39,239 nt of DNA from positions 1 through 39,239 of the forward strand of contig JACAEL010000001.1 of assembly GCA_013388835.1 (NCBI GenBank). Direction: 5' to 3'. Positions 1 through 39,239 of the stretch are shown here, piece by piece. The position numbers and the translations under genes were made by a program. Numbering within the stretch: the stretch's first letter is position 1; every line of letters starts with the position of its first letter. Below the pieces are notes generated by a model. That model had not been told where the DNA came from. It saw only the letters and a program-made list of their open reading frames with translations, and did not search any database. This DNA comes from Candidatus Thorarchaeota archaeon (GTDB lineage Archaea; Asgardarchaeota; Thorarchaeia; Thorarchaeales; Thorarchaeaceae).

Positions 1-1
1 C

Positions 2-38
2 GTTTCAATCCCCGCAATATGGGATCTGTTTCTGCGAC
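2..38 (-). CRISPR. Leader-end repeat of a leftward CRISPR array (type I-D side)
   Basis: A 37-nt unit starts GTTTCAATCCCC and ends TGTTTCTGCGAC on the plus strand. Read on the minus strand it ends in GGGGATTGAAAC, so the last eight bases, ATTGAAAC, fit a classical type I crRNA 5' handle. It holds a short inverted repeat (ATCCC / GGGAT). Only one copy is visible because the window begins here, so calling it a repeat is inference. It rests on the handle-like end, the 37-nt size, and its place next to a leader and a cas1-cas2-cas4 cassette. The array would run leftward out of the window. Confidence 0.7.
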
Positions 39-200
39 TGGGCCCGCGAACAGGCCATCTGCGCGTTAGGAGTACGGATAGGTCTGCATTTCGGGACGAG
101 TTGTGTGCATGATCATTCTGCAAGGTTATTTATAAACATCCCCACATAATAGTATTGTGCCTGAACACACAGGTCACTGATCCCAGAGGGAGGGACAGTT
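39..200. promoter_or_regulatory. CRISPR leader and shared promoter region before cas1
   Basis: This gap separates the array edge from cas1. A near-palindromic TATA element, ATTTATAAA (128-136), can be read on both strands. On the minus strand TTTATAAAT is followed by AACCTTGCA and lies 89 nt from the repeat, so it probably drives the pre-crRNA. On the plus strand the same element lies about 65 nt before the cas1 start and could drive cas1-cas2-cas4. The minus-strand motif is nearly identical to one in the leader of the second array. Confidence 0.6.
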
Positions 201-1223
201 GTGCACACGGTGATACTGGAAGAGTTCGGGACGTTCCTAGGCAAGAAGCGCGACCGGCTAGTGGTCAAGAAGGACGGGAAGACACTTGCGGAGTTCCCGG
301 TATCGCAGGTAGAGCGGGTGATAGTGTCTTCAGCAGGGGCATCGCTCAGCTCGGCGGCGCTCTACCTTGCTGTTGAGAATCGCGTACCCGTATCGTTCAC
401 GTACTCGGACGGGACGCCCTTTGGGTTTCTGACACCGACTGAGGGACATGGCACGGTGCTTACGAGGCGAGCCCAGTATCTTGAGGCCGGGACGGAGAAG
501 GCTCTACATCTGGCGAAGGGGTTTGTGACGGGCAAGCTTCTGAACCAGCAGGCGCTTCTGAGTCAGTGGGCGAGGAGCCGGACGAGGACGGACGCTGAGA
601 GCTCGGACAAGTTGTTCGAGCTAGCAGACAGGGTCAAGGTCGCGCAGACGGAGCTGGGAGGAATTGAAGGTCCGATTGATGTCCGTACGCGTGATTCGAT
701 CATGAACATAGAGGGCAGGGCGGCGAGCGCCTACTGGGAGGGTGTGGCTGCGATAGTGCCAGACGAGTTTGACTTCAGCAACCGAAACACGAGGAGTGCG
801 AAGGACCCATTCAACATGATGCTCAACTATGGATATGGGATACTCTACTCGGAGGTGTGGTCTGCAGTCAATGCGGGCGGTCTCGACCCGTTCGCGGGCT
901 TTCTTCATGTGGACCGACCTGGACGACCGTCGCTGGTCCTCGACCTGATAGAGGAGTTTCGTCAGCAGGCCGTCGACAGAGTGATTGTGCGTCTGACGAC
1001 CAAGCAGGTGATACGCGCCGCTGAGACCGCTGAGAGCGGCGAGCTGTCAAAACAGACGAGACAGGTGCTTGCCACGGAGGTTGTGGGGCGTCTCTCCGAG
1101 CAGGTGCAGGTGCGAGACAGCAAGATAGAGCTGAAGAACGCGATAGTGCGCCAAGCATGGGCTGTGGCCAAGTTTCTGAGGGGCGAGTCTTCAAGATACG
1201 AGCCGTTCAGCCTGAGGTGGTAG
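201..1223 (+). CDS. cas1: Cas1 integrase/endonuclease (type I-D locus)
   Basis: A 340-residue Cas1, the metal-dependent integrase that, with Cas2, inserts new spacers at the leader end of the array. The N-terminal beta-strand region (LVVKKDGKTLAEFPVSQVERVIV) and C-terminal helical catalytic domain are typical. The three family metal ligands fall in NIEGRA (Glu near residue 171), FLHVDRPGRPSL (His near 236) and the following LDLIEEF segment. The GTG start at 201 is preceded by a purine-rich GAGGGAGGGACA. Cas2 starts 4 nt after the stop, so the two are co-transcribed. It is only distantly like the second Cas1 at 37717-38709, so the two adaptation modules are not a recent duplication. Confidence 0.95.
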   Translation: MHTVILEEFGTFLGKKRDRLVVKKDGKTLAEFPVSQVERVIVSSAGASLSSAALYLAVENRVPVSFTYSDGTPFGFLTPTEGHGTVLTRRAQYLEAGTEKALHLAKGFVTGKLLNQQALLSQWARSRTRTDAESSDKLFELADRVKVAQTELGGIEGPIDVRTRDSIMNIEGRAASAYWEGVAAIVPDEFDFSNRNTRSAKDPFNMMLNYGYGILYSEVWSAVNAGGLDPFAGFLHVDRPGRPSLVLDLIEEFRQQAVDRVIVRLTTKQVIRAAETAESGELSKQTRQVLATEVVGRLSEQVQVRDSKIELKNAIVRQAWAVAKFLRGESSRYEPFSLRW

Positions 1224-1227
1224 AACG

Positions 1228-1518
1228 ATGAGGTGGATAGTGGTATACGACATCACCAACGACGTTCTCCGTGGAAAGGTCAGCGAGAGGCTCAAGGACT
1301 ACGGACTCGAGAGAATCCAATACAGCGCCTTTCAGGGCGAGCTGCTCAGACACGCCCTCGCCTCACTGAAGACGGACCTGCGCCGGATGCTGAACGAGGG
1401 TGAGGAGACGGACTCCGTGATCATATTCCCGCTGTGCGACTCGTGCTTCAAGACCAGGATAACGATAGGAGCAGACAAGGAGATGGAGGGAGATGCCGAA
1501 AGAGTATCCTTATTCTAG
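1228..1518 (+). CDS. cas2: Cas2 (type I-D locus)
   Basis: A 96-residue Cas2. The first strand, RWIVVYDIT, carries the conserved Asp near residue 8, and the ferredoxin-like fold pattern continues through FQGELL and the VIIFPLCDSC strand. Cas2 forms the central dimer of the Cas1-Cas2 integration complex. The ATG lies 4 nt after cas1, and the 3' end overlaps cas4 by 26 nt, showing a tight cas1-cas2-cas4 operon. The length is normal for the family. Confidence 0.93.
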   Translation: MRWIVVYDITNDVLRGKVSERLKDYGLERIQYSAFQGELLRHALASLKTDLRRMLNEGEETDSVIIFPLCDSCFKTRITIGADKEMEGDAERVSLF

Positions 1519-2134
1519 AGCGACTGATGTGGATGAGGACTATCTGACGCCCACCGATGTCAAGCAGTACATGTTCTGCCCACTCGTGACCTACTTCACT
1601 CGGGTACTCCGCCTCAGACCGATAATGGGCTCTCAACAGGAGGAGGCCAAGAAGTCACACAATCGGCTCACTGGGCTTGAGAGACGCCGTGAGTCCGTGC
1701 TGAAGGTGAAGCTGCCGTTCGGTGTCATGCAAAAGGAGTTCGACATCCCTCTGTACTCGGAGAGGCTGAGAGTCCTAGGAAGACTGGACATGCTTGTCGT
1801 GACAGACGAAGGCGAACACATCCCTGTGGAGTTCAAAGACATGACGAGCCATCGAGGTCAGGTGCTTCTCGACCACAAGTACCAGCTGGTATGTCTTGCT
1901 CTGCTCCTCGAGGATGTGAATCGGGTGATTGTGAGGCGCGGTCTGGCCCACTACATGAACGATGAGACGACTGTGCAGGTCCTACTGACTCACAGTCTCA
2001 AGAGGCGAACTGAACACATCATCAGCGCCATCAAGCAGATGGTCGAGTCGGGAGAGCGACCATCACCAAGGCCACAGTGCAGAAGGACGCTGGTCGGCTG
2101 TGGGTTTGCCGATCAGTGCAGAGACCTAGTGTGA
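1493..2134 (+). CDS. cas4: Cas4 exonuclease (type I-D locus)
   Basis: A 213-residue Cas4, a RecB-like PD-(D/E)XK nuclease with an Fe-S cluster that trims prespacers and checks their PAM. One cluster cysteine lies near the N terminus (YMFCPLVTYF). The C terminus holds three more (PQCRRTLVGCGFADQC). The nuclease core is seen as RLRVLGRLDMLVV, then IPVEFKDM, then a QLVCLAL helix. The start overlaps cas2 by 26 nt. A run of seven T follows almost directly after the stop, so the adaptation cassette probably ends as its own transcript here. Confidence 0.92.
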   Translation: MPKEYPYSRATDVDEDYLTPTDVKQYMFCPLVTYFTRVLRLRPIMGSQQEEAKKSHNRLTGLERRRESVLKVKLPFGVMQKEFDIPLYSERLRVLGRLDMLVVTDEGEHIPVEFKDMTSHRGQVLLDHKYQLVCLALLLEDVNRVIVRRGLAHYMNDETTVQVLLTHSLKRRTEHIISAIKQMVESGERPSPRPQCRRTLVGCGFADQCRDLV

Positions 2135-2141
2135 GTACTGC

Positions 2142-2148
2142 TTTTTTT
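2142..2148 (+). terminator. Poly-T stop after cas4
   Basis: Seven consecutive T residues lie 8 nt after the cas4 stop codon. Oligo-T tracts on the coding strand are the standard archaeal termination signal, so this probably separates the cas1-cas2-cas4 transcript from the interference operon. The 168 nt from here to cas10d should hold the promoter of the interference operon. I see only a weak AT-rich candidate (GTTTAATCT near 2167). Confidence 0.5.
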
Positions 2149-2316
2149 CCACAAAGGGGCTTGCAGTTTAATCTCACTACTGGTCCGTTGCCATCTCACG
2201 GCTGGGTGGAGCCCATTTGCCCCCATAGACGGCCTCCAGAGAGTGAGGAGCGAGGCCATGTTCTTTTATGGAGCGGAGTGTCAACAACAGACAAAGACGC
2301 ATTCGGAAGACAGTGG

Positions 2317-4977
2317 ATGGTACGTACTGTGACGAAAGAAGGTGACGACAGGTTCTTCGGACTCCTGAGATCGTTGATGTCAGTTGCAATTCGGGAAGAG
2401 TGGGGCAGCAAGTACGCCAAGTTCTCAGCGAAGCACAAGCAGTCGCTCTTCGTCCATGCAGTGAATGCGTTTTCCGTCGCCAGAAAGCTGGGCGAAATGC
2501 TGTTTGACCTTAATGAAGATGAGACTATCGTCGCATGCGTTGGCGCCTTCTTCCATGACTATCAGAAGGCCGAGCCCAAGTGGCAAGAGGCTGCCTTGAG
2601 TTTCCTGAGAAGAGAGGGCGCACCGCAGGATGGCGCGTTTGACCACGACGATGGCGGACCAGAGGCGAAGGCCAAGCTGAAGGCGTTGCTTGAGGCGGTT
2701 GAAGGCAAGCTGAACTCAGAGGGACAGAAGGAGTCGCTCGTCACAATCACGGACCGCGTCCTGAACCTAGTGGTCTATACACACGACACTGAGAACAGAG
2801 CGGCCGCAACTAGACGTAGAACCCAAGTGGGCCCGGCTGATAGGTTGGTCCCGCTGATTCGTCTGGCTGACAGCATGGCCAGCATGAAAGAACCAAAGGA
2901 CATTCTCAACAGAGCACGAGACCTAGACATCCCTGCTCAGAAGAGGGTCCACTTCGAGTACCACGAGCTGTCGGTAATCAGAGGGCTTGTCAGCAGCTTC
3001 CTGAACGAGGCACTGACAGGTCTGATGAAGGAGTGTGGCTATGAGCCTCTTCTTCACTTCGGCAAGGGTGTGGCATACCTGTGCATTGGGGAGCCGAGAC
3101 AAATCCCCAACTTCAGAGACCGCCTCCAGCAGTTGATCTCTGAGCAGGAGGACCGTTTTCGAGCCTCTGACATCTACAAGATGGGAATGACCAACGCGGT
3201 CATAGGACCGCTGACTCAGACTAACTGGCCCTGTCTTCAGATAGTCCAAACGGAGGACATCCCCGACATCATCCGGCACCTCTCAGCAATGCCAGCCATG
3301 AACAAGCCCGCAGAGGACGGCAAGTCAACCATGGCCAATGCCAGTGACGCGGAGAAAGAAAAGATAAGGCAATTCCTAACCAAGTGTGGTGCGGGCGAGA
3401 ACAAGAGCGACGAAACCCTCGCCCTGATGATAAGCGACTTCAACCTATTCATCTACTTTGCGGACTTCCTCAGGAACTACCGGAAATACGCCGAGGCAGC
3501 TGGAAGAGGAAGCGAGTACACCAAGAAGGTCAATGCTCTTCTCTCGCAGCACTCACTGGGTTTCACATTGGAGTCGATGTCAGACGCCACGAACACAGCT
3601 GGGCTGATAAGAAAGTTAGAAGTCATCACCATACTCTGGGACCTAGACGGAGCGCGACTCCACCTGTCGAAAGACCGGCGGAAGCAGCAGGAGGACCGCT
3701 TCATCGCAATCATGAGTTCTGTATTGCGAGACTTCAGTGAAACAGCGCCAGATCTCATCCCACAAGAGGCCCTGAGTCTCTTGATGACAGACATACAACA
3801 CGTACCCGTCGGAGTGATGACCAGCACCGAGATCAAAGACATCTCAGAAGAAACTGAGAAGAGGTATCTGGAGGGTAAGGACCAGAAGAAGAGGATATGC
3901 AGCTTCTGTGGGGCTGAGGGAGTCAAAGATGCACCTGCAACTCTCTTCGGTGACGGGTCGCAGAGATTCTCGAACCTCCTTCCGGCGGGATGCATGATTG
4001 GCGCGGGGAGAAAGGCACAGGTATGTGCATTGTGCCTCGTTGAGTCGACCCTCAGAGCTTTCTTCTTCCCATCTGCTCCTGCCACCACCTTCGTGGTCAT
4101 TCCAGACATGTCGCTGAGCCCTGACCTTGCGCAGCAGTGGGCCGAGGGGGTAGCTGCATTCGTCCGCACTGAAACGGTCGGACTATCCCCGGCGTATGCA
4201 TGGAACATGAATCGGGTATACACAGCACTTGTTCGCGGTGAAACCATTGACAATGCCACCGCACTGGCTGCAATGCTCCGCCCGACGAACCAGGCAGTTG
4301 ACAAGCTCGCCAAGCATCTGCAGGCAGAATGGCAGAGTCCGAGTGACCTCGCCTACGACGTTCTGACAGCAGATGTCGAGAAGACATTCGAAGCGATTGC
4401 AGAAGGGCATCTCAGCGGCACGATAAGACTCCATCCGCAGCATACGGAGGAGTTCAAGACTCCAAGCAGGACTCAGGGCACAGCCTACCTGACGCCCAGC
4501 CACATGTTTGTCTTCTTCAGAAACCCCCTGTATCTTGACGACAAGGAATCGCCCAGTACAGTGGCAATCAGGACATACTTGCTTGCGCTCATAGTGTCCA
4601 GTGTCTTTCATGCCAGGGTGATCGTGGTGGATGGTTTCCAGCCACTCTCCAACCTGTCAATGGATGGCACTGTGCGTATCAGCGTCCCTGCGCCTGCCCA
4701 GGTGGCGCTGTCTTGCTTGGGAATCTCTGGAGAAGTCAGTCTTCACGAGGTCCGTGAAGCGCTTAGGAGGCTCTCATCAATCACGCTCATCGGAATGAGC
4801 TATGTTGAGGGACTGGGCAAGGACAGACTACTGCGCCTTGCTACAATGAATCGGGGAGCAATCCTGAGAAGGTCAGAGCTTGAAGAGTGGTCTGAGCTCT
4901 CAAAGTCGCAGAAGAGACGGCTGATTGACCTGCTCAGTGTGCTCCCTGAAGTATCAGGAGAACCATCAACATTGTGA
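2317..4977 (+). CDS. cas10d: Cas10d (Csc3), large subunit of type I-D Cascade with HD nuclease
   Basis: An 886-residue Cas10d, the I-D hallmark large subunit that carries the HD nuclease instead of Cas3. The N-terminal HD region shows FVHAVNAFS and FFHDYQKAEPKW within about the first 95 residues. Two CxxC pairs, CSFC (near 528) and CALC (near 570), form the Cas10-type zinc finger between the palm-like parts. No GGDD cyclase motif is visible, as expected for type I-D. I chose the ATG at 2317. The open frame extends upstream to 2077, but that part overlaps cas4 and does not look like Cas10d. The segment after the zinc finger is rather short, ending soon after a basic helix (SKSQKRRLIDLL), and a separate helical protein follows with overlapping stop and start codons. 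Confidence 0.9.
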   Translation: MVRTVTKEGDDRFFGLLRSLMSVAIREEWGSKYAKFSAKHKQSLFVHAVNAFSVARKLGEMLFDLNEDETIVACVGAFFHDYQKAEPKWQEAALSFLRREGAPQDGAFDHDDGGPEAKAKLKALLEAVEGKLNSEGQKESLVTITDRVLNLVVYTHDTENRAAATRRRTQVGPADRLVPLIRLADSMASMKEPKDILNRARDLDIPAQKRVHFEYHELSVIRGLVSSFLNEALTGLMKECGYEPLLHFGKGVAYLCIGEPRQIPNFRDRLQQLISEQEDRFRASDIYKMGMTNAVIGPLTQTNWPCLQIVQTEDIPDIIRHLSAMPAMNKPAEDGKSTMANASDAEKEKIRQFLTKCGAGENKSDETLALMISDFNLFIYFADFLRNYRKYAEAAGRGSEYTKKVNALLSQHSLGFTLESMSDATNTAGLIRKLEVITILWDLDGARLHLSKDRRKQQEDRFIAIMSSVLRDFSETAPDLIPQEALSLLMTDIQHVPVGVMTSTEIKDISEETEKRYLEGKDQKKRICSFCGAEGVKDAPATLFGDGSQRFSNLLPAGCMIGAGRKAQVCALCLVESTLRAFFFPSAPATTFVVIPDMSLSPDLAQQWAEGVAAFVRTETVGLSPAYAWNMNRVYTALVRGETIDNATALAAMLRPTNQAVDKLAKHLQAEWQSPSDLAYDVLTADVEKTFEAIAEGHLSGTIRLHPQHTEEFKTPSRTQGTAYLTPSHMFVFFRNPLYLDDKESPSTVAIRTYLLALIVSSVFHARVIVVDGFQPLSNLSMDGTVRISVPAPAQVALSCLGISGEVSLHEVREALRRLSSITLIGMSYVEGLGKDRLLRLATMNRGAILRRSELEEWSELSKSQKRRLIDLLSVLPEVSGEPSTL

Positions 4978-5606
4978 CAAGAAGGGGTAACACCATGGTC
5001 ATCAGAATGGATAAGGAAGAACAGAAGTACGATATCGAACAGATAGCTGCTGCTCGGAAGAAGGCTGCTGACGCCTTGGTCGAATACCTAAAGACGTTTC
5101 GACCCGAGGACGCCGGGACAGACTCCAAGCATGCGCTCATGGGTCCTGTGGGCAAACTGCTGACAAGGCTGACGACTACAGGAGAGATAAACTGGGAAGC
5201 GGTAAAGGGCTTCGTACTGAGCATCCACAAGAACCAGCAGAAGGGCCGGATGCCAGCCAGTGCAGCGGAAAGACTTGACGACACAGTCCGGTACTTGGCT
5301 GAACTGCGGGCTCTGCTGCCGCCGACCAAGTGGCTCAAGACCGTGGAAGACCTGGACGACGAGGTCTTCTTCAGGGTCTACAAGGAGAAGCTTGTTGGAC
5401 AGAAGGTCTGGGTCCAGAAGGAGTTTCAAGAGTGGCTCGAGCGGAAGTACAAGACAATCGACAGAGTCAACGAGATTGTCGGGCCGGACTACGGCTACTC
5501 ATCTTTCAAGGATGTAGAGGATCCGTGGTCGGTGCCGGAGGAACTCGACGATGACGTGAAGGAGTTCTGGGAAGAACGAAAGAAGACAAAGAAGGAGGAA
5601 CAATAG
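4974..5606 (+). CDS. Unrecognised helical protein between cas10d and csc2; candidate stand-alone Cas11d small subunit
   Basis: A 210-residue, highly charged and apparently all-helical protein with no motif I recognise. Its GTG start overlaps the cas10d stop (GTGA). An in-frame ATG at 4995, preceded by AAGGGGTAAC, is an alternative start. The csc2 ATG directly follows its stop, so it belongs to the interference operon. Type I-D small subunits (Cas11d) are known to be made from an internal start in cas10d. Here Cas10d looks short at its C terminus and this helical protein is encoded next to it. I infer a split-off small subunit, but a lineage-specific accessory protein is also possible. The last 60 residues are acidic and lysine-rich. 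Confidence 0.5.
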   Translation: MTRRGNTMVIRMDKEEQKYDIEQIAAARKKAADALVEYLKTFRPEDAGTDSKHALMGPVGKLLTRLTTTGEINWEAVKGFVLSIHKNQQKGRMPASAAERLDDTVRYLAELRALLPPTKWLKTVEDLDDEVFFRVYKEKLVGQKVWVQKEFQEWLERKYKTIDRVNEIVGPDYGYSSFKDVEDPWSVPEELDDDVKEFWEERKKTKKEEQ

Positions 5607-6566
5607 ATGCCAGCAAAGACAGGAATACCATCTAGCTTTAGGAGACTCGAACCATACCTCGCAGAGGAGATATCCCCACTGCTCGATGCAAAGGTAGTCC
5701 AAGTGCTCCTACTCAGGCAGACACACGACTACACGATCTTCAGGACAGAGGAGAGCCGCGAACTGAACACAGTGGTAGTCCCGGAGAGTATCGTATCGAC
5801 AAAACCGGTCGTCAAGGTGGCGTTTCTCGCATCGAAGCAGAAGGCACCGGAGAGCAGGATGTTCACGCGGCTCCTCAGGACCGTCGATAAGAACAACGAG
5901 TGTCACCTGAAGGACGAGCTGTGCATGAAGTGCCCGCGGTGTGCTCTGTTTGGAGCGGTCTCCGTCAAGGGGCGAGAGTACAACATCAAGCACAGGATAG
6001 AGTACTCGACCGCGTACTCCATAGAGGCCTACGAGGACCTGCTAGAGTCAATCACGTTCAATGCTGTTGACGAGGCCTCGCAGCTGACCGGTCAGGCTCT
6101 CAACCTGTCCCACAACGTGCGGCCGCTTGCGAACTTTCCGTCGGTGGTCACACTCAACTCTGCGACGTGGTACGAGCTGGCCATGTACCTCAAGACGCTG
6201 CTGGCGACCAAGTCGTACGGTGCCGAGACGAGGACCAAGGGAGACATGCGCAACGTTGTCCTCGGGATTGTGGCAGGCTACGAAGAGGTGATCACCTCGC
6301 TAGAGTACTGCCTTGAGCTGTCTGCAGTATGGGAAAAGGAGACCGACCTCGAGTCCGTCACCGAAAGGGTGCTGAGGAAGTATGCTCAACTCAGTGCATC
6401 AAGGGGTAACTTGGTGGTTCTCACAGCAGACGAGACAAAGAAGCTGCTTGCAGAGGTCCAGGATGTGCCGCTTGATGCTGACTTCGTCGGCGCAATGCAG
6501 AAGCATGTCGACGCCTTCGTTGTGAAAGCCACACCCAAAGAGAAGGCCAAGAAAGGAAAGAAGTGA
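5607..6566 (+). CDS. csc2: Csc2 (Cas7d), backbone subunit of type I-D Cascade
   Basis: A 319-residue Csc2, the Cas7-family protein that polymerises along the crRNA spacer. Recognisable features are the N-terminal QVLLLRQTHDYTIFRTEESRELN strand region, the cysteine-rich insert CHLKDELCMKCPRCALFG near residues 95-112, and the TGQALNLSHNVRPLANFPSVVTL segment. It starts directly after the upstream gene's stop and lies 12 nt before csc1. The Lys-rich C terminus is not conserved. Csc2 with Csc1 and Cas10d defines subtype I-D. Confidence 0.93.
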   Translation: MPAKTGIPSSFRRLEPYLAEEISPLLDAKVVQVLLLRQTHDYTIFRTEESRELNTVVVPESIVSTKPVVKVAFLASKQKAPESRMFTRLLRTVDKNNECHLKDELCMKCPRCALFGAVSVKGREYNIKHRIEYSTAYSIEAYEDLLESITFNAVDEASQLTGQALNLSHNVRPLANFPSVVTLNSATWYELAMYLKTLLATKSYGAETRTKGDMRNVVLGIVAGYEEVITSLEYCLELSAVWEKETDLESVTERVLRKYAQLSASRGNLVVLTADETKKLLAEVQDVPLDADFVGAMQKHVDAFVVKATPKEKAKKGKK

Positions 6567-6578
6567 GGTGACTGGGTC

Positions 6579-7361
6579 ATGTCTGGGAGACCGGCCGTCA
6601 GTCTGGCACTCATGACCTGTCATGACTTCCTTCTGTATGCCAGCCAGGACTACGGTGCGACAGCCCGGCCAGCGCGCATAATCGGCAACTACGCGCTGAT
6701 GTATGCGCTGAATCGCCACATTCCAGGGATACGCAGAGTGACATCGCTGAGCACCCCATTCTACGGGGAGGACTTGCCAATGATGCAGACATATGCGACT
6801 CCAGCAGCACATGTCGATGACTTCCCGTACTATCAGTCAGGGAGTGCAAGGCGCTGGCTGAGTCACCAGATTCAGGTCGGTGGCTCAGTCAGTGGCTCCT
6901 GGCGTCACGGAGACCCGGTCATGATCACCTGGAACAGCATCGGTGAGAGCCTGCTGGACAAGATGGAGCAAGACAGTCTCAACATACCCAAGGTGGGTGC
7001 ATACTACCGGTACCCACCTCTGACCACGTACTACTTCTACTCAGTGGGAGGTGACCTGCCAAGACTGGTGAGGATTGGCAAGAAGTACATTCCAGCGAGG
7101 ATATCCACGACAGAGCTGGAAGTGGAAGAGCGTACTGGGGTGTTTCAACCAACCTGCCCTGTCACAGTTGCTGACCTCCCAGATGACACTATGATAAGGT
7201 CAGGAAGCCTGCTCACTGTGCCACCGAGCCCAGTCCTCATTGGGGCAGAGCTAGAGGGGCGGTATCTCGAATGCAAGGACCCTGAGGGACTCATCCACCG
7301 TCTGCCTGCGCCCAAGACAGACATCTACCGGAGTGTCTGGGGAGGGAAGATGGTCAGTTGA
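6579..7361 (+). CDS. csc1: Csc1 (Cas5d-like), crRNA 5'-handle binding subunit of type I-D
   Basis: A 260-residue Csc1, the Cas5-type subunit that caps the 5' handle of the crRNA. It was recognised by the early LMTCHDFLLYASQDYG segment, the IPKVGAYYRYPPLTTYYFY strand, and RLVRIGKKYIPARI, together with its position after csc2. The ATG at 6579 has GAGGTGA about 9 nt upstream. The stop overlaps the TTG start of the helicase gene by 4 nt, so translation is coupled. Confidence 0.88.
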   Translation: MSGRPAVSLALMTCHDFLLYASQDYGATARPARIIGNYALMYALNRHIPGIRRVTSLSTPFYGEDLPMMQTYATPAAHVDDFPYYQSGSARRWLSHQIQVGGSVSGSWRHGDPVMITWNSIGESLLDKMEQDSLNIPKVGAYYRYPPLTTYYFYSVGGDLPRLVRIGKKYIPARISTTELEVEERTGVFQPTCPVTVADLPDDTMIRSGSLLTVPPSPVLIGAELEGRYLECKDPEGLIHRLPAPKTDIYRSVWGGKMVS

Positions 7362-9457
7362 GTGGCGGTCAGAGTGTGCGCATTGGGGAGGCGCACATTC
7401 TCTTGACGAACGAGTGCATAGGCAACATCAAGGGGCTCTACGACCATCAGGTGCGCACCATCCGGTCTCAGAGCAGTGTTGTGGTGCTCGATGCGCCCAC
7501 CGGGTCTGGTAAGACCCTAGCTGCACTTGCAAGAGTACTTGTGCGTCGGACGCCTGCGATATTCGTCTATCCAACAAACTCACTGGTCACAGACCAAGTA
7601 TACTCAATCATGAGTCTACTGATGCGTCTGGGTTACCAACCTAACCTGATTGACGAGGACTGGGACCCATCTTCACCCAGCCCGGTCAACGGTGAGAATG
7701 TCGTCGACATCATCCATGCGACAGGTGAGACCCTTGAGCACCTGGGCGGAGGTGCGAAGGGAAGCGTCTTGGAGCGGGTCCTCTCCGGGACAGACAGGCC
7801 GGAACGCATGAGAATCCTGCTGACGAATCCAGACACCCTGTACCTGGTGGCAGGCGGGTTCTATTACAGGCACGGGCGGATCAGCGACCAGCTCTTCAAG
7901 TTCCAAGCCGTGGTGGTTGATGAGTTTCACCTGTACGCCGGACCGGTCCTGGCCAGACTGGTTCTGATGCTGAACGAGATGCACAGTCTCTCCAACCCGC
8001 CGGTAGAACTTCTCTTTCTCAGTGCGACTCACGGAGACCTACTTGACCTTCTGCGCGGAAGCTATCCGGACCTAGACCTGATAGTGGCCAGGTCCTTCCC
8101 AGACGGCGGCAAGGACAGGCGGAGGATAAAGGCTGCGACGCACGGTGAGGTCAGGTGCTGTTCGAAGGTCCTCGGTAGTGAAAAGGATGCAGAGGAGGAC
8201 ACAGAGGAGGTTGCAAAGGAGATTGCTCGGATGTACCACGCCCCCTATGACTGGCAAGAGAAGGCCAGCATCAAGGTACTCGGGATCTTCAGCTCCGTCA
8301 CATTTGCAATCGCTGTGGCTAAGAGAGTCAAGGAGATACTCCATGAACAGGAACTAGATGGCGACAGCATTGTGAAGCAGATACACGGGCTGGTGCCAAA
8401 GGCATATCGCGTGGATATGAAGTCGTGCTCTGAGAACATCCTGATTGGCACCTCGGCCATCGAAGTCGGAGTGGACTTCAATGTGCCATTCCTTGTAATG
8501 GAAGCTCATGACCTGGCATCGTTTCTTCAGAGGTTCGGAAGGAGTGGACGACATGGACCCTGCGAGTTCCGAATCTACGTCCCATATGAGATGGCAACGC
8601 GACTGGGCGAGAAGAACGATTGGTCATACCCTGACATGATTGCCCAGGCCGAAGAGGCGTTTCGGATGATGCCATCGTATGCAGGTTTCATCTGCAGCAA
8701 GCAGATGCGCACTCTGATGCTTGCCATGGCTCTGGCAGGTAGCAAGGAGTATGACAGATACCGAAGAGAGGAGGACTTCGACTACAAGGCCGCGCAGGAG
8801 TACTTCCTTCATCTGCTTGAGGCAAACAAGAGCGTGAGCATAGGGGGTGTGAAGTTGGTTGATGTGATAGGTCCCACAGACGCCAATTCACTGGACGTTG
8901 ACCTCAAGAGATACACTGTCAAAGTCATGGCCAAGTACAGCTTCATGAGAGGCTCACTGAACAGCCTCCTTGTACGCCTCCCGGGCGGGATGATTGGCAT
9001 CTCGAGAGACCACGTCATTTCAGAGATGGATGTCTTCGATGTCTTCCGACTCTCAGGCAAGCTCGAAGACGCATCCAAGCACTGGGCATCGGTACCCGGG
9101 CCATTGAAGAAGAGGTATGATGAGGACTCGCCAGTCTTTGTGGCGAACGAGTTCACAAGAGGAGGCAGGCCTAGCGCTTCGATAGACCCCGGGGCTCAGG
9201 CTCGGCGGAAGACAGCAGTGTTCGCAAGGAACGATACGACTCTGCGCAGCCGAGACCGCTGCATGACTGATGCTCTTAATGAGATGCTTGAGAAGCGGAA
9301 CTTGGTCTTCTTCTGGAGGGGCATGACCCGAATGACAGACTACCGGATTCCAAGAGTATACGCCGATGGAGAGAGTGGAGCATTAGTAATAGGCGACTGG
9401 GCTCTTGTGGCAGAGTACTTGGCCGAGAGAGCGAGGAAGGAGGCGGCAGCAGAATGA
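7358..9457 (+). CDS. cas3': Cas3' helicase of type I-D (no HD domain)
   Basis: A 699-residue superfamily 2 helicase that unwinds target DNA after Cascade binding. Motif I is APTGSGKT (near residue 47), motif II DEFH (near 187), motif III SATHG (near 222), then TSAIEVGVDF and QRFGRSGRHG (near 390, motif VI). No HD nuclease domain precedes it, which fits type I-D, where the HD lies on Cas10d. The start is TTG at 7358, overlapping the csc1 stop; GTG at 7376 is an alternative. The stop overlaps the cas6 ATG by 4 nt. Confidence 0.92.
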   Translation: MSGGQSVRIGEAHILLTNECIGNIKGLYDHQVRTIRSQSSVVVLDAPTGSGKTLAALARVLVRRTPAIFVYPTNSLVTDQVYSIMSLLMRLGYQPNLIDEDWDPSSPSPVNGENVVDIIHATGETLEHLGGGAKGSVLERVLSGTDRPERMRILLTNPDTLYLVAGGFYYRHGRISDQLFKFQAVVVDEFHLYAGPVLARLVLMLNEMHSLSNPPVELLFLSATHGDLLDLLRGSYPDLDLIVARSFPDGGKDRRRIKAATHGEVRCCSKVLGSEKDAEEDTEEVAKEIARMYHAPYDWQEKASIKVLGIFSSVTFAIAVAKRVKEILHEQELDGDSIVKQIHGLVPKAYRVDMKSCSENILIGTSAIEVGVDFNVPFLVMEAHDLASFLQRFGRSGRHGPCEFRIYVPYEMATRLGEKNDWSYPDMIAQAEEAFRMMPSYAGFICSKQMRTLMLAMALAGSKEYDRYRREEDFDYKAAQEYFLHLLEANKSVSIGGVKLVDVIGPTDANSLDVDLKRYTVKVMAKYSFMRGSLNSLLVRLPGGMIGISRDHVISEMDVFDVFRLSGKLEDASKHWASVPGPLKKRYDEDSPVFVANEFTRGGRPSASIDPGAQARRKTAVFARNDTTLRSRDRCMTDALNEMLEKRNLVFFWRGMTRMTDYRIPRVYADGESGALVIGDWALVAEYLAERARKEAAAE

Positions 9458-10299
9458 TTGAACTTCAGTTTCAGGTCCTCAGCCCGGTCACTGGCAACTT
9501 GGGATTCACAGGCACGCCGCTGAGAGCCGCCTTCCTGAACCTGATCAATGACTGCGACGACGAGCTTAGCAATCAGATTCACGACTCAAGAGCAATCCGC
9601 ACCTATGCTCTGCAGCCGTTCGGTTGCGGCGCTGACTACACAACCACAGTCCGGGCAGGAGAGGAGTACAGATTCCGCGTGAATCTGCTGGACTCCGACA
9701 GGTTCCAGGACATAGTGAGGAAGTTCGCACTAGGAGCACAAAAGTCGCTCAGGATACATCACGAGGTCTTTCCCATCCTGCGTGTTGACTTCAATGCGTA
9801 CGATGCTGGAAAGACAATGGAGACATGGTTTGATGACTTCAAGCGGTCCTTCAAAGATGAGGTGCATCTGGTAGTCCACTACCTGACACCTACTCAGCTA
9901 TCGGCATACGGTTCGGACTTTGCCTGTCTGTTCCCGCAACCGGAACGCGTCTTCAGCTCACTACTTCGGGTGTGGAATCAGATTGAACACACAACATCTC
10001 TGGAGAGAGTATCCGAGTACCGGGACTGGCTGGAGTCAAGAGTGTACGTCTCTGGATACAGACTGCACACAGCCCAAGTTTCTCTTGGGCGCAACAGGAG
10101 CGTTGTCGGCTTCGTCGGTCGTGTCGTCTACACGGTCACGGACGCACGGTCACCCCTAGGTCTTCTGACTGCCGGACTCGCCAAGTTCGCGGAAATCAGT
10201 AACATAGGAAAGAACCGGACAGCAGGGTTCGGGCAAGTCGAAGTCAGGATAGAGCACGAAGACCACAAGGAGGTGAACAGGACTGTACCAACTGCCTGA
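9454..10299 (+). CDS. cas6: Cas6 crRNA-processing endoribonuclease (type I-D locus)
   Basis: A 281-residue Cas6, which cuts pre-crRNA inside each repeat. The C-terminal glycine-rich loop typical of the family is seen as IGKNRTAGFGQVEV, after LLTAGLAKFAEI. The N-terminal strand IELQFQVLSP fits the first ferredoxin-like fold. A candidate catalytic His lies in the first half (IHDSRAIRTYALQPFG), but I cannot assign it firmly. The ATG overlaps the helicase stop (ATGA). It should act on the array at the left window edge, whereas the second Cas6 at 31033 should serve the right array. Confidence 0.88.
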   Translation: MIELQFQVLSPVTGNLGFTGTPLRAAFLNLINDCDDELSNQIHDSRAIRTYALQPFGCGADYTTTVRAGEEYRFRVNLLDSDRFQDIVRKFALGAQKSLRIHHEVFPILRVDFNAYDAGKTMETWFDDFKRSFKDEVHLVVHYLTPTQLSAYGSDFACLFPQPERVFSSLLRVWNQIEHTTSLERVSEYRDWLESRVYVSGYRLHTAQVSLGRNRSVVGFVGRVVYTVTDARSPLGLLTAGLAKFAEISNIGKNRTAGFGQVEVRIEHEDHKEVNRTVPTA

Positions 10300-10303
10300 C
10301 GAT

Positions 10304-11227
10304 GTGAGGAGGAGGCTTCTGAGGAGGTATCGCCGGCGCTCGCGTGAGGTGGTCGTCGACGACAGGTTCCGTGGTTGGGCATGGGAGGTCCCACCGGTCG
10401 ACCCGCCCTACGACTACCAGCTGGCCCTGAGCGAACTGGCCAGTCGATACTGCGAGTCCATGCGTGACATATACCTGAGGCATGTTGAGAAGAAGAGGAA
10501 GCCGACCAATGCCAAGATGATTGAAGGCGGACTCTATCACTCGGTCATAGCCAGCGCTGTACAGAACGCGAAGAGGGAGCTCTACAACATGACGAGGGCA
10601 TCCGGCCATGAGCTAGGAGTCAGGCTGGTTGAGATGCGGGACCAAGTCATAGACGACATGATCAAGACTGCCAGGAGACCCGAAGTGGTGGGGCGTGGTG
10701 GCACTTGGGACGAGACCCGCGTCAGGTCCAACATGGAGTGGCTGTGGGACTACGAGGCCAGTCAGATGGTCGCAACAGTGGATAGAGTCCTTGCTGCTCA
10801 GCCCTACATAGGCACAGACGCGCTTGTGCACTCTGCGGTGCCCGTGGTCGTCGAGCAGAAGCTTGACGGCAGGAACATAGGTCTCAGTGGCCAACTGAGT
10901 GCAGACGCGTTCGGCATGGAGGGAGTCGTGCTGGACACCAAGACAGGCGAGAGACGACAGTTCCACAGGTTCTCGACGACAGGGTACGCAATGGTCATCG
11001 AGAGCATATACGAGTACCCTGTGGACGTGGGTTGTATCGTCTACTGCTGGTTCAGGAAGCCCGTCCCGCCCACAATTGAGTATGACATCCATCAGATTGA
11101 CGAACCGCTCCGTCAGGAGTTCCTAGAACTGAGGGATGAGGCCATGAGACTCATCTACAATCAACGAGACCCTGGGATGCCAGCCCTCTGCTACGAGGAC
11201 TGTCCGTACTGGGAGGAGTGTCACTGA
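10304..11227 (+). CDS. csa1: Csa1-like Cas4-family protein
   Basis: A 307-residue PD-(D/E)XK, Fe-S-cluster protein of the Cas4/Csa1 family, which works with Cas4 in spacer acquisition in some archaea. Supporting features are LALSELASRYCESMRDIYLRHV near residues 40-65 (first cluster cysteine), GLYHSVIASAV, GVVLDTKTGERRQF (nuclease Asp/Lys region), YPVDVGCIVYCWF, and the C-terminal CYEDCPYWEECH with three cysteines. The GTG start lies 4 nt after cas6. It ends the operon, so the locus has two Cas4-family proteins. Csa1 is best known from type I-A, which makes its presence in this I-D locus slightly unusual. Confidence 0.82.
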   Translation: MRRRLLRRYRRRSREVVVDDRFRGWAWEVPPVDPPYDYQLALSELASRYCESMRDIYLRHVEKKRKPTNAKMIEGGLYHSVIASAVQNAKRELYNMTRASGHELGVRLVEMRDQVIDDMIKTARRPEVVGRGGTWDETRVRSNMEWLWDYEASQMVATVDRVLAAQPYIGTDALVHSAVPVVVEQKLDGRNIGLSGQLSADAFGMEGVVLDTKTGERRQFHRFSTTGYAMVIESIYEYPVDVGCIVYCWFRKPVPPTIEYDIHQIDEPLRQEFLELRDEAMRLIYNQRDPGMPALCYEDCPYWEECH

Positions 11228-11265
11228 GCTGAGGGGGAGGAGATGTGGAGGAGAAGAAAAAAGCT

Positions 11266-11443
11266 GGTGGGCCCCTCTCATACTGCCGGGCGCGGGTCGA
11301 GTCCGGGTCCGGCAGGAGAGGAGCTCACCCCATTGAACTAAACCGCCTGAGAGGCGCTCACCGAGCCAGCGTCCTGATCTCACCAGGGCCATTCTGGCTC
11401 GTCCGGGGGATGGTAGTCCTCGAACATCGCTATCGAGGGCTAC
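11266..11443 (+). ncRNA. Candidate structured RNA between csa1 and the CARF regulator
   Basis: This part of the 350-nt gap holds several hairpins. 11266-11279 pairs with 11316-11329 (13 of 14 positions), and the tip 11284-11314 forms a 12-bp stem with 7-nt loop GTCGAGT. 11363-11369 pairs perfectly with 11394-11400, and 11413-11423 with 11433-11443 (11 bp). The G-T pairs 270/325, 290/308 and 417/439 are wobbles only in plus-strand RNA, which favours that strand. However, an A-rich tract at 11250-11263 would be a T-run on the minus strand beside the first stem, like a minus-strand terminator. It is not a complete tRNA, and I cannot name a family. It could be the 5' leader of the CARF mRNA. The remainder, 11444-11577, shows only the hairpin listed next. 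Confidence 0.4.
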
Positions 11444-11502
11444 TGCCCCTCGAGAGCACCTAACGTGAAACGCCCAAAGTTGCCGTGCGCAGCCATGAGT
11501 TG

Positions 11503-11521
11503 AACTCCAAGACAAGGAGTT
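11503..11521. promoter_or_regulatory. Small inverted repeat upstream of the first CARF gene
   Basis: AACTCC and GGAGTT form a perfect 6-bp inverted repeat separated by AAGACAA. The left arm also lies inside GAGTTGAACTC (11497-11507), a second, overlapping palindrome. It sits 57 nt before the preferred start of the CARF-wHTH gene, where a self-regulating winged-helix protein could bind. Its role as an operator is inference. Confidence 0.3.
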
Positions 11522-11577
11522 GCAAGTAGAACAGAAACACTGAAGAGATGGTTTCGCCGGTGGATGCGCCGGTGACC

Positions 11578-12237
11578 ATGGGCGAAAAGGTCCTTCAGAT
11601 TGCCACCTTGGGCCTCTACGCAAACGAGCGTGTGGACCAAGTGGTTCTGATGAAAGGAGCGGACAAGCTCGTACTGCTGTATACTGAGGCCAACAAGGAT
11701 GATGTAGTGTCGTTCAAAGAGAGACATGCCAAAGCGAAGCATCCGATAGACGCAGAGCTTGTTGACCCATGGGGGTATGAGAGCATCCTTGCGACCGTCC
11801 TAGACATCATCCTCAGACACAAGGAGTACACGGTACAGTTCAACATATCCTGCGGGACGATCGCCATGAGAGCAGCCTGTCACATGGCCGCGGTGCTCAT
11901 CGAGGCCCCTGTGTACTTCGTGGCGGAGACAGAGAGGGACGCGGGAAGACCCCTAGTCGAGGTTCAACCACTCAGTCTGTCCAAGCTGACTGCACCCAAG
12001 AGGACCATCCTGAGCAATCTGATCAGACTGGGAGGCCATGTTCAAAGCCAGAAGGAACTGGCGGACGTGGAGGGCGCCCATCCCTCATCGATATCGAAGC
12101 ACCTCAAGGAGCTGGAGAGCCAGAAGTACATACGGCGGAGCAGGGAGGGAGGCAAGAAGACCATTGAGATTACAGAACTTGGCAAGGTGATTCTCCGCCT
12201 GAAGGATGCCAGAAGGGACAGAGTCTGGGGAGGATGA
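11578..12237 (+). CDS. CARF domain-winged helix regulator, copy A (Csa3-like)
   Basis: A 219-residue protein with an N-terminal CARF-type Rossmann domain and a C-terminal winged helix, the layout of Csa3 and related CRISPR regulators. The CARF part shows LQIATLGLYANERV (strand 1 and loop), VDPWGYESILATVL, and the ligand-loop segment NISCGTIAMRAACH. The winged helix follows at about residue 140 (PKRTILSNLIRLGG, then a recognition helix in HPSSISKHLKELESQKYI). ATG 11578 is preferred because GGTGACC lies directly before it and the first CARF strand starts there; ATG 11548 is an alternative. The next gene starts 1 nt after the stop. The protein is paralogous to 28338-29015. It has no HEPN or other effector domain, so it is a regulator rather than a Csm6-like nuclease. 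It probably senses a cyclic oligonucleotide, but the ligand is unknown and no type III Cas10 cyclase is present. Confidence 0.8.
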   Translation: MGEKVLQIATLGLYANERVDQVVLMKGADKLVLLYTEANKDDVVSFKERHAKAKHPIDAELVDPWGYESILATVLDIILRHKEYTVQFNISCGTIAMRAACHMAAVLIEAPVYFVAETERDAGRPLVEVQPLSLSKLTAPKRTILSNLIRLGGHVQSQKELADVEGAHPSSISKHLKELESQKYIRRSREGGKKTIEITELGKVILRLKDARRDRVWGG

Positions 12238-12238
12238 C

Positions 12239-13858
12239 ATGAGCGCACCGTCCAGTAGCGAGCATCGCCTTGAAGTCGTCCAGACAATGTGGCAGAAGGC
12301 CGCGCTGAGACTGCTGGAACTCGGTCTGCGCCCGGATGACTGTCCAAGAGGCCTAGTGGTCACATCAGAGCATTCACTAGGTAAGGTGTATGGAGAGGTC
12401 TCACCGGACGGACAGCTATGCATCACCAAGGAGGCACTTGATGACTCCGCACTGTTCCATGGAATTGTGGCAAGGGAGTGCGCCAGATCAGCTCTGAGGA
12501 GTGACTCTCTGTGCGCAGAGTGCATCACTGATGTCGCAACCGAGTTTGCAGCCCAGCAGCTGTGCTCTGATGAGAGGGCTCGGTGGCGGAAGACATGGCA
12601 AGAGAGCAGCGATGACCGACGTGTGAATGGCGTCATCGTCTATAGTCCTGCAGCAGGCTACGAAGCACTCTACGATGTTGCTGGACCTGATGGACTCAAG
12701 AGCATCATACGGGACGTGTTCAATGCGTCTAGATATGGTGTCAGGCTCGAGTTCAACGACTATGCAGCATACTTTGAGACGCGGTTCAGGAGGTTCTCCG
12801 TCGGTCTCACTGCCGCAGAAGTCAGGATACTCGATGCGATGCTCAGAGACCCATCTGCCACATACCAGTTGGTAGCGCAACGAACGGGCTTCACACCACA
12901 GTGGGTGACTCAAAGGATTGCCTCACTCGAGAACAGACGCGTGTTGAGGAGCTGGGAGACCGTCCACTTCTCCAAGATTGGCATCAGGATGTTCCACCTG
13001 TTCATCGGCGAGGAGACCGGGGGACAGGACCCGTACAGATACTTCGTCAACTGCCCATTTGTCTATGCGATAAGGAGGGTGCTTACCGGAGACTGGCATA
13101 CGCTTGCAACCCTCAGTGTGCCAGACAACAATCAGAGCATACGTGCGGTCTACCATTCAGTCAAACAACTGGGCCAACGAGGGGTGCGTGTCGAGATCTA
13201 CGAGATAGTCTCGTCGGGTGCCGCGTTCTGCTTCGACTACTACCTGCCTGAGAGCGGGGCGTGGCAGGTGCCTTGGGACCTTGAGCGCGTCCAGCTGCCA
13301 AAGATACACAGAGAGAGGCTCTGGACAGCCTTTCCGCGTATCGACAGTCCCACGCCCAAGACCAGAGTGACACTTGACGAGCTGGACATGAGAGTAATCG
13401 AGGCCACAAGAAGGGGAGTCAACTCGGTGGCTTCTCTGAGGGGCGAACTGAGAGTCGGACAGACACGGGTCGCATCAAGCCTCAGGAAGCTGAGAGAGAA
13501 CGACATACTCTATACAGCCAGGGAGGCTCACAACGTTGGCCTGAACGAACACATCGTATTGACAGCAGACGAGCAGGAACTGGGAAGAGCAATTGCTGCA
13601 TGGTCACAGAGACTCCCAAGGACGATTCCGACATTCGACCTCGATGGTCGCTTGACTCTGCTCTGCAGTCTACCCACTGGAGGGAGCTATGGTCTCGCTT
13701 CATGCCTCGAGATGGTGGAAGGACAAGTGTCACTATCATTGCTCGGGTCGCCGCTACACGGGAAGTGGAGAATGCCGCTGGAGACATGGAATGCTGCTCG
13801 CCAAGCATGGGACTTTCCGGACAGGGAAGTCACAGAGTGGTTGGACTCTATGAGATAG
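12239..13858 (+). CDS. Tandem winged-helix protein of unknown function, copy A, paired with the CARF regulator
   Basis: A 539-residue protein in three parts. The N-terminal ~185-residue region is of unknown fold. A first winged helix at about 190-235 (TAAEVRILDAML with recognition helix QWVTQRIASLENRRVL) is followed by an alpha/beta domain. A second winged helix at about 378-425 (LDELDMRVIEATRRG with TRVASSLRKLRENDIL) is followed by a similar alpha/beta domain. The pattern resembles two Lrp/AsnC-like HTH-sensor units in one chain. It lies 1 nt after the CARF gene and is presumably co-translated with it. It is clearly paralogous to 28970-30637: both carry CPFVY..(x4)..V.TG near 271-283 and VPDNN soon after. 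I do not know a named family. A DNA-binding regulator of the CRISPR loci is the simplest reading. Confidence 0.7.
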   Translation: MSAPSSSEHRLEVVQTMWQKAALRLLELGLRPDDCPRGLVVTSEHSLGKVYGEVSPDGQLCITKEALDDSALFHGIVARECARSALRSDSLCAECITDVATEFAAQQLCSDERARWRKTWQESSDDRRVNGVIVYSPAAGYEALYDVAGPDGLKSIIRDVFNASRYGVRLEFNDYAAYFETRFRRFSVGLTAAEVRILDAMLRDPSATYQLVAQRTGFTPQWVTQRIASLENRRVLRSWETVHFSKIGIRMFHLFIGEETGGQDPYRYFVNCPFVYAIRRVLTGDWHTLATLSVPDNNQSIRAVYHSVKQLGQRGVRVEIYEIVSSGAAFCFDYYLPESGAWQVPWDLERVQLPKIHRERLWTAFPRIDSPTPKTRVTLDELDMRVIEATRRGVNSVASLRGELRVGQTRVASSLRKLRENDILYTAREAHNVGLNEHIVLTADEQELGRAIAAWSQRLPRTIPTFDLDGRLTLLCSLPTGGSYGLASCLEMVEGQVSLSLLGSPLHGKWRMPLETWNAARQAWDFPDREVTEWLDSMR

Positions 13859-14146
13859 GGCGGTGGGAAGTCCCACGGAGAAGTCAAAGGAACATACTCC
13901 AATATGCTCTGCGAGAATGCATCTATCATCGTCCCGAACGACGCACGCAATGCACGACCTCCCAGTCGGAGGAATGGACCCCGGACTGGAATAATATAGT
14001 GACTTCTCACATCGAGCTACTAAAGGTCGGTCTTACCATCGAAAGCTTCAACTCGCATTAGCGACCTAGGTGGAGAAAGCGAGATTGATACACATCATGT
14101 CGTCGCAAAAGAAGTCTGACAGAACGTTTCTGACGAGGGAATTCAC

Positions 14147-15277
14147 CTGAGAGTCACGGAAGTAGAGGCCCACAACTTCAGAAGCTTTGAACAGATCAGA
14201 GTTGACTTGGACCCGTTGACCGTACTTGTGGGACAGAATGCTTCCGGCAAGAGCAATCTTCTTGACGTCTTGCGGTTTACCAGCGAGTCTCTTCGAAAAG
14301 GCCTTGACTCTGCAATCTCTCTGCGTAGAGGAATCAGTGCTATTCGAAGATGGTCGGCCAAGGGTCGTCCGTACGATGTGACTGTCAGGGTCATCCTAAA
14401 ATCGGATGAAGCAAGCGCATCATATTCATTCACGGTCGGAAGCAAAAGAAGGACAGAGTTCGAGGTCAAGAACGAGGCTTGTTCGATTACCCATAGAGGC
14501 CAAGACCTGCAATATGAAATCAGAAATGGCACATGGGTGGCCGCACCGGAAGACCTGAAGAAGATTCCATTAGCAAGAGCAGCTCTCGCGCTACCAATCG
14601 TGGCCGCCGTCAAGCCCTTTGGACTAGTCTATAATGCCCTCACAGGAATGAGGTTCTATACAATCTACCCAAACGTACTCAGAGAACCCCAGCCTCCGGG
14701 GGTACCATACCCACTTGAAGAACACGGCAGTAATCTTGCATCCGTCCTCAGAGAGATGCAGAGGACAGGAAACCAGTGGCTCCCGGACCTCAGAGCAGTC
14801 CTGAAGAGGATAGTTCCGGACATAGGCGACTTCGGTGTACGCCAGATTGGGGGGTACTTCGTCGTGATGCTCGTCCACGAGATGGACACGGCGAACAGAG
14901 AGAGGGCGTTCTTTGACCTCTCGCAGGAGTCTGATGGCACACTTAGGATTCTTGGCCTTCTGACTGCTCTGTATCAAGATCCACCGCCAACACTAATCTC
15001 AATCGAGGAACCGGAACTCACGGTCCATCCGGGTGTCATAGGGGTCCTTGCGGATGTACTCAAGGAAACTGCGAAACGGTCTCAAGTGCTCATCACCACA
15101 CACAGTCCGGACCTGATGGACTGCGTACCGGTCACAAGCATCCGAGTTGTGGAACGAGTCAAGGGAGTCACGAGAATCGGGCCTGTAAACAAGGAGCAAA
15201 TCGGCGCTGTGGAGGACCGTCTCTTCACGCCAGGAGATATACTGCGGCTAGAGGGGCTGCAGAGAGGGGAAGAATGA
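14147..15277 (+). CDS. SMC/ABC-like AAA ATPase of a two-gene defence-type pair
   Basis: An ATPase of the AAA_15/AAA_21 (RecF/OLD-like) group. The conserved N-terminal strand VTEVEAHNFRSFEQ is followed by Walker A GQNASGKSN, signature-like LSQESDGTLRI, Walker B LISIEEPEL and a switch His in TTHSPDL. Such ATPases act as sensors or motors in OLD, PARIS and other phage-defence systems. The start is odd: the conserved N terminus is open back to a stop at 14117-14119, but that stretch has no ATG, GTG or TTG. I mark CTG 14147 as the likeliest start (376 residues). The first usual codon, TTG 14207, would remove the first strand. The DUF4276 partner starts at once after the stop. Confidence 0.75.
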   Translation: MRVTEVEAHNFRSFEQIRVDLDPLTVLVGQNASGKSNLLDVLRFTSESLRKGLDSAISLRRGISAIRRWSAKGRPYDVTVRVILKSDEASASYSFTVGSKRRTEFEVKNEACSITHRGQDLQYEIRNGTWVAAPEDLKKIPLARAALALPIVAAVKPFGLVYNALTGMRFYTIYPNVLREPQPPGVPYPLEEHGSNLASVLREMQRTGNQWLPDLRAVLKRIVPDIGDFGVRQIGGYFVVMLVHEMDTANRERAFFDLSQESDGTLRILGLLTALYQDPPPTLISIEEPELTVHPGVIGVLADVLKETAKRSQVLITTHSPDLMDCVPVTSIRVVERVKGVTRIGPVNKEQIGAVEDRLFTPGDILRLEGLQRGEE

Positions 15278-15922
15278 GTGATATCGATTGTCCCAGTAGT
15301 CGAAGGCGACGGTGAAGTTGAAGCAGTACCTCTGCTGCTCAGACGTTTCTTGGAGCGTATGAACAGAGAAGACATAATTGTTGCCCGCGCCCTCAACGCA
15401 CACGGCAGGTCTAACATCACCAAGCCCGGTGGCTTTGAGCGCTTGGTCGAATATGCTCAGAGAAAGGATGGTGCTGCCGGCATCCTCGTACTCATTGATG
15501 CGGATTCCGACTGTCCCAAGGAACTTGTCACAGGTCTGTGTATACGTGCTAAGCAAAGTCACTTAGTATGTCCATTGGTTCTGATAGCTGCCAAGCCTGA
15601 GTACGAGGCTTGGTTTCTTGCAAGCATAGAAACGATTAGGGGAAGGACGCTTGCAGGCACACCGGGACTAGACAGTGAGACGTCGTTCGAAGGAGACCCT
15701 GAGCGCATTCGTGGAGCAAAAGAGATACTCGGTCAGCACATGGGAGTGGGCAGAACGTACAAAGAAACGCTCCACCAAGCGCCCATGACAGAGTACTTGG
15801 ACCTGAACCTCGCGATTCAGCGTTCTCGTTCCTTTAGAAGACTGGGCAATACTCTGAAACAGCTTCTACAGTTCATGGATGCTGGAGAGACTCGTGTGAC
15901 GCCCGATGTGTGCGCGTGCTGA
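15278..15922 (+). CDS. DUF4276 TOPRIM-like protein, partner of the ATPase
   Basis: A 214-residue DUF4276 protein, a TOPRIM-fold family often encoded beside AAA ATPases. TOPRIM acidic motifs are visible: VPVVEGDGEVEAVPLLLRR at the N terminus (catalytic Glu type), VLIDADSDCP near residues 71-80 (DxD), and the family's AAKPEYEAWFLAS near 105. GTG 15278 follows the ATPase TGA (15275-15277) with no gap, so the two are one translational unit. By analogy with OLD- and PARIS-type pairs, the ATPase would sense infection and the TOPRIM protein would act as a nuclease. That role is inferred. Overproduction toxicity is possible. Confidence 0.75.
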   Translation: MISIVPVVEGDGEVEAVPLLLRRFLERMNREDIIVARALNAHGRSNITKPGGFERLVEYAQRKDGAAGILVLIDADSDCPKELVTGLCIRAKQSHLVCPLVLIAAKPEYEAWFLASIETIRGRTLAGTPGLDSETSFEGDPERIRGAKEILGQHMGVGRTYKETLHQAPMTEYLDLNLAIQRSRSFRRLGNTLKQLLQFMDAGETRVTPDVCAC

Positions 15923-16468
15923 CAGTCGCGGTCCTTCTGGGTGCACAGTACTAACCGACCGCATCATGATGCATACACATGATATGTGACCGCTGCCACA
16001 AATGCAGCCAGAACTTCTGCCATAAACAGGTTAAGCTATCCGCATGGCCCTCTTAGACGTGTGTGTCATGGCTTCAATCCTGAATCCTAGTTGTGACATG
16101 AGGTGTCTGGAGAGATGTCCTTTGCTCCACCCAGACTCGTGACTCAGATAGAATCACAGCGCCTCTATCAAAACACTGAGGGGATTGACAACCATACCGA
16201 CTGTAGGATTCGACTCCACTTGGTGTGAGAAACATCCGAGTTGGTTCGATACAACTCTGCTGATATGCAGTCCTGTTGACCGGAGCTAGAGCCTCAGCTT
16301 TTCTGTACAAAGTGGAAGTGTCTTCAACGCAGGTTCTCGTGGGTATTCACAGATGCACACTCTCGCAGATGCACAACAGGAGGCTCATCCAGTGAGGGTC
16401 GGGCACTATGTCCATAAGGTAATGAGATGAGAACATGCCAATCACCGTATCTACTAGGAGTCTTGAGA
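15923..16468. other. 545-nt gap with no supported gene
   Basis: This lies between the DUF4276 gene and purB. Open frames here are short and look random, including a 78-codon minus-strand frame at 16074-16310. I find no convincing TATA box, tRNA or CRISPR unit. GAGTTG (16238-16243) and CAACTC make a small hairpin with an 8-nt loop, and GGATTCGACTCC near 16207 resembles a tRNA T-arm but has no other tRNA parts. The purB promoter must lie in its right half. Confidence 0.5.
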
Positions 16469-17836
16469 ATGCCCATCTGCCCGATTGACTACGGACGCTA
16501 CGGACACCGTGACATGGTATCAGTGTTTGAGGAGGAGCACAGGCACGAGCTCTGGCTGAGAGTGGAGGCTGCTGTTGCGAGGGTTCAGGCAGAGATGGGG
16601 CTCATCCCGCATGATGCAGCAGACGACATTGCTGCCACAGCGCACCCTGACAGAGTGACTCTCGAGCGGACACTGCAGATTGAGGCCAAGAACCGGCACG
16701 ATGTGACAGCTCTCTTCGAGGCCATAGCCGAGAAGTGCACGGGGCCCGGAGCAAGGTGGGTTCACTTTGGTCTCACAAGCAACGACGTCAAGGACACAGC
16801 GCTGGGGCTGCAGCTGAAAGCGGCCTTCGGTGTGCTTCTTCCACAGGTCGACCACCTAATGGATGTCCTTGCGGCGCGTGCCCGAGAGTCCGTCAATCTC
16901 ATTGCGGTTGGCAGGTCACACGGTCAGCAGGCAGTGCCCATAACCTACGGCATCCGGTTTTCAGTGTGGCTAGACGAGGTCAGGCGTCACAGGACACGGC
17001 TCACAGCAGCGATACACACGAATTCAGTAGGCAAGATTGCTGGGGCCACTGGCAGCCATGCCGCCTTAGGAGTCAAGGGGATTGAGCTTCAACGAAGGGT
17101 CCTTCAGAGTCTCGGCTTACAGGTGCCTGTGGCCACCACTCAGATCATCCAGCGCGACCGGCTTGCGGAAGCAGTGCTAGCCCTCGCCAATCTGGCTGCT
17201 TCGATTGACAAGATGGCCACGGACCTGAGGAGCCTCCAGAGGACGGAGATAGCGGAGACCTACGAGCCCTTTGCGGAGGACAAGCAGGTGGGCTCGTCTG
17301 CCATGCCTCACAAGCGCAACCCGGTCACGCTTGAGAAGATCTGTGGCCTCGCCCGAGTGGTGCGCTCCCATGCGGCCCCTGCCTTAGAAAACGTGGTCAG
17401 CTGGGAGGAGAGAGACATCTCTCACTCATCGACGGAACGTTTCATCATTCCGCAGTCATTCATCCTGACCGACTACATCGTGCGCGAGATGACCCGCGTC
17501 CTTGAGGGGCTCACAATCGATGAGGCTGCGGTGGCACGCAATCTGTCACTGTCCAAGGAGTCCATTCTCAGCGAATACGTGGTCACCACCCTGACACAGG
17601 CAGGTATGGAGCGACCCAAGGCGCATGAGACCCTGAGGAGACTTTCTGCTGCAGCAAGGACCAGCAACTCAAGCCTACTCTCGGTCATCGCACAGGACCC
17701 AGAGACTGCAAGACTCCTCGGGACTACTCGGCTGGACATTGAGGCGTACTATGAGTCAATAAGAGAGGTCTCAAGGGCAATCGTCGATGCCGCAACTCGT
17801 CGTGACCAGCAGTCCACAGCGACCGGCGGTGATTGA
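16469..17836 (+). CDS. purB: Adenylosuccinate lyase
   Basis: A 455-residue adenylosuccinate lyase of the fumarase/aspartase superfamily. It splits fumarate from SAICAR and from adenylosuccinate in purine synthesis. The family signature GSSAMPHKRNP lies near residues 276-286, and HFGLTSNDVKDTALG and GRSHGQQAVPITYG are the other two conserved active-site regions. I chose the ATG at 16469 (MPICPIDYGRYG), which matches the usual N terminus; the frame is open upstream to 16427. Length is normal. The gene is a housekeeping anchor between the two CRISPR loci and shows no sign of transfer. Confidence 0.95.
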   Translation: MPICPIDYGRYGHRDMVSVFEEEHRHELWLRVEAAVARVQAEMGLIPHDAADDIAATAHPDRVTLERTLQIEAKNRHDVTALFEAIAEKCTGPGARWVHFGLTSNDVKDTALGLQLKAAFGVLLPQVDHLMDVLAARARESVNLIAVGRSHGQQAVPITYGIRFSVWLDEVRRHRTRLTAAIHTNSVGKIAGATGSHAALGVKGIELQRRVLQSLGLQVPVATTQIIQRDRLAEAVLALANLAASIDKMATDLRSLQRTEIAETYEPFAEDKQVGSSAMPHKRNPVTLEKICGLARVVRSHAAPALENVVSWEERDISHSSTERFIIPQSFILTDYIVREMTRVLEGLTIDEAAVARNLSLSKESILSEYVVTTLTQAGMERPKAHETLRRLSAAARTSNSSLLSVIAQDPETARLLGTTRLDIEAYYESIREVSRAIVDAATRRDQQSTATGGD

Positions 17837-17861
17837 CCATCGGTCCGTGTGCTGTCGAAGG

Positions 17862-17981
17862 ATGCTGATGCACACAGAACTAGACGCGCTGTTGCAGCAA
17901 CTGATCGACGGCCCACACATTGTGACACTCGCGGTGCGACAGAATAATAACACCGTTGTCGCCAGTCTGGACGTGAAGTGA
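17862..17981 (+). CDS. Possible 39-residue small protein coupled to the next gene
   Basis: A short frame from ATG 17862 (or 17868) encodes a peptide with sensible composition: ELDALLQQLIDGPHIVTLAV then a polar NNNTVVASLDVK end. Its stop codon overlaps the ATG of the next gene in a TGATG arrangement, typical of coupled translation. No strong ribosome site precedes it and I recognise no family, so chance is a real alternative. Confidence 0.3.
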   Translation: MLMHTELDALLQQLIDGPHIVTLAVRQNNNTVVASLDVK

Positions 17982-18757
17982 TGGAAATGAAGAACATGTT
18001 GATCACACTGACACCTGCGGAGAGCAAGAGGCTCATAGCCAAAGGCATAATCGCCACAGTTGAGTTCAAAGAGGCCTTTGCTAACGGATATGTCTGCATA
18101 ACGCTTGGCACAACCACTTCATACATAGTGGAGGAGATTCTGGAGGACTACGACAAGACCAAGCACGTAGCTGGTGTGGTAGTACCCAGAGGGGTCTGGG
18201 TGACCAAGAAGGAGAGCAGACACTCCGATGCGATATTCTACAAGGGAGAGTACATGGAGGGAAAGAAGGTTGCTGACGTCCTGAGTGACCTTGGACCCGG
18301 GGACATGATAATCAAAGGAGCAAACGCACTTGATGCGGACATGGTCCCGCTTGTACTCTTGGCCAGCGATACCGCAGGCACAGTGGGCAGCTTCATCGGT
18401 GCGGTTGCAGCTAAGAACATCATACTGGTGATGGCTGTCGGACTTGAGAAGTGCATCCCCACAAGATACGGAGAGATGAAGAGCGCCTTTGGTATGCATG
18501 ACTGGGACTACGCGGTTGGTACTCCCGTCGGGGTCATGCCGGTACATGTCGGTGAGGTCTTCACTGAGACGGATGCGCTTGCTGTGCTCTTCAACGTTGA
18601 CTCAGTCGCCATAGCAGCAGGCGGGGTGAACGGAGCCGAGGGGTCCGTCACTCTATACGTCGTTGGCGAGGACGAGGACATAGACGCGGCTCACGAGTTT
18701 CTGACCACTCAGATCAAGGGTGAAGAACCGTTCCCGACCATCGAGGACCTTAAGTGA
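17981..18757 (+). CDS. Hypothetical protein, unrecognised alpha/beta family
   Basis: A 258-residue soluble protein with no signal peptide or clear membrane helix. It reads as an alpha/beta protein with glycine-rich turns: GTTTSYIVEEIL near 45, GVVVPRGVWVTKKES near 69, LGPGDMIIKGANALDADMV near 106-124, TAGTVGSFIGAVAAKNIILVMAVG near 132-155, and AAGGVNGAEGSV near 209-220. The paired 'GDMIIKGANAL' and 'GSFIGAVAAKN' segments could form a nucleotide or metabolite pocket, but I cannot assign a function. ATG 17981 is used; GTG 17978 directly before it and ATG 17987 are alternatives. The coding pattern is firm throughout. It lies 144 nt after purB and before a glycosyltransferase. Confidence 0.75.
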   Translation: MEMKNMLITLTPAESKRLIAKGIIATVEFKEAFANGYVCITLGTTTSYIVEEILEDYDKTKHVAGVVVPRGVWVTKKESRHSDAIFYKGEYMEGKKVADVLSDLGPGDMIIKGANALDADMVPLVLLASDTAGTVGSFIGAVAAKNIILVMAVGLEKCIPTRYGEMKSAFGMHDWDYAVGTPVGVMPVHVGEVFTETDALAVLFNVDSVAIAAGGVNGAEGSVTLYVVGEDEDIDAAHEFLTTQIKGEEPFPTIEDLK

Positions 18758-18908
18758 TGCAGTCTCTTGCATCCAAATCGAAAACCCATCAAGGCGGAGG
18801 TTGTCCGGCACTCAACTGAGCACAGGGAGTGGCGCCTGTGTCATCTGTCAGGAGTGGCGATATGCCCCTGTACGAGCCTGTCCGACTAACAATGAAGGGC
18901 TGGAAGAA

Positions 18909-20012
18909 GTGGAATTGAGAGAACGAAGGAGAGCGCTGCGTGTCCTCATGGTCACGCCAAGGTTCTGGCCCGCCATAGGTGGCGTTGAGAAGCATGTGGA
19001 GAGAGTCTGCGAGGAACTGGGCAGGATGAATGTGGAGTCGCAGGTCGTCACGCTGAGCCACTCGCAAGGCCTCCGCCAGGGCGAGAGCAGGAGGGGCACT
19101 GTCGTCCACAGACTTCCGTTCGGCTCAAGGCTGCTAGCACCGTTCTCACTCATTATGTCAGGTGGGCTGCGTGCTGCAGTCAAGAGCTGCGATCTTGTCC
19201 ACTTTCATGATGTTGTACCACTTCTTCTGCTCTATCTCCCAGTCCGTGTCCTGTGTCCGAACAGGCCGTTCTATGCCACCTTTCACGGTCTCGAGGCAGA
19301 TCCCGTCCCATTCCACTGGAGGTTTCTCAGAAGGCTTGCCAGATGCCTAGTTCGAAGATGCATCTGCGTTGGCGGCTTCATTGCGACAGAGTATGGAATA
19401 CGGTGCGACACGTTGACACATGGGGCGGTCGCTACATCCGAAGCAGAGACAGAGGAGAGGTCCGGAGCGGTCTTTGTTGGGCGCATAGAGCCAGACACCA
19501 GACTGGCGGACTATGTCCATGCCATTCATACTCTCAATAGGAGGGGAAGAGAGATGCGACTCACGGTCTGTGGCTCCGGCAGTATTGCAGACCATGTCAG
19601 ACAGCTGGCTGAGTCGCTGAGGGTTGACGCGCAGTTCATGGGTCATGTTGAGAGGCCAGAGGCGGCAGTCGCAAGGTCGCAGGTCATGTTCGCATCAGGT
19701 TATATGTCATGCTTGGAGGCAATGGCACTAGGTGTGCCGGTCGTGGCCATTGCAGCAACCCCGCTCAAGATGGCATACTTCAAGTCGCTCAGAGCAGCCG
19801 GAGCACCAATCTCCATCCAGACGTCGCTGGAGGGAGTTGTCAGAGAGGTGGAACGCATCTTGGACAATGCAGCCCTGCAGAGAGAGGTCTCACAGAGAGG
19901 GCGCCGATTCACTTCTACCAGCACATGGACTGAACTGGCAAGGACTTACCTGTGGCTCTGGACCAGCCCAAAGAACAGGCCAAGAAGACGGTCGCTCCCA
20001 CCTGTCAAGTGA
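18909..20012 (+). CDS. Glycosyltransferase family 4 protein
   Basis: A ~367-residue GT-B-fold glycosyltransferase, group 1 / family 4. The N-terminal half has VLMVTPRFWPAIGGVEKHVERVCEEL, the classical glycine-rich acceptor-side motif. The C-terminal half has VFVGRIEPDTRLADYVHAI and ASGYMSCLEAMALGVPVVAI, where the E-x7-E nucleotide-sugar motif of GT4 is reduced: the second Glu is present and the first position is Ser-like. That may mean an unusual donor pocket. The start is uncertain; GTG 18909 is used since the frame upstream (to 18720) does not look protein-like and overlaps the preceding gene. It could modify lipids or surface glycans; no neighbour fixes the substrate. Confidence 0.82.
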   Translation: MELRERRRALRVLMVTPRFWPAIGGVEKHVERVCEELGRMNVESQVVTLSHSQGLRQGESRRGTVVHRLPFGSRLLAPFSLIMSGGLRAAVKSCDLVHFHDVVPLLLLYLPVRVLCPNRPFYATFHGLEADPVPFHWRFLRRLARCLVRRCICVGGFIATEYGIRCDTLTHGAVATSEAETEERSGAVFVGRIEPDTRLADYVHAIHTLNRRGREMRLTVCGSGSIADHVRQLAESLRVDAQFMGHVERPEAAVARSQVMFASGYMSCLEAMALGVPVVAIAATPLKMAYFKSLRAAGAPISIQTSLEGVVREVERILDNAALQREVSQRGRRFTSTSTWTELARTYLWLWTSPKNRPRRRSLPPVK

Positions 20013-20066
20013 TAGCAAGTGCTCAGCGGCTCGCAGAAACGTGAGAAGTGACTGTAGAAAGAGACA

Positions 20067-20510
20067 CTACTCTGTTTCGACACTCTCGCGAAGATACTTT
20101 TCAATCGCTCTGACAAAGGACTCCACACAGGCAATGGCTGGACCTATAGAGGCATGGACAAGTCCCAGATCAACCTCTAGATACCCATGAACCAGAATGT
20201 TGCGCATTCCGACGAGGTGGACCAACTCTGAGGCAAGTGGATCCGATATGACAGACTGTTTCTGTAGCGTTAAGACGGCCTCCCGGTACTCGCCTGGAAC
20301 CCCCCAACGTTGTTGAGAGATGATGTGACCAGCAATGTCGATCGCAGCCTGCGCAATCACCTGAAGCGAACGTTCAACAGTCCGCGTTGCCATGTCGTCA
20401 TTCCTGAATGATTCGTAGGAGATGGCCTGAAAGCGGCGTAGGACTCGAGCTTCACCAAGCATCCTCTCAAGCCTTCTTCTCACCACAGTAACGTCAACGG
20501 TCAAGGTCAC
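20067..20510 (-). CDS. hepT: HepT-like toxin (DUF86)
   Basis: A 147-residue helical HEPN-type toxin. The R-N-x-x-V-H-x-Y active site is seen as RNILVHGYLEVDL near residue 105. In characterised HepT-MntA pairs HepT is an RNase, and the Tyr of this motif is AMPylated by MntA to neutralise it. The GTG start overlaps the end of the mntA gene by 4 nt. It is convergent with the glycosyltransferase gene, with a 54-nt gap that shows nothing clear. Confidence 0.85.
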   Translation of the reverse strand: MTLTVDVTVVRRRLERMLGEARVLRRFQAISYESFRNDDMATRTVERSLQVIAQAAIDIAGHIISQQRWGVPGEYREAVLTLQKQSVISDPLASELVHLVGMRNILVHGYLEVDLGLVHASIGPAIACVESFVRAIEKYLRESVETE

Positions 20511-20923
20511 ACACTCCCCATCATCTCGCGAAGGATTCTGGTCTCGAACTGGTGATAGTCCGGATAACGTGCAATGACCAGTTCTACAAACGCGTTCCAT
20601 AGCCCATCCTTGCGCTCATAGAGGATGACACCATCACGAGATATCCTGAATCTGAGTGACCAGTTCACATCCTCAACAGTGACGATGTCCACCTTTACGT
20701 TTGGACCGTTGAACTCGGCAGTCAACAGAAGTCTTAGCCTTGACCGTTCAGTGCTCGTGAGCGCCGGAACAGATAACGCAATGTCAGTGTCGCTATCCGG
20801 TCCTGAGTCCCCTCTTGCCTTTGAACCAAAGAGCACTATGAAATCAACTGGGGTGTTCGCAAGCCTTAGAACGCGACGCACTATATTGTCCCGCAGGTCT
20901 GTATTGATTTCTCGGGCCGTCAT
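20507..20923 (-). CDS. mntA: MntA-like nucleotidyltransferase antitoxin
   Basis: A 138-residue minimal nucleotidyltransferase. The active site GSKARGDSGPDSDTD matches GSxARGxxxxxSDxD, and the third acidic residue is in VKVDIVTVED. It is the antitoxin partner of HepT, which it modifies with AMP. I chose ATG 20923 over ATG 20962 because GGTGATC, a perfect anti-SD match, lies just upstream. A TATA-like TTATATTG at 20967-20974 would also put the transcription start inside the longer version. Confidence 0.87.
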   Translation of the reverse strand: MTAREINTDLRDNIVRRVLRLANTPVDFIVLFGSKARGDSGPDSDTDIALSVPALTSTERSRLRLLLTAEFNGPNVKVDIVTVEDVNWSLRFRISRDGVILYERKDGLWNAFVELVIARYPDYHQFETRILREMMGSV

Positions 20924-20966
20924 CAGATCACCGGACAGAACGACTCCCAGCGTGATTCTCATAGCT

Positions 20967-20974
20967 GCAATATA
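20967..20974 (-). promoter_or_regulatory. TATA box for mntA-hepT
   Basis: On the minus strand TTATATTG lies about 44-51 nt upstream of the preferred mntA ATG at 20923. With the usual ~25-nt spacing the transcript would begin near 20943, leaving a short leader that contains the GGTGATC ribosome site. Confidence 0.45.
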
Positions 20975-21446
20975 ACACTTTACGCAGGAGTCATAGACAT
21001 GAGCACCAACCTCCCGGATTCAAGGAGACCTGCGCAAATCCTGTTGTCCGCCACCGCGTACTATCACGGAGCTATGGAGTGAATTCGGGTGGACGATTGC
21101 AGGTCGAAGGACTGCCGGCATGCAGGACATCTATCAAGAGTCATGAGGACAACTCTCGCCAGCTAAGACTGGACTGAACTGGAGGGACATGAACACGGAA
21201 CACAAGACGCACAGTCAATCTGGTGACCAGTGAGGAAGGAGAGAGGGACTTGTGGTCATATTATGAGAAGCCGAACTCAATGAATTGGAATGAAGAACAC
21301 TGGTCCGATTGCCGCAACAAGGCACAGAGAACGGCATGGTACGGGGATGTCTGCGCCGGAAAGGCTTTTGAACGAGTCAGACAGGACTGAGCCTATCACC
21401 ATAGACTGGACGCTGCTCAGGTGACTATGCGCAAGGAGACCGTACA
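20975..21446. other. 472-nt gap between mntA and the ABC exporter genes
   Basis: Divergent intergenic region. No open frame longer than about 20 codons looks real on either strand, and I find no RNA gene. ATATTATGAG near 21258 is a weak TATA candidate for the exporter operon. The 180 nt before the exporter are AG-rich and otherwise featureless. Confidence 0.4.
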
Positions 21447-22211
21447 TTGGACGAGACCGTCATCCGAACCCACGAGCTGACGAAGGTGTTTGAGCCGGGT
21501 AAGAAGCGAGAGGTGGTTGCACTTGACAAAGTCACCCTTGAGATTGGTCGCGGCGAGGTCTTTGGGCTCCTAGGACCAAATGGGGCGGGCAAGACCACAC
21601 TGATTCGCATTCTGGTCGGCCTGTTGTCACCCACCTCAGGCACTGCACATGTCCTCGGGAGGGACGTGACGAAGGACGTGGACTACATCAGACAGAGGGT
21701 CGCACTGCTCCCTCAAGAGGCGGGAGTGTACGAGCGACTGACCGCCCGTGAGAACCTTGTATACTACGGTGGTCTATACGGCATACCGACCACCACTCTG
21801 AACGAGAGAGCGGACAAGCTACTTGACATCGTCGGCCTCCGAGAGAAGGAAGACTATCAGGTGAAGGGGTTCAGTGGCGGCATGAAGAGGAAAGTCCTAG
21901 TTGCCCGGGCACTCATCATAGAGCCGGAGATAGTGTTCTTGGATGAGCCTACAACTGGTGTGGACACAATTGGAGCGCGGATAGTCAGGAACCTGCTGAA
22001 GCGACTGAGCAGTGAGGAGCGACGTACAATCATTCTCACCACGCACGACCTGAATGAAGTGAAAGAGCTCTGTGACCGAGTAGGCATCCTGAACAAGGGA
22101 CAACTGATCGCCATCGGCAGGCCGACAGAGCTTGAAGAGAAGTACAGGAAGGCCAACTTGGAAGAGGTCTTTACCGGTCTGGTGACCGGAGAGGGTGTCT
22201 ATGGAGGCTGA
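21447..22211 (+). CDS. ABC transporter ATP-binding protein
   Basis: A 254-residue ABC ATPase of the drug/antibiotic-export (ABC-2) group. Walker A GPNGAGKTT lies near residue 39, the Q-loop in LLPQEAGVYERLTARENL, the signature as FSGGMKRKV (Met in place of the usual Gln), Walker B VFLDEPTTGVD, and the H-loop in LTTHDLNEV. The start is TTG at 21447, the only start in this frame that keeps the normal N terminus. It overlaps the permease gene by 11 nt. It powers export of an unknown substrate by the following permease. Confidence 0.93.
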   Translation: MDETVIRTHELTKVFEPGKKREVVALDKVTLEIGRGEVFGLLGPNGAGKTTLIRILVGLLSPTSGTAHVLGRDVTKDVDYIRQRVALLPQEAGVYERLTARENLVYYGGLYGIPTTTLNERADKLLDIVGLREKEDYQVKGFSGGMKRKVLVARALIIEPEIVFLDEPTTGVDTIGARIVRNLLKRLSSEERRTIILTTHDLNEVKELCDRVGILNKGQLIAIGRPTELEEKYRKANLEEVFTGLVTGEGVYGG

Positions 22212-23418
22212 GAGATTGAAGGCACTGCAGATTGATTCAAAGACGGTTTGGATGCTGAAGAAGGAGGTCAAGACAGTACTGCGCTCCCGGTGGCTGCTCT
22301 TCGGCTTCATGCTGAGTCCCATGGTTGCATGGCTGTTCCAGGGCGCGTTCCTCTCGTTCATAGTGGCCCAGACATCCGAAGAACCAGAAGCAGTCCATAT
22401 CACAGTTGAAGACAACAACACATACGGCCGTATGCTGTACCAGGCCATCTATGACAATCGAGAGGCGCTACTCATCGACCCGCTGGTGAACGTCACGCGG
22501 GCGGAGGGCGAGAGGCTCGTTGAGAACAAGTCGATGGCAGTGTGGGTCTGGATACCGGAGAACTTCACCAGTAGTCTCGAGAGCCTCAACAGAAGCACCA
22601 TGGTGATGTGGGTCAACACTGGCAGTTTTCGGGCATCGGCAGCTGCACAGCGTCTTGACTGGTTCGCCAAGCAGGTGATAAACGAGGTGATAGTCATACG
22701 TGACCTGGAGGTCAGGTGGGAGACGACCTCACCAGAGGCCACCTATGGACATCAGCTCGCCATATTCCTGGTGATGCTGACATCCGTCCTTGCTCCGGCA
22801 CCGTATGTCAGTCAGTCGTTCGCGGGAGAGAGAGAAAGACACACGCTGGAGGCGCTACTGGTTGTGCCGATGAGCAGGATAAGGATTCTGGCCTCGAAGC
22901 TGGCGGCTGGACTTCTACTCACAATGATCTACTCCGTCTTCACAGTCGTTGGCATTCTGACCTACAACTACTCGATAGTACAACGGGCCTCCGGACTGCC
23001 TTCGGAGTACTTCGAGTACTATGTCAATCTGTACAGTGTCCAGGTCCAAAACCTTCCGCTCATATTCTTCTGCCAGTCCTTGGTCCTAGTCTGTGCCATA
23101 GGTATAGGCGTGGTCATATCCTGTCTTGCGAAGGACCAGGCGACGGCCGAGTCGCTCAACAACATGGTACTGCTCGTCCCGACCACGGTGATAGGCATAC
23201 TGGGATTCACAGGAAGCATTCTACAGTACGGTGGACTGATGGGGGTCATCATCATGCTGATTCCATTCAGTCATGCCATAATGTTCCTCAACGGCGTGTT
23301 GTCAGGGGTGGCGACAGCCGCAAGCCTGACAGTCAATGTGGCATACCTTCTGGGCTTCACCGTCGTCACACTGGTCATCGGAGCGAGGCTATTCGAGAGA
23401 GAGGCCATAATCGCATAG
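22201..23418 (+). CDS. ABC-2 type permease
   Basis: A ~405-residue membrane partner of the ATPase. One transmembrane helix near residues 30-55 (LLFGFMLSPMVAWLFQGAFL) is followed by a ~130-residue extracytoplasmic domain, then five or six helices: IFLVMLTSVLAPAPYV, LAAGLLLTMIYSVFTVVGIL, IFFCQSLVLVCAIGIGVVIS, VLLVPTTVIGILGF, GVIIMLIPFSHAIMFL and NVAYLLGFTVVTLVIGA. The FAGERERHTLEALLVVP loop after the second helix is typical of ABC-2 exporters of the NatB/YhaP type. The start is ATG 22201, inside the ATPase end; GTG 22195 is an alternative. The stop abuts the convergent amidohydrolase gene. Confidence 0.9.
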   Translation: MEAERLKALQIDSKTVWMLKKEVKTVLRSRWLLFGFMLSPMVAWLFQGAFLSFIVAQTSEEPEAVHITVEDNNTYGRMLYQAIYDNREALLIDPLVNVTRAEGERLVENKSMAVWVWIPENFTSSLESLNRSTMVMWVNTGSFRASAAAQRLDWFAKQVINEVIVIRDLEVRWETTSPEATYGHQLAIFLVMLTSVLAPAPYVSQSFAGERERHTLEALLVVPMSRIRILASKLAAGLLLTMIYSVFTVVGILTYNYSIVQRASGLPSEYFEYYVNLYSVQVQNLPLIFFCQSLVLVCAIGIGVVISCLAKDQATAESLNNMVLLVPTTVIGILGFTGSILQYGGLMGVIIMLIPFSHAIMFLNGVLSGVATAASLTVNVAYLLGFTVVTLVIGARLFEREAIIA

Positions 23419-23419
23419 C

Positions 23420-24814
23420 TCAACGCACGGGCCACTTCGGACGGACCTCTACACCCGCACGCTCGATGAGCCTTGAAGCGTGTTCGTTTGCACGCCGAAT
23501 GAGGCTTGTCTCGTCAACTGTGAGAAGGCGTCGCTCCTCCATCAGTAGGCGACCGTTCACCATGACGGTCTCAACGTCTCTCCCAGACCCAGCATAGACG
23601 AGGTTTGAAACAGGGTTGAGGATGGGGTTGAGACCGACATGATCCTGAGAGACCACAATGATGTCAGCACACATCCCGGGTGCGATGCTGCCAGTCATGC
23701 CAGCAAGCCCCATGGCGCGAGCACCTCCAAGCGTCGCCATCTCCAGCGCCTGTTCAGCTGTCACAACAAGAGGATTGTGCTGTACAGGCTTATGAACGAG
23801 TGCGCAGAGACGCATCTCCCTGAGGAGGTCGTATGTGTTATTGCTCGGCCCACCATCGCAACCCAGCGAGACGGGGACTCCAGCCTCTATCATCCGGGGC
23901 ACCTTTGCGAACCCCGAGGCGAGCTTGGCATTACTTGACGGGCAGTGTGAGATGTTGGTCTGGGTCTGTGCCAACACCCTGAGCTCCTCATCATCGAAGT
24001 GTATGCCATGGGCGAACACCATGTCGGAGCCAAGCAGGCCCATTTCCGACGCGAAACTGGTCAGGTCCCGGTAGCCGTTCGCCTTCACATACCGCACATC
24101 ATCGACCACTTCGCCCAGATGCATGGTCATCCGTGTACCCCTGTCCCGTGTGAGCTGCACGACCCTTCTGAACAGCCCCGGCGTGACAGCACCCAGAGAC
24201 CGCAGACCATACCAGACCTGCAACCTGCCCTCGGCTCGCCCGTGCCACTTGTGGAACATCTCATCGGTCTCTCGCAGGCATTCCTCGGCCTCCTCGACCA
24301 TCCCGGGGTACATTATGTCACGACTATCAGCATAGCCCGTCGAGTCCATCACTATTTTGGACAGGGCCGCACGCATACCGACCTGCTTGACCGCCTCAGC
24401 TATACCGTCGAAGCCATAGCGTGAGTGTGTCATGCACTCGATGAACGACGTCGTACCGGTCTTGATCATCTCGGCCATGCAGAGCTCAGCGGACACTCTG
24501 CCATCAGCTCTGGTGAAGTTGCCCTGCAACACCCAGACGTACTTCTTCAGCCAGTCCACCAGAGACACATCATCCGCGCACCCCCGAATCAGGGCCTGGG
24601 CGAGGTGAACGTGCGTGTCAATCAGGCCGGGCATGACAATTCGTCCTGAGGCGTCGATGACCTTGTCGGCGGCCCGATGCTTCATCTCGTCTGTCTTGCT
24701 CACCTCGACCACTCGTGACCCCTCGACGTACACTGCTCCGTCAGTGACTATCTCGCGACGCTCATTCATTGTGATGAGGTAGCCATGCTTGATCAAGACC
24801 GAGTTCTGTGACAT
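23420..24814 (-). CDS. Amidohydrolase, cytosine/adenosine-deaminase-like (TRZ/ATZ family)
   Basis: A 464-residue metal-dependent amidohydrolase of the TRZ/ATZ group, which includes S-adenosylhomocysteine/5'-methylthioadenosine deaminases. Metal ligands are visible as the HxH of DTHVHLAQ near residue 68, MHLGEV, AHGIHF, and the Asp of LGCDGGPSNN. The N-terminal LIKHGYLITMNERREI and C-terminal VMVNGRLLMEERRLL strands form the composite beta domain. The likely reaction is hydrolytic deamination of an adenosine- or cytosine-type base. The exact substrate cannot be read from the sequence. It is convergent with the ABC permease gene (1-nt gap). Confidence 0.88.
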   Translation of the reverse strand: MSQNSVLIKHGYLITMNERREIVTDGAVYVEGSRVVEVSKTDEMKHRAADKVIDASGRIVMPGLIDTHVHLAQALIRGCADDVSLVDWLKKYVWVLQGNFTRADGRVSAELCMAEMIKTGTTSFIECMTHSRYGFDGIAEAVKQVGMRAALSKIVMDSTGYADSRDIMYPGMVEEAEECLRETDEMFHKWHGRAEGRLQVWYGLRSLGAVTPGLFRRVVQLTRDRGTRMTMHLGEVVDDVRYVKANGYRDLTSFASEMGLLGSDMVFAHGIHFDDEELRVLAQTQTNISHCPSSNAKLASGFAKVPRMIEAGVPVSLGCDGGPSNNTYDLLREMRLCALVHKPVQHNPLVVTAEQALEMATLGGARAMGLAGMTGSIAPGMCADIIVVSQDHVGLNPILNPVSNLVYAGSGRDVETVMVNGRLLMEERRLLTVDETSLIRRANEHASRLIERAGVEVRPKWPVR

Positions 24815-24880
24815 CTCGCTGACCAGACGGAGATGTCGGTTTCCGCCTTATCTAGTCTTGTCATCCCGGCCGAAGAGGCA

Positions 24881-24925
24881 GAAGAAGCAGAAAAGAAGAA
24901 GACACCTGACCACGGATGGCCAGGT
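24881..24925 (-). terminator. Hairpin plus T-rich tract ending the small-protein transcript
   Basis: Read on the minus strand, ACCTGGCC and GGTCAGGT pair with a 6-nt loop. One pair is G-T on this strand only, which supports minus-strand RNA. A T/C-rich tract, GTCTTCTTCTTTTC, follows. It sits 18 nt after the stop of the second small ORF. Confidence 0.5.
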
Positions 24926-24942
24926 CTCGTGGATGATGGAGA

Positions 24943-25023
24943 TTACCTCCTGAAGTACTGATAGGCGATAGCCCTTGTAGAGATGAGGGTGCGCTTGTGG
25001 GTGCGCTGGTTCTCGCTGGTCAT
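24943..25023 (-). CDS. 26-residue basic small protein, second of a pair
   Basis: ATG at 25023 to TAA gives a 26-residue, strongly basic peptide (MTSENQRTHKRT... ending AIAYQYFRR). It starts 5 nt after the stop of the 34-residue frame, on the same likely transcript. The two peptides share STRA-x-x-Y-x-Y, which is the main evidence that both are real and related. A terminator-like hairpin follows. I recognise no family; it is not ribosomal L41e or L39e. Confidence 0.5.
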   Translation of the reverse strand: MTSENQRTHKRTLISTRAIAYQYFRR

Positions 25024-25028
25024 TGTGT

Positions 25029-25133
25029 TCACCTCACGACAGTGGAGTATGCGTAGCCAAGAGCACGGGTCGACTGGGCCTTGCGCGTCCAGTTCTTCAC
25101 AGGTTCAGTCCGGTTGTTGGTTGCTTGAGCCAT
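25029..25133 (-). CDS. 34-residue basic small protein, first of a pair
   Basis: ATG at 25133 to TGA encodes 34 residues (MAQATNNRTEPVKNW... then STRALGYAYSTVVR). It lies 28 nt downstream of a clear TATA element, so it sits at the start of a transcript rather than inside a gene shadow. The downstream 26-residue peptide repeats its STRA-x-x-Y-x-Y motif. Net charge is strongly positive. Possible roles are RNA or ribosome binding, or a secreted/toxic peptide; none can be shown here. Confidence 0.5.
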   Translation of the reverse strand: MAQATNNRTEPVKNWTRKAQSTRALGYAYSTVVR

Positions 25134-25160
25134 GATTGTTCACAAGTGACACAGCGCAGA

Positions 25161-25174
25161 CTTGGTATATAATG
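25161..25174 (-). promoter_or_regulatory. TATA promoter of the small-protein pair
   Basis: CATTATATACCAAG on the minus strand contains a strong archaeal TATA element. The ATG of the 34-residue frame lies 28 nt beyond its end, so transcription should start very close to the start codon. Confidence 0.55.
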
Positions 25175-25435
25175 CGAAGCCACGTCCTGAGGTCACCCAA
25201 ACAGGTCACGAAGAAAGGTCACATCATGTTACCAACGGTCGTTCAGCGGTGACGAGAACAACGGACAACTCGACACCGGGAGCCTTGTAGAACCCGACCA
25301 CAGGCACAGTCGCGAGACACCTTGCCAGATCTGAGGAGGCTGGAGAGCGTTCGAGAGCGCAAGAGAGCTGGTTGTCCACCAATGCTGGCTTCACTTACCA
25401 GCGCATGTGTTTCAGCATGAAGAGTCTTGACTGGG

Positions 25436-25446
25436 AAACTTTAAAG
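25436..25446 (+). promoter_or_regulatory. Possible TATA box for the ferredoxin-AOR operon
   Basis: AAACTTTAAAG lies about 55 nt before the ferredoxin ATG, in a 367-nt gap (25134-25500) where I see no other gene or RNA. Confidence 0.35.
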
Positions 25447-25500
25447 AACTCTCTTCGTCAACGTCAAGGACCACTCACCGTGAGGACCGTGAACAGGACC

Positions 25501-25989
25501 ATGAGTCTGCTGGTCATCGACCTCGAGAGATGCACTGGCTGCCAGAACTGCGAACTGGCGTGCTCAGTCAGAAACACGCGTACTTTCAACCCTGCGAGGT
25601 CGCGGATTCACATACTCAAGGATGAAGTGAAGAGCATTGTAGTCCCGATGGTATGTCTTCAGTGCGACGAGCCGCTGTGTCGTGATGCATGTCCCTCATC
25701 AGCAGTCGTGATGAACTCGGCGGGTGTACTCACTGTCGACCATGAGAGTTGTATAGGCTGCCAGAACTGCGTGACCGCCTGCATCTACGGTGGAGTGACA
25801 ATGGACCCTGTGACACGGAAGGCAGTCAAGTGTGACCTGTGCGGTGGAGAACCCGCATGCGTGAAGGCCTGTGAGTACAAGGCGATAACCATTGCAAAGA
25901 ACAGAAGGAAGGGGTTGAAGGACAGACAGACCAGCTTTGACCGACTGTACTCGTTCTACGGGCTGGGTCTGAGGGAGGCAAGACGATGA
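25501..25989 (+). CDS. Polyferredoxin, electron partner of the aldehyde oxidoreductase
   Basis: A 162-residue ferredoxin of the HycB/CooF/DMSO-reductase-B type with sixteen cysteines in four cluster motifs: CTGCQNCELAC, CLQCDEPLCRDAC, CIGCQNCVTAC and CDLCGGEPACVKAC. It can carry four [4Fe-4S] clusters. I chose ATG 25501, directly before the first cluster strand (SLLVIDLERC); the frame is open further upstream but that part is not ferredoxin-like. The stop overlaps the AOR ATG by 4 nt, so it probably shuttles electrons to or from that enzyme. Confidence 0.93.
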   Translation: MSLLVIDLERCTGCQNCELACSVRNTRTFNPARSRIHILKDEVKSIVVPMVCLQCDEPLCRDACPSSAVVMNSAGVLTVDHESCIGCQNCVTACIYGGVTMDPVTRKAVKCDLCGGEPACVKACEYKAITIAKNRRKGLKDRQTSFDRLYSFYGLGLREARR

Positions 25990-27938
25990 CATTCCCGTAC
26001 AAGGGCTATGCCGGCAGCTATCTTGAGGTGGACCTCAACAAGGGAAAGGTGCACAAGCACGAGATGGAGAAGGAGTGGGCCCTGTTCTACATGGGCGGCA
26101 CGGGTGTTGCTGCAAGGATACTCTGGGACAGGACAGGGCCAAAGACGGAACCGCTGTCACCCGAGAACGTCATGGTGGTGGGCACGGGGCCTCTGACGGG
26201 AGTGCTGTTCTCACCATCAGGAAGGTGTATGTTCGCCTCGAAGGGCCCTCTGACCGGTATCTGGGCCGAGAGTCATGTGGGCGGGTTCTTTGGTCCCGAG
26301 ATGAAGTATGCGGGGTTCGACCTCGTTCTGCTTCACGGGCGCTCTCCAAGACCAGTCTACCTCTTCTTGCGCGACGGGGATGCTGAGCTGCGGGACGCGT
26401 CGTACCTGTGGGGAAAGGAGACCGATGTCACGACCGAGATGATTCGAGAAGAACACAAGGACCCGGAGATTGAGACTGCAGTGATAGGGCCAGCGGGAGA
26501 GAATCAGGTCTTGTACGCCTCCATCACTGTTGACTTCTACAGGGCCGCGGGCAGAACAGGGATGGGAGCGGTCCTCGGGTCGAAGAATGTGAAGGCGATT
26601 GCAGCGAGTGGCTCCCTGCCCCTTGAGGCTCATGACATGGACCGCTATATCGAGGCGAATGGTCAGGAGATGGCCAGACTCAGAGACCCCCTGTGGACTG
26701 AGTCGTTGACCTCGCTCAGAAAGTACGGTACAACGGGCCTCGTCACGATGATAAACGAGATAGGACGCCTGCCCACCAAGAATCACTGGACCGGCTTCTA
26801 TGAGCACGCAGAGGACATTGGCCCGGAGGTCATATCAAAGCGGTACAAGACGGCACAGGAGGCCTGTCTTGGCTGTGCCATCGGCTGTAAGTACATCTAC
26901 AGGGTTGGCGAGGGAAAGTTTGCTGGAGGACCTGCGGGCGGACCCGAGTACGAGACCATAATGGCGTTCGGCTCCAACTGCATGAACAACAACATCGAGT
27001 CCATCTTCTACCTGGGCACGCGCTGTGATCTGCTCGGCATGGACACAATATCATGCGGCAAGACGATTGGCTTCGCAATGGAACTCTGGGAGAAGGGCAT
27101 CCTCACCGCGGAGAAGACCGGAGGGCTGGACCTGTCATGGGGTAATGTCGACACGATGGTCAGACTCGTGGAGATGATTGCGAAGCGTGATGGTATTGGA
27201 GACCTCCTGTCACGAGGGACAAGAAAGGCGGCTGAGGCCTTAGGCGGGGACGCATGGATGTATGCGGTCCACTGCAAGGGGCTCGAGGCATCAGGTCAGG
27301 ACCCGAGAGCACACCAGTCGGTCGGTCTCACCTACGCCACTAACGTCAGGGGAGCGGACCATCTGAGGAGCCTGTCCAGTCTGGAGGAACTCGGTTACCC
27401 GGAGGTCATAGTCGGCAGGTTCGGTGAGGAGAAGTTCAAGGCAATAAGCGAGATAACCTCGCCAGTCCACAAGGGAGAGGTGATCAAAGACATTGAGGAC
27501 CTCTACGCTCTCGTGGACTCTGCAGTGATATGCAAGTACGGCACGATGTGGCCCCCTGTCTTCTACTTTGACACGTTCGCCAACGTGATACCACCCCTGA
27601 CCGGGATGACCGAGTGGGCCGACATCAAGTTCGTCCGTCAGGTCGCCGAGAGGATATCGCACCTGCGTAGAGCGTACAATCATCGACTTGGTGTGACAAG
27701 AAAGGAGGAGACCCTGCCACGACGACTCCTACTGGAACCCATGCCCACTGGTCCGGCCAAAGGAGGACTCCCGAACCTGGACTACATGCTTGATGAGTAC
27801 TATGACTTCAGAGGTTGCGACAGACGCACCGGGTTGCCGTTCGAAGAGAAGCTTCACAGTCTTGGTCTGGACTTTGTCAGGGAGGACCTGAAGACGAGAG
27901 GAGGCTTGCCGAGCTATCCGACCACTTCAAAGCCATAG
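25986..27938 (+). CDS. aor: Aldehyde:ferredoxin oxidoreductase family protein (tungsten enzyme)
   Basis: A 650-residue member of the tungstopterin AOR family, which oxidises aldehydes to acids with ferredoxin as acceptor. The N-terminal domain shows GYAGSYLEVDLNKGK and the pterin-binding GRTGMGAVLGSKNVKAI near 195-211. The [4Fe-4S] site has CLGCAIGC (C-x2-C-x3-C, near 294) with a fourth Cys in AVICKYG near 516. GPEYETIMAFGSNC and DPRAHQSVGLTYATNVRGADH are the other conserved regions. Length is typical. It is co-translated with the polyferredoxin. The subfamily (AOR, FOR, GOR or other) and substrate cannot be set without a tree. Confidence 0.93.
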   Translation: MTFPYKGYAGSYLEVDLNKGKVHKHEMEKEWALFYMGGTGVAARILWDRTGPKTEPLSPENVMVVGTGPLTGVLFSPSGRCMFASKGPLTGIWAESHVGGFFGPEMKYAGFDLVLLHGRSPRPVYLFLRDGDAELRDASYLWGKETDVTTEMIREEHKDPEIETAVIGPAGENQVLYASITVDFYRAAGRTGMGAVLGSKNVKAIAASGSLPLEAHDMDRYIEANGQEMARLRDPLWTESLTSLRKYGTTGLVTMINEIGRLPTKNHWTGFYEHAEDIGPEVISKRYKTAQEACLGCAIGCKYIYRVGEGKFAGGPAGGPEYETIMAFGSNCMNNNIESIFYLGTRCDLLGMDTISCGKTIGFAMELWEKGILTAEKTGGLDLSWGNVDTMVRLVEMIAKRDGIGDLLSRGTRKAAEALGGDAWMYAVHCKGLEASGQDPRAHQSVGLTYATNVRGADHLRSLSSLEELGYPEVIVGRFGEEKFKAISEITSPVHKGEVIKDIEDLYALVDSAVICKYGTMWPPVFYFDTFANVIPPLTGMTEWADIKFVRQVAERISHLRRAYNHRLGVTRKEETLPRRLLLEPMPTGPAKGGLPNLDYMLDEYYDFRGCDRRTGLPFEEKLHSLGLDFVREDLKTRGGLPSYPTTSKP

Positions 27939-28050
27939 CCAATGAAGTCTCCAGTATGCCTCTTCGTCACGGCCCGGTGCGAGTTGGGGCCAGCGGATAT
28001 GAAAGAAGACAACGTCGAAACAAGTCTTATGAGCTGGTGCCTAATTGCTT

Positions 28051-28216
28051 GAAAAAGAAGACGGCCCCCGTGCAGCACCGGGGGCCTTGCAGGATGTAGG
28101 GCGGGCTTTCACCCGCCCGATGTAGGCACGAAGCCTAGTGTGGTGCCAAGAACCCTGTGGCAGGTCTAGTGGCACCACGGTGGGTCCTCGGGAGGACCTG
28201 GGAATGTGACGAACGT
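28051..28216 (-). ncRNA. Candidate structured RNA, divergent from the second CARF gene
   Basis: Read on the minus strand from about 28216, there are five consecutive hairpins: GGTCCT/AGGACC; GTGGTGCCA/TGGCACCAC with an inner CCTG/CAGG; TAGGC/GCCTA; GGGCGGG/CCCGCCC; and GGCCCCCG/CGGGGGCC. The fourth is capped by TGAAAG, that is a GAAA tetraloop on a U-G pair. That pair exists only in minus-strand RNA. The last hairpin is followed by CTTCTTTTTC, an archaeal-type T-run. This looks like a ~165-nt RNA ending at 28051. I do not match it to RNase P, SRP or tRNA. The rest of the gap, 27939-28050, shows nothing. Confidence 0.5.
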
Positions 28217-28290
28217 GGTCGCCATGGTTAGCCATGTGCAAAGGAAGCATAACCGAATGCACGACTGAAATTCGAACTACAACCGCTCGA

Positions 28291-28308
28291 TTCGGGTTCA
28301 AACCCGAA
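28291..28308. promoter_or_regulatory. Perfect 18-nt palindrome before the second CARF gene
   Basis: TTCGGGTTCAAACCCGAA has two perfect 8-nt arms with a 2-nt centre. It lies 29 nt before the preferred GTG start of the CARF-wHTH gene and between that gene and the divergent RNA candidate. Symmetry and position suit an operator for a dimeric winged-helix protein. The centre also resembles a tRNA T-arm, but no tRNA surrounds it. Confidence 0.45.
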
Positions 28309-28337
28309 ACGGGATGAGAGACGCAGGGGAACAACAA

Positions 28338-29015
28338 GTGAGAAGAATCGTCCATGTCGCAGGTCTCGGCTTCAACGAGCAGGGACGCATTGCATATGTC
28401 ATCCAGAATCGAGGCGGCCAGAAGCTGGTGCTGGTGCACTCGAAAGAGAACCTTGACGATGCAATACGTGTTCAAGAAGACCTTCAGAAACACGGTGCCT
28501 TTGAGGTCGAGCTGATATGCGTGGACCCTTGGGACTACCACGATGTGCTGCAGAAGGTGATTGAGGTCGCAATCAGGCATCACAAGGATGACTTGAGGTT
28601 CAACCCGTCACTGGGGACAAGGGTGATGACGTCCGCCCTGTTTGTCGCTGCGAACTTCACCGGTTCACCTGTCCACCTGGTGAAGGAGGAGAAAGGAATA
28701 GCAACGGACGTCATTGACATCTATCCAGTCCAACGACAAACACTGAGCGCAATCAAGAAGCACATACTGGAGACGTTGAAGGCGCATGAGTCTACCGGCA
28801 TTGAATCCATCATGAAGCTCGCACGCTTGGTCAAGCGTAGCAACGCGAGCGTCTCACATCATGTCGATGAGCTGAGCATGTGGGGATATGTTGAAACGAA
28901 GCGGGAAGACAGGAAGGTGCTGGTGAAGATCACCGGACTGGGCGCCGCAGTCCTCAGGATGGCAGAGCTATGGAAGAAGAGAGAGAAGACGAAGAGAAAC
29001 AGGAGGAAGGGCTGA
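28338..29015 (+). CDS. CARF domain-winged helix regulator, copy B (Csa3-like)
   Basis: A 225-residue paralogue of 11578-12237. The N-terminal CARF-type domain shows RRIVHVAGLGFNEQGRI, VDPWDYHDVLQKVIEVAIRH, and NPSLGTRVMTSALFVAAN in place of copy A's NISCGTIAMRAACHMAAV. The C-terminal winged helix includes ESIMKLARLVKRSNASVSHHVDELSMWGYVETKRE. GTG 28338 is preferred since AGGGG lies about 10 nt upstream and the first strand starts there; ATG 28314 would add eight residues. The next gene starts inside its last 46 nt, so the pair is coupled. It sits between metabolism genes and the type I-B operon and may regulate that operon or its array. The ligand is unknown. Confidence 0.8.
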   Translation: MRRIVHVAGLGFNEQGRIAYVIQNRGGQKLVLVHSKENLDDAIRVQEDLQKHGAFEVELICVDPWDYHDVLQKVIEVAIRHHKDDLRFNPSLGTRVMTSALFVAANFTGSPVHLVKEEKGIATDVIDIYPVQRQTLSAIKKHILETLKAHESTGIESIMKLARLVKRSNASVSHHVDELSMWGYVETKREDRKVLVKITGLGAAVLRMAELWKKREKTKRNRRKG

Positions 29016-30637
29016 CAGCCTCCAGAGACGCACTTGTTGGTCTGTGGAGAGACAGCGTGCTTCGGTGCGCGAATCGGTTCGGTCTGAGTCCATCGCTGGT
29101 AGACAGTCCCACGACAGTGAGTTCATCCGCATCTGTGGGTTGGCCTGAGTCCTTTGACCAGATGGTGAGTCTTGATGGCGGCACAGTCGAGATTCCCAAC
29201 ATCACTGGCACCACAGCGGCACTTCTCAGGGCATTGATTGCTCGTGAGAGCCTGCGTCTTCTTCTCCCGAACGATGTGTTGCACGAACGTGCCATTGCGG
29301 ACCTGGCATCCGAATATGGACGACAGCAGCTGGAGGAAAGGGGACTTGCACTGTGGAGTGAGGAGTGGCAGCGTCGAAGCCCAAGAACGGCCATTCGAGC
29401 CGGCGGTGTATACGATCCCGTTCTGTTCTTCACAACGCTTGCGAATCTCACTGACAAGAAGGGACTGAACCTCCTTGTGAGCAGGGTCCTCGCGATGGAG
29501 CGGACGAGCATCAGGGCAGGCATTGATGAGTGGGGCTGGTATCTCCATCGCTTCCTGCGCGAGTACAACCATCCACTCAGCGAGATTGAAGTCAGGGTCT
29601 TGGAGGAACTCCTCAACGAACCGGACCTGACACGAGAAGCCCTCTCCGACCGACTCTGTGTCAGTGCAGACTGGATAGGGAAGACCATCCAGGGGCTGAG
29701 AGCGCGAGGACAGTTGAAAGAGTTTGTGCATCTGTCTTTGCCAGCTCTGGCGATAAGGACAGTTCAGATGCTCCTGCTGCCGGGAGAGAACTCACCGATA
29801 GACTGTGAGAGGTTGATCGAACACTGTCCGTTCGTCTACTCGTCTCATCAGGTGGTCACAGGACGAGGCGGCCTCTACATCACGTTCTGTGTGCCTGACA
29901 ACAACAGGAACATGAGCTACCTGCACAGGATGACGCAAGCGGCGCAGCGAACAGGCCACGAGGTCATAGAGTTCGAACGCTGCCGCTCCGCGCGTTATCA
30001 CAACCTCGACTGCTACTCGTGCCGAACGGGCAACTGGGAGATAGACTGGCCAACTGTACAGATGGACCTAGAGTACTTGTTGTCAAGCACCGGAGGGCAC
30101 GACGCGCTCCCTCCGGAACCGCCAGCCAGAGTAGCGCAGTACGACGGGCTGGATGTTCAGATACTCGTTCAGATACAGAAAGGTGTGCACAAGGTCAATG
30201 ACCTGCAGAGGATAGTCAAGCGGCGAACCGCACTCGTCAGCGAACGTGTCAACCATCTACGAAGTCTGGGCGTGGTCAAACACTTCTGGGAACTCCACTA
30301 CGTTGGCCTCATCAACGACGTGCTCCTGATTGCCCGAGATGCGGAGCCAAGCAGGGCCTTGCGGGCGGCTGCACCGAGGCTCCCCAAGTGTGTACTTGAC
30401 ACCGACACGAAGAATGGTACCCTGGTAAGAGCACAGCTCCCCGTCGGCGGCACACTGCAGTTTGTCAGGGCCTTTGAACATCTTGACCGGAGGCCGTATG
30501 TCTACGTGATTGGCCCCAGACTGTACGGTCAATGGCTGCTGTCAGACTTCATCGCAGACTGGAACTCGTATGCCGGGACATGGAGTCCTCATGAACAGGG
30601 TATTGACAACTGGCTCGAGATACTGGAGCAGTATTGA
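28970..30637 (+). CDS. Tandem winged-helix protein of unknown function, copy B, paired with the CARF regulator
   Basis: A 555-residue paralogue of 12239-13858 with the same order: an N-terminal domain of unknown fold (about 1-200), winged helix 1 (about 203-250, LSEIEVRVLEELLNEPDLT with DWIGKTIQGLRARGQL), an alpha/beta domain, winged helix 2 (about 390-436, LDVQILVQIQKGVHKVNDL with ALVSERVNHLRSLGVV) and a final alpha/beta domain. Shared landmarks are HCPFVYSSHQVVTG and CVPDNN. Copy B has an acidic N-terminal extension (MEEEREDEEKQEEG) because its ATG lies within the CARF gene; a later start is possible. The two copies have diverged well beyond recent duplication. Confidence 0.7.
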   Translation: MEEEREDEEKQEEGLTASRDALVGLWRDSVLRCANRFGLSPSLVDSPTTVSSSASVGWPESFDQMVSLDGGTVEIPNITGTTAALLRALIARESLRLLLPNDVLHERAIADLASEYGRQQLEERGLALWSEEWQRRSPRTAIRAGGVYDPVLFFTTLANLTDKKGLNLLVSRVLAMERTSIRAGIDEWGWYLHRFLREYNHPLSEIEVRVLEELLNEPDLTREALSDRLCVSADWIGKTIQGLRARGQLKEFVHLSLPALAIRTVQMLLLPGENSPIDCERLIEHCPFVYSSHQVVTGRGGLYITFCVPDNNRNMSYLHRMTQAAQRTGHEVIEFERCRSARYHNLDCYSCRTGNWEIDWPTVQMDLEYLLSSTGGHDALPPEPPARVAQYDGLDVQILVQIQKGVHKVNDLQRIVKRRTALVSERVNHLRSLGVVKHFWELHYVGLINDVLLIARDAEPSRALRAAAPRLPKCVLDTDTKNGTLVRAQLPVGGTLQFVRAFEHLDRRPYVYVIGPRLYGQWLLSDFIADWNSYAGTWSPHEQGIDNWLEILEQY

Positions 30638-30967
30638 CGCATACGCCCTCGTAGTATTCACAGTCGCGATACAAGCACAATGAGACGTCTCTAGATCAGG
30701 AAACAAGGAGGCAGTCGAAGCGGCTGCACAGTTCGTCTTCAGTGCCCTAACTCGCCTGTCCGGCAATTTGAGCAGGCCTTCATGTGTTTCTGCCTCAACA
30801 ACGAGCCAATGAGTGTAGAATGAGCCCCACGTGACCATGACAGGCCTTTCTGGACGCCCAAGCGCAAGGTGCCTCAAATGTGAGGCGACGCAGCCCGGGA
30901 ACACTGGAGCACCTATCCGAAGTCAAGATATATGGTTGTGACCCATAATGGAGAAGAGGAATCGGCA
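30638..30967. promoter_or_regulatory. 330-nt gap with the type I-B operon promoter
   Basis: No convincing gene. A 120-codon minus-strand frame (30542-30904) runs through it but overlaps the preceding gene and has no homology I recognise. AGATATATGG at 30927-30936 is a TATA candidate that would start transcription near 30960, just before the 22-codon leader frame. Confidence 0.45.
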
Positions 30968-31036
30968 ATGTTTCAATCAGACCTAGGGAAACTCGAAAGA
31001 GAAGTGCTGCGACAAGAGAGGGAGGAACAGGCATGA
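30968..31036 (+). CDS. 22-residue leader ORF overlapping cas6
   Basis: ATG 30968 begins a 22-codon frame for a charged helical peptide (MFQSDLGKLEREVL..., Glu/Arg-rich). Its stop overlaps the cas6 start in ATGA. It sits directly downstream of the operon's TATA candidate. It may couple ribosomes onto cas6, or act as a regulatory leader peptide; it could also be chance. Confidence 0.4.
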   Translation: MFQSDLGKLEREVLRQEREEQA

Positions 31037-31764
31037 GGTTCAGAGCCATTCTTTGCCCTTGGAAGGAGAATGGCAGTCCTCCAGTCCTCAGATATGACTA
31101 CCAATACAGCGTCGCTGGTATGCTCTACAATCTGATGATTGGGGCAGAACCAGAACTCAAGCACCTTCACGACTCAAAGGAGTTCAAGTACTTCACATTC
31201 TCTCGTCTTGAGGTGCCAAGGAGGAGGGCGCTTTCCCAGGGGCTCGTCCTGTTGAGCGACGATGCATATCTGTGGGTGAGCAGTCCGGATGACAGGCTTG
31301 TCCGTGTGCTGGGAAAGAGAATGCTGGAGTCGCAGGAGATGTCTATCGCCTCTGTGAACTTCTCAGTTGCAGGCATCGACTTGCTAGGGCCTTTCAACTC
31401 TACGGGTGATGAGCAGTTCACAACAATGTCGCCGATAGTACTGAGGACGGTCCGCGAAGGCGACGGCACGAAGAGGACGTGGGACCTGTCTCCTGACGAT
31501 GACGAGTTCGCAGGCTATCTCATCAAGAACCTCGAACGGAAATATGCGACCTACACCGGAGAGGCCTCCAAAGGCATCACAGAGGTCACCGAGATCTCGA
31601 ACTGCCACAGCAAGCGGATTGAGATTGACGGGATATACCACCGTGCACACATGATGGACATATCGATGCGCGGGCCTCCCGAGGTGCTCAAGTTCGCTTA
31701 CGACTGCGGGCTCGGGGAAAAGAACTCGATGGGCTTTGGAATGGTCCGGTTGAGGGGGCGATGA
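31033..31764 (+). CDS. cas6: Cas6 crRNA-processing endoribonuclease (type I-B locus)
   Basis: A 243-residue Cas6 with the classic C-terminal glycine-rich loop GLGEKNSMGFGMVRL. The N-terminal half has YDYQYSVAGMLYNLM, the usual strand-helix region; a candidate catalytic His is in LKHLHDSKEF near residues 44-49. The ATG overlaps the upstream leader ORF stop, and the cas6 stop overlaps the cas8 ATG by 4 nt. It should process the right-hand array, whose 31-nt repeat ends in GTTGAAAC. Confidence 0.92.
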   Translation: MRFRAILCPWKENGSPPVLRYDYQYSVAGMLYNLMIGAEPELKHLHDSKEFKYFTFSRLEVPRRRALSQGLVLLSDDAYLWVSSPDDRLVRVLGKRMLESQEMSIASVNFSVAGIDLLGPFNSTGDEQFTTMSPIVLRTVREGDGTKRTWDLSPDDDEFAGYLIKNLERKYATYTGEASKGITEVTEISNCHSKRIEIDGIYHRAHMMDISMRGPPEVLKFAYDCGLGEKNSMGFGMVRLRGR

Positions 31765-33161
31765 ACACCATGTCCAAGACGAAGCGCACAGGGCAGACCA
31801 CTGTGGCAGCAAGACCTCTCTTCTCATTGACCGGGAATCCGTTCGTCGACAACGGACTCGCTGCACTCTGCGTCATGGCCGGTAAGCAGAGACCTGAAGA
31901 ACTGGACATTGAAGATGTCAGGACCCAGGCGCAATACATTGTCAACGTCTATTCGCAGCCAGCAGTCAAGAAGATAATCCACGGCATGTTCTTTCCCAAC
32001 TCGGAGCTCGTCAATCCTGTAGTCAAGGATGGCATGACGAAGTATCAGACGCTCATGACGGACCTCATTGAGAGACTCAGTGCGCCTCAGAGCAGGGGAA
32101 GCTGTGTCGCGTGCGGTCTGAGAGATGGTGACCCCGTGGGAAAGACACGAGTGCCTCTGCTTGGTTCTAAAAAGCTGGTCAACTTCTTTCCTTCGGGGGT
32201 GGAGGGAGAGCGTTTCTGTCCCAACTGTATCGTGGCAGTACAGTTCCTGTTACTGGCTGTTGAGAAAGCGGGGTGGCCATTGATGCTGCACACCTCGAAC
32301 TGGACTATCCAGTATGCATACGTCAAGGGTGCAGTCAACCGGTTCAAGAGACAGGCTGCGAGCAAGGAGTATGGACTGGCAGATAGAGGCTACAAGCAGT
32401 CTGCAGGTCTCAATGCAGTCTATGAGACCATCAGAGAGATACTCGACGACCCAGATGTCCAAGCAATGTCGGATTCAGCTGAGCTGGTCGCACCGCTACG
32501 GTTCTATCACTTTACGAATTACGGCCAAGGTCCTGATGTGCGATTCTACGACATACCGAGCAGTGTGGTGGACTTTCTCTTGCAGATCAGGACCAGAATG
32601 GACACATGGCTGAGAATTGTTCGCAGGGGGTATTCGTCGAAGAAGAAGGGCGACCCCGAAGAGCTCGAGTACACGACAGAGAATGATGTATACAGGCAGA
32701 TCACGGACGGAAAGTCCATTGTGAAGTACTTCTTCGAACAGGAAGACTACAAGGTGATTGGGGACTGGCAACTGGTGTCAGTATACCTTGCGAGGTTGAG
32801 GATGATGGACGACAAGCGAATAAACACAGTCAGGGATGTTGCAGACCGAATCCTTGCGTTCAGCAAGAAGACCGGGTCAGCAAGACGAATACAGCAGATG
32901 CACTGGGCAAGGACCTACAGGGAGTTCCGGTCCGTGCTTCTCAAACTGCAGGAGGAGATGGTTCGCAAGAGCGGCGAGCCATTGGTATCCTACGACGAGT
33001 ATGTTCTGGACCTCGCTCCAGAGGGTGGACAGGAGTGGCAGGAGACTCGCGACCTGCTCCTATTCCGTATATACGAGATGGGGTGCGATTGGCTTGCGAG
33101 TCAGCCCGAAGCCGCTGAGGGAGCGGACTCAGAACAACAGACTATGGAGGTAACAGAATGA
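31761..33161 (+). CDS. cas8b: Cas8 large subunit, Cst1 / CXXC-CXXC family (type I-B)
   Basis: A 466-residue Cas8 of the Cst1 (Tneap) type, the large subunit that recognises the PAM. The N-terminal FSLTGNPFVDNGLAAL motif is diagnostic of the family. The paired zinc-binding cysteines are CVACGLRDGDPVG near residues 114-117 and FCPNC near 153-156. The ATG overlaps cas6. ATG 31770 is a second possible start. Near the 3' end an ATG pair after GAGGTTGAGG could start a separate small subunit. The stop overlaps the cas7 ATG by 4 nt. Confidence 0.87.
   Translation: MNTMSKTKRTGQTTVAARPLFSLTGNPFVDNGLAALCVMAGKQRPEELDIEDVRTQAQYIVNVYSQPAVKKIIHGMFFPNSELVNPVVKDGMTKYQTLMTDLIERLSAPQSRGSCVACGLRDGDPVGKTRVPLLGSKKLVNFFPSGVEGERFCPNCIVAVQFLLLAVEKAGWPLMLHTSNWTIQYAYVKGAVNRFKRQAASKEYGLADRGYKQSAGLNAVYETIREILDDPDVQAMSDSAELVAPLRFYHFTNYGQGPDVRFYDIPSSVVDFLLQIRTRMDTWLRIVRRGYSSKKKGDPEELEYTTENDVYRQITDGKSIVKYFFEQEDYKVIGDWQLVSVYLARLRMMDDKRINTVRDVADRILAFSKKTGSARRIQQMHWARTYREFRSVLLKLQEEMVRKSGEPLVSYDEYVLDLAPEGGQEWQETRDLLLFRIYEMGCDWLASQPEAAEGADSEQQTMEVTE
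32802..33161 (+). CDS. Possible internally started Cas11b small subunit inside cas8
   Basis: In-frame ATGs at 32802 and 32805 follow GAGGTTGAGG, a purine-rich site resembling a ribosome binding site. Translation from there gives about 119 mostly helical residues (MMDDKRINTVRDVADRILAF...). Type I-B and I-D systems are known to make their small subunit from an internal start in the large-subunit gene. The size and helical character fit. No direct evidence of use. Confidence 0.4.
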   Translation: MMDDKRINTVRDVADRILAFSKKTGSARRIQQMHWARTYREFRSVLLKLQEEMVRKSGEPLVSYDEYVLDLAPEGGQEWQETRDLLLFRIYEMGCDWLASQPEAAEGADSEQQTMEVTE

Positions 33162-34180
33162 CAAAGGTGATTCAAGGATTCGTGATGGTTGACACATGGG
33201 CAGCAGCTCTCAACAATGCAGGAGTTCAATCATCAGAACGAACAGACAACATAGTGCGAACAAAGGTGATATGGAGAGGCCGTCAGGCCTATCCGTATGT
33301 GTCCGGCCAGTCATGGAGATACTGGTGGCGCAACACTCTTGCCGTACGGAAGGGCTGGCAGCTGTCCCCCATAAACAGAGAGGCAAAGATTGCCTACACG
33401 GCTGCGGACCCTCTCACATACCCGGATGACGACATCTTTGGATACATGCGTGCGCCCAAGAGCGAAAAGGACGAGAGCGGAAAGAAGACGAAGACCACGA
33501 CATTGACTCGTCTGTCCGTGCTCAAGAACTCTCCACTGATATCGACAGGTGCACACAAGCCGACTGAGGACTTCGGGACCTTCTCAAGACTTGAAGGCAA
33601 CCCGGTGCCCTATGAACACGAGTTCTACTCCACAGTCCTGAAGGGCCTCTTCTCCATAGATGTAGAGTCGGCGGGAGTGTTCAAGAGCATCGCCTCGGCC
33701 GGGAGTCAGAACATACCTGAGGACTTCAAGATTCCCGCTCAGCTGGCATCAAAGTGTGAGAAGATCGAGCGCGGGGTCGCAATGAAGAAGGACATACGCA
33801 TACAACGCATCAGAGACACTGTCGAGGTCATTCCGCATCTGGAAGGTGGCGCCATGCAGGCCCGACATCTGACACGGGTAGCGCCCAGTCTGTTGGTGAT
33901 AGCAGCCTTCAAGACGGGTAGCCATGTACTGTCTCATCTTGGCAAGGAGGAGTCGGGCTCGGCTAGGCTCAACATCGAGGCCCTGAAGCAAGTGATCACA
34001 GACTACAGAGGAGAGCTTCTGACGAAGCTCTATGTGGGTCGTGAGACCGGGTTCCTTGATGAGCAGTCAGGTGAGATAGACCGACTGGTCGCCGAATACA
34101 ACAAGGACATAGTGGTAGCAGGTTCAGTAGCAGGCGTTGTGAAGATGTTCTGCGAGGAGATACCCAAACTGGTAGGCTGA
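33158..34180 (+). CDS. cas7: Cas7 backbone subunit, Cst2/DevR family (type I-B)
   Basis: A 340-residue Cas7 of the Cst2/DevR family, which forms the crRNA-bound backbone. Family features are IQGFVMVDTWAAALNNAG, KVIWRGRQAYPYVSGQSWRYWWRNTL near residues 30-65, FEYYSTVLK-like HEFYSTVLKGLFSIDVE near 150, and RHLTRVAPSLLVIAAFKTG. The ATG overlaps the cas8 stop. Cas5 starts 12 nt after the stop. Confidence 0.9.
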   Translation: MTKVIQGFVMVDTWAAALNNAGVQSSERTDNIVRTKVIWRGRQAYPYVSGQSWRYWWRNTLAVRKGWQLSPINREAKIAYTAADPLTYPDDDIFGYMRAPKSEKDESGKKTKTTTLTRLSVLKNSPLISTGAHKPTEDFGTFSRLEGNPVPYEHEFYSTVLKGLFSIDVESAGVFKSIASAGSQNIPEDFKIPAQLASKCEKIERGVAMKKDIRIQRIRDTVEVIPHLEGGAMQARHLTRVAPSLLVIAAFKTGSHVLSHLGKEESGSARLNIEALKQVITDYRGELLTKLYVGRETGFLDEQSGEIDRLVAEYNKDIVVAGSVAGVVKMFCEEIPKLVG

Positions 34181-34192
34181 TGGGGTGGTCAG

Positions 34193-34861
34193 ATGAAGGC
34201 ACTGCGCGTGGAGGTCACTGCATGGACTGCCTCCTTCCGATACGGAGGGTTCATGATTGGCATCCAGCCCACCCTGCCCATGCCTCCGCTCTCCACTCTC
34301 TATGGCCTGTTGTCTGCAGCTGCAGGACGTCCTATGACCCCGCATGACACCTTTCTGGCATACACCTTCAGGAGTGAAGGCAGCACTGTTGACCTGGAGC
34401 GAATAATGGAGGTCGAGCCGGGAGTCGGCGGCAAGTGGAACGTGATAAACCGCGAATGGGTCTATCAGCCGCATCTGACCCTGTACGTCAATCCAAAGAT
34501 GAGACCACACTTCGAGAAACCCTACTTCCCGCTGCTACTTGGTCGGTCATCAGACCTTGCCAGTATCCACTCTATCAAGGAGGTTGAACTCCAAGAGGTG
34601 AGTAGTAGAGAGTCAAGCACATTCGGTCACAGTATCTACACTCACCCTCCTGCGGGATACCGAAGGACGACCATGTATGCCTTGCCTGTCTACTTCACTG
34701 ATGACATCCCACGTGTGGCAGTCGGGACGAGACCTTTCATGATGGTCACCGAGGCCTATGAGGGACATGGAGAGGGAGTACGCGACCCGGACGTGGGTCT
34801 CACCATGGAGCTGTTCACAGCTGAATCACTCGGACTTGGTAACCCATCGCAGAACAACTAG
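34193..34861 (+). CDS. cas5: Cas5 (Cst type, I-B)
   Basis: A 222-residue Cas5, which binds the crRNA 5' handle. The N-terminal strand VEVTAWTASFRYGGF followed by QPTLPMPPLSTLYGLLSAAAGRP is the characteristic Cas5 start. ATG 34193 has TGGGGTGGTCAG just upstream. It lies between cas7 and cas3 in the single operon. The C-terminal half is less conserved. Confidence 0.92.
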   Translation: MKALRVEVTAWTASFRYGGFMIGIQPTLPMPPLSTLYGLLSAAAGRPMTPHDTFLAYTFRSEGSTVDLERIMEVEPGVGGKWNVINREWVYQPHLTLYVNPKMRPHFEKPYFPLLLGRSSDLASIHSIKEVELQEVSSRESSTFGHSIYTHPPAGYRRTTMYALPVYFTDDIPRVAVGTRPFMMVTEAYEGHGEGVRDPDVGLTMELFTAESLGLGNPSQNN

Positions 34862-34876
34862 ACCTGAGGCGAGTTC

Positions 34877-37174
34877 ATGACGCTTCTTGCGAAGCCGGAC
34901 GAACCTCTCGCCGAACACACGGCTTGTACACTCAGAGTACTCATGAGCATGGATGGGCTGCGGGCGTGCCACACGACACTTGCAGGGTATGACGTCCACG
35001 ACTGCGTGGCACTAGCTCTCGCAGTCCACGACATGGGAAAGGCAGCCGAGGGCTTCCAGCGTCAACTGAACAGCAAGGACATGAAGGCAGACTCCAGTCG
35101 AACAGGAGGAGTCGAGGCTAGAAGACGATGGAACTATCGGCATGAAATACTCTCGGCTGCAATAATGTCCACCATGGACTTCTCTGCAGCACCACCCGAC
35201 TACGAACAGAATGCGGCTCTGGGAGTGCTCAGTCATCACAAGGACTTGGACACACTGTGGTCGGGCTTCTCCACAGTACCGAAGACAGGTCTTGGTTACT
35301 CGAAGTACATCGAGCGTCTGAAGGAACTCCATGGAGCCTTTCGTGAACTCTCTTCTATCGCAGTGAGCATGAGGGATACCATCTCGAGTCTATTCCCAGT
35401 GGCTCGAAGGGTGTTGGACACGTTCATCGATGATGAGGATGAACTGATGAGACGTATGCGGGCGAGGGATCCGTTCAACGCTTACTTGGCGGGATATAGG
35501 CGTACTCGGCCCTGTTTGACACTCCAACAGAAGATGAGCGGAGTCCTGCTGAAGGGGCTCATCACAGCCTGCGACCATCTGGCATCCGCAGGTCATAGCT
35601 CAACTCGTTCCGCAGACTGGGACGCACCGGTCCCGCCACATCCACGTCCAGTGCAGCTGTGGGCAGACTGTCTGAGAGGTTCGGGAATACTCGTGGCAAG
35701 GACCGGTATCGGGAAGACCGAGGCGGCACTCATGTGGGCACGGAGAAACATGCGTCCCGGCGGGCGGCTGTTCTATCTGCTTCCGACCGTGGCCAGCATT
35801 AACCGCATGTATATACGTCTTCGTGACGGATACTCGCGGGGTGCGCCCGCAGACTATGATCTCGTGTCGATGCTACATCATCGCTCATCGCACTATCTGC
35901 ACTCCTACTACTCTGATGAGGAGTACATTGAGCAAGGAGTATCACCCGAATACTTGGCGAACTTGTCAAGACAGGTCTACTCCCCTGTCAAGGTCACCAC
36001 ACCATTCCAGCCTCTGAAGAGCATATTCGGCATGAGAGGATATGAGAAGGGACTCGTTGACCTCTCCCACTCTTGCATTGTCGTTGACGAGATTCACTCC
36101 TATGACCCGCATGTGATGGCACTGATCCTCGTGATGCTCAACATCGCAAGGCAATACGGTGCACGTGTCCTGCTGATGTCAGCCACCCTGCCTGCGTTCG
36201 TGATAGCAATGCTCCAGAATGGGATTGGCATACCTCCGGGGAACACACACATCTACACACAGGAGGATGACTACTCACGTCATCGACTCAGACTCATCGA
36301 GGGATCCATGAGCGACCACATGGACATGATTGCGGAAAAGTCGAAAGAGCGACGAACACTTGTCGTGTGTAACACCGTGAATAGGGCCATTGAGACATAT
36401 CTTGCACTGAGAGACCGCGTTGGGAGGGAGAAGTCTGCAATCCTACACAGTCGGTTCATACTCCGGGACCGGATAGAGCGCGAGCGTGAGCTTGACGGAG
36501 CACAACTGGCCGTGGCAACTCAGGCCGTGGAGGTCTCACTTGACTTGGACTTTGACCAGATGTTCACTGAACCCGCCCCGATTGACGCGCTGGTACAGAG
36601 GTTCGGTCGAGTCAACAGGCAGCGACGGCTTGATGAAGCGCCGCTGTACGTCTTCACAGCAGGCGGAAAGTACGACAAGCATGTGTACCGGAACTACGGA
36701 AGAGTCGAGCGTACTGTTGAGGTGCTCAGGTCGCACGAGTCGGACTTGCAGAAGGGACTGACGGAAGGGACTACCAGGCAACTGGTGGATGAGGTATACC
36801 AGTCGGGTTACTCGCAGGACGAACAGAATCAATTCGAGACAGCCATGCGCAGCCTGTCCGACTGGTGGAGCAGCTTTGGACCCTTCCGTAAGGGGAGTCC
36901 GGACGAGTTCTACAGACTATTCGACGCGGTGGATATCATCCCCTCCTGCTTCGACCAGCAAGTCCAGGAGATCATGTCGAAGAAGAGATGGTTTGAGATA
37001 CCAAACTACGTGGTTTCAGTGCCAATACACGCATACGTGCGCTTCTATAGTGCGAACTTGGTGAGGAGGACAGAACCACACCCCATCTGTGAGGTCGACT
37101 ACGACCCGGAACTCGGTCTTCGAGTCGACAGCATCGGCGAGAGGAAGGAGTCTGGGGATGACTTCATCATGTGA
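34877..37174 (+). CDS. cas3: Cas3 HD nuclease-helicase (type I-B)
   Basis: A 765-residue full-length Cas3. The N-terminal HD nuclease shows EHTACTL, VHDMGKAAEGF near residue 50, NYRHEILSA, and LSHHKD near 115. The helicase follows with motif I ARTGIGKTE near 273, DEIH near 404, LMSATLP, ATQAVEVSLDLDFD and QRFGRVNRQ (motif VI). It is recruited by Cascade and degrades the displaced strand. Unlike the I-D locus, nuclease and helicase are fused here. Its 3' end overlaps the likely cas4 start. Confidence 0.95.
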   Translation: MTLLAKPDEPLAEHTACTLRVLMSMDGLRACHTTLAGYDVHDCVALALAVHDMGKAAEGFQRQLNSKDMKADSSRTGGVEARRRWNYRHEILSAAIMSTMDFSAAPPDYEQNAALGVLSHHKDLDTLWSGFSTVPKTGLGYSKYIERLKELHGAFRELSSIAVSMRDTISSLFPVARRVLDTFIDDEDELMRRMRARDPFNAYLAGYRRTRPCLTLQQKMSGVLLKGLITACDHLASAGHSSTRSADWDAPVPPHPRPVQLWADCLRGSGILVARTGIGKTEAALMWARRNMRPGGRLFYLLPTVASINRMYIRLRDGYSRGAPADYDLVSMLHHRSSHYLHSYYSDEEYIEQGVSPEYLANLSRQVYSPVKVTTPFQPLKSIFGMRGYEKGLVDLSHSCIVVDEIHSYDPHVMALILVMLNIARQYGARVLLMSATLPAFVIAMLQNGIGIPPGNTHIYTQEDDYSRHRLRLIEGSMSDHMDMIAEKSKERRTLVVCNTVNRAIETYLALRDRVGREKSAILHSRFILRDRIERERELDGAQLAVATQAVEVSLDLDFDQMFTEPAPIDALVQRFGRVNRQRRLDEAPLYVFTAGGKYDKHVYRNYGRVERTVEVLRSHESDLQKGLTEGTTRQLVDEVYQSGYSQDEQNQFETAMRSLSDWWSSFGPFRKGSPDEFYRLFDAVDIIPSCFDQQVQEIMSKKRWFEIPNYVVSVPIHAYVRFYSANLVRRTEPHPICEVDYDPELGLRVDSIGERKESGDDFIM

Positions 37175-37712
37175 GGTGATAAGAACGGGCGATACAGCAG
37201 ATGACTGGAGCGTGGCTCTTGAACGGCTGAACGGCACCATGGTGAACTACTATGTCGTATGCAAGAGGAAACTCTGGCTCTTCTCCAGGAACCTTGGCCG
37301 AGAACAGGACAGTGAACTCGTCACAATCGGAAAGCTGATCCATGAGTCTTCGTTCAAGAGACGCGAGAAGGAAGAACTGATTCTGGGACGCGTCAAGATT
37401 GACCACACCACGCGCTCCGGAAGACTGATCGTTCATGAGGTGAAGAAGTCAAGGAGCCATCCGGAGGCCGCAAGGGCTCAGCTCCACTTCTACATTTGGT
37501 TCCTTGAGCGACTGGGGGTGACGTGCGAAGGACAACTTCACTTCTATGGCGAAAAACAGAGGGAGGACGTGTCATTGGGACCAAGCGAGCGAGCGTATTT
37601 GGAAGCCATCATACTCGACGCATTGAGGACAATCGACTCCCCATCTTCTCCAGAGTGTCAGCGCTCCGCCCTCTGCAGAAAGTGTGCTTATCGCGACTAC
37701 TGCTGGGCGTGA
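37158..37712 (+). CDS. cas4: Cas4 exonuclease (type I-B locus)
   Basis: A ~184-residue Cas4. It has LNGTMVNYYVVCKRKLWLF (first cluster cysteine), GKLIHESSF (conserved His), KIDHTTRSGRLIVHEVKKS (nuclease Asp and E-x-K), AQLHFYIWFL and the C-terminal CRKCAYRDYC with three cluster cysteines. ATG 37158 overlaps the cas3 end. GTG 37212 would give a more standard Cas4 N terminus and is a good alternative. Cas1 follows after 4 nt. Confidence 0.9.
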   Translation: MTSSCEVIRTGDTADDWSVALERLNGTMVNYYVVCKRKLWLFSRNLGREQDSELVTIGKLIHESSFKRREKEELILGRVKIDHTTRSGRLIVHEVKKSRSHPEAARAQLHFYIWFLERLGVTCEGQLHFYGEKQREDVSLGPSERAYLEAIILDALRTIDSPSSPECQRSALCRKCAYRDYCWA

Positions 37713-37716
37713 GAAC

Positions 37717-38709
37717 ATGAAACGGAATCTGTACCTCAGCTCGAATGGTAGACTTCACAGAAAGGAGTCCACGATATACTACTATACCAAGGATGGCACT
37801 CGGGTCATCCCGATAGACCAGGTCAAGTCAATCACCGCTATCGGCCGAGTGTCGGTCACTTCTGGAGTCATCTCGTTTCTCTCCCAGAAGGGTATACCGC
37901 TACACTTCTTCGGGTACTATGGTAACTACGAGGGCTCCTTCTATCCCAGAAGACGACTGGTCTCAGGCTTTGCTATAGTAGCCCAAGCCGCTGCACACCT
38001 TGATGTTCATAGACGAATGCGTATCGCCAGGGCAATCGTCCAGTCCTGTATCAAGAACATGGTCTTTGTCTGCACGAGGTATGCACACAAACAAAGCGAA
38101 CTCTCAGACGTGGTACTCCAACTCGAAGCGGCACATGACCAAGTCCCTAGCGCAGTCGACGTCGCTGAGCTGATGAGTATCGAGGGGAGAGCGTGGATTG
38201 CCTACTACTCGGGCTTCAACCTGATGTTGACCAACTTCAGAATGGGTGGCAGAGTCAAACGACCTCCTAACAACCCCGTAAACGCACTCATCAGCTTCGG
38301 AAACAGCCTCCTCTATTCTACCATACTCACTCAGATATTCCACACCCAGCTGGATCCATCGATAAGCTTCCTCCACGAACCAATGGAACGTAGGTTCTCT
38401 CTCGCTCTTGACATCGCAGAGGTGTTCAAACCCAGTCTGGTGCACCTCCTCATACTGAAGGCACTCAACCTTCGTCAACTCACACTAGACGACTTTGACC
38501 ATGAAACAGGCTGCTGTCTCCTCAATGAGTCCGGCAGAAGAACATTCCTCTCATTGCTCGATGCAAACCTCCGCGAGACTGTCCGGCATCCCCATCTCAA
38601 GAAGTCGGTGTCCAATGAGTATCTTCTCCGACTGGACTGCTACAAACTCCAAAGACATATCACCGAGAACTCCGACTATTCCCCGTTTCTTGCCTCCCGA
38701 GGTTACTGA
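37717..38709 (+). CDS. cas1: Cas1 integrase (type I-B locus)
   Basis: A 330-residue type I-B Cas1. N-terminal KRNLYLSSNGRLHRKESTIYYYTKDG and VSVTSGVISFLSQKGIPLHFFGYYG are typical of this subtype. Catalytic Glu is in MSIEGRAW, His in SFLHEPMERRFSLALDIAE, with the last acidic ligand following. ATG 37717 lies 4 nt after cas4; the open frame starts earlier but inside cas4. It is only distantly similar to the I-D Cas1. Confidence 0.95.
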   Translation: MKRNLYLSSNGRLHRKESTIYYYTKDGTRVIPIDQVKSITAIGRVSVTSGVISFLSQKGIPLHFFGYYGNYEGSFYPRRRLVSGFAIVAQAAAHLDVHRRMRIARAIVQSCIKNMVFVCTRYAHKQSELSDVVLQLEAAHDQVPSAVDVAELMSIEGRAWIAYYSGFNLMLTNFRMGGRVKRPPNNPVNALISFGNSLLYSTILTQIFHTQLDPSISFLHEPMERRFSLALDIAEVFKPSLVHLLILKALNLRQLTLDDFDHETGCCLLNESGRRTFLSLLDANLRETVRHPHLKKSVSNEYLLRLDCYKLQRHITENSDYSPFLASRGY

Positions 38710-38710
38710 A

Positions 38711-38974
38711 GTGTACGTCGTCCTCGTCTACGACATAGATGTGACAAGAATCGATAAGGTCCGTAACCTCCTGAAACGCTACCTGTTCTGGATTCAAAAC
38801 TCGGTCTTCGAAGGCGAGATATCTGACTCATCCTTCAAAGCTATGACTCAGGAAGTCAAGGCACTCATCGATACCAACTACGACTCCATCGTCATCTACA
38901 TAATGAAGTCCCAAGCATCCGCTAAGAGACAGATCATCGGCCTTGACCTCTCACTACGTGACTTTATCGTCTGA
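38711..38974 (+). CDS. cas2: Cas2 (type I-B locus)
   Basis: An 87-residue Cas2. YVVLVYDIDVTRIDKVRNLLKRYLFWIQNSVFEGE carries the conserved Asp at the end of strand 1 and the usual VFEG strand, and IVIYIMKS is the fourth strand. GTG 38711, one nt after the cas1 stop, is the proper start; the open frame extends into cas1. It is the last gene before the leader. Confidence 0.93.
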   Translation: MYVVLVYDIDVTRIDKVRNLLKRYLFWIQNSVFEGEISDSSFKAMTQEVKALIDTNYDSIVIYIMKSQASAKRQIIGLDLSLRDFIV

Positions 38975-39083
38975 CTTCCTAAAACCTTTATAAATGACTT
39001 GCATCACCGGAGGTTTTGGAGCACACCTCCGTACAGCGACCACCATAATCCTTATCTGCGAGAAAGGAGCAAAAAAGCCTGCG
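38975..39083 (+). promoter_or_regulatory. Leader of the right CRISPR array
   Basis: The 109 nt between cas2 and the first repeat carry a TATA box, TTTATAAAT (38987-38995), followed by GACTTGCA. The TATA box ends 88 nt before the repeat. A 7-bp hairpin, CGGAGGT/ACCTCCG (39008-39014 with 39025-39031), lies just downstream. Pre-crRNA should start near 39020. A purine- and A-rich stretch lies next to the repeat. Confidence 0.7.
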
Positions 39084-39239
39084 GTTCCAATCAGACTAGA
39101 AGTAGGGTTGAAACTTGATCATGGCGTCGGGTCGCGCATAGGGGGTGGCTGCGTTCCAATCAGACTAGAAGTAGGGTTGAAACCCTGATCAGCGTGCTGT
39201 ACTGCACGCGCCACACTATAGTTCCAATCAGACTAGAAG
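39084..39239 (+). CRISPR. CRISPR array, type I-B, leader-proximal end
   Basis: Three copies of a 31-nt repeat that starts GTTCCAATCAGACTAG and ends AGTAGGGTTGAAAC: 39084-39114, 39153-39183 and 39221-39239 (cut by the window edge). The visible copies are identical. Two spacers, 38 and 37 nt, lie between them. The last eight bases GTTGAAAC would be the crRNA 5' handle after Cas6 cleavage, so the array is read rightward. The spacers match nothing else I can see in the window. Confidence 0.97.

Follow-up and report, generated by a model that had tools for sequence, protein, structure and literature searches.

Paired CARF-wHTH and tandem Lrp-type genes at type I CRISPR-Cas operons of a Thorarchaeota archaeon and in other Asgard genomes

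The closest described regulators are the Csa3 proteins, in which a CARF domain is followed by a MarR-like winged helix-turn-helix (wHTH) and whose genes are found at cas operons. In the available parts of PMC8844856 and PMC8699464, the motifs of Csa3 that bind cyclic tetra-adenylate (cA4) are given as h-G-F-N/D (motif 1) and G-h-R (motif 2). The same partial texts describe unspecific, cA4-independent binding of putative promoters by Csa3a in vitro (PMC8699464) and specific binding by Csa3a that was unchanged by cA4 (PMC8844856), and neither part mentions a partner protein comparable to the one described here. In the available part of a review of type I-D systems, the mechanism of the I-D regulator and the signal that it senses are listed as open.

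The partner described here, referred to as the long protein, resembles Lrp/AsnC regulators such as PH0061 (2dbb) and LrpC (2cfx) in having a wHTH and a RAM-type domain in each of its halves. Unlike these regulators, which are about 150 aa long, it carries two such units in one chain together with a helical N-terminal domain, and is mostly 465-600 aa. The siroheme decarboxylase NirDL is likewise a tandem fusion of two Lrp-like units, but it is an enzyme with conserved catalytic histidines, while the long family has no conserved histidine. NirDL is not known to have a helical N-terminal domain.

Two gene pairs and their proteins

The window, the whole 39,239-nucleotide stretch of Candidatus Thorarchaeota archaeon contig JACAEL010000001.1 that was analysed, encodes two pairs, each a CARF-wHTH gene followed by a long-protein gene (Table 1). 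The sequence-only reading had described two diverged pairs, one abutting the I-D operon and the other the I-B operon. The ORF coordinates, the sequence identities and the neighbouring genes agree with this description: pair 1 is the end of the I-D operon, after csa1, and pair 2 is the head of the I-B operon, before cas6. With the downstream ATG as the start of long protein 1, the two genes of pair 1 are separated by 1 nt, and the ORFs of pair 2 overlap by 46 nt. The genome encodes no further members of either kind: its two long proteins and its two CARF-wHTH proteins are those of these pairs.

Table 1. Coordinates of features in the window
Feature	Position	Strand	Remarks
Type I-D operon	201..11227	+	cas1, cas2, cas4, cas10d, 210-aa ORF, csc2, csc1, cas3', cas6, csa1
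Conserved leader element, core ACCANGGCCANTCNGG	11380..11414	+	upstream of CARF 1
CARF-wHTH protein 1 (CARF 1, group 1)	11548..12237	+	alternative start 11578; 229 or 219 aa
Long protein 1	12206..13858	+	550 aa; 539 aa from ATG at 12239
Dyad TTCGGGTTCAAACCCGAA	28291..28308	.	immediately ahead of CARF 2; candidate self-regulatory operator
CARF-wHTH protein 2 (CARF 2, clade 2)	28314..29015	+	alternative start 28338; 233 or 225 aa
Long protein 2	28970..30637	+	555 aa; architecture as in long protein 1
Type I-B operon	31033..38709	+	cas6, cas8b, cas7 (Cst2), cas5, cas3, cas4, cas1
I-B CRISPR array, first two repeats	39084..39183	+	array runs on to contig end

CARF 1 and CARF 2 are 30% identical (E 2e-31), and inspection of the sequences located VDPW-x-Y and N-x-S-x-GT in both, as had been noted earlier. 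An N-terminal CARF domain and a C-terminal wHTH were indicated by matches to PF19810, PF22662 and MarR/HVO_A0114, some of them below cut-off, and a CARF profile matched 8bao (a DUF1887 family protein, 1.6e-5) and 7bdv (Can2, 1.7e-4), both across the CARF part. With the HFX_2341-like CARF family (PF19810, cut-off 30), CARF 2 scored above the cut-off (39.5 bits, E 8.6e-10) and CARF 1 narrowly under it (28.2 bits); the long partner gene may set the window pairs apart from this family. Matches to Csa3 models were all below cut-off (CARF 1 to TIGR01884, E 1.1e-11; CARF 2 to PF22662 Csa3_N, E 3.8e-4), the TIGR01884 scores being 44.5 and 40.9 bits for the two proteins against a curated NCBIfam cut-off of 60.2. 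The window proteins thus differ from Csa3 in falling under this cut-off and in having a dedicated tandem-Lrp partner.

The ligand loop reads NISCGTIAM in CARF 1 and NPSLGTRVM in CARF 2, which also contains GFNE. At the positions of the two Csa3 motifs, CARF 2 has LGFNE and SLGTR, with T at the hydrophobic position of motif 2, and appears close to Csa3 in retaining most residues of the cA4 motifs. The corresponding positions in CARF 1 are LGLYA and SCGTI; because SCGTI stands where the Csa3 motif has G-x-R, CARF 1 may not bind cA4.

Over 534 aa the two long proteins share 26% identity (E 2e-54), far above chance, and both contain the CPFVY and VPDNN motifs previously noted. In long protein 1 a helical N-terminal domain (~1-197) is followed by Lrp-type units at ~198-345 and ~386-515. 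A long-protein profile (A2) matched 2dbb (6.1e-16) and 2cfx (2.5e-9), 2dbb aligning across wHTH and RAM at profile positions 186-322 and 2cfx at 376-497, and the two units are homologous to each other (hhalign, 98%, E 1.5e-13). HTH_AsnC-type models matched 34 of the 59 long-family members at E 0.01 (best 1.9e-14); in window long protein 1 the match was below cut-off (2.2e-4). No Pfam RAM model was among the best 25 of the 34 families listed for long-protein members. Two AlphaFold2 runs, covering window proteins and one relative, gave mean pLDDT of 45.7 and 49.9. When the pLDDT 49.9 model was used in a PDB fold search, the first 43 of 50 among the matches listed were Lrp/AsnC proteins or related siroheme decarboxylases at TM-scores of ~0.2 by query length, which lends weak support to an Lrp architecture. 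Judged from these profile comparisons, the long protein consists of two fused Lrp/AsnC-type units preceded by a helical N-terminal domain, not a single ~150-aa wHTH-RAM chain, and its earlier description as a double-headed wHTH type of regulator holds.

Partnership and CRISPR linkage in Asgard genomes

In a survey of 227 Asgard genomes, 35 of the 39 strong CARF relatives had a long partner no more than 1 kb away, and three of the remaining four were at contig ends. In the other direction, a CARF gene lay within 1 kb of 34 of the 55 long-family ORFs of the window's family (f1) and of only 2 of the 34 outside it, so that long relatives without CARF, spread over many families, account for 32 of those 34 ORFs. 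Dependence is asymmetric: the CARF protein nearly always occurs with the long protein, which is itself frequently found where there is no CARF gene. The partnership, which had been called obligate, is close to that from the CARF side but not in reverse. Where CARF comes first, the genes overlap or abut, with spacings from -46 to +27 nt except for a single pair at 184.

The two proteins are co-inherited. Across 34 pairs the Mantel correlation was 0.813, compared with a largest value of 0.261 in 5000 permutations. Ten of the 11 supported CARF splits recur in the long-protein tree, 13 of the 19 supported long-protein splits recur in the CARF tree, and clades 2 and 3 were recovered in both at support of 99-100. 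Long protein 2 groups with those of loci L107, L108 and L109 (support 99). No homologs of the long protein were found in phage records, and none was confirmed in viral contigs among 339 pattern matches, a weak search with two patterns from two sequences, one of low complexity. At three other I-D loci (L133, L134, L143) a CARF-less long variant is followed by a protein of ~480 aa, which proved to be a relative of neither the long protein nor the CARF protein.

Twelve of the 34 complete pairs adjoin I-D, I-B, III-B, Csa1 or TIGR02221-like genes, and a thirteenth has a Cas6-like ORF nearby. Group-1 pairs are chiefly at I-D operons (4 of 11 unlinked), and clade-2 pairs adjoin I-B, III-B or CARF-effector-like genes or stand by themselves (4 of 9 unlinked), though some contigs behind these unlinked counts are short. 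The TIGR02221-like gene is divergent from the pair in two genomes (G194, G187) and adjoins it in a third (G183). In clade 3 the gene order is reversed, the ligand loop is absent, and none of the 12 pairs is near cas genes. The loop is kept in all 12 CRISPR-linked pairs, and in 18 of the 20 pairs of group 1 and clade 2 compared with 0 of 12 in clade 3. Of the 27 genomes in the family that encode a strong CARF match, 17 gave no Cas1 match; two of the 17 (G207, G211) have I-D genes on short contigs. Because many pairs have no cas genes nearby, this is not a CRISPR-only system. The proposal of a two-part CRISPR control module is partly supported, the linked pairs uniformly keeping the loop, but not as a CRISPR-specific module, most pairs being away from cas genes. 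Likewise, the distribution that the sequence-only reading had regarded as evidence against itself, with homologs mainly lacking CARF or away from cas genes, was found for the long family as a whole but not for the groups of the window copies.

It had also been claimed that no type III cyclase is present and that the ligand source is open. This is true of the 39-kb contig but wrong for the genome, in which a III-B locus on another contig encodes a Cmr2/Cas10 with a YAGGDD motif (G000:C68:4769-6622), with no pair beside it. In two relatives (G188 and G181), the clade-2 pair is directly divergent from a III-B operon with a GGDD Cas10. Together these loci partly answer the question of the ligand source, and the III-B Cas10 of the same genome is the probable source of the CARF signal. 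Four genomes with intact-loop pairs (G186, G204, G208 and G210) yielded no Cas1, Csc2, Cmr2 or Csm1, so no type III system detected there can supply the ligand.

Conserved elements upstream of the pairs

The sequence element in the group-1 leader is firmly established. Its core, with at most one mismatch in 10 core bases, precedes 10 of the 10 testable group-1 pairs, and the exact 19-nt pattern had 11 matches in 47 genomes, 10 of them adjoining group-1 loci. Within the window the 10-mer at one mismatch occurs 4 times against 3.0 by chance, and is not rarer than expected; each of the other window matches carries a mismatch and falls inside a cas gene or on its border. An RNA stem in this leader is possible to likely. 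Arm swapping supported it (p 2.5e-4, 14 loci), and stem energies summed over 12 loci were -151.5 for own arms versus -112.4 for shuffled arms (sd 8.6). Single loci reached p 0.05 in 4 of 12 cases (0.09 in the window), and among four shifted controls one likewise reached z -2.5. RNAalifold found four pairs and no compensatory pair, which counts against an RNA, on a MAFFT alignment that failed to align the 5' arms; an Rfam search of the element gave no match. Two other identities were rejected. Resemblance to the I-D repeat, as in a CRISPR-like RNA, reached p <0.05 in 3 of 21 local alignments against shuffled repeats, the rest being 0.23-0.97. A small ORF was suggested by third-position wobble, but stops close the frame soon after the motif (window, L037, L039) and in the window this frame lacks a start.

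A different element, the dyad TTCGG-N8-CCGAA, was found at 6 of 10 clade-2 loci (the window, L100, L101, L105, L106 and L108), within ~50 nt of the CARF start; these were the sole distinct sites among the loci examined. The window site is the single exact one in the 3.0-Mb genome, and its 8-bp-arm palindrome arose in 0.0075 of shuffles. There is no second exact copy, so the promoters of cas6, cas1, the leader and III-B all lack the dyad. It was absent from the other four clade-2 loci, including both that are III-B-linked, and no operator common to pairs and cas promoters was found.

A two-protein switch and its alternatives

The reading that we favor, and consider rather likely, is that the two proteins of a pair together form a transcription switch in this Asgard family, whose CRISPR-linked copies relay a III-B signal to type I genes. 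The overlapping or abutting genes of group 1 and clade 2 would be translated to give two proteins acting jointly at a promoter. The CARF domain of the small protein, which has one wHTH, would sense the ligand and supply the signal, and the long protein, with two Lrp-type wHTH and RAM units and a helical N-terminal domain, would supply specificity for the DNA site. The pair is probably self-regulating, with clade 2 probably controlling its own operon through the dyad. Pairs would be allotted to different loci, group 1 mainly to I-D and clade 2 to I-B, III-B or CARF-effector-like genes or to none, and clade 3, having lost the ligand loop, would have departed from CRISPR. It is plausible that the CRISPR-linked copies pass on a signal in the form of cyclic oligoadenylate: III-B would sense target RNA, Cas10 would make the signal, and I-B genes, perhaps also I-D genes, would be retuned, the simplest route for I-B being read-through from pair 2 into cas6. 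Pairing, co-inheritance, the Lrp-type architecture, the conserved loop, the cyclase motif and the place of the dyad were observed; the ligand, the dyad-binding partner, contact between the two proteins and any control of cas genes, with its direction, are inferred. That the tandem-Lrp partner gives the CARF sensor both promoter specificity and ligand dependence, with the type III signal reaching I-B and I-D genes alike, is a tentative extension and on balance doubtful.

The long protein may instead be a general Asgard tandem-Lrp regulator with non-immune duties, which CARF joined early in this family and which neighbors cas genes mostly through a shared chromosomal hot spot that cas operons enter and leave. 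The many CARF-less relatives and the 17 genomes without a Cas1 match are in keeping with this, as is a clade-2 dyad at the pair itself and not at cas promoters. In three genomes (G186, G216, G181), and partly in others, the window's block at 16427-27938 (PurB, ABC transporter, amidohydrolase, ferredoxin, AOR) also flanks a long gene that has no cas operon beside it and may or may not have a CARF partner. Against it stand the 12 of 20 group-1 and clade-2 pairs that touch I-D, I-B, III-B, Csa1 or TIGR02221-like genes in varied surroundings, and a loop retained in nearly all pairs of these groups and lost in clade 3; we regard this explanation as unlikely. Two others are less probable still. In one, which is quite improbable, the role of the CARF protein is to clear or buffer cyclic oligoadenylate while the long protein independently autoregulates the operon. 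Ring nucleases do exist among CARF proteins, but Csa3Sso had no demonstrable ring nuclease activity (both from the available part of PMC8844856). The positions of the two conserved elements, before the pair in group 1 and in clade 2 alike, favor this reading, yet the CARF protein ends in a wHTH and the partners co-diverge. An enzyme akin to NirDL is highly improbable: 4ch7 was matched by profile (4.2e-7), PF22451 in 15 of 59 long-family members and 4czc over 353 columns in the fold search with its weak model, but the Lrp regulator 2dbb scores better, and histidine is never the commonest residue in columns more than 60% conserved among 77 relatives.

Under the favored two-protein switch, a CARF-wHTH protein that is inherited together with an almost constant DNA-binding partner offers a concrete candidate for the I-D type of regulator, in a genome that also holds a III-B cyclase. 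The family forms a natural series (loop kept and CRISPR-linked; loop kept with no cas genes found; loop lost with no cas genes nearby) in which the sensing of a ligand can be told apart from the choice of promoter, and the clade-2 dyad offers a ready DNA target. These features suggest a two-part switch that would let one CRISPR system control another.

The two gene pairs and the fold of the long partner

The sequence-only reading proposed two mutually homologous pairs, each a small CARF-wHTH gene with a gene for a long partner of about 550 residues, and both were confirmed in the window, which is all of contig 1 of a 3.0-Mb genome in 125 contigs. In a search of this genome, no third long protein was found and the only CARF-wHTH proteins were the two in the window; four weaker matches spanned the wHTH alone. 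The AAA_21 ATPase and DUF4276 genes form a pair of a kind found in defence islands. The 210-aa ORF between cas10d and csc2 had no NCBIfam match, has relatives at other Asgard I-D loci, and might be a separate small subunit. A HepT-like RNase gene and an adjoining 116-aa ORF are possibly a HepT toxin-antitoxin pair.

Features of the window and of related loci (L, loci fetched around matches in Asgard genomes)
Feature	Location	Remark
I-D operon	201-11227	followed by CARF 1
210-aa ORF	4974-5606	within I-D operon
CARF 1	11548-12237	pair 1
Long 1	12206-13858	pair 1
AAA_21-DUF4276 gene pair	14207-15922	after long 1, before PurB-to-AOR block
Chromosomal block, PurB to AOR	16427-27938	followed by CARF 2
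HepT-like gene and 116-aa ORF	20067-20600	
AOR gene	25986-27938	name presumed from sequence
CARF 2	28314-29015	pair 2
Long 2	28970-30637	pair 2
I-B operon	31033-38709	after long 2; array next
Palindrome CGTGAAC...GTTCACG	L100, upstream of 7216	177 nt before CARF
Palindrome CGTGAAC...GTTCACG	L101, upstream of 10302	206 nt before CARF
~314-aa gene after clade-3-type CARF	L091, 5280-6224	
Csa1 between two long genes	L095, 6849-12284	genome G181
Second-type I-D locus	L133, 7979-13679	
Second-type I-D locus	L134, 2032-7689	
Second-type I-D locus	L143, 6322-12047	

A profile built from 59 relatives of the long protein matched two Lrp regulators, 2dbb at positions 186-322 (6.1e-16) and 2cfx at 376-497 (2.5e-9), and a three-sequence profile alone still retrieved 2dbb (1.9e-6). 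The two halves matched one another (98%, E 1.5e-13); neither matched the N-terminal part. These matches indicate, therefore, that in this protein a helical N-terminal domain is followed by two fused Lrp/AsnC-type units. Low-confidence structure models had consistent secondary structure, and their fold matches included Lrp folds and also NirDL, a tandem Lrp-like enzyme.

Among the open-access papers listed for CARF, Csa3, Lrp/AsnC and Asgard CRISPR, there was no account of a CARF/tandem-Lrp pair. The available text of Makarova 2014 (PMC4012209) describes CARF-wHTH proteins, and also CARF genes unlinked to CRISPR, without the word 'Lrp'. 'Fused', 'two HTH' and 'CRISPR' are absent from an Lrp review (PMC2995911), CARF and Csa3 from an Asgard defence paper (PMC11291487), and CARF from PMC12988326.

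Distribution and co-inheritance

Long-protein matches were found in 56 of the 227 Asgard genomes scanned (E 1e-5). In the named GTDB collection, where the search reaches close relatives only, the window's long protein had one relative (37%), in a Thorarchaeota record, and we therefore take family f1, which spans 47 genomes, to be Thorarchaeota-related.

DNA fetched around long-protein and CARF matches contained 89 long-family ORFs. A CARF gene was within 1 kb of 34 of the 55 in f1 (L111 counted in f1; the CARF of L108 counted complete when starts were ignored) and of 2 of the 34 outside it; ten f1 long ORFs without CARF lay no more than 1 kb from the end of a contig. Of 39 CARF matches (37 from f1 and 2 from another family) at E 1.4e-35 or better, 35 had a long gene within 1 kb; the others were those of G195, G200 and a cut gene in G182, all at contig ends, and one in G205 (C76) with no long gene. 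Because 35 of 39 CARFs were paired and many long ORFs had no CARF, the pairing is one-way: CARF accompanies the long protein, not vice versa. Among 17 further loci viewed with weaker CARF matches (4 in f1), L126 had a long gene a few genes off and the others none.

Of the 34 complete pairs, 11 belong to group 1 (with pair 1), 9 to clade 2 (with pair 2) and 12 to clade 3; the other 2 are from a different family. Group 1 is the remainder of f1 outside clades 2 and 3, which the trees do not show as a single clade; L055 owes its place there to the long tree, its surroundings and its leader rather than to the CARF tree. Patristic distances of the partners were correlated (r 0.813; largest in 5000 permutations, 0.261), though some correlation would be expected from vertical descent alone. 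Ten of 11 supported CARF splits recurred in the long tree; conversely, the CARF tree contained 13 of the 19 long splits with support. More telling than the correlation, clades 2 and 3 were each recovered in both trees at 99-100 and pairs of two groups coexist in several genomes (e.g. the window's own, G181, G187, G188, G194, G210 and G211); the partners were therefore duplicated together.

Neighbours and leader elements

Six group-1 pairs close a run of I-D genes, one adjoins Csa1 only, and four have no cas genes. Clade-2 neighbours were I-B (window), III-B (G188, G181) and a TIGR02221-like gene (G194, G187), with four pairs unlinked; G183, outside the 34 pairs, also has a TIGR02221-like gene. 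The three such proteins scanned scored 41-70, below the 76-bit cut-off, and the others were assigned by similarity to these; we take the family to be a CARF effector. None of the 12 clade-3 pairs is near cas, and their gene order is reversed, with gaps of 237-558 nt. The other-family pairs (G003, G004) have CARF and long on opposite strands, with a Cas6-like ORF near that of G004. Of the 20 pairs in group 1 and clade 2, 18 retain the N-x-S-x-GT loop of CARF, as do both other-family pairs; none of the 12 clade-3 pairs has it, which counts as a single evolutionary loss rather than twelve.

Of the 47 f1 genomes, 11 had a Cas1 match; among the 27 with a strong CARF, 17 had none. G207 and G211, both among the 17, carry I-D genes on short contigs, so absence of Cas1 does not always mean absence of cas. 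Four genomes (G186, G204, G208 and G210; 88-92% complete) have intact loops, yet no Cas1, Csc2, Cmr2 or Csm1 matches.

Several other arrangements were observed. At seven loci (L046, L048, L052, L091, L092, L110 and L111) a clade-3-type CARF gene precedes a ~314-aa gene. These ~314-aa genes are related, and the only one scanned (L091) encodes a GNAT acetyltransferase, which suggests a new role outside CRISPR. A second type of f1 I-D locus opens with a CARF-less long-family protein (490-506 aa), followed by a ~480-aa protein (no Pfam match in the two, of three, that were scanned) and cas10d; the long family seems to have joined I-D operons on two separate occasions. The PurB/ABC transporter/amidohydrolase/ferredoxin/AOR block between the two pairs also flanks, whole or in part, long/CARF genes with no cas operon in other genomes (L033, L044, L093, L094 and L095), and may be a place that cas operons enter and leave. 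In G181, Csa1 lies between two long genes without other I-D genes, an order that also fits two G182 contigs (L053 and L098).

The dyad before CARF 2 (28291-28308) was first met as a palindrome and then relaxed to TTCGG-N8-CCGAA. This pattern occurs at 6 of 10 clade-2 loci (window, G193, G194 (C99), G217, G218 and G183), about 7-50 nt upstream of the annotated CARF start or, at L105, just inside an over-long ORF. These are its only distinct sites among 158 fetched loci; it was not found at clade-2 loci L102, L103, L107 and L109, or in group 1. The window dyad is the sole exact site in its genome, against 3 for the reversed control; when one mismatch is allowed, the number of sites in the window is at chance level. 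We read the dyad as a candidate operator of the pair itself. A second, longer palindrome precedes two related clade-2 CARF genes.

The leader element before CARF 1 (11380-11414) is of a kind found across group 1: DNA resembling ACCANGGCCANTCNGG, with no more than one mismatch in the ten core bases, lies 85-246 nt before the CARF ORF in all 10 group-1 pairs with enough upstream DNA (L035 was outside the test) and in none of 9 in clade 2. It was likewise seen at L053, ahead of the CARF-less long gene of L034 and, in weaker form, ahead of that of L043 and at clade-3 locus L050. A search of 47 genomes with the exact 19-nt pattern, derived from these same loci, gave 11 sites, of which 10 are at loci here (8 complete pairs, G184 and G182); with one mismatch, the reversed control also matches. 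A stem in the element is possible to likely.

Probable signal source and nature of the module

Cmr2 was matched in 7 of the 47 f1 genomes (E 1e-6), six above cut-off. The Cmr2 of the window's genome has a YAGGDD motif, and its III-B operon, in which the names cmr1-6 rest on position and similarity, is headed by a TIGR02221-like protein and resembles those of L102 and L103. GGDD is also found in the Cas10s adjoining the clade-2 pairs of G188 and G181, and G187 has an I-D operon with a group-1 pair, an I-B operon and a III-B operon together on one 32-kb contig. CARF 2 has the motifs LGFNE and SLGTR, and CARF 1 LGLYA and SCGTI; judged by the Csa3 structures described in PMC8844856 and PMC8699464, the stronger candidate for binding cA4 is CARF 2.

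These data indicate that CARF and the long protein form a real, co-inherited two-protein module in which the architecture of the partner is new. By its fold the module, whose mechanism we infer, is a regulator; it has a candidate operator and is linked to CRISPR in part.

Follow-up and report, generated by a model that had tools for sequence, protein, structure and literature searches.

Do two very short reading frames, lying in tandem between an amidohydrolase gene and a ferredoxin gene of a Candidatus Thorarchaeota genome, encode proteins, and what might such proteins do? The locus belongs to a 39,239-nucleotide stretch at the beginning of contig JACAEL010000001.1 (assembly GCA_013388835.1), here called the window. 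An earlier note, made from the sequence alone, had described a pair of tiny basic proteins with a common motif and their own promoter. We followed this description into related genomes, where the pair proved to represent a multi-copy family.

The tandem frames and their homologues

Both frames are present on the minus strand as the earlier note had stated. ORF A (25133-25029, stop codon included) encodes a basic protein of 34 aa, MAQATNNRTEPVKNWTRKAQSTRALGYAYSTVVR, and ORF B (25023-24943, likewise with its stop codon) a basic protein of 26 aa, MTSENQRTHKRTLISTRAIAYQYFRR, with 5 nt between the stop of A and the start of B. Computed isoelectric points of 11.0 and 11.5 and a net charge of +5 apiece agree with the description of both peptides as very basic. 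The sequence GAGGTGA (25035-25029, minus strand), which overlaps the stop codon of A, reads as a good archaeal Shine-Dalgarno with the right spacing for B. Upstream on the same strand, the TATA box TTATATAC (25172-25165), invariant in most aligned promoters, stands 31 nt from the start codon of A. It is preceded by a palindrome, GTAACATGATGTGAC (25232-25218), a presumed activator site kept upstream of 82 aligned first genes, and by two GTGACC half-sites (25209-25204 and 25196-25191) recognized from the sequence and its alignment to a second copy in the same genome.

Beyond B, a 9-pair hairpin (24925-24904, minus strand) with a T-rich tract (the whole element spanning 24925-24890) forms a possible terminator. 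The earlier note had pointed to this hairpin, and it is there; shuffled sequences yield 0.7 such sites per 1.5 kb and one was seen, so that the element is near chance expectation and weak evidence taken alone. The amidohydrolase gene (23420-24814, minus strand), on the same strand as B, starts 128 nt downstream of it and may share the A-B transcript, while the ferredoxin gene (25372-25989, plus strand) forms the other flank of the gap. These neighbors are ordinary (Amidohydro_1, 4Fe-4S ferredoxin, aldehyde ferredoxin oxidoreductase). The window contains no tRNA, and hence nothing suggests that this copy inserted at a tRNA target.

Elsewhere in the window, PADLOC identified a type I-D CRISPR-Cas locus (201-10299; Cas1, Cas10d, Cas7d, Cas3d, and Cas6) and a second one of type I-B (31033-39183; Cas8b, Cas7b, Cas3b, and Cas1b). 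After the latter, a 31-nt repeat, GTTCCAATCAGACTAGAAGTAGGGTTGAAAC, appears twice (39084 and 39153); these copies probably mark the beginning of a CRISPR array that is truncated where the contig stops. In two further places, 11548-13858 and 28314-30637, a CARF-domain protein (detected by PADLOC at the first place, its counterpart at the second being similar in appearance) is followed by a protein of about 550 aa (12206-13858 and 28970-30637, respectively) containing helix-turn-helix-like stretches; compared by eye, the two look paralogous.

To search for relatives, we used a profile of 51 A proteins from other genomes that included neither B nor any window sequence; its underlying alignment had 52 rows, with one residue wrong in one row. 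Run over all 1378 window frames that reach 15 aa, this profile returned A (E=1.4e-14) and B (E=0.008), with the next frame at E=3.1, indicating that A is homologous to B and that both have homologues elsewhere. Chance similarity between the two frames, which the earlier note had considered unlikely, is ruled out by this test together with the relatives. The shared motif stands as well, but not in the exact form STRA-x-x-Y-x-Y that had been proposed: the family consensus is broader, ST-x-A-[ILV]-x-x-[AV]-[YF]-..-R.

The own genome (3.0 Mb, 125 contigs) carries a second copy (G000:C12:71952-72053, hereafter the C12 copy). Along 264 bp, from the promoter through to the end of B, it is 96% identical to the window copy; neither copy is frameshifted relative to the other, and their flanks are unrelated. 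A search with A as the query gave matches in 30 of 59 related genomes, and iterative profile searches on the fetched loci collected 176 frames at 88 loci. The A profile matched 34 of the 38 genomes of the same taxonomic family, with up to eleven matches in one genome, and none of 110 genomes elsewhere in the phylum. Conservation of the frames and motif in relatives, on which the earlier note had staked its proposal, is therefore observed. Three genomes missed by the profile (G010, G012, and G015) proved, when approached via the palindrome, to hold diverged cassettes (L241, L245, and L235); G004 gave no palindrome match. A DNA pattern of the start region recovered 73 stretches among GTDB genomes, all 73 titled Candidatus Thorarchaeota. 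As far as these collections show, the family appears confined to Thorarchaeota. A viral origin was considered and rejected: the same pattern, which diverged copies would escape, had no match among IMG/VR viral contigs, and PHROGs gave no significant hit.

Substitution patterns indicate that the frames are maintained as proteins. Nei-Gojobori counts on disjoint pairs gave pN/pS values of 0.36 for A (44 pairs) and 0.35 for B (15 pairs). On ungapped pairs, the in-frame values were 0.30 for A, 0.34 for B, and 0.35 for C, a third gene described below (7 pairs only for C), versus 0.93-1.53 in shifted frames. Third codon positions were the most variable in the ungapped pairs, and several synonymous codons are used at invariant residues. 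The selection that the earlier note had asked to see is thus found for both of its frames (0.30-0.36 for A, 0.34-0.35 for B), and the A, B, and C frames all show the signature of purifying selection. We consider it nearly certain that the family exists and is coding.

The earlier note knew of no such family, and our searches agree. Neither Pfam nor NCBIfam matched A, B, or C at E up to 10, PHROGs returned a single nonsignificant match (E=0.29), the PDB sequences contained no match, and we found no paper on such a family in the literature. Family sequences may be present in a small-protein catalogue built from public metagenomes (PMC11364881), whose text names neither Asgard archaea nor Thorarchaeota.

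Operon architecture, shared promoter, and copy evolution

Across the family, A proteins are 27-39 aa long (median 34) with a mean charge of +5.1 and the consensus MALTTNNRxxSVLKNKxxxxxSTxALxYAYxTVVR, in which the N-terminus (MALATNNR) is also conserved. B proteins measure 24-33 aa (median 29), carry a mean charge of +6.3, and follow the consensus MALAKxxxxKxxxxxISTxAITxAYFRR. The third gene, C, lies after B and encodes an acidic protein of 30-41 aa (mean charge -2.5) with a variable body and a tail conserved at the stop codon, [DE][VI]LxLEAT (e.g., EVLALEAT). Median pI values are 10.4, 11.1, and 4.8 for A, B, and C, respectively. The peptides are hydrophilic (mean GRAVY about -0.6), mostly without a hydrophobic stretch, the best 15-residue window averaging below 0.3, which makes membrane insertion unlikely. 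Stop-anchored information content revealed that conserved residues concentrate next to the stop codon, while the bodies of B and C vary. An AlphaFold model of A, a single helix of low confidence (pLDDT 65), is too weak to inform the choice of a binding partner.

Among 80 loci with enough sequence, 35 have the arrangement A-B-C, 23 lie upstream of a same-strand MFS transporter gene, and 22, including the window, show neither. C is present in the C12 copy and missing from the window copy and from about half of the loci. Adjacent ORFs are separated by 4-7 nt in 64 of 66 pairs, and an AGGTR motif overlaps the upstream stop codon, also in 64 of 66. The near-constant terminal Arg(-Arg) of A and B is thereby explained, at least partly, as the next ORF's Shine-Dalgarno read in frame. 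A terminator-like hairpin (AGTGCTC..GAGCACT) in turn overlaps the coding end of C. Genus g5 has another hairpin at this place, GGAGGC..GCCTCC, and the tail still reads [ED][IV]LxLEAT; retention of this tail over two different hairpins argues for selection on the peptide. The A-B-C operons thus end in a terminator-like hairpin of their own, and in 21 of the 35 the next ORF is on the opposite strand, leaving no cis target there. At several MFS loci, B ends 5 nt before the MFS gene.

Alignment of 82 upstream regions revealed about 95 nt in common, comprising the palindrome in its family form (TAGTMACAnnnTGTGACY), a GTGACC half-site some 8 nt further along, GTGGCTYCGC, TATATAC, and a TTGTGAA that immediately precedes the ATG. 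The promoter that the earlier note had assigned to the pair from its TATA box is accordingly a property of the family loci. The position of the palindrome upstream of the BRE/TATA region suggests that it binds an activator. A single genome of the taxonomic family can contain the palindrome as many as seven times; matches to the reversed control are rare.

The palindrome also precedes other genes. One, seen in several genera and also in the own genome (L236), is a bactofilin-like gene (Pfam Bactofilin, E=2.8e-7) located after a winged-helix gene (HTH_45, E=3.6e-9). Others encode MFS_1 transporters, with a diverged small ORF in between (L233, L237, and L241). An MFS gene of the own genome (G000:C52; L260, upstream of 35090) retains a recognizable promoter, TAGTAACGTCTTGTGACC...GTGGCTCCGCATTATAA, with only an 8-codon ORF, MRRIVLRL, at the position of A. 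Additional A-like and B ORFs immediately upstream of MFS genes are driven by a second promoter type, in which GTGACC lies close to the start site. On this motif evidence, the mini-protein operons and the MFS and bactofilin genes would constitute a small regulon.

Three observations concern possible regulators and further members. An HTH_45 gene of 101-107 aa stands directly before the bactofilin-like gene at L236 (1672-3395, G000:C43), L232, L234, L239, L242, L244, and L247, and its product is a candidate regulator of the palindrome promoters; the version on G000:C43 has 101 aa. Upstream of L130, L132, L149, and L256, a recurrent promoter-like element combines GGTTTG or GGTTGG with CAAACCTTATATA, perhaps the site of a different regulator. 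At position 2051 of L238 (G018:C10:31600-35600), a palindrome-type promoter stands in front of a gene whose small product is probably a two-helix membrane protein; encountered once, this gene may be another member of the regulon.

The copies within a genome evolve together in one genus. Flanking genes identify four loci as orthologous between the sister genomes G008 and G018. Orthologous cassettes are 0.81-0.85 identical between these genomes, but within either genome the identity between loci is 0.86-0.98, an excess that marks concerted evolution. The tendency is weaker over all genomes, where same-genome paralogues average 0.66 and other-genome orthologues 0.61, the latter figure spanning several genera. 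The C12 copy adjoins a uroporphyrinogen-decarboxylase-like gene (a label taken from the gene's sequence, not from a profile), as in six genus g4 genomes, and probably represents the ancestral locus. On that view, the window copy would be a recent duplicate without C and with a 13-bp half-site repeat; its half-site at 25209-25204 arises from this repeat, which the C12 copy lacks. The overlap of the B Shine-Dalgarno with the A stop, the palindrome, the half-sites, the second copy, the acidic C, and the multi-copy regulon are all features absent from the earlier note.

What the mini-proteins may do

We consider activator-induced, soluble, trans-acting mini-proteins, two basic and one acidic, to be the best reading of these loci, with a probability of roughly 0.4. 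An activator would bind the palindrome and a GTGACC half-site upstream of the TATA box and turn on a short mRNA with a 5' leader of about 10 nt. A would be translated first, and B and C would follow by termination-reinitiation coupling, which would set the proportions of the two basic peptides and the acidic one. The peptides would act in trans as soluble molecules, each basic one combining a flexible tail with a short C-terminal helix (STxAIxYAY). Tail and helix together may bind something anionic (RNA, the ribosome, or an acidic protein, for example), with C either counterbalancing them or completing the complex. The same signal would induce MFS efflux and a bactofilin-like polymer, and this co-regulation makes a stress or envelope response the probable setting.

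Frame-specific selection on A, B, and C, the recurrence at 88 loci with 176 frames confined to Thorarchaeota, free-standing A-B-C operons, the stop/Shine-Dalgarno overlaps, the kept C tail, the shared promoter, the palindrome in front of MFS and bactofilin genes, and the hydrophilic, charged character of the peptides speak for soluble trans-acting mini-proteins, and the concerted evolution in G008 and G018 fits a demand for one product at dosage. Against this reading stand the 23 loci before MFS genes, with B 5 nt away in several, an arrangement that also fits cis regulation; a conserved motif at the stop codon, as in arrest peptides; the low-confidence model of A; and the absence of C from the window and about half of the loci. 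A more far-reaching version, held tentatively and with the odds against it, pictures a lineage-specific regulatory mini-proteome: a signal-responsive activator would control many homogenized A-B-C copies, whose products, two basic peptides and one acidic, would form a stoichiometric complex that acts on translation or on nucleic acids, and efflux pumps and a bactofilin-like cytoskeletal protein would belong to the same regulon.

The MFS junctions and the residues clustered at the stop codon, with B and C bodies free to vary, instead invite the view that A, B, and possibly C are nascent-chain leader peptides, whose C-termini act inside the ribosome so that their translation controls a downstream gene in cis. 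MefA offers a precedent: it, too, is an MFS pump, and its short leader has basic residues at the end (PMC10314930). We regard the leader-peptide view as unlikely. The terminal Arg is at least partly accounted for by the next ORF's Shine-Dalgarno, the N-terminus of A is conserved too, and a strict leader-peptide model for the entire family is weakened by the free-standing A-B-C operons, with their terminator-like hairpins and frequent opposite-strand neighbors, and by the MFS gene on G000:C52, which keeps the promoter with only an 8-codon ORF. The idea is strongest at the B-MFS junctions, and the family may work like a known system at some loci.

The MFS genes of the regulon could alternatively export the peptides as leaderless multi-peptide bacteriocin-like or signaling molecules, with C as the neutralizing partner. 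Tandem, related, cationic peptides of 24-39 aa without a leader, laid out like aureocin A70 (PMC10941976), and lineage-specific variation are compatible with this proposal, but a mean GRAVY of -0.6 sets them apart from the highly hydrophobic aureocin A70 peptides, and most A-B-C loci lack an exporter. The MFS family directly after B was not found in the own genome or in any of the seven genomes chosen for that search, which included no positive control. Export as a bacteriocin or signal is accordingly improbable. The opposite charges (+5, +6, and -2.5), the compact coupled operon, and the multiple dispersed copies also recall a toxin-antitoxin-like set in which acidic C neutralizes basic A and B, a proposal that we find very doubtful. 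C is missing at many loci, including the window, where A and B persist, although the C12 copy of the own genome retains C and could supply it in trans. There is no significant PHROG match, no viral-contig match to the start-region pattern, and no typical toxin or antitoxin domain, and the same genomic sites are kept in several genera, unlike those of mobile modules. Scarcely credible, finally, is the idea that the repeated unit acts as an RNA, regulatory or structural, or is merely a small mobile repeat, and that its ORFs are incidental. The promoter is conserved as well as the ORFs are, and conservation between the two own-genome copies begins at the palindrome and stops at the end of B; in-frame pN/pS of 0.30-0.35 against the shifted-frame controls, the synonymous codons at invariant residues, and the Shine-Dalgarno placement largely refute this idea, and the frame-shift controls rule out a non-coding repeat.

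Significance and comparison with known systems

Proteins shorter than about 40 aa escape gene callers, and these three families are absent from the libraries searched, even though nearly every Thorarchaeota genome examined has them, frequently in many copies. For the Asgard archaea, which are the archaeal relatives of eukaryotes, they provide a defined promoter motif and a putative small regulon of mini-proteins, MFS pumps, and bactofilin. The successive stop/Shine-Dalgarno overlaps also offer a clean natural example in which to study how translation on archaeal ribosomes is coupled by reinitiation.

Small basic DNA-binding proteins are familiar in archaea: Cren7, Sul7, and MC1 have folded domains of about 60 aa or more and belong to Pfam families. 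A and B share their small size, basic character, and archaeal origin, but are half as long and match no such family. A closer likeness in size is found in the small arginine-rich DUF1127 proteins (Agrobacterium SDPs, CcaF1, and YjiS), often shorter than 50 aa, basic, present in several copies per genome, and thought to bind RNA or signaling proteins (PMC12501420). A and B are likewise tiny, basic, and multi-copy; however, the Pfam scan detected no DUF1127 domain in A, B, or C, and the DUF1127 proteins are bacterial and do not occur in coupled A-B-C-type operons with an acidic partner.

The MefAL and MsrDL peptides of the mefA/msrD operon resemble the loci at MFS genes, being encoded by short ORFs before an MFS efflux gene and depending on C-terminal residues near the stop (PMC10314930). 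They are far shorter and act via an attenuator on the following gene, whereas many A-B-C operons are free-standing with a terminator-like hairpin. Ribosome-arrest leader peptides more generally have conserved residues beside the stop codon, as do A, B, and C, in part because of the overlapping Shine-Dalgarno; a downstream gene on the same transcript, present at the 23 MFS loci, is not a family-wide feature. Leaderless bacteriocins of the aureocin A70 type are tandem, related, cationic, and free of a signal sequence, but these highly hydrophobic peptides are accompanied by an ABC exporter and an immunity protein (PMC10941976). A and B are hydrophilic, no exporter and immunity gene accompany them, and while some loci adjoin an MFS gene, none of the A-B-C loci does.

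Set against these systems, the protein families and their architecture appear to be new. The scale of 88 loci, the acidic C, the coupling signals, the promoter and regulon, and the concerted evolution are new in this analysis.
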